Positions 1 to 36,768 of a stretch of DNA of 36,768 nt are shown in pieces. The translations under genes were made by a program, and so were the position numbers. The stretch is from the IMG/VR virus record IMGVR_UViG_3300010354_000239, positions 1 to 36,768 of that record; one strand, 5' to 3'. A model generated the notes under the pieces. The model did not search any database and was not told the DNA's origin. It saw nothing but the letters and a program-made list of their open reading frames with translations. Numbering within the stretch: the stretch's first letter is position 1; the number at the start of each line of letters is the position of its first letter. Origin of the DNA: a virus.

Positions 1-488
1 AGTTTGAAATGCTGAAAGGGAGGGAAGTTTACCTTGACATGAACCATGTCATCAACATCATCCTTTGTTTCTTCTATCTCAAGGTCTTCAAATAAATTTA
101 CTTCATCTTCTATATCGTCAAATTCCAATATATCTTTAGCGGTTTTTTTCTTGACGACTTTACGTGGTTGTTTTGGACTGACTGGAATATGATCCCATGT
201 CATAACACGAAATACTAAATCGGTTACTGGAATGTCTTTTAGTTTGACTTCTTCGCCAGTAGTAGCGAGAATTCTTGCTGCCCTTGCTTCTTTAGCAGCC
301 TTGATGTTTTTTGGCTTAGTCAGTTGCTCTAGTGATTTTTCTAACGGACTTTGCGGAGTATCGATGATTAGATCATATTGATGATATTCTTGGCGACTAA
401 AGCAACAATAACTGGTCTTGCTGGCATGAATCTCTTTTAGAATATCTTTATTGTTTAGGTAATTTACTGGTTTTTTTGCGGTAGACAT
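1..488 (-). CDS. Conserved hypothetical protein of T4-like phages (3' end beyond window)
   Basis: The gene reads from ATG at 488 leftward for 162 complete codons and runs off the window, so its C-terminus is missing. The protein begins MSTAKKPVNYLNNKDILKEI and continues with a Cys pair in TSYCCFSRQEYHQYDLI. A Lys/Ala-rich helical stretch follows, then DLVFRVMTWDHIPVSPKQ, an acidic segment (EFDDIEDEVNLFEDLEIEE), and HVKVNFPPFQHFK at the edge. From memory, the 'YLNNKD-L--EIH-SK' start and the 'KVNFPPFQH' motif belong to an uncharacterised family in cyanophage-type T4-like phages; I know of no function for it. An AGAGGA ribosome site (492-497) lies just before the ATG, and a sigma70-type promoter lies upstream. 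It is transcribed away from the structural genes, which suggests middle/early rather than late expression. Confidence is high that it is a gene and low on any role. Confidence 0.85.
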   Translation of the reverse strand, partial: MSTAKKPVNYLNNKDILKEIHASKTSYCCFSRQEYHQYDLIIDTPQSPLEKSLEQLTKPKNIKAAKEARAARILATTGEEVKLKDIPVTDLVFRVMTWDHIPVSPKQPRKVVKKKTAKDILEFDDIEDEVNLFEDLEIEETKDDVDDMVHVKVNFPPFQHFK

Positions 489-505
489 GTTTCCTCTTAT
501 TATTA

Positions 506-526
506 TGTTGTACAAATGATACAACA
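506..526. promoter_or_regulatory. Perfect dyad over the -10 box (candidate operator)
   Basis: TGTTGTA (506-512) and TACAACA (520-526) form a 7-bp perfect inverted repeat with a 7-base centre, CAAATGA. It covers the -10 box and the expected start of the leftward promoter. A second, shorter dyad, TGACA (529-533) and TGTCA (539-543), overlaps the -35 side. A bound dimeric repressor could block the promoter; alternatively this is a chance dyad. No regulator gene is visible in the window. Confidence 0.4.
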
Positions 527-544
527 CCTGACAGATTATGTCAA
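516..544 (-). promoter_or_regulatory. Sigma70-type promoter for the leftward gene
   Basis: On the minus strand, TTGACA (544-539) is followed after 17 bases by TATCAT (521-516). That is a perfect -35 box and a 5-of-6 match to TATAAT at ideal spacing. The expected start is near 509, giving a leader of about 20 bases that contains the AGAGGA ribosome site. This would be read by unmodified host RNA polymerase, unlike the late promoters elsewhere in the window. Confidence 0.7.
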
Positions 545-576
545 GCAGGAATTGTAAAATTGGTGATTTTTAGGGC

Positions 577-584
577 GATAAATA
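577..584 (+). promoter_or_regulatory. T4-type late promoter GATAAATA before the baseplate operon
   Basis: GATAAATA matches the T4-type late promoter (TATAAATA, NATAAATA in relatives), which is read by polymerase carrying the phage late sigma factor gp55. It lies 44 bases before the ATG at 629. With a start about 6-8 bases downstream, the leader would be around 35 bases. The same octamer recurs before other genes here. Confidence 0.75.
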
Positions 585-628
585 CACACAGACATGCTAT
601 TTATATTAGCATTACGGGATATAAAACA

Positions 629-2170
629 ATGGCAACTTGCGCGGAACTTGAACAACAAGCACAACAAAAAGCAAATGATCTAACAAGCTTGGCGGCAGAA
701 GGTAATAAAGCCAGTGCCTACAACATTGTTAGCGCAGACCTTGCCGAACGTTTTGGTAGTGATGCCGCTAGAGTTTTAATAAGAATAAATCAAACTTTAG
801 CAGACTTAGAAAGAATAAAAAGTCAACAGGAATCCGGCAGCTGCACAGTTACAGGCTACAGACCACAAATAAATGCAGCAAAGGCTGCACTGAATAATCT
901 AAATGCATTCATTGATAAAATGGATGTGATTGTTAATAAGGCTAAAGAAGAAAAAGCAGCGAGTCAAAAAGCAACTGAATCACAAAATAACGCAGGTACG
1001 GGAACTCCGGGTACTGCCGGAACAGGCCCGGGAGCGTCAGCTAATGATTTACAAGAGGTTGGAGTAACGGGTAAAAAAACACCTACTCCGGTGGCAGGGT
1101 CAGATGGTTTAGAAGAAGTACAAATTACTTCTAAAAAAACAGGTGACGGACTAGAAGAAGTATCTGTTACAGGTAAACGTAATCCGGACGCACTGACTGA
1201 AGTACAAGTTACTGGAAAAACTAATTTAACAGAAGTTGAGGTCACGGCTAAAAGACCAAACACTAACTCAGGTGTTGCACCCGCAGTAAAACGTACACAA
1301 TCTCAGGCTGCTTTGCAAGACACTACTAATTTTGGAGATATAAAAGATTGGAGAGTGCGTTTAGCACTTAGCCCAGGATCAAATTATCTTTACAATAGTA
1401 GCGATCCAGGAATATTAGGCCCACTAAAAACAACTAGTGGCGTCATATTTCCATATACACCTAGCATTAGCGTGAATTATGCTGCAACATATGGACAAGT
1501 AAATCCAGTACATTCAAATTATAAAATTGTACAGTACGAAAATAGTTCAGTTGATAGCATCAGTATTTCTTGTGATTTTACTGCGCAGGATACATTTGAA
1601 GCAAATTATCTTTTAGCAGTAATACATTTCTTTAGAAGTGCTACAAAGATGTTTTATGGTCAAGATCAGAATCCTAAACCAGGCACCCCACCACCATTAT
1701 GCTATTTGTTTGGATTAGGACAATTTCAATTCAATGCACATCCATTGGTAATAACAAGTTTTGGATATAATTTGCCGGCAGATGTTGATTATATACGTGC
1801 AGGAGATCCCGGATCTGCTAATGGAGCACCCTCAATGAAAGCTCCACAAAAGTCTAAAACATTAGGTCAAGGATTACAAGATAAATTTGAAAAGATGTTA
1901 TCACAAGGTATTGCAAAAATAGGCAATAGCATAGGTCTAAAGTTGACGCCTGGTGGTAATCTTTCTGGTCCTAGATTCCAAGAAGGGTTCAATTATTATA
2001 ATGCTGTAGGCACGAAAGAACCAACGTATGTACCTACCAAAATCAATTTATCTATCAGTTGCATGCCAGTCGTAAGTAGATATGAGATAAGCAATAACTT
2101 TAGTGTCAAAGATTATGCTAATGGTAAATTGTTACAAGGCACTAAACGTAAAGGTGGAGGATTCTGGTAA
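629..2170 (+). CDS. Probable tail tube/baseplate-junction structural protein
   Basis: This 513-aa protein starts at ATG 629; a TTG 69 bases upstream in frame lies before the late promoter and is unlikely to be used. Residues 1-115 are a charged, probably helical segment (MATCAELEQQAQQKANDL). Residues 120-225 are a Gly/Thr/Ser-rich linker carrying five 'L-EV-VT-K' repeats. Residues 240-395 are a folded domain with FPYTPSISVNYAATYGQ, HSNYKIVQYENSS, CDFTAQDTFEANYLLAVIHF, FRSATKMFYGQDQ, GTPPPLCYLFGLGQFQFN and NLPADVDYI. The C-terminus (465-513) ends in a basic tail. From memory this domain is common in marine myovirus structural proteins. Its position before the gp53-like and spike genes suggests a gp48/gp54-type tube initiator on the hub, but that is inference. 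The stop overlaps the next ATG (TAATG at 2168-2172), indicating coupled translation. Confidence 0.75.
   Translation: MATCAELEQQAQQKANDLTSLAAEGNKASAYNIVSADLAERFGSDAARVLIRINQTLADLERIKSQQESGSCTVTGYRPQINAAKAALNNLNAFIDKMDVIVNKAKEEKAASQKATESQNNAGTGTPGTAGTGPGASANDLQEVGVTGKKTPTPVAGSDGLEEVQITSKKTGDGLEEVSVTGKRNPDALTEVQVTGKTNLTEVEVTAKRPNTNSGVAPAVKRTQSQAALQDTTNFGDIKDWRVRLALSPGSNYLYNSSDPGILGPLKTTSGVIFPYTPSISVNYAATYGQVNPVHSNYKIVQYENSSVDSISISCDFTAQDTFEANYLLAVIHFFRSATKMFYGQDQNPKPGTPPPLCYLFGLGQFQFNAHPLVITSFGYNLPADVDYIRAGDPGSANGAPSMKAPQKSKTLGQGLQDKFEKMLSQGIAKIGNSIGLKLTPGGNLSGPRFQEGFNYYNAVGTKEPTYVPTKINLSISCMPVVSRYEISNNFSVKDYANGKLLQGTKRKGGGFW
1049..1252 (+). repeat. Five tandem 'L-x-EV-x-VT-x-K' peptide repeats
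   Basis: The protein from 629 carries LQEVGVTGK (residues 141-149), LEEVQITSK (161-169), LEEVSVTGK (175-183), LTEVQVTGK (189-197) and LTEVEVTAK (200-208), separated by short Gly/Pro/Asn-rich spacers. A sixth copy, LSEVQVTSRR, lies in the C-terminal tail of the protein encoded at 2488-4995. The copies resemble the TonB-box/plug-entry peptides of TonB-dependent receptors (for example DTLVVTA, EVVVTA-R). Confidence 0.85.
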
Positions 2171-2484
2171 TGGCTACTAATAACATTTATCCTGCAACAA
2201 GTCCATACTACGATACAGGAATTTTCAACGCTAAATTTTTAGATTTCATGGTCGATAGACCTATACCCATGCAGCCAAGTGATGTATTGTATGTTATTCC
2301 AGAAGTTTATCAATATCGTCCAGATATGCTAGCCTATCATCTTTATAATGATAGTAGATTGTGGTGGGTCTTTGCCGCACGTAATCCCAACAGACTTAGC
2401 AAAGATCCTTATTTTGATTTCAAAACTGGATTAGAAATTTACATACCCAAACTGGATACGCTAAAACAAGTATTAGGCATCTGA
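2170..2484 (+). CDS. 53: Baseplate wedge protein, gp53-like
   Basis: This 104-aa protein has the hallmark of the gp53 wedge family: RPDMLAYHLYNDSRLWWVF at residues 56-74, followed by AARNPNRL and an IYIPK ending. T4 gp53 has the matching RPEELANAIYGNPQLYWV motif. The LysM-like module (a preferred position on the wedge plus 'L-Y-D-LWW-F') helps tie gp53-type proteins to the inner baseplate around the hub. It is about half the length of T4 gp53 (196 aa) and keeps only the N-terminal motif region. It overlaps the preceding stop by one base (TAATG). It ends in tandem stops (TGA TAA, 2482-2487) directly before the next ATG. Confidence 0.85.
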   Translation: MATNNIYPATSPYYDTGIFNAKFLDFMVDRPIPMQPSDVLYVIPEVYQYRPDMLAYHLYNDSRLWWVFAARNPNRLSKDPYFDFKTGLEIYIPKLDTLKQVLGI

Positions 2485-2487
2485 TAA

Positions 2488-4995
2488 ATGGCAACAGAAA
2501 ATCTCGCTGATGGCGATAGACAAAAAGATTCAGTACCGGGACAAAATCAAAATACCGGTGTCATAGCCACACCCGGACAAACAACTACAGCAAGTAATGC
2601 CGGTACTGCTACGGGTATCGCAGGAAATCCTGGTGGTGCAGGTACAGGAAAAAATGCTGCTGAAAATCCAGGTAAACGCCTTTACAATCCACTATCACAG
2701 TTAGCAAGTTACACATATAACCTTACTTTATATATGGTAACACCTGATGCATATGAAGCATTCAAACTATCAGGCAGAACAAAGATTGATGCATTAGCTA
2801 AAGCACAGCCAGTAAACTCCGGTAGTAGTGGTGGAGCCTTCGTTATAGCGCAAAGTGGCGGCATCAATAATAAAACACAAACTAGAGCACCGGGGTTCGA
2901 ATTAGATTATTATATTGACAATCTAAAAGTAAACACTAGAACAAATGCTAGATCAACAGGAACTTCAGCATTCACAGGAGAAATCAGTTTCACGATAACT
3001 GAGCCATATGGATTTAGTTTCTTATCTAATTTACGTAGAGCTAAAGAAGCACTAGCAGAATATAGTAACCAAACAACATATAAAGAAAATACTAGTGCGT
3101 TTAGACAATTCTTTATTTTAGGTATACGTTTTTATGGTTATGATATAAATGGTAACGTGATAACTGGCAAAGATGTTTTATATGATAAACCTATTGATCC
3201 GGGCGGCGGCACTGAAGCATTATTTGAACAATTTCATGAAGTAGAAATAACCGGTATCAAGTTCACACTAAATGGTAAAACTGCGGTTTATAATATAAGT
3301 GCAAGAAGTATTGATACTACAAGCTTATTAGGAACAAAAAGAGGCCGTATAGTAAAAGGTGGCAAGTATAGAGGATCTACCGTGCATGAAATGCTTACCG
3401 GCTCTGATGGATTATTCACTCAACTGAACAAAGAGCAAAACGATAAAATTAGCAAAAACCCACCAGATCAAAAATTTGCAAACAAATATGAAGTTGTTTA
3501 TTTGGACGATGCCTATGAAAGAATAGGACAAGCTAGCATGGTTTTAGCTAGCGATCTAAACAAATGGCGATGGCCAGGTAGCGGTGCTGCAAAGACTATA
3601 GATGTGAACGATGCTACTAGCGTCAATGCATTGCCTAATAATACCGCAAGAGAATTAGTTTTCAATAACGATACGTCAATAATGCAGGCTATCACACAGA
3701 TCATTCAAAAAAGCACATACATGGAAAATGCTTTGAAAACTGTTTATAATAATGTAACACAGCCTAACACAGATACTAAAACACAAGAACAAGTAAAGAA
3801 ATCTAGCCCGCAACCATTGGCTTGGTTCACAGTAAGTGCAGACGTTACTAAAGCAGAATGGGATCCTATAATAAGTGATTGGGCATACACAACAAAATTT
3901 GTGATTCAAGTTTATGAAATACCAACAGTAGTAACACCTTATTCAAATACTGGAACAAAATATTATGGTCCACATAAACGTTATCAATATTTCTTTACTG
4001 GTCAAAATAGTGAAGTATTAGATTTTAGCATTGCTATAAACACAGCGTTTCAAAATACAGTATTGACTAGCCCTGCAATTTCAAGTCCCGGAGATCCGGG
4101 AGGATCTAATGAAAAACAACCTATGCAAAAGGGTAGTGCTAGCGGTCAAATACCTGTACAAACTGGTATCATGCAAAATGCTGATACGACCGGTAGTTTG
4201 AACACATCGGCTGAGGCACAAAACTCTGTCGCCACACAATTACTAGATCCAGTATCATATGCCGAAGCAAAACTGAAAATCATAGGAGATCCTGATTTTC
4301 TCATAAGACCAAATACTTCAAGTCTCAATGAACTTTATAATAAGTTTTATGGTAGTGATGGATTTACAATTAGCGCACATGCCGGTACAGTATTTGTTGA
4401 GGTTGAAATGAAAGAGGCTCAAGACTATAAAAATAGTCAAGGCATACAACTAATCAATGAAGATATTTTGTTTATAGAATATCCTCCTAGCGTCAAAAAA
4501 ATAGCAAAAGGCATCATATATGAAGTTATTGATGTTACTAGCACGTTTGGTCAAGGAAAATTTGAACAATTGTTGACCTTGCGTAGTGCTACAGCATTTA
4601 CTGATAACTCAACAGATGTTGCACAAGCAACTGCTGCTGGTAGAGAATCTTCAACTCCTGGCAATGTAAACTCAGGGGCTGCACCAGGTAATAGTAAAGC
4701 GTCAGGAGCAAGTACTGGACAAAGAACTGACCCACCTCCTCCTACACCGCAAGCACCATCGCCTAGCAACAGCAATCAAAATACAAATACAGTGGGTAAT
4801 CCTACTCCGCAGACTGTCAGCACATCGGCAGGACAAGTTGCAGATGATGATGGATTATCAGAAGTACAAGTTACATCAAGGCGCGTAGCAGGTGAAGGCA
4901 GAGAACAAATAGCAACATCCCCATTACAATTAGTTGAGCCGGGTAATATAGACGTTTCTCCGCCCGCCATAAATATACCCGGAGGTAGAGGATAA
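2488..4995 (+). CDS. Probable baseplate hub structural protein
   Basis: This 835-aa protein lies directly before the gp5-like spike gene and is coupled to it by TAATG (4993-4997). Residues 1-62 are a Gly/Thr/Asn-rich low-complexity leader. A folded part starts near residue 65 with LYNPLSQLASYTYNLTLYMV and continues with FVIAQSGGINNKTQTRAPG, LDYYIDNLKVNT and FTITEPYGFSFLSNLRRAK. A second folded segment (about 600-705) has GDPDFLIRP, GTVFVEVEMKEAQDY and YEVIDVTSTFGQGKFEQLLT. Residues 705-835 are a Ser/Pro/Gly/Asn-rich tail with one LSEVQVTSRR motif (about 790-799). I recall this two-part family from marine T4-like phages as a virion structural protein. Being next to the spike suggests the gp27-type hub role, but I see no diagnostic gp27 motif. 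It could also be a hub-associated adaptor. Confidence 0.7.
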   Translation: MATENLADGDRQKDSVPGQNQNTGVIATPGQTTTASNAGTATGIAGNPGGAGTGKNAAENPGKRLYNPLSQLASYTYNLTLYMVTPDAYEAFKLSGRTKIDALAKAQPVNSGSSGGAFVIAQSGGINNKTQTRAPGFELDYYIDNLKVNTRTNARSTGTSAFTGEISFTITEPYGFSFLSNLRRAKEALAEYSNQTTYKENTSAFRQFFILGIRFYGYDINGNVITGKDVLYDKPIDPGGGTEALFEQFHEVEITGIKFTLNGKTAVYNISARSIDTTSLLGTKRGRIVKGGKYRGSTVHEMLTGSDGLFTQLNKEQNDKISKNPPDQKFANKYEVVYLDDAYERIGQASMVLASDLNKWRWPGSGAAKTIDVNDATSVNALPNNTARELVFNNDTSIMQAITQIIQKSTYMENALKTVYNNVTQPNTDTKTQEQVKKSSPQPLAWFTVSADVTKAEWDPIISDWAYTTKFVIQVYEIPTVVTPYSNTGTKYYGPHKRYQYFFTGQNSEVLDFSIAINTAFQNTVLTSPAISSPGDPGGSNEKQPMQKGSASGQIPVQTGIMQNADTTGSLNTSAEAQNSVATQLLDPVSYAEAKLKIIGDPDFLIRPNTSSLNELYNKFYGSDGFTISAHAGTVFVEVEMKEAQDYKNSQGIQLINEDILFIEYPPSVKKIAKGIIYEVIDVTSTFGQGKFEQLLTLRSATAFTDNSTDVAQATAAGRESSTPGNVNSGAAPGNSKASGASTGQRTDPPPPTPQAPSPSNSNQNTNTVGNPTPQTVSTSAGQVADDDGLSEVQVTSRRVAGEGREQIATSPLQLVEPGNIDVSPPAINIPGGRG
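4846..4884 (+). repeat. Sixth 'L-x-EV-x-VT' motif, in the hub-like protein tail
   Basis: The tail of the hub-like protein encodes DDGLSEVQVTSRR (residues 787-799). It matches the five-copy linker motif of the protein encoded at 629-2170, including the DGL lead-in shared with the second and third copies there. Both proteins carry it in disordered, low-complexity linkers, not in folded domains. Confidence 0.8.
4968..4975 (+). promoter_or_regulatory. Possible internal late promoter CATAAATA before the spike gene
   Basis: CATAAATA fits the NATAAATA late consensus and ends 19 bases before the spike ATG at 4995. A strong ribosome site, GGAGG (4981-4985), follows. A start 6-8 bases after the box would fall inside or next to that ribosome site, so any transcript might lack it. 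The octamer is also coding sequence (Ala-Ile-Asn-Ile), and chance matches are expected in AT-rich DNA. Confidence 0.3.
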
Positions 4996-7900
4996 TGGCT
5001 GAAGATATTATAAAACCAAAAGGTCCTACATCAAGAAGTAGTCCATTTAGAGGTGGTGCCAATCCTAGACTGGCTCCTATTTTAGGTATAGTAAAAGATA
5101 ACGTTGATCCTACACGTTCAGGTAAGATCATGGTTTATATCGCTGATAATAGCGGATCAGATCCTGAAGATAAATCAAACTGGAGACCGGTAAGATTTTT
5201 GAGCCCGTTCTATGGATTGACAAGACCTGTAGCAGGCAATGATGATTTAGGTTCTTATAAAGCCAACCCAAGCAGTTATGGTATGTGGTTCGCTCCTCCC
5301 GATATCGGCACTACTGTAGTTTGTGTGTTCATAAACGGCGATATGAACTATGGTTTTTATATTGGTTGTGTACCTGAACCCGAAGCATTGACAATGGTTC
5401 CTGCTATCGGTGCTACAGATAACATCATACCGAATGAGGGCGAGGCAAAATCATTTGGCGGTGCACTACGACTACCAGTAACAAATATCAACACAAATAA
5501 TAAAAATGTAGCAGACAGCGTAGATTATATCACAGCACCAAAACCTATTCATTCATACACTGCAACAGTAATGAATCAACAAGGTGTTATTCGTGATCCT
5601 GTTCGTGGACCAATCAGTTCAAGCAGTCAGCGTGAAACACCTAGTCGTGTTGGTTGGGGTATCAGTACTCCCGGTAGACCTATTTACGAAGGTGGATTTG
5701 ACGATAAGACCATTGCAGAAAATTTAGAAAATAATAAAGCAAAACAACTGCGTGTAGTATCACGTAGAGGTGGTCATACCATTGTAATGGATGATGGCGA
5801 TATTATTGGACGTGATCAACTTGTAAGAATTAGAACAGCATTAGGTCATCAGATATTGATGAGTGATGATGGTCAAACATTGATGATTCTTCATAGCAAT
5901 GGACAAAGTTATATTGAATTAGGAAAAGAAGGCACCGTTGATATCTATTCAACAAACTCAGTAAATTTACGTACACAAGGTGATTTGAACCTACACGCCG
6001 ATAGTAACATCAATATACACGCAACAAAAAATTTGAATTTACAAGGTGAAAACATACATCTAAATTCAGAAAAAGAATATAAACAAAGAGTTGGTTCGGA
6101 TTATAGTAACTTTACTCAAGGCAAACATACTACAAAAGTTTCAGGTGCTATGAGTATGGAAAGTGCCGGTGACATAAGCATGGCAAGTAGCGCCATAGCA
6201 TATGTGAATGGTAGTAAGGTAAATTTGAATACTGGAAAAACAAGTACCACACCTGCAGAAGTTCCTGCGATAGACAAAACATTACATACAGATACATTGT
6301 TCGATAAAGAAAAAGGCTGGCTCGCTGCTCCTGCTAAATTGGTTAGCATTACAACTCGCGCACCGGCACATGCACCGTGGGCTAATGCAGGTCAAGGCGT
6401 TGATATCAAAAATAACCCAGATGCGGCAAGCAATCTACCTGCTGCTCCTAGCAGTTCAGTTCAATCTACAAATGCCGCGGCTGCAAGCGCAGGTGTAAGC
6501 AAGACAGTTCAACCTGCTACGACAGCATCAGCACCACCAGTAACTGCTGCTAGCCCTGCGTTGAGTAAACAAACAACACAAGCATTGACAGGACAAATAG
6601 CGACTGACGCTGCCAATGGTCCATTAGCACAAGCAGTGACACAGGGAACTACTGTAGCAAAAACCGCTGCCGGCACACAAGTGGGCGTAGGCACATTCGC
6701 ACAAACTGCTGAACAATTGCAAACAAGCAATGTATTGAAACCGGGCTCTGCACCATTAGTCAATGCACTAGCGGCTGCTACTGGTAACGTGAAGGCAGCG
6801 ATGACCAATAATTTGTTTACTGGTCAACCGGGCGCAGAAAACTTGCAAAGCTTAGTGAACAACGTTCAGGCTCAAACTGAAAGTGTTGTCAAGAATATAC
6901 AAAGCGCACAAAATCAATTACAAAATACAGGTCTAATTACAGGCTCTGAATCAGCAACACAATTAGGCGGAATGGTAATGAGCGCAGCCAAGAATGGAGT
7001 AGATGCTACATTATCTGCTGTCAAGAATTCAGCTACTTCGGCTGCTGCAGGAGCATTGGGAAGTGCTGCCGGTATAGCTGGCAAGGCACAAAGTACAGCT
7101 GGAAATCTTTCAGGAGCATTACAAGATATTGCAAAGGGTAACTTTGCTGCAAAAGCAGGAGAAGCCGCAGCAGGCGCATTATCAGGATTGCAGGGTTCAG
7201 TTGATGCTATAGCCAAATCGCCTTCATTGGCAGATGTAGTATCACAAGCACAAGGTGTAGCAGCATCTGCCTTTAGTGCTATCAAAGCTGGCTTCAAACC
7301 TATGCAAGCAGGAGTACCTCAGAATCTAACAGCATTAGCAAAAGAAAGTGCGAAGAGTACGGTTGAGGCTGCTGCTGCCGCAGCAGGTAGCGCGGCAACT
7401 GACGTATCATCATTGACCAATTCAGTCAAAGGTGGTTTAGTTGGATTGAAAAATGCAGCCGGCGGTGCATTATCTAGTGTTGCAACATCAACTATTTCAG
7501 GAGTAACTAGTAATTTGGCTAAATCGTTGCCGAACACAGGTAGCATAGCCGATGCGTTAGTCAGCGCATCAAAAACTAATGTTGGAAGCGTAGCATCGAA
7601 AGCGATAAATGACGGCATAGCTCAACTTTCAAGTACAGCAAAAAGTGTAGAAAATGCTGCCGGAGCATTTACAGATCCAACAAGTTTAGTAAAAAATGTA
7701 ACTGGTTCAGGCTCATTATTGGATGCTGCCAAATCAACAGCGGGCGGCATTGCTACGGCATCCGCAACACTTGCTAGTGGTGTATCAAACTTGCCAGGTG
7801 GTGCAGCCGCAGTTTCTAGCGTTACAAATCTTGCTAAGGGTGCATTACCATCATTACCGGGTACCGCTGCTATATCTAGCACAATAAAAAATTCTGCAAC

Positions 7901-8516
7901 TAATGCCCTAAACAGTTTGCAAGGTCAAGCAGCAGGTTTAGCCGACGCAGCCAAGGGCAAGTTAGACGGGTTGAAATCACTTGCATCTTCAGGTTTACCT
8001 GCAGGCGCCGCCGCTCAATTAGAAAATGCATTAGGGTCTATGGCAGCAGCCGGATCTGGAATCAAGATGCCAAGTATAGCATTGAATACGACAGATCGTT
8101 CAGCATTGACTTCTGCTATAACAAGTCAGTTAGGGGATCCTGGAATACCTGTACCAAACTTTGGTGAAGTTGCTGAACAAGCAAAGGGTAAGATAGAAGA
8201 GATAGCAAAAACCAAAACAGAATTTTTAGAAAACTCTAAAAAACTAGCAGCAGAATATTCTACATTACGTGAAGAATCAAATAAACTATATGGATCATAT
8301 CTGAACTTGAAAGATACATTACCTCAAGGTGATCCACTGATCGAATCGGCACGTAAAAAAGCATTAGCCGCAGCTAGAAAAACTCAAGATGCATTGAATA
8401 GTATTCAGGATTTGTATAAACAAAATCCAGAGTTGGCAAGCACTAACACTAACAGCACAGGAACGGGAAGAATATTGTCCGGTGACAGTTCTACTGGCAT
8501 AGGCGCAGCGACATAA
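4995..8516 (+). CDS. 5: Baseplate central spike, gp5/VgrG-like, with long Ala-rich extension
   Basis: This 1173-aa protein has a gp5-type N-terminal OB-fold at about residues 28-125 (ILGIVKDNVDPTRSGKIMVY, WFAPPDIGTTVVCVFINGD, YGFYIGCV). A linker of about 125 residues (PRGPISS, STPGRPIYEGG) follows. Residues 252-415 are the VgrG-type triple-stranded beta-helix: RRGGHTIVMDDG, RIRTALGHQILMSDDGQTL, SYIELGKEGTVDIYSTNS, NLRTQGDLNLHADSNINIH. T4 gp5 has a lysozyme domain between these two parts; none is seen here. Residues 430-1080 are an Ala/Ser/Gly/Thr-rich, repetitive extension absent from T4 gp5. About 1085-1150 looks like a coiled coil (EFLENSKKLAAEYSTLREES). The trimeric spike closes the tail tip and pierces the outer membrane. 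Start ATG 4995 has GGAGG upstream and overlaps the previous stop. Confidence 0.88.
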   Translation: MAEDIIKPKGPTSRSSPFRGGANPRLAPILGIVKDNVDPTRSGKIMVYIADNSGSDPEDKSNWRPVRFLSPFYGLTRPVAGNDDLGSYKANPSSYGMWFAPPDIGTTVVCVFINGDMNYGFYIGCVPEPEALTMVPAIGATDNIIPNEGEAKSFGGALRLPVTNINTNNKNVADSVDYITAPKPIHSYTATVMNQQGVIRDPVRGPISSSSQRETPSRVGWGISTPGRPIYEGGFDDKTIAENLENNKAKQLRVVSRRGGHTIVMDDGDIIGRDQLVRIRTALGHQILMSDDGQTLMILHSNGQSYIELGKEGTVDIYSTNSVNLRTQGDLNLHADSNINIHATKNLNLQGENIHLNSEKEYKQRVGSDYSNFTQGKHTTKVSGAMSMESAGDISMASSAIAYVNGSKVNLNTGKTSTTPAEVPAIDKTLHTDTLFDKEKGWLAAPAKLVSITTRAPAHAPWANAGQGVDIKNNPDAASNLPAAPSSSVQSTNAAAASAGVSKTVQPATTASAPPVTAASPALSKQTTQALTGQIATDAANGPLAQAVTQGTTVAKTAAGTQVGVGTFAQTAEQLQTSNVLKPGSAPLVNALAAATGNVKAAMTNNLFTGQPGAENLQSLVNNVQAQTESVVKNIQSAQNQLQNTGLITGSESATQLGGMVMSAAKNGVDATLSAVKNSATSAAAGALGSAAGIAGKAQSTAGNLSGALQDIAKGNFAAKAGEAAAGALSGLQGSVDAIAKSPSLADVVSQAQGVAASAFSAIKAGFKPMQAGVPQNLTALAKESAKSTVEAAAAAAGSAATDVSSLTNSVKGGLVGLKNAAGGALSSVATSTISGVTSNLAKSLPNTGSIADALVSASKTNVGSVASKAINDGIAQLSSTAKSVENAAGAFTDPTSLVKNVTGSGSLLDAAKSTAGGIATASATLASGVSNLPGGAAAVSSVTNLAKGALPSLPGTAAISSTIKNSATNALNSLQGQAAGLADAAKGKLDGLKSLASSGLPAGAAAQLENALGSMAAAGSGIKMPSIALNTTDRSALTSAITSQLGDPGIPVPNFGEVAEQAKGKIEEIAKTKTEFLENSKKLAAEYSTLREESNKLYGSYLNLKDTLPQGDPLIESARKKALAAARKTQDALNSIQDLYKQNPELASTNTNSTGTGRILSGDSSTGIGAAT

Positions 8517-8525
8517 AATTAGATT

Positions 8526-8533
8526 ACTAAATA
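8526..8533 (+). promoter_or_regulatory. Late promoter-like ACTAAATA immediately before gp25
   Basis: CTAAATA, a variant of the T4-type late octamer, ends only 5 bases before the gp25 ATG at 8539. A start at the usual distance would fall at or just inside the ATG, so this promoter would give a leaderless message. No Shine-Dalgarno is visible before this gene. The octamer could instead be chance. Confidence 0.45.
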
Positions 8534-8538
8534 ATATT

Positions 8539-8991
8539 ATGCCACAATATATAGGTTTCAGCACGATCAACGCATATAAGCCAAAAACTACTAATGCCAA
8601 TTCAGGTATAGGTGGCGGTCCCGGCACACTTACTAATCCGGTAATACCGGGAAAAAAATTCAAGATACTAGATGAGCAATTAGTTATACAAAACTTCATC
8701 AATGCATTGAACATCAGAATAGGGGAAAAGGTAGGACAGCCGCAGTATGGTACTACATTATGGGATTTTGTTTTCGATCCTAACACACAAGATGTTCAAT
8801 TTGAATTAGAAAATGAAATACGCAGGGTAGCCAGTTTAGATCCAAGAATGGTTATTGATTATGTCAAAGCCTATACACAAGAAAATGGCATAATGATGGA
8901 AGTACAAATGGCTGTTGTACCCTTCAATCAAGCTGCGGTGCTGAGTGTATTTTTCGACAGCAACACAAATACTGCTTCAGTCCAATCTTAA
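8539..8991 (+). CDS. 25: Baseplate wedge protein gp25
   Basis: This 150-aa protein is a gp25-family (GPW_gp25) wedge subunit. The N-terminal 40 residues are Gly/Pro/Asn-rich. The folded part begins near residue 50 with LDEQLVIQNFINALNIRIGE and KVGQPQYGTTLWDFVFDP, then a helix (FELENEIRRVASLDPR) and a final beta-hairpin (MMEVQMAVVPFNQAAVLSVF). The GE-(R/K)-(x)-P-x-(F/Y)-G segment is the family's core motif. gp25 joins gp6 and gp53 in the wedge core that triggers sheath assembly; type VI secretion systems have the same protein. It lies directly upstream of gp6, its partner in T4. It starts at ATG 8539 without a clear ribosome site, which is unusual in this cluster. Confidence 0.92.
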   Translation: MPQYIGFSTINAYKPKTTNANSGIGGGPGTLTNPVIPGKKFKILDEQLVIQNFINALNIRIGEKVGQPQYGTTLWDFVFDPNTQDVQFELENEIRRVASLDPRMVIDYVKAYTQENGIMMEVQMAVVPFNQAAVLSVFFDSNTNTASVQS

Positions 8992-9009
8992 ACTCGGTTT
9001 TTTAGGTAA

Positions 9010-9017
9010 GATAAATA
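9010..9017 (+). promoter_or_regulatory. Late promoter GATAAATA before gp6
   Basis: GATAAATA lies between gp25 (stop at 8991) and gp6 (ATG 9037). A ribosome site, AGAGAG (9026-9031), follows at suitable distance from the ATG. This is the most canonical promoter/leader arrangement in the window. It would drive gp6 and the giant gene behind it, about 24 kb if transcription continues to 33175, unless other promoters help. Confidence 0.78.
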
Positions 9018-9036
9018 ATAAAAACAGAGAGTAACT

Positions 9037-12000
9037 ATGGCTAAAAGCACTAGACAAGCAGCACTATTCGGCGTGAATGACTGGAAAACTTTATACCAGA
9101 CATTCCGTGAAGCCGACTTCCGTAGTTACGACTATGAAACACTACGTAAGAGTTTCATAGATTATTTGCGTGTCTACTATCCTGAAACATATAATGACTA
9201 TATCGAATCAAGCGAATTTATAGCTTTGCTTGATGTCATGGCGTTCATGGGTCAGGGTCTTGCTTTTAGAAGTGACTTGAATGCGCGTGAAAATTTTATA
9301 GACACAGCCGAACGCCGTGATAGCGTAATCAAGTTAGCAAATTTAGTTAGTTATACTCCAAAACGTAACATAGAAGCACAGGGCTATCTAAAAGTTACAA
9401 GCATTCAAACTACCCAAAACATAACTGATTTGAATGGTATAAACCTAAGCAATATACCTATATTATGGAACGACCCAGCAAACTCAAGTTGGTTTGAACA
9501 GTTCAATACTATCATCAACGCTGCCCTAATAAACACACAGCGCATAGGACGTCCAGGTAATATTAGTGACATTTTAGGAGTCACTACAGCAGAATACACA
9601 TTGCAAATACCATCAGGAAGTTTGCCTATAGTACCATTCACAAGCTCTGTTGATGGTATAAACATGAATTTTGAACTTGTAAGTGTTACAAGCACAGACA
9701 GAGATTTTCTTTATGAGATTCCCCCTGCACCAACTGGTCGTTTCAATATGTTATATAGAAACGATAGATTGGGATTTGCAAGTCCTAACACAGGATATTT
9801 CTTCTATTTCAAACAAGGTGTTCTAAACAACTTTGACTTTGTGCTAGAACAGCAAATCGCTAACCAAACAGTAGATATCGATATTCAGGGTATCAATAAT
9901 GAAGATACTTGGTTGTATCAACTAAACGATAACAACAATAATAGAATTGTATGGGAAAAAGTAGATAATGTCTATGCCGACGCATATCTACAAACTGAGA
10001 CAAGCAAGAAAAATATTTTCAGCGTAAGCTCAAGATTCAACGACCAAGTAACTTATGTATTTGGTGATGGTGTGTTCAGCAATATACCAGTTGGAACATT
10101 CAGAGCATATGTTCGTGCAAGCAATGGTTTGACATATACTATCGATCAAACCGAAATGCAGGGCATCACAGTTTCTTTCACTTATATCAGTCGTGAAGGT
10201 CGAGCAGAAACATTGACAGTTGGATTGTCTTTGTTAGAACCTGTAAGCAATGCACAGGCACGTGAAACAATAGCAAGCATCAAACAACGTGCACCAACAC
10301 GTTACTATACACAGAATCGTATGGTAAATGGAGAAGATTACAATAACTTCCCGTATACATTATACAGTTCAATCATCAAGTCAAAAGCGATTAATCGCAG
10401 CAGTATTGGCGTAAGCAAAAATTTAGATTTGCTTGACCCAACAGGCAAATATAGTAGCATCAATAATTTCGGTGATGATGGAGCATTATGGGAAGATTAT
10501 GCTAATGGTGATCTGACATTTACTGTAAACAATACTAGTGATATCATCGCTTTTTTGACAGATACATTGGCAGGAGTTTTAGCAGATAATCGTGCTAACC
10601 AATATTATATCGCACAGTCAAGTGACGCTACTGGTTCCTGGTATAAAAGATTCAATGTAGTTTATGATATTCCCGGTATTGATACAACTATTACAGACAC
10701 AAATGTTTATTGGCAAACTAGCATAGTTGAAGCAAATAGCGAAAGCGGATATTTTTACATACTAGATTTAGGTATAAAAACACCAGTACAAACAGGTATA
10801 TTTTCTAGCAACAATTTGAAATATGTCACTAAGGGTGCTTTATTATTATTCGAAGCACCTAATGGATATTATTTTGACAATAATAATAGATTGATAAAGG
10901 GCGTAGCTGGAACAAATCCAACTACATTATGGACAACAGCATTGAATGTTGTAGGTGATGGATCTAATAATGGTGAAGGTAACTTTGCTAACGGTACTGG
11001 ACCTATCTCTCTAAATGGTTATGTGCCTTCAGGTTGTATATTGAAGCAGGTCATACCTGTATTCGACAACTCACTAAGCGTGAATTTGATACAAGAAGCA
11101 ATTATCAAAATAGAATTGCAACAAAGCTTCAGCCTCGTGTTCAATAACTCTTTACTAATAAATCAAGAAAGATGGAGCATTCAAAGTATCGAAGATGAAA
11201 ATTGGTTTGTAAGATTTACTAGCCAAGAAAATACAAATCGTTATACTGTTGAATATAAATCATTGCGTTATTTCTTTGGTAGCGTGAGTGATACCAGATT
11301 TACATTTGCATTAGATGAACTAGTCTATGATCCATTTACAGGTAAGATTTTACAAGATTTTATCAATGTACTAGGTATAAACACAGAGCCAGGATCAAAT
11401 GGAGCACCTACATCAACACCATTAGGTCGTGATACTAAAATCAATATTATAGGACAACCTGTAGAAACAGATGGATACATCAATGATTTTGAAGTTGAAA
11501 TATCAGCCACAGACGTAAACAACAAACAATTGATATTGAATCCAGATTTCTTTACTGATATTACTGGTGTAACTCCAACTAATAAAACTAAAAAGTATGT
11601 GTTCTTTGAAGAAATTCAAGACGCTATAAACTTGACAAGATTGCAAATAGTTCCAACTAGTGATGTTGAGTTCCAGTACCCAACAAAAAATCAAATTGAA
11701 GTCATCAAGTATGAATATCCAGTTGGACAGTTATTCTATGCATATGATGAAGATGCGTTCTATAAAACTATTCAGGATACGACAGTACGAACTCCGTTCT
11801 ATGTACTAACATTGCAACCACAATATAGTATCAGATATGGTAGACAGGGACTAAGTTATCAGTATAGACATAATAGTAACAATACTACACGTATAGATCC
11901 TGCTACTACAAACATTATAGATTTGTATGTTGTTACTCAGGCATATTATACTGCTTATCAAAACTATATTCAAGACACAACGAATACTATACCTCAACCT

Positions 12001-12465
12001 GACAGACCAACAGTAGCAGAACTTAGCGCAAGTTATGGTCAGGTAAACGAATACAAAATGTTGAGTGATTCTGTGGTTCTAAATAGTGTAGTGTTCAAGC
12101 CTTTATTTGGTCCTAAAGCATCACCTGCGTTACGTGCCACTATAAAAGTCATAAAAGATTCGAACACAACAGCGAGTGATAGCGAGATACGAAGTGCGGT
12201 ATTGACAGCAATGAATAATTATTTCAACATCAACAATTGGAATTTTGGTGATACGTTCTATTTTAGTGAATTGAGCGCATATCTTCATAATGAAGTAGGT
12301 GACCTTATCAGTTCAGCAGTATTAGTACCAAATGATCCTACAGAGAAGTTCGGTACTCTTTATGAAATAAAATGTGCACCTTACGAAATATTTGTAAACG
12401 CTGCTACATCAAACGATGTATTGGTAATAGCAGCATTGACTCCAGATCAATTACAAGTGGCATAA
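9037..12465 (+). CDS. 6: Baseplate wedge protein gp6
   Basis: This 1142-aa protein belongs to the gp6 family, whose ring of subunits holds the inner baseplate together; it is related to gpJ of P2. The N-terminus has the family signature DWKTLYQTFREADFRSYDYE, FIDYLRVYYPETYNDYIES, IALLDVMAFMGQGLAFRSDL and ARENFIDTAERRDSVIKLA (residues 16-108). A FGDGVFSNIPVGTFRAYVRA motif near residue 342 matches the 'FGDG-G--P--G' turn of baseplate_J proteins. The C-terminus has FNINNWNFGDTFYFSELSAY and GTLYEIKCAPYE, typical of the gp6 end domain. T4 gp6 has 660 residues, so this version is much longer, with the extra sequence in the middle. It starts at ATG 9037 with AGAGAG upstream. The stop is one base before the next ATG. 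Confidence 0.92.
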   Translation: MAKSTRQAALFGVNDWKTLYQTFREADFRSYDYETLRKSFIDYLRVYYPETYNDYIESSEFIALLDVMAFMGQGLAFRSDLNARENFIDTAERRDSVIKLANLVSYTPKRNIEAQGYLKVTSIQTTQNITDLNGINLSNIPILWNDPANSSWFEQFNTIINAALINTQRIGRPGNISDILGVTTAEYTLQIPSGSLPIVPFTSSVDGINMNFELVSVTSTDRDFLYEIPPAPTGRFNMLYRNDRLGFASPNTGYFFYFKQGVLNNFDFVLEQQIANQTVDIDIQGINNEDTWLYQLNDNNNNRIVWEKVDNVYADAYLQTETSKKNIFSVSSRFNDQVTYVFGDGVFSNIPVGTFRAYVRASNGLTYTIDQTEMQGITVSFTYISREGRAETLTVGLSLLEPVSNAQARETIASIKQRAPTRYYTQNRMVNGEDYNNFPYTLYSSIIKSKAINRSSIGVSKNLDLLDPTGKYSSINNFGDDGALWEDYANGDLTFTVNNTSDIIAFLTDTLAGVLADNRANQYYIAQSSDATGSWYKRFNVVYDIPGIDTTITDTNVYWQTSIVEANSESGYFYILDLGIKTPVQTGIFSSNNLKYVTKGALLLFEAPNGYYFDNNNRLIKGVAGTNPTTLWTTALNVVGDGSNNGEGNFANGTGPISLNGYVPSGCILKQVIPVFDNSLSVNLIQEAIIKIELQQSFSLVFNNSLLINQERWSIQSIEDENWFVRFTSQENTNRYTVEYKSLRYFFGSVSDTRFTFALDELVYDPFTGKILQDFINVLGINTEPGSNGAPTSTPLGRDTKINIIGQPVETDGYINDFEVEISATDVNNKQLILNPDFFTDITGVTPTNKTKKYVFFEEIQDAINLTRLQIVPTSDVEFQYPTKNQIEVIKYEYPVGQLFYAYDEDAFYKTIQDTTVRTPFYVLTLQPQYSIRYGRQGLSYQYRHNSNNTTRIDPATTNIIDLYVVTQAYYTAYQNYIQDTTNTIPQPDRPTVAELSASYGQVNEYKMLSDSVVLNSVVFKPLFGPKASPALRATIKVIKDSNTTASDSEIRSAVLTAMNNYFNINNWNFGDTFYFSELSAYLHNEVGDLISSAVLVPNDPTEKFGTLYEIKCAPYEIFVNAATSNDVLVIAALTPDQLQVA

Positions 12466-12466
12466 G

Positions 12467-15400
12467 ATGACTAGAATAAGAACATTAGATTTTCTACCAG
12501 AAATATTTCAAACACCTACAAACAGCCAGTTTCTTGGAGCCACCCTTGACCAACTAGTAAATCCGCCAGTAACTAAAAAGATTGAAGGATTTGTTGGTAG
12601 CAAACTAGGGTATGGAATCAATGCACTAGACTATTATGTTACTGAGCCTACTAAAGTAAGAAGAGATTATCAGTTAGAACCAGGCGTTGTCTTCACTAAA
12701 GAAAATGAGTCAGTAGCAAAAGACTTCATAAGTTACCCAGGTATACTAGACGCACTAAAAATGCAGGGCGGTATTACTAACGACAATAATCGTTTGTTCG
12801 AAAGTCAATTTTATAGTTGGGACAGTTTTACTAACTTAGACATGTTGATCAACTACAACCAATACTATTGGTTGCCAGACGGTCCTCCCTCAGTATCAGT
12901 AGCCGCTTCTACTGTTTTCAAAACAAATGATTATATTGTTAGAGATTTACCTAACGTATATAACATACGTGCGATCGGTTCAGGTGCAGGTACAGATAAC
13001 CCCGTAATTACATTGATTCGCGGTGGTACTTATACTTTTAGTGTAAATCAAGATAGTCAATTTTGGATTCAAGGTGAACCGGGCGTTTCTGGATATAGTC
13101 CTACTAAGCCAAATCTTTATACAAGAGATATATATGGAGTAACCAATAATGGTGCTACAAGCGGATTAGTAACGTTCAACGTTCCTTTCAAAGACGCACA
13201 AGATGAATATAATTATCCAGGCAATGTCGCAGTAGGCGTAGTCAGCACTAAACCATTCAGTCAGATAAATGGATCTAAGTTATCTGAGATCGGCGGCGGA
13301 ATAGACGATGTTACATCATTAGATGGAAGAACAGTTTTATTTTACAACACCGGAGTACCATCTGAAAGTGCATACGTGAGCAATTTCTATGGATCTGGTA
13401 ACTATGATTATAATAATGGTAACTTAGTACTTGCTAAGACAGCAACAATAACTGACATATCAGCACTGGGAGAAATCACAGTAAGCGATACTACTGACTT
13501 AGTTGTAGGTGGAACACTCACTTTCACTGGTACTAGTTTTGGAAACATACAGCCATATAATGAAAATGTGTCTAGCCCTATTAGCACATTATCAATGACT
13601 ATTGGTAAAAAGTATTATATCGAAACATTAGGAACAACCGATTGGATACAAGCAGGTGTCACTCCAAATAGTATAATCAATGCTGAGATAAATGGTACAC
13701 AGCTAATAATTTATAATGTAGTAAGCGGTGCTTTCAGTATAGGACAGACTATTTCAGGCATAGGAGTAATTCCAGACACTACTATCACTGGATATGACAT
13801 GGTAGCATCTGCGTTGAATGGCTATCCAACATACACAGTCTCACAGAGTCAAACAGTATCAACTACAAACATTAGTGTTTATGATTTACAGCCTGGTAAG
13901 ATTTTTACTTGCGCAGCCATACCTTCAGGATTGGGTAGTGTTTCATTATACAATCCAGTAATTTATTACATAAAGACAATAAATTCAACCACTAATAAAA
14001 TAACTATATCACAATCATTAGACGGTCCTACTTTCACACCTCCAAGCGCCGCGTCAGGTACTATGACAGCAGCTATCAATCAAGGTTTGTTCGAAGAAGG
14101 ATTTAGTGTTCCGGTAAATGATTATCTATTTTTGATCACATTTGTGGGTGATATTGATGATCCTGTATTACAGTTGACCCCTGCTAGTTTGATTCCGTCA
14201 CTGACTAAAATAACACCATTATATGGTACTCAATATATAGGACTAGGATTCTTCAAAAATACATCAGGTGCAATTGAGCAAATTCCATATATTTCTGCAC
14301 CACTCGATATTTTATACTATCAAGATGGTTCAAATGCAAATAAATTAGGCATCATCAAAATCATTGAGAGCAATGAACTCAATACATTGAATGTCGATAC
14401 AGAAATATTAGGTAAAAAGAATTATACTAGCATCAATGGAATAGAGTTTACAAATGGTTTGAAAGTTACTTTTGACGGTGACGTAATACCTACAAGTTAT
14501 TTGACAGGTGAATATTATGTTGAAGGTGTAGGAACAGGTATTCAATTGATACCTACACAATCATTAGTATGCCCTGAAGATTATACAACTTCAAGTTCTA
14601 ATCCATATGATATATTAGCATATGATATAGGACCATATGATGCTGCGTTATTCATACCTACTACTGCTGATTATATTACTATAGCACGTAATAGCCTAAA
14701 TCTAAATGCATGGTCACGTAGCAATCGCTGGTTCCATATACAGGTAATTCAAGCAACAGCAGAATATTTGAACAATCCTAATATTCTGACAGAATTTGGT
14801 AATACTACTAATAAAGCTAAAAGACCTATTATTGAATTTTATCCTAACTTACAATTATTCAATTCAGGAACTGTAGCGAAAACAGCAGTTGATTTTATTG
14901 ACACAAAGACTACTGACGCTTTCAATCAAGTAGCAGGTCAATCTGCATACTATCCTGATATCAACACATATACTACATACACAGGTACTATCAATCCTAA
15001 CCCTAGCGTAAACACAGGTGGGTTGATCGAAGCCAGACAATATGAAATAACTAGTTTAGGTACTACAACTTCTGATACTTGGCAATTATTAGGCGCTGTG
15101 TCTGTTGTAGACGGTGACTTTGTTCCCGGCGTAGAGTATATCATAACTGATTTGGGAACTGCTACAGATTGGAATGAAATAGCCGGAACTACTGGCATAA
15201 CATATCTGATCGGAGATATTTTTACTGCTGCAAATACAGGTACGATTGTAGGTGCTGGTAGTGGTTCTGCATTAGTCACAAGATTTGTGTCTACTATTAC
15301 TGGATCATTGAATTGTGATAAGATCGTTCATAACAATCCATATACTATAACTAATTTAGGTAACACTAACTGGGCTGACTTGGGAGCAACAGTTGCGCAA

Positions 15401-18400
15401 CCCGGAACATTCATACCAGGTACAGAGTATGTGATAAAGAGTTTAGGTAGCGTAACTCAAATTCAATGGAACAAGATAGCAGGCTATATCACAAATGCCG
15501 GTTCTTTCGTACCCGGAACAATTTATCAAATAGCAACAATCGGTACTACAGATTATACTCTTATCGGTGCACCAAGTAATACTGTTGGTGTAAATTTCAG
15601 AGCTACAGGTCCTGGTACAGGTACAGGTACTGCATATGGTGGAAACACTTACAATGTAGGAGACTTCTTTACTTGCTTGAATCCAGGAACTCCCGGACCT
15701 TTAGGTGGTTCAGCAGTAACAAAGAATTTCACATCCAACGCAACTGCATTGTTACCTGCTGTAGGTTCAGGTACAGTATATCAAGGAACAGGCGTAGCAT
15801 TAGGCTTGACTGTAACTAGTTTAGAAATACCTGTGAATGCTGTTACAGGCACACTAATAGCAGGTATGTATATAAACGATTTGATCAATAATCAAATCAG
15901 TCAATTGCCCACAAACACTAGAATTTTAGAAATCGAAGAAGTTGACGGAGCATATGACATAACTGTTGTTTGGACAACCCCTGCATTGTTGGCTGGTACT
16001 GTAGGAAACGCAAGTTTTGTTGCTAGCGAGAAAAATAATAGCGACTTGATCGCGTTTCCGGGAGCAAGAGTTGTTTTTGCCGCAGACACTAATCCATTAG
16101 TAAAAGATAAAATATATGTGGTAAATTTTGCAAATACTACATCATATTCATATCCTGTAATAACACTTACTGAAGCAGTTGATGGTCAAATTTTAGAGAA
16201 CGATCAATTTGTAGTCTTGAGAGGTCAAAATAATCAGGGTAATAGTTTCTACTGGAATGATATTGAATATGTATTAGCGCAACAAAAAAATGATGTAAAT
16301 CAAGCACCTCTGTTCAATGTCTATGATGAAAATAATATAAGTTTTGGTAATCAAGAGGTCTATAAGTCTAGCACATTCTTGGGTTCTAAACTATTCAGTT
16401 ATGATATACCTGAAGTTGGTGTAAACGATAGCGTTCTTGGGTTCCCAATCAGTTTTAGTTCTATAAACAATGTAGGTGATATAAAATTTGATGTATCGTT
16501 GAACAGCGATACATTCGATTATGTTAGTGGCCCGCAGCAAAACACACCGGTAACCGGATCTAAAGTAAATGCAGGTTATGTACATAATTCAACAGGTAGA
16601 ACTACATTTACAAGATTATTAGGATGGCAAACAGCTATAGCGCCTAGTACTCAATATCAAGTGTTCAATTTCAAATATGAGGCTAATGTACCACCTATAA
16701 ATCTAGAAGTCGGAGAAACTATTGATTATAGCGTTATATGTGACGTTGCTCAATTAGATCGTGATACAACTATATGGCCTAGCCTCCAAGTTTATAATAA
16801 CAATAACATATTAGTATTGGGTACTGATTATACAGTCACCAATCAATCTAATTCGACAACTATACATTTACAATTAGATAAAGACGTTGATACAGCAATA
16901 CAAGTGCTGATATTGAGCGATCAAATAAGCAATCAAGCTTATTATACTATACCTATCAACCTAAGCAATAACCCTTTCAATACTGATATAACTTCTGTTG
17001 ATATAGGTGACATAAGAGGACATTATCAGTCAATGTTCATCAACAATCCAAACGCATCAGGTGATATGTTTGGATCAAACAACATGAGAGATTTGGGTGA
17101 TGTTGTTCCTTATGGTACTAGAATCATTCAAAATAGCGCAAGTTTAGCGTTACCCGGCGCATTCTTACGTAAAACAGAACATAATTTATTTGACGCATTA
17201 TTATTCAACAGCAGAGAGTATGTCAAGTTCAAAACATTGTTGGTTGATACAGTAAGCAAACTAGATTTCCAACAACGTTTTGATGCCTCAGCACTATTAG
17301 ATGAAGCACTAGATGTAATTACTAGTGTCAAAAATCAAGACATGCCTTTCTTCTGGTCAGACATGATACCAAACAAGGCATCATACATCACTAACACTTA
17401 TCAATTCTTCAACGATGCCGACACAAGTACATACCCATTGAGTAAGGTATATGATTTTACAACTGCAAATTATGATGGTGTATTAGTTTATCTTCAAACT
17501 ACTACACAAGGTACTACTATAACTAGACAGTTGTATAAGAATATTGATTATGTCATCAGCACTGACAGCCCTTCTTTGATCATCACGAAAGACTTGATCA
17601 ATGGTGATAAAATTATTATCAAAGAATATAATCAAACTTATGGTTCATACGTACCAAATACACCAACTAAGTTAGGATTATATCCTGTAACAATACCTAG
17701 CGTAGTGTTAGATAATTCATATATTGAACCTACATATTTTATCGTAGGTCATGATGGCTCATATACAAAACTATATGGAACATATGACGCTGAATTGAAT
17801 TTGCTAATAGATTACAGAGATCAGGCTTTATTAGAATTTGAAACTAGAGTTTACAACAACCTCAAACTAAGCAATACTTTGCCTATACAGGCATCTGATA
17901 TCGTACCGGGATACTTTAGAGATACATCATTCAGCTATGATGAATGGTTAGAGATGTACAGCCCTGCGTTCTTAAATTGGACCGGACAAAATAGATTAGA
18001 TTATAAAACACAAATTTATTTGAAACCTAATCCATACACTTGGAACTACAAAAATACTACAAACAAATTAGATAACAGTTTGATTAGTCAAGGTTTTTGG
18101 CGCGGCATTTATCAGTATTACTATGATACTTCTACTCCCGACGAAACACCTTGGGAAATGTTAGGTTATGCTAACAAGCCAGACTGGTGGGAAGATCGTT
18201 ATGGTCCAGCGCCGTGGACAAGTGATAACTTGATATTATGGAATGATTTACAAGACGGTATTGATTATAACAATGGCGCGCCTGTAGTACTTGAAAACTT
18301 CAAGCGTCCAGGTTTACTAGAAATAATTCCAGTAGACGATGAGGGCAATCTAAAAGCACCATTAGACTGTGTTATCGCAAATTACAATCCTAATAAGTTC

Positions 18401-21400
18401 CAAAGAGATTGGACTATAGGTGATGATGCTCCTGTAGAATTTAGTTATCGTCGTAGTTCAACATATCCTTATGACTTGATGAGATTGCAGGCTCTAATGC
18501 GCCCAGCAGACTTCTTCAATCTAGGCGTAGATGTTGACGATTACAAATATAGTGAAGAATTCAATCAATATCTAGTCAACAATAGAAGTCATCTTGTTCC
18601 TTCACAAATTCAAATTTATGGCAACGGCACAGCCAAAACTTCATATATCAACTGGATAGTTGACTATGAAAAACAATTAGGTGTAGGCGCGACTGAAAAC
18701 ATTTCTAATCTATTGCGTGATCTGGACGTAAGACTAGTTCACAGATTAGCAGGATTTAGCGATAAGACATTACTAAAATTCTTTGTAGAAAAAGGTACAC
18801 CAGATTCAAGAAATTCAAGTCTGTTGATTCCTGATGAAAGTTATCAAGTCTTGTTATATGAAAATCAACCATATGACAGATTGATGTACAGTTCTGTTAT
18901 TATTCAAGTAGATACTAGCGGATATAAAGTACTTGGAAATAGCCAAACAACAAACTATTTCAAAATACTAAAACCAATATTGAATGGTAATACTAAAGAA
19001 ATCATAGTACAAGACCAAGTAGTAGAAGTCAGTGTAGATTATGGCACTAGCACCGATCTTGTACCGTACGGCACAGTTTTTTATAGCACCCAAGAAGTAG
19101 CACAATTTTTATTGAGCTATGGAAAATATCTAGAAACTCAAGGAGCAAACTTTACTGTACAAGAGTCAGGAATTGAGCTTACTTGGGAACAAATGGTTGC
19201 TGAGTTCTTATATTGGGTACAAATTGGTTGGCAGACTGGAAGTGTAATTACTTTGAACCCTGCAGCTAATACATTGATAATTGATAAAGAAAGCCAGATC
19301 GTACAACCACTAGTATTCCAGCAGCAAAACTTTATATTGAATCAAAATTTATATCCAATAGAGAATAAAGACTTAGCGATACTAAGAGAAGGTACATTAT
19401 TCTCTGCTACGACATTGAATGCCGGCGACACAATTGCATATGGACAATTTAGTTTGAGCAATATCGAACATGGTATAGTATTTGATAATGTTACCTTGTT
19501 CAACGATGTCATTTATAATTTGATTACTGGTTTGAAACAGAATCGCATGTATGTTCGCGGTACTAAGAGTGCTGAATGGAATGGCACATTGTTTGCTAGC
19601 GGATTTATATACAATCAAGATAACATACAAGAGTGGAAAAAAGAATACAAGTATACTAAGGGCAGCATCGTCAAATACAAAAACAAATATTGGACTGCAT
19701 TGACTATAGTACAACCTAACACATTATTCAACGAACGCGACTGGAAGAGAACTGAGTACGATGAAATACAAAAAGGTCTGTTACCTAACAGCAGTACACG
19801 CAGCTATGAATCTACGTTATACTATGATGTAGATAAGGCAAATCTTGAACAAGATGCCGATCAACTAAGTTTCAGTTTGATAGGATTCCGTGAACGTCCA
19901 TACATGTCAAGCGCAGACTTGACAGATATTACTCAGGTCAATGTTTATAAAAACATGATCAAAGAAAAGGGAACTAGAGCAACATTGAACGCATTCAAGG
20001 GCGCTCAATTGGCTCAAGGTGGAATAGACTATAACATCTATGAAAACTGGGCGATACTCACTTCACAATTTGGTGGAGTATTGAATAGCAATTTCGTAGA
20101 ATTCAAACTAAACCAAAAGAATTTAGTTTCTAATCCTACGATATTTGGCCTGACTAATGGCAACGATATACAAGGCGCGCAGCAACTAATTCCATTATAT
20201 TCGTTGTTCAACTATGGTAGACCATTGACAACTACCAATGTGTTGCCTACGCTATCTGAAGCTGACTATGAACCAAATCCATTATTCCCTAATGCAGGAT
20301 ATGTGAATTTCAATGACGTAAAGATGTCAAGTTACTTTTATAGCAATTTGGCAGCAGCAGTCAATAAAGATGGATTGATCGTACCTATCAATAACTTCTA
20401 TGTTCGTGATTATGTATGGATCGCAGATTATCTAGCAAAATGGCAGATACTCACACCTACTAGCATAGGTCAAGTTTTACAAGCTAGAAGCAATCTAAAT
20501 GGCACTACAACTATCATATTCAAAGAGCCACACGGATTATCTCAGTATGATATTTTCGCTATAGTAAACTTTGATGGTAGCGTAAATGGATACTATGTTG
20601 CACTACAAATAGTAAATCCAAACCAAGTTATAATCAATCTAACATTACCACCTAGCTCTAGAGAAATTACTGGTGAAGGTATAGGTCTGAAGTTCAATAG
20701 TCAACGAGTTGATCAGCCAGGGGACATTCAAAATCTCCCATTATTGAATAATGAGTTTGTAAAAAATAGAGTATGGGTAGATCAAAATGATGATGGTGGT
20801 TGGGCAGTATATCAGAAAGATATCAACTATCAATATGATAAAGAATTTACAAGAGTAGATAGCGTTACTTTTGGTGGTTCTGTGGCCTATACTAAATTAG
20901 GTGATTATCTGATAGGTGATCCAGGCGCTGGAAAATTATATCGTTACCAATATGATGCATTGACTAAAGAATATGAAGCTGACCAAGTCTTTACTTTGGG
21001 AACAAGTTTTGGCACTACAATCGCACATGAGCAAAATATATTTGTTGTCTCACAATCAACTGGTACACCTAGAGTGTACGTGCTAACGGTCAATGATACT
21101 GTAGTAAGTGATGACTTGGCAGCTTATCAATCACCGTTCGCTCTAAATTTCCAGCCTAATGCTACAGGTTTACCTAGAATATTCACACCAGTAGGATGCA
21201 CTAATTTAGGTAAGGGACTTGCAATTTCTGGAGATAAAAACTGGATCTATGTAAGTGACTTTGATGAGCAAACTTCACCTACACCTTCACGAAACAAAAT
21301 CCATGTATTCAAAAGAGAACAAATATTGACTACTGCTACAAATTTTGTTCAAGGCAGCACATATCAAATAGTATCATTAGGTGACACAGACTTTACACTA

Positions 21401-24400
21401 TTGGGAGCAGCCGAAAATAAAGTAGGTATAACATTTATAAAAAATGCTCAACCAGGTACAGGAACTGGCACAGCATATCTAGCTAACTATAAGTACTTGG
21501 ATGTTATAGACGGCCCGACAGTCACACCAGACAAATTTGGTTATAGTCTCGCTACAAATTATTATGGCGATACGCTAATCGTAGGCGCACCAAGTAATGA
21601 TTACAGTCCTACTATCGCAAATTGGGGTAGAGCCTATGTCTATCAAAGATCAGTACAAAATATTGAAACTCAAAACGAATATAATCCATTAGCAGCTACT
21701 AGTTTTGAACTAGCATGGACTCCTAATAGCAATCTTACAAGATATCCATTATATGTTTATAGAAATGGAACATTAGTAGAACCAACATACTACACAGTTA
21801 CTGGATCAAATTTAGTATACAATGGTGTATATAATACAGGTGATATTATAACAGTAAGCGGAAATGAGTTTACATTAGCGCAAACACTTACAACAGAAAC
21901 TACACCTAGAGTAGGTGTACAGTTTGGTACAAGCGTAGATACAAATACTTTTGGTACTGAATTCTTAGTAGGCGCGCCTTTCGCACTAAGTAAAAATAAT
22001 CAAGAAGGTGCTGTTTATAGATTTACATATAGCGGTGCAAGATTTGGATATATTGATGGCACTAGTGAAGTAAATGTCACTGCACCTCGTAAGTTATTGA
22101 TCAATGGTTATAGTGTAACGATTCCCGCAGGCGATGCTGCAAGTGCAGCCGCCGCTATAAACAATGCAGTAATCACTAACATTCAAGCTGTAGCAAATAA
22201 TAACAAACTTTCAATTAGTGTTGTAAACTCACAATTGGTAGTAGCAAATGCGGAACTTACTATATTTGCACCGGACGAAATAACATATTCTGAGTTAGGT
22301 TTAGAAGTACTTTCTCAGACACAAGTAATTACATGCCCACATGTTGCAGGACCTACTCAGTTTGGTACAGTTGTAAAATTCAATGAAAATAATAGTTTCG
22401 TAACAAGCGCACCAGTAGGTACTCGTTTTGCAAACACTACATTTGATTTTGTTGATGATCTAAATCAAGATAATGATACTATATTTGATAACAATGCTAC
22501 GCAATTCTTAGAAAGTTATGAGAATGCCGGTGCTGTCTACATGTTTGATTATTTAGGAAATTATAATGAAACATTAGAAAATATAGGAGCATATACATAC
22601 GCACAAAGTTGTAACGCCCAAGATCAAACATTTGGCGCACAACCATATTATGGCACAGCGTTAGATTTCAATAGTAATAAGGTAGTAGTTGGCACACCTT
22701 ATTATAAACCAACTGAAGTAGACGGACAAGTTATTGTTTATGTAAACGAAGCAGGTGTACAAGATTGGTCAGTTCTAAGACAAACTAATCCTATCGTTGA
22801 TATAAATGCTATAGAAAATACACAATTATTCAGCGCGGAAACCAATGATACACTAATCAATCTTGATTATATTGATCCATTGCAGGGTAAGTTATTTGGT
22901 GCAATAAGACAAAATATCGATGTAATTTCAAACATCGATCCTGCTACTTATAACAACTCAAATAATACTCAAGCAGGTTTTGTTTGGGGTGCTGAACAAG
23001 TAGGCACTATATGGTTTGATACAACCAATATAAGATACATCAATTATCATCAGAATGATAATGTCTATAATGCAAAATATTGGGGTACACTATTCCCGGG
23101 TAGTGATGTTGCTGTATATAGCTGGATAGCAAGCAGTGTTCCACCTAGCGAATATACAGGTTCAGGAGTACCTAGAGATATAAATCTATATACTGTCCAA
23201 ACAACATTGAATGCATCCAACACTATACAACCTGTTTATTATTTCTGGGTAAGAAATTCTGGTATAGTATTCAATAAGGAAGGCAAAACATTAGCCGATA
23301 TCAATTTAGCAAACTATATAGCCAATCCATTACAATCGGGTATTAGTTATATGGCTCCGTTAGCACCTGATACATTTGCGTTGTATAATTCACAGCAGTA
23401 TATCAATGCTAATGATACAGTATATCATTTAGGATTTAGCACAAGCACAAATGACAACCCTGCGCATCAAGAATTCCAACTTATAAGAGAAGATTATCCA
23501 AGTGATTTCTTGCCAGGCGTACCTAACGTTGCAGATGGAATTTATTTCCCTCAATCATTATACGATAAGATGATTGATAGTTTGTGCGGTGTAAACTATG
23601 ATACTACAATAGGCGAAGAGGACGAAATAGTTCCTGATCCATTCTTACCTAAGGCAGTACAGTCAGGTATAAACACAAGACCAAGACAGAGTTTCTTCTA
23701 TAATCGTTTCATTGCGTTGAAAAATTATATTCAATATGCAAATAGTGTTCTCAAATTATATCCTATAACTGAGATACGTCCCGGCGCAAGTTATTTGAAT
23801 AAATCTGACGAATTCTATGATACTACTCTATATTGGGAGCGTATCAACTGGTGGTTGCCCGGCTATGACGATAGCACTAAGTCTGTAATGCAAGTACCTG
23901 TTTATTCAGACCTAGCTGCACTATCAGTACCTACAGGAACTATCGTAACAGTAGAACAAAATAGTAATGGATCTAGCGAATTCTATCGTTATGACAATAT
24001 CGATAACTATTTAGGTATGTATGTGTCTACGGATACATACTTGTCTAGACAGATTGTTACATATAAAAATGTAAATTACATTTCGTTGAAAGATGTACCT
24101 GTAAACACATATCCAACTAACACTGATTATTGGCAAATATATGTCGATCCTGTAGGCACATGGACTAGAATAGGATTACAAAACGGTACTATCAAATTCA
24201 AGTCTGAACTTTATGACTATGAAGAAGGACAAGTAGGATTCGGTGGTGACTTCTTTAGCACATCATTATACGATCAATATCCAAGTCAGGAAACACGTTG
24301 GATCATACGTGCATTGAACGAACAAATCTATACAAATGAATTATTGATTCATCGTAATCGTTCATTGATTTTACTATTTGAATATATACAAACCGAGACA

Positions 24401-27400
24401 CTTGAAAATGAAAATTATCTACCATGGTTGAACAAGACTAGTTTGGTCGATGTATCTCACAAGATACGCGAACTAAAACCATTGCAAAACTATATTAGCG
24501 ATAATCAAGAATTCTTAGAAGGTTACGTCAATGAGGCAAAACCATATCACGTTGTGATAAAAGAATTCTTATTTGATTACACAGGCACAGATGTATATCC
24601 AGGCACTATTACAGATTTCGATTTGCCTGCAACATTCAATAAGCAAATAAACAAATTTGTAACTCCTGAACTAGTTTATTCTAGCCCATCAAACGAGTAC
24701 GAATATCTACCTAGCGCAAATGTTTGGTTAGAAAATCAATATCAAGAATGGTATAATAATTATGGTGTAAGTTTAGTTGGTCAAGAAAACTATCTAATCA
24801 CTACATTGAATTCTTATTTGACATTATCAAGTGATTTCTTGATTGTAAAGAATGCTAGCGGATTCCCAGTAAATGGTTTGATAAAAATCGCTAGCGTACA
24901 AGATCCAACACAATATGAATTGATCGCTTATAGCAGTGTTGATCGTGCATTGAATATTCTAAGTGGTTTGACAAGAGGTGTCGGTGGCACTGCTATCTAT
25001 AATCACATACCTGGTGAAAATATTTACATTGATTTGCCTGCTGTAGTAGTGTTGGATAGCGGTAGAGGCTATACAAGTCCTCCAAGAGTTATAGCAAGTA
25101 TCGATCTAAACAAGTATCCAGAACCAAGAGAAAATGCTGTTCTTGAAGCGGTTATGTCGCTAGACGGCGTGATCAGCATAAACGTCACTAATCCGGGTTC
25201 AGGTTATGCAGTTCTTCCTGAAATCACTATTGAACCTGCAGTAGTTTCTACATTTACTAGTAGTAGTGTAAACTCTACAAATAACACTATTGAATTGGAC
25301 GCTCCTGAAATACAAACAGGTGATCTAGTTCGTTATGCAGTACCTACAGCAGAAATTACAGGTAGCATAGTTGGAAACATACTAAATGTAACAGAAGTAG
25401 TATCAGGCACGATTTATGCTAATGCTACAGTTGTAGGAAGAAATATTCTAGAAGGTACAATAATCACCGAGCAACTTAGCGGTAATGTAGGCGGTGTTGG
25501 TATTTACAGTCTCAACTCATATCAAACTTTCGAGCAAGGTGATATAGTTGTTTATAACCAAAATATCGATGGTCTAAAGAATAATCAATGGTACTATGTA
25601 CATGTGTTTGAATATTCTCCATTGACGATCTTAGCTTTATATACAACTTACGCAGATTGCATAAACGACACATTTAGACTTCCTATAGGCAACACAGTTG
25701 TATCCGGAGATCAAAGATTGGAGTTAGGTGCAAAAGCCAGTGCTATATCTTCATCATATCCAATTAGAGAAAATAACATAACATTACGTTATGATAGAAC
25801 AACATATGATTCACAAGTAACAGATTGGGTTCCAGGAAGTTTCTATGGTTCTTTCTTTGCAGGATCATATAATAACTTTATAAATGTAGCAAGTTCTTCA
25901 ATAGATTTAGAATCAACTCAGCCTCCTATAAACAGCGTACTTGCAAGTAATCAAGGTTTAGTACTACCAGTCAGTCAAGTATCAAATGAAGAAGCCATTG
26001 AATGGTCATTGTTTGAGCGCAATATACTTGAGATTGTTGATGATGAATTAGTATTGACTTACTCTAGCGATAATGATGATGACGTAAATCCATCAGGCTC
26101 AACTATAGGTTTCACACTAGGTATGCCTGTGAAATTTACAGGAGATGTAGGCCCCGATATTACTGTTGGTGAAACTTACTATATTGTTGAAATAAATGGC
26201 TTGAAGAATTTCAAGATTAGTGAAACACCTGCAGGTAGTCCAATATCCCTATCAGATTACACAGTTTCATATTTGGGTATGAAGTGCTTTACTGCACAAG
26301 TGGTAAACAAGGGAATCGTTTACACTCAATATCCAGGTATACGATCAGTAGGATCTACAGATACAAACAATGTAGTCACTATACCTCTAACAGAAATAGG
26401 TCAAGGTGGTACTGAAGGATTATACACAGGTATTTCGTTGTTGTTTACCGGAATAGAAGCAGGTAACATAAGAGTAAATGAAACATATTACGTTACATCG
26501 GTATTAGACAATCAAAGATTTACTATGTCAACAACTGATGATGCTGTAAGAATAAAAGTATCATCTATAAATGCTGCTAACCAATTGATTATTCAAAATA
26601 CTAATGGTATAAATGTAGGCGATAGAGTAGCATTCGGTAATATGGTCGAAGAAGGTATTACGGTCACAGATTTCGGCAATATATCACAATCTAATTTCTA
26701 TTATGTAAGAGAAATCGGTATCAACGTTATAACTATTAGTGAAACAATTGGTGGATCCGAAGTAAATCTAGACCCGGTAACTGAAGCAAATGATACTTAT
26801 TGCTTCTTGGTAAGCCAGGAGAATACAGTAAATCTAACAAACTCTACAATCAGTGCTGGATCATTGATGATGGAAGTTTCACTACCTGCAAGTCCTGGAC
26901 AAGTAGACGGACAATTGTTTACATTCTATCCAACTAGTCAGCAATATACAAACATATCTACATTTACTTACAGCGATTTACTAGAAAGAACAATCGATAA
27001 TATATCCGCAGCAGACGATATAGTAGCTATATCAGAAGCTAGCGGCGGAACAACAGGTATGTACACAAACATGCCGTTTACAGTTGCTACTAATATCGGT
27101 GGATTAGTTGCAGGAACTGTGTATTATGTTCGCGGTAAAGGAACAATCACAGTAGATGTGACATACACTTCATCAACTACTGATACCCTAATGACTGCTA
27201 GCACTTCTGCATTATATGTAAACATGCCTATAGTATTCAGTGGTCAATCATTGGGCGGTGTACAGGTAGGCGAAACTTATTACATAGAAAGTATAGCAGA
27301 TGCTACTAAGTTCAAGATAAAAGAAACACTTGCAGGTTCTGCACTACAACTAACCACAGGCGGCGGTGTAACAATGACAGGTTCTGGCTCACCATATATC

Positions 27401-30400
27401 ACAGTAGCCGCTACTAAGAACGGACCTGCAATGTCATTGTCAAATGGTACAGGACCAGTTCAATGGAATCAAGAAATCACTGTCACTCCTACATTCGATG
27501 TCAGTTATATACTAGGAGGATACAGACTGGTATTACCTACTAATGGTATCGGAGAAGGATTTACTATAGGTAACAAGATCACTATACCGGGTGCTGTATT
27601 AGGTGGTAATTCACCTGACAATGATCTAACAATCACAGTCAATACAATCGATGCTGTAATTCCGGGAACATTTAGTTGGTCACTACCTGCTAAGTCTAAT
27701 GGATCTATAACTTCAGGAATTTGCTCAGGTACTCCTGCAGGACAGACAGAAAATTATTACTTGAAAGTAAGAACTTCAAACAGTTTCTATGTATATTATG
27801 ATCCTTTATATAAACTACCAGTAAGTGGATTGAATTTTGATTATGTTGGATATACTGCAACCACTGCTTCATCTACTGGAACATCAAACGTTATAAATGT
27901 AGCTGATTCAACTATATTCAATAATAATGATGCGGTAGTCTTTACTGGTTCAGATATACCTAACGAATTAGATTTAGGTACTGTATACTATATTCAAAGC
28001 AAGCCTTCGTCTACAACTATAACAGTAACAAATAATCCTGGAAGTGCAGCATTGACTATTGCTAACGGTCAAACAATCAATTGTACAGTCGCAAAAGCCG
28101 GCTCATTCATGCTATTGCCTGAACCATTCTACTTCACTCAAAGTATCGTAAAATATAACAATAGAGTTTATAGTTGCGTCATCTCAAATAATGATGATGA
28201 ATTTATATTCGGCAAATGGGAAGAAATCAATAGCGGTGATCGTAGACTAAACGCACTAGATCGTGTGAAGGGATATTATCAACCCACAGTCAACATGCCC
28301 GGTGCAGAACTTTCTCAATTGTTTACAGGACTAACATACCCATATACTACATATAAAGGAAATCAATTTGATCCAGCAGAACAATTTAGTCTAGATACTA
28401 AACTAAGCGATCAACCATTCTATCCTAAGCATGTAAACATGCCTGCTGTGATTTTTGATGAGTTGAACTATCTACTACCTGCAAATATGCCTAACTCTTC
28501 AGGTATGGTTGCAGATCAAGAAGTAACTGATGATTGGTATATTAGCCAGTTAGGCAATAAGCCAATGCAACTAACTGACTTGAAAAAGAAAATCGTTTAT
28601 GTGATGACTTCTGCTAGCAGCGCACATCCATTGTTGATTAGCAACAATGGCAGAGTATGGAGTGCTAATGGATTCTTTGTACCTTATGGAACTGATTTTG
28701 CTGATATCAAATACTTCAAGAAAAAGTTGATAGCAAGTCAATTATCATTCAACGCAGTAGATCATGGAAACGGCAAATGGGTCGCAGTAGGTGGTGACAT
28801 CGTAGTAAGCACAGACGGCTCATTGTGGAGAGAAACTTACATTTTCGAAAATGGTGATACTGGTTATATTTACGATATCAAATATGTTGAGACATCATAT
28901 TTGACAGGATATGTAGCTGTTGGTACTAAGAATAATTCTAAACTTGTATTGTATAGTACTGATGCTGAGAGTTGGGTAGAAGTTCCTAACGCCGATTTCG
29001 ATTATAGTTTAGGCGGAACAACTGCACAACAGAATGCAACATTACGTTCTATTACTTTTGATGACGATTACATTGTACTAGTAGGTGAACAGGGTGTTGT
29101 ATATCGTGCAGCAGCCATCGATCATTGGATACTAACATATGTAGCGGCAGATACACTGAATGATGTTCAATATGATCAAGGTATCTTTGCAGCAGTAGGT
29201 AATGATGGCCTATTGATTACTAGCACTGACGGTTCTTCATGGTCTGTTCAAATCACTGATACTACAGAAAATCTAAATGCGATCATTTATACTCAAACAG
29301 ATCAGTTTGCAGAATGGACGATAGTAGGTGATAATAATACAGTATTACAAGCAACTTCATTGACTGGTTCTATCGTATGGGATACTACACAAATATTCAC
29401 TGACCCCGTACCACCGTATACTGTTCAGGGTGCAGCATTCGAATTTGGTTATGGCCCAGAAGAATTAGTTCCTGGATTAGTTAGTGATCAATTGACTATG
29501 ATCGTAAATACTCGCCCAGGCACAAATTGGGATGCTACACAATACGCACATGTTGGTTACGATTCAGTAAGCATAGAGTTAGAGCCGAACCTAGACAATA
29601 GTTATAGTTTCGATAAAGTAGTACAAGTTCCTGCGCAGGTAAGCGTATATATAGTAAACGAAGGAGCAGGTACAAGATTATATCCTGTAACTGACTATAC
29701 AATAGATTGGGTACAGAAATTAGTAACATTGAATGATAACATCACTGGTACACAGTTATTGCGTATCGATGTTTATGAAGTAGGCAACGGTGATCAACTA
29801 GTAAAATCAAATACACAAACTGACCCATTGACTCTAAACGGCACTACAGGATTCCAAGAAATAAATCTTGATTGCAACTATAGTGATCGTAGATCAAATG
29901 GTGGCGGCATCGTACAAGAAATCACAAGTCCTATAGACGCACAAGCCATAGAAACCGATAGCTTGACTGATTCAATCACTGTTGCAAACATAGAAAGATT
30001 TGACTTGAACGGTGAAATCTATTTCACTGGTGAGTTGTTCGGTGGTGTAGAATTAGATACTCCATACTATGTAAAAACTATAAATGTAGATACTAGCAAA
30101 ATCACTCTATCCGATACTCTAATCGACGGAGTAGCAGGACCTATATATTCATTGACTGATGGATCAGGTTCAGACATGACTGTAATCATACAGAAAGGTC
30201 CAGGACAATATTGGAGCGAACCTGCTGTATTCCATAATGGTCAGTTCTTGCTTGCTGGTTATACAAATACTGCTATTAGAACAAAGGCTTCTACAAATTC
30301 AATAGTTACATATGAAACTTCTAATTTGATTTCTGGTCAAACTATTAGATTTGGTTTAGGTATGTTTGGTGGAATAGGATCATTATCGACATACTATATC

Positions 30401-33175
30401 AAGGATATACTAAATTCATCAGAATTTACAATATCTTCAACACAAGGCGGACCAACATTATCATTGGCTAATGGATTAGGTAGAATAATTTTCATCACTA
30501 ATGATTATGCTGTAGCATTGGCAAACAATCAAGTCACAGCAAAAGTTATATTCAGCAACGAATATGATACTGATGTTGATTATATCTCATATTCATTCTT
30601 CAATGAATCTGAACCACATCAGTATGGATATACAATTCCAGAAACTCAGAGTTTCTTAGGAGATAATACTACAACATATTATCTTGACAATTATATCGGT
30701 GATGAGAACTCAGCAAACGCTATTGTTGAAATAAACGGTTTACGTCTAATGCCAACAGAGTATTATGTAAATCCATTCATCAATTCAGTTATATTTGATA
30801 ACCCAGTATCAGATACAGATAGAATTGCTGTCACTACATTCAACGACACACAACGTCAATACTTGAACACACAGTATGAAAATTCACCTATAAAAGTGAC
30901 AGCCGTTCAAACGATATTGAATACTATATCACCTATGTTGACTGAAACACAAGTTGATACTAGTGATGGAACTTATTTCATCGCAGACAATACTGACTAC
31001 ATGGTAGTTGGGCAGTATGTGATGTTCCAATCAAGCGTTGATACACTTGTGACTGCGGGTAATTTTGAAATAGGCAAATATTATCAAATCAAGACAGCAG
31101 GTAATACGAATTGGGCTGCTGCAGGTGCATCACTAGAACCAGCAGGTAATTTTGTAGTCGGCGAACAGTATGTAATCGATAATGTAGGGACGACTAATTG
31201 GCTATCATTAGGAGCAGCGTCTAATACAGCAGGTGTGATCTTTACTGCTACCGGCACAGGATTATATGGTTCAAATGAACTTGTAAGTGGATTAGAATAC
31301 AACATCGAAACACTAGGTGATTCAGCATGGCAGTCAGTGGGTGCTACGATCATAAATCTAACTGGTGGCCCTATATTCATGAATATAGGTACAGAATATG
31401 TAATTACTACTTTAGGAAACACTACTCAAGCTACTTGGAATATAGTAGCAGGTACTTCAGGTGAAGTATATAACGTCGGTGATTCATTCACAGCAGCAGT
31501 TACAAGTGGTGCAGGAAGCGGTAAGGTCATAACAAAAACATTTACAGCAAATGGACATGTTGTAGGCACTGGTTTTGCATCACAGGGTAGTGGTGAAGCA
31601 TATGCAACAAACTTCATGGCAACTGCTGTAGGTTCAGGTACAGGCACTGCGCAACTAATTTCAGAGTTTGGTGATGTCAAAGTTGATGGTACTATGTACC
31701 AGTTGAGCTATGTAAACACATCAACTAACGAGTTCCAAGTTGCAAATGTCGATGATCCATTAGACATTTATCCTAAGAGTGCAGGAACTGGATTGATGAA
31801 TTTATTGGTAGGAGGTCAACCTGCTATTCGCGTGATCACACAAGATGCGCATGGCTTTACTAACGCTACAAATAATAATGTTCCAGTACGCTTAGATGGA
31901 TTGACTGGTTCAGTACAACTAAATGGTAATACGTTCTACATACATGTGATAGATTCAACAATGTTTGACTTGTATTCTCAACCATACAACCCTAATGTTG
32001 ATGCTGTCAACTATCCTGTGACTATATGTGATAGTTATGTATCAGGTGGATTTACTTGGTCTGCTTACAATTGGATATTGTCCACTACAAATGCTACATC
32101 ATGCAACTCATATGATATTGATGCTGCTGATGTGTCAGGATTAGAAATCAATACACCTATCATCTTTACAGAAAATGAGATTGCATTAGGAGAAAGCACA
32201 TCAATACCTGAAATTATAGCAGGCACTGTTTACTATGTCAAAACAATCGATTTGTTGAACAATAAGTTTACAATCTCATCAACAAGAGAGGGTTCAGCAA
32301 TATTGTTGACAACGACCGCAAGTTGTAACATACGTGTAAGTCAGTGGGAACAAAATAATGTAGACCGTTTATGGGTAACAGTAAATGGTATGCGTATCTC
32401 AAGTTCTTCATTGCGTTTATATGATGCCAATGAAGTAGGTATACTATATCCAATGCTTCCAGGCGATGAAATAATCATCACTAGCATGATGCCTTCAGCA
32501 ACTCCTGATGAAGAAACTTACATCAACATCGTAGACAAGAATGGTGTTGGAGTGGTATACAGAGCTAATAACTATTCACGTACATGGATAACAAGACCTG
32601 TCTCTGAATTTGATACAGTAATACATGTCAAGGATGTAACAAATATTACCAATCAAAATATACAAGAAAATGTCATAACACCGGCGAAAACTTTTGGTTA
32701 TTATGTCATCCCATTGATCGCTGATAAAGATGATCTAGTTGATGTTGTTGTATACAATAACACAAGTCCTAGAGAGGGATATATAGAACCAGATTACCTA
32801 CAGATTCAAACAACTGGATTGGGCCCAAGCATATTGATACAAGAAGGTTATTGGATAGAAGAAAACGATGTTCTCACGATCACAAGCTTGGAAGGCAAAA
32901 TCATCTATATTTCTGGAGAATACATGAGACTAGAAAGTGTAGACCCAGTCAATAATGTTTGTGACGTTGCTAGAGGTGTGAATGGATCAAGCGTCCTAAC
33001 ATACATTCCGGCAGACACAGAAGTATATAGCCTTTTATCTGACAACAGGATGAATCAGATAAATTATGATAGTACTTGGAATTCTATACCCGGGGTATAT
33101 AATACAACTCAGGGCGACCCCTTGCAGATTGCTCAAGGGTCAGCAGCGGAATTCCTAAGAACGGATGTTTCATAA
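12467..33175 (+). CDS. Giant 6902-aa modular baseplate-associated structural protein
   Basis: A single uninterrupted ORF (roughly 750 kDa at 110 Da per residue) starts at ATG 12467, one base after gp6, where T4 has gene 7. The N-terminus, LPEIFQTPTNSQFLGATLDQ to FYSWDSFTNLDMLINYNQYY, is from memory the start of a very large uncharacterised family in marine T4-like phages. Core-like stretches lie near residues 1-325, 545-855, 1200-2800 (including NWIVDYEKQLG) and 3440-4200 (KIRELKPLQNYISDNQEFLE, GYVNEAKPYHVVIKEFLFDY). The C-terminus ends GVYNTTQGDPLQIAQGSAAE. Between these sit an FG-GAP-like propeller (about 2805-3440), an Asp-box propeller (about 5365-5660) and many short beta repeats. No signal peptide, membrane segment or enzyme motif was seen. 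It probably forms outer wedge or fibre-like structure; function is inferred from position only. No stop or frameshift interrupts it. Confidence 0.85.
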   Translation: MTRIRTLDFLPEIFQTPTNSQFLGATLDQLVNPPVTKKIEGFVGSKLGYGINALDYYVTEPTKVRRDYQLEPGVVFTKENESVAKDFISYPGILDALKMQGGITNDNNRLFESQFYSWDSFTNLDMLINYNQYYWLPDGPPSVSVAASTVFKTNDYIVRDLPNVYNIRAIGSGAGTDNPVITLIRGGTYTFSVNQDSQFWIQGEPGVSGYSPTKPNLYTRDIYGVTNNGATSGLVTFNVPFKDAQDEYNYPGNVAVGVVSTKPFSQINGSKLSEIGGGIDDVTSLDGRTVLFYNTGVPSESAYVSNFYGSGNYDYNNGNLVLAKTATITDISALGEITVSDTTDLVVGGTLTFTGTSFGNIQPYNENVSSPISTLSMTIGKKYYIETLGTTDWIQAGVTPNSIINAEINGTQLIIYNVVSGAFSIGQTISGIGVIPDTTITGYDMVASALNGYPTYTVSQSQTVSTTNISVYDLQPGKIFTCAAIPSGLGSVSLYNPVIYYIKTINSTTNKITISQSLDGPTFTPPSAASGTMTAAINQGLFEEGFSVPVNDYLFLITFVGDIDDPVLQLTPASLIPSLTKITPLYGTQYIGLGFFKNTSGAIEQIPYISAPLDILYYQDGSNANKLGIIKIIESNELNTLNVDTEILGKKNYTSINGIEFTNGLKVTFDGDVIPTSYLTGEYYVEGVGTGIQLIPTQSLVCPEDYTTSSSNPYDILAYDIGPYDAALFIPTTADYITIARNSLNLNAWSRSNRWFHIQVIQATAEYLNNPNILTEFGNTTNKAKRPIIEFYPNLQLFNSGTVAKTAVDFIDTKTTDAFNQVAGQSAYYPDINTYTTYTGTINPNPSVNTGGLIEARQYEITSLGTTTSDTWQLLGAVSVVDGDFVPGVEYIITDLGTATDWNEIAGTTGITYLIGDIFTAANTGTIVGAGSGSALVTRFVSTITGSLNCDKIVHNNPYTITNLGNTNWADLGATVAQPGTFIPGTEYVIKSLGSVTQIQWNKIAGYITNAGSFVPGTIYQIATIGTTDYTLIGAPSNTVGVNFRATGPGTGTGTAYGGNTYNVGDFFTCLNPGTPGPLGGSAVTKNFTSNATALLPAVGSGTVYQGTGVALGLTVTSLEIPVNAVTGTLIAGMYINDLINNQISQLPTNTRILEIEEVDGAYDITVVWTTPALLAGTVGNASFVASEKNNSDLIAFPGARVVFAADTNPLVKDKIYVVNFANTTSYSYPVITLTEAVDGQILENDQFVVLRGQNNQGNSFYWNDIEYVLAQQKNDVNQAPLFNVYDENNISFGNQEVYKSSTFLGSKLFSYDIPEVGVNDSVLGFPISFSSINNVGDIKFDVSLNSDTFDYVSGPQQNTPVTGSKVNAGYVHNSTGRTTFTRLLGWQTAIAPSTQYQVFNFKYEANVPPINLEVGETIDYSVICDVAQLDRDTTIWPSLQVYNNNNILVLGTDYTVTNQSNSTTIHLQLDKDVDTAIQVLILSDQISNQAYYTIPINLSNNPFNTDITSVDIGDIRGHYQSMFINNPNASGDMFGSNNMRDLGDVVPYGTRIIQNSASLALPGAFLRKTEHNLFDALLFNSREYVKFKTLLVDTVSKLDFQQRFDASALLDEALDVITSVKNQDMPFFWSDMIPNKASYITNTYQFFNDADTSTYPLSKVYDFTTANYDGVLVYLQTTTQGTTITRQLYKNIDYVISTDSPSLIITKDLINGDKIIIKEYNQTYGSYVPNTPTKLGLYPVTIPSVVLDNSYIEPTYFIVGHDGSYTKLYGTYDAELNLLIDYRDQALLEFETRVYNNLKLSNTLPIQASDIVPGYFRDTSFSYDEWLEMYSPAFLNWTGQNRLDYKTQIYLKPNPYTWNYKNTTNKLDNSLISQGFWRGIYQYYYDTSTPDETPWEMLGYANKPDWWEDRYGPAPWTSDNLILWNDLQDGIDYNNGAPVVLENFKRPGLLEIIPVDDEGNLKAPLDCVIANYNPNKFQRDWTIGDDAPVEFSYRRSSTYPYDLMRLQALMRPADFFNLGVDVDDYKYSEEFNQYLVNNRSHLVPSQIQIYGNGTAKTSYINWIVDYEKQLGVGATENISNLLRDLDVRLVHRLAGFSDKTLLKFFVEKGTPDSRNSSLLIPDESYQVLLYENQPYDRLMYSSVIIQVDTSGYKVLGNSQTTNYFKILKPILNGNTKEIIVQDQVVEVSVDYGTSTDLVPYGTVFYSTQEVAQFLLSYGKYLETQGANFTVQESGIELTWEQMVAEFLYWVQIGWQTGSVITLNPAANTLIIDKESQIVQPLVFQQQNFILNQNLYPIENKDLAILREGTLFSATTLNAGDTIAYGQFSLSNIEHGIVFDNVTLFNDVIYNLITGLKQNRMYVRGTKSAEWNGTLFASGFIYNQDNIQEWKKEYKYTKGSIVKYKNKYWTALTIVQPNTLFNERDWKRTEYDEIQKGLLPNSSTRSYESTLYYDVDKANLEQDADQLSFSLIGFRERPYMSSADLTDITQVNVYKNMIKEKGTRATLNAFKGAQLAQGGIDYNIYENWAILTSQFGGVLNSNFVEFKLNQKNLVSNPTIFGLTNGNDIQGAQQLIPLYSLFNYGRPLTTTNVLPTLSEADYEPNPLFPNAGYVNFNDVKMSSYFYSNLAAAVNKDGLIVPINNFYVRDYVWIADYLAKWQILTPTSIGQVLQARSNLNGTTTIIFKEPHGLSQYDIFAIVNFDGSVNGYYVALQIVNPNQVIINLTLPPSSREITGEGIGLKFNSQRVDQPGDIQNLPLLNNEFVKNRVWVDQNDDGGWAVYQKDINYQYDKEFTRVDSVTFGGSVAYTKLGDYLIGDPGAGKLYRYQYDALTKEYEADQVFTLGTSFGTTIAHEQNIFVVSQSTGTPRVYVLTVNDTVVSDDLAAYQSPFALNFQPNATGLPRIFTPVGCTNLGKGLAISGDKNWIYVSDFDEQTSPTPSRNKIHVFKREQILTTATNFVQGSTYQIVSLGDTDFTLLGAAENKVGITFIKNAQPGTGTGTAYLANYKYLDVIDGPTVTPDKFGYSLATNYYGDTLIVGAPSNDYSPTIANWGRAYVYQRSVQNIETQNEYNPLAATSFELAWTPNSNLTRYPLYVYRNGTLVEPTYYTVTGSNLVYNGVYNTGDIITVSGNEFTLAQTLTTETTPRVGVQFGTSVDTNTFGTEFLVGAPFALSKNNQEGAVYRFTYSGARFGYIDGTSEVNVTAPRKLLINGYSVTIPAGDAASAAAAINNAVITNIQAVANNNKLSISVVNSQLVVANAELTIFAPDEITYSELGLEVLSQTQVITCPHVAGPTQFGTVVKFNENNSFVTSAPVGTRFANTTFDFVDDLNQDNDTIFDNNATQFLESYENAGAVYMFDYLGNYNETLENIGAYTYAQSCNAQDQTFGAQPYYGTALDFNSNKVVVGTPYYKPTEVDGQVIVYVNEAGVQDWSVLRQTNPIVDINAIENTQLFSAETNDTLINLDYIDPLQGKLFGAIRQNIDVISNIDPATYNNSNNTQAGFVWGAEQVGTIWFDTTNIRYINYHQNDNVYNAKYWGTLFPGSDVAVYSWIASSVPPSEYTGSGVPRDINLYTVQTTLNASNTIQPVYYFWVRNSGIVFNKEGKTLADINLANYIANPLQSGISYMAPLAPDTFALYNSQQYINANDTVYHLGFSTSTNDNPAHQEFQLIREDYPSDFLPGVPNVADGIYFPQSLYDKMIDSLCGVNYDTTIGEEDEIVPDPFLPKAVQSGINTRPRQSFFYNRFIALKNYIQYANSVLKLYPITEIRPGASYLNKSDEFYDTTLYWERINWWLPGYDDSTKSVMQVPVYSDLAALSVPTGTIVTVEQNSNGSSEFYRYDNIDNYLGMYVSTDTYLSRQIVTYKNVNYISLKDVPVNTYPTNTDYWQIYVDPVGTWTRIGLQNGTIKFKSELYDYEEGQVGFGGDFFSTSLYDQYPSQETRWIIRALNEQIYTNELLIHRNRSLILLFEYIQTETLENENYLPWLNKTSLVDVSHKIRELKPLQNYISDNQEFLEGYVNEAKPYHVVIKEFLFDYTGTDVYPGTITDFDLPATFNKQINKFVTPELVYSSPSNEYEYLPSANVWLENQYQEWYNNYGVSLVGQENYLITTLNSYLTLSSDFLIVKNASGFPVNGLIKIASVQDPTQYELIAYSSVDRALNILSGLTRGVGGTAIYNHIPGENIYIDLPAVVVLDSGRGYTSPPRVIASIDLNKYPEPRENAVLEAVMSLDGVISINVTNPGSGYAVLPEITIEPAVVSTFTSSSVNSTNNTIELDAPEIQTGDLVRYAVPTAEITGSIVGNILNVTEVVSGTIYANATVVGRNILEGTIITEQLSGNVGGVGIYSLNSYQTFEQGDIVVYNQNIDGLKNNQWYYVHVFEYSPLTILALYTTYADCINDTFRLPIGNTVVSGDQRLELGAKASAISSSYPIRENNITLRYDRTTYDSQVTDWVPGSFYGSFFAGSYNNFINVASSSIDLESTQPPINSVLASNQGLVLPVSQVSNEEAIEWSLFERNILEIVDDELVLTYSSDNDDDVNPSGSTIGFTLGMPVKFTGDVGPDITVGETYYIVEINGLKNFKISETPAGSPISLSDYTVSYLGMKCFTAQVVNKGIVYTQYPGIRSVGSTDTNNVVTIPLTEIGQGGTEGLYTGISLLFTGIEAGNIRVNETYYVTSVLDNQRFTMSTTDDAVRIKVSSINAANQLIIQNTNGINVGDRVAFGNMVEEGITVTDFGNISQSNFYYVREIGINVITISETIGGSEVNLDPVTEANDTYCFLVSQENTVNLTNSTISAGSLMMEVSLPASPGQVDGQLFTFYPTSQQYTNISTFTYSDLLERTIDNISAADDIVAISEASGGTTGMYTNMPFTVATNIGGLVAGTVYYVRGKGTITVDVTYTSSTTDTLMTASTSALYVNMPIVFSGQSLGGVQVGETYYIESIADATKFKIKETLAGSALQLTTGGGVTMTGSGSPYITVAATKNGPAMSLSNGTGPVQWNQEITVTPTFDVSYILGGYRLVLPTNGIGEGFTIGNKITIPGAVLGGNSPDNDLTITVNTIDAVIPGTFSWSLPAKSNGSITSGICSGTPAGQTENYYLKVRTSNSFYVYYDPLYKLPVSGLNFDYVGYTATTASSTGTSNVINVADSTIFNNNDAVVFTGSDIPNELDLGTVYYIQSKPSSTTITVTNNPGSAALTIANGQTINCTVAKAGSFMLLPEPFYFTQSIVKYNNRVYSCVISNNDDEFIFGKWEEINSGDRRLNALDRVKGYYQPTVNMPGAELSQLFTGLTYPYTTYKGNQFDPAEQFSLDTKLSDQPFYPKHVNMPAVIFDELNYLLPANMPNSSGMVADQEVTDDWYISQLGNKPMQLTDLKKKIVYVMTSASSAHPLLISNNGRVWSANGFFVPYGTDFADIKYFKKKLIASQLSFNAVDHGNGKWVAVGGDIVVSTDGSLWRETYIFENGDTGYIYDIKYVETSYLTGYVAVGTKNNSKLVLYSTDAESWVEVPNADFDYSLGGTTAQQNATLRSITFDDDYIVLVGEQGVVYRAAAIDHWILTYVAADTLNDVQYDQGIFAAVGNDGLLITSTDGSSWSVQITDTTENLNAIIYTQTDQFAEWTIVGDNNTVLQATSLTGSIVWDTTQIFTDPVPPYTVQGAAFEFGYGPEELVPGLVSDQLTMIVNTRPGTNWDATQYAHVGYDSVSIELEPNLDNSYSFDKVVQVPAQVSVYIVNEGAGTRLYPVTDYTIDWVQKLVTLNDNITGTQLLRIDVYEVGNGDQLVKSNTQTDPLTLNGTTGFQEINLDCNYSDRRSNGGGIVQEITSPIDAQAIETDSLTDSITVANIERFDLNGEIYFTGELFGGVELDTPYYVKTINVDTSKITLSDTLIDGVAGPIYSLTDGSGSDMTVIIQKGPGQYWSEPAVFHNGQFLLAGYTNTAIRTKASTNSIVTYETSNLISGQTIRFGLGMFGGIGSLSTYYIKDILNSSEFTISSTQGGPTLSLANGLGRIIFITNDYAVALANNQVTAKVIFSNEYDTDVDYISYSFFNESEPHQYGYTIPETQSFLGDNTTTYYLDNYIGDENSANAIVEINGLRLMPTEYYVNPFINSVIFDNPVSDTDRIAVTTFNDTQRQYLNTQYENSPIKVTAVQTILNTISPMLTETQVDTSDGTYFIADNTDYMVVGQYVMFQSSVDTLVTAGNFEIGKYYQIKTAGNTNWAAAGASLEPAGNFVVGEQYVIDNVGTTNWLSLGAASNTAGVIFTATGTGLYGSNELVSGLEYNIETLGDSAWQSVGATIINLTGGPIFMNIGTEYVITTLGNTTQATWNIVAGTSGEVYNVGDSFTAAVTSGAGSGKVITKTFTANGHVVGTGFASQGSGEAYATNFMATAVGSGTGTAQLISEFGDVKVDGTMYQLSYVNTSTNEFQVANVDDPLDIYPKSAGTGLMNLLVGGQPAIRVITQDAHGFTNATNNNVPVRLDGLTGSVQLNGNTFYIHVIDSTMFDLYSQPYNPNVDAVNYPVTICDSYVSGGFTWSAYNWILSTTNATSCNSYDIDAADVSGLEINTPIIFTENEIALGESTSIPEIIAGTVYYVKTIDLLNNKFTISSTREGSAILLTTTASCNIRVSQWEQNNVDRLWVTVNGMRISSSSLRLYDANEVGILYPMLPGDEIIITSMMPSATPDEETYINIVDKNGVGVVYRANNYSRTWITRPVSEFDTVIHVKDVTNITNQNIQENVITPAKTFGYYVIPLIADKDDLVDVVVYNNTSPREGYIEPDYLQIQTTGLGPSILIQEGYWIEENDVLTITSLEGKIIYISGEYMRLESVDPVNNVCDVARGVNGSSVLTYIPADTEVYSLLSDNRMNQINYDSTWNSIPGVYNTTQGDPLQIAQGSAAEFLRTDVS
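13460..14095 (+). repeat. Nested beta-repeat block A in the giant protein
   Basis: ITVSDTTDLVVGGTLTFTGT (from about 13468) is the first half of a 'V-FTG...YYV' module. Its second half, NPVIYYIKTINSTTNKITIS, appears only from about 13950. Between them lie an LG-T-W repeat (YYIETLGTTDWIQAG, about 13613-13660) and a second family, A-I-NGTQL...VVSG...GQTISGIGV...YTVSQSQTV (about 13678-13870). Two foreign modules therefore interrupt one host module. Confidence 0.65.
15031..15660 (+). repeat. Cluster of five LG-T-W/F repeats in the giant protein
   Basis: Five tandem copies of about 25-45 residues: YEITSLGTTTSDTWQLLGA (about 15041), YIITDLGTATDWNEIAGT (about 15136), YTITNLGNTNWADLGAT (about 15340), YVIKSLGSVTQIQWNKIAG (about 15430) and YQIATIGTTDYTLIGA (about 15523). 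The last has the full tail NTVGVNFRATGPGTGTGTA. Most copies are preceded by 'F-PG'. A GGTACA hexanucleotide is repeated in tandem near 15608-15625. The consensus resembles a repeat I recall as common but unnamed in phage virion proteins. Confidence 0.8.
20870..22790 (+). other. FG-GAP-like beta-propeller region of the giant protein
   Basis: Blade-like repeats of the type 'FG-S-A...-L-VGAP...G-VY-(Y/F)' recur: FGGSVAYTKLGDYLIGDPGA with GKLYRYQYD, FGTTIAHEQNIFVVSQ, LGKGLAISGDKNWIYVSD, FGYSLATNYYGDTLIVGAPS with GRAYVYQR, FGTSVDTNTFGTEFLVGAPF with GAVYRFTY, FGTVVKFNENNSFVTSAPVG with GAVYMFDY, and YGTALDFNSNKVVVGTPYY with GQVIVYV. This gives about seven blades, the usual number for integrin-alpha-type propellers. 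Two insertions sit between blades: an LG repeat (about 21343-21480) and a flagellin-IN-like segment (INGYSVTIPAGDAASAAAAI, about 22102-22161). The assignment is from motif pattern only. Confidence 0.6.
21343..21480 (+). repeat. Single LG-T-W/F repeat inside the propeller
   Basis: One full-length copy, FVQGSTYQIVSLGDTDFTLLGA followed by the tail GITFIKNAQPGTGTGTAYL, lies between two propeller blades. It is closest in form to the last copy of the 15 kb cluster (same GTGTGTA tail). This indicates that the module moves as a unit. Confidence 0.75.
25040..25700 (+). repeat. GYTSPP/GSGYA repeats and nested module block B
   Basis: SGRGYTSPPRVIASIDL and NPGSGYAVLPEITIEPA (about 25060-25235) are two copies of a 'G-GY--PP-V-I' repeat. 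A 'GD-V-Y...YYV' module follows: IQTGDLVRYAVPT, then TFEQGDIVVYNQNIDGLKNN and QWYYVHVFEYSP. Between the two GD-V-Y half-motifs lies a second copy of the A-I-G...VVSGTIYANATVVG...GGVGIYSLNSYQ family also present in block A. The inserted module is thus flanked by a duplicated short motif (QTGDLVRY and EQGDIVVY). Confidence 0.6.
26023..28085 (+). repeat. Run of 'V-FTG...YYV...F-IS-T' beta repeats in the giant protein
   Basis: At least six diverged copies of about 45-60 residues: MPVKFTGDVGPDITVGETYY with FKISETPAG (about 26121), ISLLFTGIEAGNIRVNETYY (about 26427), DRVAFGNMVEEG with YYVREI (about 26620), MPFTVATNIGGLVAGTVYYV (about 27070), MPIVFSGQSLGGVQVGETYY with FKIKETLAG (about 27223) and DAVVFTGSDIPNELDLGTVY (about 27928). 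Between the fifth and sixth lies a different unit, GFTIGNKITIPGAVLGGNSP (about 27557), of a 'G-G---GD-I-IPG--LGG' type. Further module copies lie near 29973, 30298, 30969 and 32110. Confidence 0.7.
28560..29440 (+). other. Asp-box (BNR-like) propeller region of the giant protein
   Basis: Repeated S-x-(D/N)-G-x-x-W turns recur: LISNNGRVWSA, VSTDGSLWRE, YSTDAESWVE and TSTDGSSWSV. Each precedes beta strands with 'VAVG' or 'AAVGNDG' patterns (GKWVAVGGDIVV, GYVAVGTKNNSKLVLY, IVLVGEQGVVYRA, GIFAAVGNDGLLIT, EWTIVGDNNTVLQA). Asp boxes of this form mark sialidase/BNR-type and photosystem-assembly-type propellers. No catalytic Arg triad was recognised, so a structural or glycan-binding role is more likely than hydrolysis. 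About five to six blades can be counted. Confidence 0.6.
30969..31780 (+). repeat. Four LG repeats nested in a YY module, near the C-terminus
   Basis: A module half (YFIADNTDYMVVGQYVMFQS, about 30975) is separated from its partner half (GTMYQLSYVNTSTNEFQVA, about 31689) by four LG-T-W repeats: YYQIKTAGNTNWAAAGA (about 31078), YVIDNVGTTNWLSLGA (about 31169), YNIETLGDSAWQSVGA (about 31298) and YVITTLGNTTQATWNIVAGT (about 31397). The last continues with YNVGDSFTAAVTSGAGSG, which parallels the second copy of the 15 kb cluster (YLIGDIFTAANTGTIVGAGS). Confidence 0.75.
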
Positions 33176-33340
33176 ATGATAAATAATAATAACGGGAATA
33201 AATCGCAACCTGACGATAAGAAACAGGAAGAAAAGACCAGAAAACCAAATGAGTTGAACGGTGTTTACTTCTCATCTCATGTAAAGATTTTTGACCCAAA
33301 TAGCAAAGAAGTGTTTGTTCAAAAGAGGGCGGATGATTGA
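33176..33340 (+). CDS. Small 54-aa protein, partial paralogue of the next gene
   Basis: ATG 33176 directly follows the giant gene's TAA. The 54 residues begin MINNNNGNKSQPDDKKQEEK (polar, basic) and continue NGVYFSSHVKIFDPNSKEVF to VQKRADD. The KIFDPNSKEVFVQK segment matches KIYDPNTLEVFVDK near the start of the next protein, and then stops where that protein goes on. The TGA overlaps the next ATG by one base (33338-33342, TGATG), as expected for translational coupling. A late promoter octamer covers codons 1-4, so a transcript from it would lack this ATG; translation then needs upstream message or a downstream TTG (33254). It could be a real small virion protein or a leftover duplication. Confidence 0.55.
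   Translation: MINNNNGNKSQPDDKKQEEKTRKPNELNGVYFSSHVKIFDPNSKEVFVQKRADD
33178..33185 (+). promoter_or_regulatory. Late promoter GATAAATA at the end of the giant gene
   Basis: GATAAATA begins 3 bases after the giant gene's stop codon. It would supply transcripts for the 204-aa protein at 33340 and the fibre genes beyond it. It overlaps the first codons of the 54-aa ORF. If this promoter is used, the 54-aa ORF's first ATG lies upstream of the transcript start. Confidence 0.68.
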
Positions 33341-33954
33341 TGATTACGATATCTTATAAAATTGAGGGATTTCTGAAAATCTATGATCCCAACACCCTTG
33401 AAGTTTTCGTAGATAAGAAAAACGCTATCAATTACGAAAATATGAGCGAAGCATTAGCTGATACTCTAAGTAATCGCGGTTACGGTGAGATTTATCAAAT
33501 GGCTTTCGGTAACGGCGGTGCTAGCGTAGACGAAACAGGAATCATAACATATTTACCACCCAACACAACGGGACAAAATGCTGCTCTTTATAATGAAACC
33601 TACGCTAAAATCGTTGACGACACCAGTGTTTTCAACTTAGATCCCACACGTAATAAGATGACAGTGAACCATACTTCTGGTAAATTTTATACAGATATTT
33701 TGGTTCAGTGCTTGCTTGATTACGGCGAGCCTGCAGGACAATCTGCATTTGACAACAGCACACAGACAGATTCCGATTTTATTTTTGATGAATTGGGATT
33801 GTTAGCCAATTATGGCACAGATAATGACGGTAATGTGATTACTAGATTACTTACCCATGTTATTTTCCACCCAGTTCAAAAATCACTTAATCGTCAAATA
33901 CAGATCGATTATACGGTCAGAATTCAAAGCCTGACAAACCAGATTACTATATAG
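33340..33954 (+). CDS. Virion structural protein (IYDP/NENM family)
   Basis: This 204-aa protein starts at ATG 33340; an in-frame TTG one codon earlier is less likely. Key segments are GFLKIYDPNTLEVFVDKKNA, INYENMSEALADTLSNRGYG, EIYQMAFGNGGASVDETGII, TYLPPNTTGQNAALYNETYA, DPTRNKMTVNHTSGKFYTDI and, near the end, RLLTHVIFHPVQKSLNRQIQ with IDYTVRIQSLT. I recall this family as a conserved, unassigned structural protein in marine T4-like phages, found between the giant protein and fibre genes. It is mainly beta by appearance, with no enzyme motif. It is coupled to the 54-aa ORF by TGATG, and its stop is followed within two bases by the next late promoter. A role at the baseplate periphery or fibre attachment is inference from position. 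Confidence 0.78.
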   Translation: MITISYKIEGFLKIYDPNTLEVFVDKKNAINYENMSEALADTLSNRGYGEIYQMAFGNGGASVDETGIITYLPPNTTGQNAALYNETYAKIVDDTSVFNLDPTRNKMTVNHTSGKFYTDILVQCLLDYGEPAGQSAFDNSTQTDSDFIFDELGLLANYGTDNDGNVITRLLTHVIFHPVQKSLNRQIQIDYTVRIQSLTNQITI

Positions 33955-33955
33955 A

Positions 33956-33963
33956 GATAAATA
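33956..33963 (+). promoter_or_regulatory. Late promoter GATAAATA before the QLWYN fibre gene
   Basis: GATAAATA starts two bases after the preceding stop codon and ends 22 bases before ATG 33986. GGAG (33973-33976) lies between as ribosome site. This is the same layout as before gp6 and before the gene at 34960. Confidence 0.75.
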
Positions 33964-33985
33964 AGACTAGCGGAGTTATTTGACT

Positions 33986-34930
33986 ATGGCATATACGATT
34001 GTTAAGAGCGATGGACAGGTACTATGTACTATCGCTGACGGACAAATCAACACTAACAGCAGTTCTTTAGGACTGCCAGGACGTAACTACGCCGGTTATG
34101 GTCAGGTTTTAGATACAAACTTTGTTCACATTTTAGAGAACTTTGCAAGTACTGAACCTCCTGCAAATCCATTGCGCGGACAATTATGGTATAACACCAA
34201 TGATAACACACTTTGTGTCTGTCCAGAAGATGGAGAAACAGTAGCAGACAATTGGTTGGTATTGACTTCAACTAGTACTAGCGGCGTCACTACATTCGCA
34301 GCATTAACTGTTACCGGTAACGTAGCAGCCAATAATGCCACTATCACAAATAATCTTACAGTAGCCAATATAGAGTGTGACACTATCAGCGTTTCTCAGG
34401 TTGGAACTATCGGTAATGCAAATATTACTGGTGCTAATATTGTAACATTGACAACTTCAGTATTGACTACAGGTGCAAGTTCTACTCCCGGCACAATTAC
34501 AGGCACATGGACATTGACTGCAGGTTCAACGATACAAGCAACTTATGCTGACATAGCAGAAAGATTTGCAGCAGACGATCTATATGATCCGGGAACTGTA
34601 GTAGAATTGGGCGGTCAAAAAGAAGTTACTGCTGTAAAATATGAACTAAGTGAAGATATTTTTGGAGTTGTATCAAATACGGCTGCTTATCTTCTAAACG
34701 CCACAGCAGGTGATAATACCAGCCATCCTGCAATTGCAGTTTCAGGTCGTGTAAAAGTAAAAGTTCTAGGCAAAGTAACTAAAGGACAACGTTTAGTAAG
34801 TGCAGGAAACGGCATCGCTAGAGGGGCAAAAGACGGAGAAGCAACTGCTTTCAATACAATTGGCCGCAGCCTCGAAGATAAAAACTCAGAAGATTTAGAT
34901 CAGATACTAGCAATTGTCGCTATAAGATAA
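33986..34930 (+). CDS. Tail fibre-type protein with ADIAERF C-terminal domain
   Basis: This 314-aa protein starts at ATG 33986 (a TTG two codons earlier is in frame). Residues 1-95 form an N-terminal head common in marine phage fibres: GQVLCTIADGQINTNSSSLG, LPGRNYAGYGQ, LENFA and RGQLWYNTNDNTL. Residues 100-185 are a Thr/Asn/Val/Ala-rich shaft with repeats (FAALTVTGNVAANNATITNN). Residues 186-314 begin ATYADIAERFAADDLYDPGT and continue with VVELGG, DIFGVVSNTAAYLLN, HPAIAVSGRVKVKVLGKVTK and GQRLVSAGNGIA. This domain occurs at the end of many phage fibres and resembles the G2/intramolecular-processing type end domains, but I cannot confirm self-cleavage here. The protein probably trimerises and reaches toward the host. 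Some relatives are labelled long tail fibre proximal parts. Confidence 0.75.
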   Translation: MAYTIVKSDGQVLCTIADGQINTNSSSLGLPGRNYAGYGQVLDTNFVHILENFASTEPPANPLRGQLWYNTNDNTLCVCPEDGETVADNWLVLTSTSTSGVTTFAALTVTGNVAANNATITNNLTVANIECDTISVSQVGTIGNANITGANIVTLTTSVLTTGASSTPGTITGTWTLTAGSTIQATYADIAERFAADDLYDPGTVVELGGQKEVTAVKYELSEDIFGVVSNTAAYLLNATAGDNTSHPAIAVSGRVKVKVLGKVTKGQRLVSAGNGIARGAKDGEATAFNTIGRSLEDKNSEDLDQILAIVAIR

Positions 34931-34933
34931 ATA
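34926..34933 (+). promoter_or_regulatory. Late promoter GATAAATA overlapping the fibre gene stop
   Basis: GATAAATA includes the TAA stop (34928-34930) of the preceding gene and lies 26 bases before ATG 34960. AGGA (34948-34951) is the ribosome site. The promoter is embedded in the gene junction. Confidence 0.75.
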
Positions 34934-34959
34934 CATTATAAGTTTATAGGAATTTACAG

Positions 34960-35919
34960 ATGTCATACGCACAATTTGGTCTAGTCGAAGCAACAGACTT
35001 TAACACTTTGGTAGGTGGTGATCCCACATCAACAGCAAATACATTGAATGCTACATGGGCAACTGGTAGCGGTCAAGCAGGTTATGGTCAAACTGCTGTA
35101 GCAAACGTAGCCGTAGGACAAACTGTAGCTGCTACAAGTTGGGCAAGTCTTGTAAACAATACTGCAAATGCAGCAACACATCAGGGTTCAAGCATCACTA
35201 GCGTAACTGCTCCAGTAGCAGGTGGTGTTGTGACATATCTTTCAGCTATCCCTACAAACTTACAAACAATTTATAGCAGCCGTCGTAATGCTGCTACACA
35301 GGGTTCAACAACTGCAAATGCTATCACAACAGGTAGCACTTGGATCAATCAAGCAACATGGACACATACTGCAACATTTGCAAACGTAGATGCTGCACGT
35401 TATTTCTTCAATGCAGGCGGACAACTAAAAATTACTTGCGCACACTCAAATAGCACAGCAGGTATCAATGCATTGTTCAATGGTCTAGCCAGCAACGTTG
35501 GTACATTAGTATTCAGTGGTATGGACAGCACAACTACTGCAACTATTGCAGGTACTTCATATCGTGGCTTCCAAAAGGTTGGCGGTGGTGGCAATAGCCC
35601 AAGTCCATATGTTCAAACAGCAGGTTATTTTGGACTAAGCAGTGCAAATACAACAGTATTCACACAAACAGCAACTGGTTCACCTGCAGGTTACGTCAAC
35701 TCATTCATTACTGTAATTGCTAAGACTGACGGTGCAGCAGGTTCAAATGCTGGTAACGGTAGCGTAATTACAATTTACACAGTTTGGGATGAAGTTCCAA
35801 ACGGTCTAACTGTAGGTACAGGTTCAACTGTAACACTTACAGCAGTTCCCCCAGAGCAAACAAATATTGCCAACACTTGGGGTGCTGTTACACTAGCCGG
35901 TTCTGTCTCAGTAACTTGA
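34960..35919 (+). CDS. Virion structural protein, YFFNAGG family
   Basis: This 319-aa, Thr/Ala/Gly/Asn-rich protein has no Lys/Arg-rich segment and few charged residues, as in beta-rich virion parts. It starts MSYAQFGLVEATDFNTLVGG at ATG 34960 with AGGA upstream. Central motifs are TWTHTATFANVDAARYFFN, AGGQLKITCAHS (YFFNAGG at about 148-154) and TLVFSGMDSTTTATIAGTSY. The C-terminal part has GYFGLSS, FITVIAK and ITIYTVWDEVPNGLTVG. Families with 'YFFNAGG' recur in phage structural genes from memory; I know no solved function. It has its own late promoter, suggesting high expression. It could be a short fibre, a whisker or a head decoration; its place after the fibre gene favours the first. Confidence 0.72.
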   Translation: MSYAQFGLVEATDFNTLVGGDPTSTANTLNATWATGSGQAGYGQTAVANVAVGQTVAATSWASLVNNTANAATHQGSSITSVTAPVAGGVVTYLSAIPTNLQTIYSSRRNAATQGSTTANAITTGSTWINQATWTHTATFANVDAARYFFNAGGQLKITCAHSNSTAGINALFNGLASNVGTLVFSGMDSTTTATIAGTSYRGFQKVGGGGNSPSPYVQTAGYFGLSSANTTVFTQTATGSPAGYVNSFITVIAKTDGAAGSNAGNGSVITIYTVWDEVPNGLTVGTGSTVTLTAVPPEQTNIANTWGAVTLAGSVSVT

Positions 35920-35945
35920 TTTTTATTAGTAACTTATAATCTCCA

Positions 35946-35953
35946 TCTAAATA
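35946..35953 (+). promoter_or_regulatory. Late promoter-like TCTAAATA before the 101-aa gene
   Basis: TCTAAATA carries the CTAAATA core, like the box before gp25. It ends 19 bases before ATG 35973, with GAGG (35961-35964) as ribosome site. It would drive this gene and the overlapping glycosyltransferase-like gene. Confidence 0.6.
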
Positions 35954-35972
35954 CTTGGACGAGGTATTTTTG

Positions 35973-36278
35973 ATGGACGTAAAAAGTTTACTGGTTGAAG
36001 CCAAAGCACGTTTCCAACATAACGCTGCAAGAGACTATCTAAAAGAAAAGTATAAAGACAAACTTATTGTCGCTGACCAGGGCGGACTATGGAAAGCAGA
36101 CATAGAAACCATTGCGTTCCTAAATAGTTTTGACACTGAAACTTTAGTATTGGTTGACACATTCAACACCCCGGTTGAAGTCAATCGTATAGAATTGTTA
36201 GATAAACTAAAAGAATTATATCAGTCAGTATCACAAGAATATCTAAAAGAATGGCAAGAACTAGAGGCTAAGAGATGA
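35973..36278 (+). CDS. Conserved hypothetical protein, 101 aa
   Basis: The start is ATG 35973, preferred over an in-frame TTG 18 bases upstream because GAGG (35961-35964) is correctly placed for it. The protein begins MDVKSLLVEAKARFQHNAAR and continues DYLKEKYKDKLIVADQGGLW, KADIETIAFLNSFDTETLVL, VDTFNTPVEVNRIELLDKLK and a helical, acidic-basic end. It is probably a small soluble alpha/beta protein. From memory, the 'ADQGGLWKA--ETIAFL' motif is a conserved unnamed protein of T4-like marine phages. Its stop overlaps the next ATG (ATGA, 36275-36278), so the two are co-translated and may act together. Confidence 0.75.
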   Translation: MDVKSLLVEAKARFQHNAARDYLKEKYKDKLIVADQGGLWKADIETIAFLNSFDTETLVLVDTFNTPVEVNRIELLDKLKELYQSVSQEYLKEWQELEAKR

Positions 36279-36768
36279 CACGTGGGGTCGTATTATTTGC
36301 CTTCAACAGTCCCAGTTATGATTATTACAGAATGGCTGAATATACAGCCAATCGTATAAATCATTTTTTAGGTTTACCGGTAACAGTCATCACAAACGAA
36401 AAATCATTACTTTCTAGTAGTGGTTATAAGTTTGATAAAGTCATTACTACTGATGCTGACCCTACTAATAATTTTAGAAACATTATTTGGATCAATAAGG
36501 GACGATATAAAGCCTATGATCTAAGTCCATATGATGAAACATTAGTGCTTGATAGTGACTACATGGTCAACAGCGACAAACTCAACAAAGTATTTGATGT
36601 AATGGACGATTTTGCTTGTCACGATACTACCAAATATTTGATGTATACTGACACGGGCGAAGAAACATTAGGGCCACATAGTTGTAATACATTATGGGCT
36701 ACAGTAATCGGCTTTAGAAAAACAAAACGTGTAAAGCAAATGTTTGAGTGTTTAGAAATGGTGCAAAA
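36275..36768 (+). CDS. Glycosyltransferase-like protein (3' end beyond window)
   Basis: The gene starts at ATG 36275, overlapping the preceding stop by 4 bases, and runs off the window after 164 complete codons. The N-terminus is RGVVLFAFNSPSYDYYRMAE with YTANRINHFLGLPVTVIT, a nucleotide-sugar-fold-like first strand and helix. TLVLDSDYMVN (residues 89-99) carries a D-x-D motif typical of GT-A glycosyltransferases at the metal/sugar-nucleotide site. GPHSCNTLWATVIGFRKTKR follows, reminiscent of the acceptor-side loop. A role in glycosylating virion or host-surface components is inference. No C-terminus is visible to confirm the domain boundary or family. Confidence 0.65.
   Translation, partial: MTRGVVLFAFNSPSYDYYRMAEYTANRINHFLGLPVTVITNEKSLLSSSGYKFDKVITTDADPTNNFRNIIWINKGRYKAYDLSPYDETLVLDSDYMVNSDKLNKVFDVMDDFACHDTTKYLMYTDTGEETLGPHSCNTLWATVIGFRKTKRVKQMFECLEMVQ

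Follow-up and report, generated by a model that had tools for sequence, protein, structure and literature searches.

A gp6-adjacent gene of 6902 codons in an uncultivated phage clade encodes a conserved giant protein, probably a virion scaffold of the baseplate periphery with a modular arm

Introduction

In the baseplate gene cluster of phage T4, gp7 lies between gp6 and the fibre genes and is 1032 aa long. In the stretch of DNA analysed here (the window, a 36,768-base linear virus record from a metagenomic contig), the gene in the same place encodes a protein 6.7 times longer. Using 20.7 kb for one virion protein makes this gene an outlier among phage genes. Is the giant gene real, what is it made of, and does it do the work of gp7?

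Some of this is already known. Cultured phages carry homologues as unnamed virion proteins, and structural-type proteins without a name, as long as 7,694 aa, have been reported in huge phages (PMC7162821); the giant falls into the same size class. As far as our searches show, what is new is that a whole clade conserves the protein at double length, that its modular arm is largely clade-specific, and that chain length follows a rule; the domain assignments are new too.

An intact and conserved open reading frame

The giant gene (Table 1) is a single open frame with an ATG start and no internal stop. As the initial annotation had reported, it begins one base past the end of the gp6-like ORF. The predicted protein has a mass of 759 kDa and a pI of 4.3, and no transmembrane-like stretch.

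A frame of 6902 open codons is far longer than chance allows, and it is confirmed by independent contigs. Searching IMG/VR with a 721-aa slice of the core returned 185 encoded relatives, of which 80 were kept; in all 80 the frame continues to the end of the stored DNA. The frame is open with the same C-terminus in 34/34 longer contigs (5798-7757 codons, no stop inside), a set that holds a few near-identical contigs, for example those of L012-L015. Together with the window gene, the 28 relatives fetched in full give 29 complete chains of 5796-7756 aa (median 6404). The comparison of homologue lengths proposed at the outset finds a single frame every time. These 29 proteins share 48-89% pairwise identity, and the gene order around them is identical in all 28 relatives, where covered. 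For one pair (G028/G032), dN/dS is 0.035-0.123 in 14/14 windows along the chain. Hence, the whole giant is under purifying selection. No relatives of the giant were found in bacterial and archaeal genome contigs.

Since the window comes from a metagenomic contig, the giant could be an assembly artefact or a fusion of separate genes. The initial annotation had named this as the outcome that would undo its claim. It is excluded by the 34 open frames, several of them in contigs >150 kb, the conserved gene order, the purifying selection, which spans all putative joints, and the window gene itself, which has no internal DNA repeat at E<=1e-8 able to mislead an assembler. Isolated phages also carry shorter homologues as a single CDS. 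We therefore regard the artefact as already refuted. Across a widespread uncultivated phage clade, a protein of roughly 6,000-7,000 residues in the baseplate region is a stable trait maintained by purifying selection and not one contig's freak.

Table 1. Features of the giant gene and its surroundings (window positions; residues refer to the giant protein).
Feature	Positions	Strand	Evidence
GATAAATA, T4-late-promoter-like candidate, upstream of gp6 and giant	9010..9017	+	sequence match
gp6-like baseplate wedge gene	9037..12465	+	phrog_10646 E 7.7e-259; phrog_219 (T4 gp6) E 2.5e-23
Giant virion-protein gene, 6902 aa, PHROG 10938	12467..33175	+	ORF, profile, 34/34 open homologues
N-terminal domain, residues 1-146, conserved family-wide	12467..12904	+	blast to all cultured homologues
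Predicted cupredoxin-like domain, part one, residues 146-300	12902..13366	+	AlphaFold model of homologue L059
Hypervariable insert in cupredoxin-like domain loop, residues 301-579	13367..14203	+	alignment mapping
Predicted cupredoxin-like domain, part two, residues 580-632	14204..14362	+	L059 model and mapping
GTW-module-rich hypervariable insert, residues 836-1195, 88-361 aa across clade	14972..16051	+	
Most conserved core, residues 1200-2650	16064..20416	+	blast, alignment
T7-fibre-adaptor-like domain, residues 1396-1492	16652..16942	+	VIA, Foldseek on predicted model
Second adaptor-like domain, about residues 1640-1725	17384..17641	+	low-confidence model, VIA
CBM5/12-like (chitin-binding) fold, about residues 2384-2432	19616..19762	+	VIA, low-confidence model
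Propeller 1, FG-GAP repeats, about residues 2780-3440	20804..22786	+	PF14312
Conserved domain(s), residues 3433-4100	22763..24766	+	common to PA5oct, Atu_ph07, SCTP-2, RaK2
Largely clade-specific C-terminal arm, residues 4301-6902	25367..33172	+	tblastn, module scan
Propeller-2 candidate, Asp-box-like S-x-D-G-x-x-W motifs, residues 5392-5593	28640..29245	+	motif count only
Small conserved ORF, 54 aa	33176..33340	+	47-56 aa counterpart in 28/28 relatives
phrog_11259 gene, 204 aa from ATG 33340	33340..33954	+	profile; always downstream

Relatives of the giant

The phrog_10938 profile matches the giant with E values of 4.2e-209 in the first half and 3e-50 in the second. The protein belongs to PHROG 10938 ('virion structural protein'), and although it occupies the place of T4 gp7 we do not class it as a gp7. 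With its first 2000 residues, tblastn found 57 phage records; those among the matches listed are jumbo phages or fragments annotated so. In RaK2, 121Q, PA5oct, Atu_ph07 and Phosso the homologue sits directly behind a gp6-like gene as a single CDS of 3323-4555 aa.

These cultured relatives, and SCTP-2, have the core of the giant and lack its C-terminal arm. RaK2 ORF070w (3326 aa) and 121Q gp582 (3323 aa) are half as long as the window protein. Their blast-matched blocks lie within its residues 1-145, 730-811, 1195-2700 and 3455-4050; residues 4301-6902 have no match, and recognisable YYV or GTW modules are absent. PA5oct gp355 (3857 aa), Atu_ph07 gp180 (4449 aa), Phosso (4555 aa) and SCTP-2 gp140 (3807 aa) are likewise shorter, with 24-34% identity in the matched core. 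SCTP-2 differs in gene order: the gene that precedes its giant, 141 (L005:10633-19923), itself encodes 3096 aa, and the profile places the T4-gp6-like match elsewhere in the genome, at about 231 kb.

A pattern taken from an alignment with cultured members reached at least 589 IMG/VR contig stretches encoding relatives of this wider family. All 46 sampled members have a single open frame, 3127-4946 codons long and in some cases cut short by the contig end. Their core shows 26-46% identity, and they are roughly 2,000 or more residues shorter. Residues 1-300, 554-831 and 1200-4100 form the core common to the wider family (blast), and the last 343 aa are present in 34/34 clade members. A conserved N-terminus, mid region and C-terminus, as initially proposed, are thus confirmed by homologue comparison.

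For relatives, presence in the virion has been shown. The PA5oct homologue is marked as ESI-MS/MS-detected in its record. Virion mass spectrometry found 17 peptides of phAPEC6 gp245 (381.88 kDa), which adjoins wedge gp244 (PMC7247149), and 21 peptides of CBB_236, which adjoins wedge CBB_237 (PMC5259590); for both, homology is judged from position and size, not from sequence. Such data show these proteins to be part of the virion but do not locate them specifically in the baseplate.

Two modules account for the length

Two short modules explain the length of the giant. The GTW module (about 41-45 aa) is scattered, with 0-16 copies per clade giant. The YYV module (about 64 aa) sits mostly at fixed places, with 7-19 copies. 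In the window giant we recognise 11 + 12 = 23 copies of the two, which gives a count to the dozens of short beta repeats noticed initially. Across the 29 clade proteins the combined copy number correlates with chain length (r = 0.946). Because the proteins share descent, the p-value of this correlation is not meaningful, although the effect size is. Module copy number against length is hence a measurable growth rule for such a chain.

Length changes concentrate in four hot spots (300-555, 835-1195, 5330-5650 and 6130-6450). Recent tandem duplication was rejected as the source of the repeats: the window gene is without internal DNA repeats, and those of the relatives are few and diverged. At the upper end, the giant of L085 / L113 has 7756 aa, with 16 GTW and 19 YYV modules. 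It slightly exceeds the maximum of 7,694 aa given for huge phages (PMC7162821). Phage proteins of this length are indeed very few, as stated initially, though that earlier report has to be set beside this.

The arm contains YYV modules, variable GTW modules, a second CBM-like patch and the propeller-2 candidate. Residues 4301-6902 gave no tblastn match in 50,697 phage genomes. YYV modules occur in 29/29 clade giants and in essentially none of the wider-family members scanned, several of which are truncated by the end of the locus. Short modules of residues 4100-4500 and the patch 5215-5309 recur in some wider-family members, so the arm is new for the most part but not entirely.

Predicted domains

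Structure models span residues 1 to about 1500 (good) and 1480-2600 (poor). The first comes from the homologue L059, whose initial 970 residues were modelled with AlphaFold from a 73-row alignment (pLDDT 88, pTM 0.67) and correspond to window residues 1-1508 minus two large inserts. The second, built from clade members only, has a pLDDT of 52.6 and was used just for two small domains.

The N-terminal domain, modelled with a pLDDT of about 60-95, has no PDB match among the matches listed and is a candidate for the wedge-binding end. Residues 146-300 and 580-632 are predicted to form a cupredoxin-like domain, a beta-sandwich of the rusticyanin type (VIA Z 10.0, rmsd 2.0, 94 residues of the L059 model aligned to rusticyanin 2cal). 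In a check for copper ligands no column had H/C/M in >40% of the 73 homologues, and the fold appears to be copper-less. The first hypervariable insert, 8-289 aa across the clade (columns 300-555), falls within a loop of this domain. The inserts are therefore not simple linkers.

In the predicted model, residues 1396-1492 resemble the LME-1 portal-tail chain 9efk_AE (VIA Z 8.7, rmsd 1.9, 69 aligned), and Foldseek gives a probability of 1.0 to 9efk_AE and 8i4m_M. From the poorer model, the second adaptor-like domain reaches a VIA Z of about 4 to several phage tail chains, including that of the P1 baseplate (9ay5). The CBM-like fold in the same model matches the phage Milano baseplate receptor-binding complex 8fqc (Z 6.4, rmsd 1.8, 45 aligned), and chitin-binding domains are also among its fold matches.

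Of two propellers claimed initially, the first is supported by FG-GAP_2 (PF14312) in 22/23 homologues (best E 1.1e-9); for the second, the Asp-box-like motifs are only suggestive. When profiles of the giant are compared with each other, there are hints of more adaptor-like copies near 3100, 5740, 6100 and 6660, with pairwise scores that are weak except for 6051-6170, and of the second CBM-like patch near 5220, where the pairwise score is also weak. NCBIfam had no match to the giant, and searching PDB sequences with the alignments A2-A6 and A9 (73 rows) gave no credible match.

Comparison with T4 baseplate proteins

Upstream of the giant the window reads like a baseplate cluster: a gp55-like late sigma gene on the minus strand, a virion gene, a gp53-like gene, another virion gene, and gp5-like, gp25-like and gp6-like genes. 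Does the next gene then encode gp7? The position stands, after gp6 as in T4, but identity with T4 gp7 is undetectable by sequence, or by fold in the well-modelled residues. The T4 gp7 profile (phrog_964) was found only in T4 among 11 genomes and in 0/10 jumbo-phage records, and gp6 was found in 11/11. No gp7 chain is among the listed fold matches of the good model (residues 1 to about 1500). Comparison with T4 gp7-gp12 by hhalign, in 400-aa windows and with a 73-row alignment, gave at most 3.4%. This lowers the case for a relation but does not exclude it, because the gp6 positive control reached just 17%. The label 'gp7' is thus one of position, and contact between the giant and gp6 would likewise be read from gene order, since no sequence or fold link to T4 gp7 was found.

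Apparent matches to other wedge proteins were set aside. Those to phrog_677 (gp9/gp10-like) involve only profile positions ~265-393 and giant residues ~124-242, the cupredoxin-like accessory region and not the gp9/gp10 core. Those to phrog_438 (gp8) inside the Atu_ph07 giant involve only profile positions 185-273, and we read them as shared beta repeats. In six clade relatives, some with incomplete genomes, gp8 was not found by phrog_438.

Role of the giant

We propose that the giant is a very long protein of the virion's distal tail, probably a scaffold of the baseplate periphery with a modular arm. The core would pack against gp6 in each wedge, at the place of T4 gp7, with one chain per wedge and hence presumably six copies. 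From there small beta domains (cupredoxin-like, fibre-adaptor-like, CBM-like and propeller) would follow one another outward in a rigid chain. This chain could form or stiffen the rim of the baseplate and dock the short fibres encoded just downstream. Within the clade, the C-terminal arm of YYV modules and surface-loop inserts made of GTW modules would have lengthened it, which may provide longer reach or more docking and glycan-contact sites.

A bigger rim, as the initial annotation expected, does not follow from size alone. RaK2, from the RaK2-like phages with homologues of ~3.3 kaa, has a baseplate of 35-36 nm (PMC3622015), and the related CBB lies in the same range (PMC5259590).

A bolder version has one ~760-kDa chain replace gp7, gp8 and parts of gp9-gp11, forming the greater part of each wedge's periphery as a single molecule whose reach is set by the copies of the two modules. 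The merging of wedge and fibre roles that was suggested initially is consistent with the missing gp8 match in the six relatives and with domains of fibre-attachment and host-binding type inside the chain. We hold this full replacement only tentatively and think it rather doubtful. It raises the question of whether a single giant chain, in place of the T4 gp7-gp11 set, makes up the wedge periphery in jumbo phages.

The same fibre-adaptor-like, CBM-like and propeller domains would also suit a protein of a host-adhesion network, such as the base of a branched fibre or whisker, that sits on the baseplate and is not a structural replacement of gp7. Fibre-type genes lie directly downstream, among the BFVD matches are cyanophage proteins named 'baseplate wedge tail fiber connector', and RaK2-like phages bear ramified fibres (PMC3622015). 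However, the core, at more than 3,000 residues, shows the conservation of a structural component, every relative has the gene after gp6, and dN/dS is low throughout, with no hypervariable tip of the kind typical of receptor-binding ends. On balance adhesion as the main role is unlikely. We give still less credit to a polyprotein that a phage protease cuts into several baseplate parts. The clear alternation of conserved blocks and variable inserts would fit such a precursor, and some jumbo phages do process head proteins (review PMC13282480). But phAPEC6 gp245 and CBB_236 are each listed as one protein, although peptide data would not rule cutting out, and at least one large variable insert lies inside a domain, in the cupredoxin-like loop. 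Processing of this kind is improbable, and the scaffold with a modular arm remains our preferred reading.

The downstream junction and promoter-like sites

The giant is followed by the 54-aa ORF (...KPNELNGVYFSSHVKIFDPNSKEVFVQKR...), whose start touches the giant's stop and which overlaps the next start. It lies below the usual ORF length cut-offs; PA5oct gp356 and Atu_ph07 gp179 are annotated counterparts by position. For the phrog_11259 gene, ATG 33340 is a more likely start than TTG 33337. A gene with a Peptidase_G2-like domain (self-cleaving fibre chaperone) and then an uncharacterised gene complete the downstream order.

The window has five plus-strand GATAAATA sites (577, 9010, 33178, 33956 and 34926), which equal the T4 late promoter TATAAATA with one change. 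Their total count in the window is not above chance, but their placement is striking: each of the five falls either at a gene junction or a short way inside a called start. In 28/28 relatives, as in the window, such a site is kept at the giant's stop. With one such late-promoter-like site before gp6 and one at the giant's stop, gp6 and the giant would be on one transcript. A hairpin considered in the junction at 33.17-33.34 kb has a z of -0.11 and is not a structure.

The phrog_11259 gene keeps 81-95% identity in relatives whose giants share only about 49-58% with that of the window. In L095, L096, L102 and L103 an extra gene of 593-1042 aa, similar to the Peptidase_G2-type gene at 33980-34930, precedes the usual copy.
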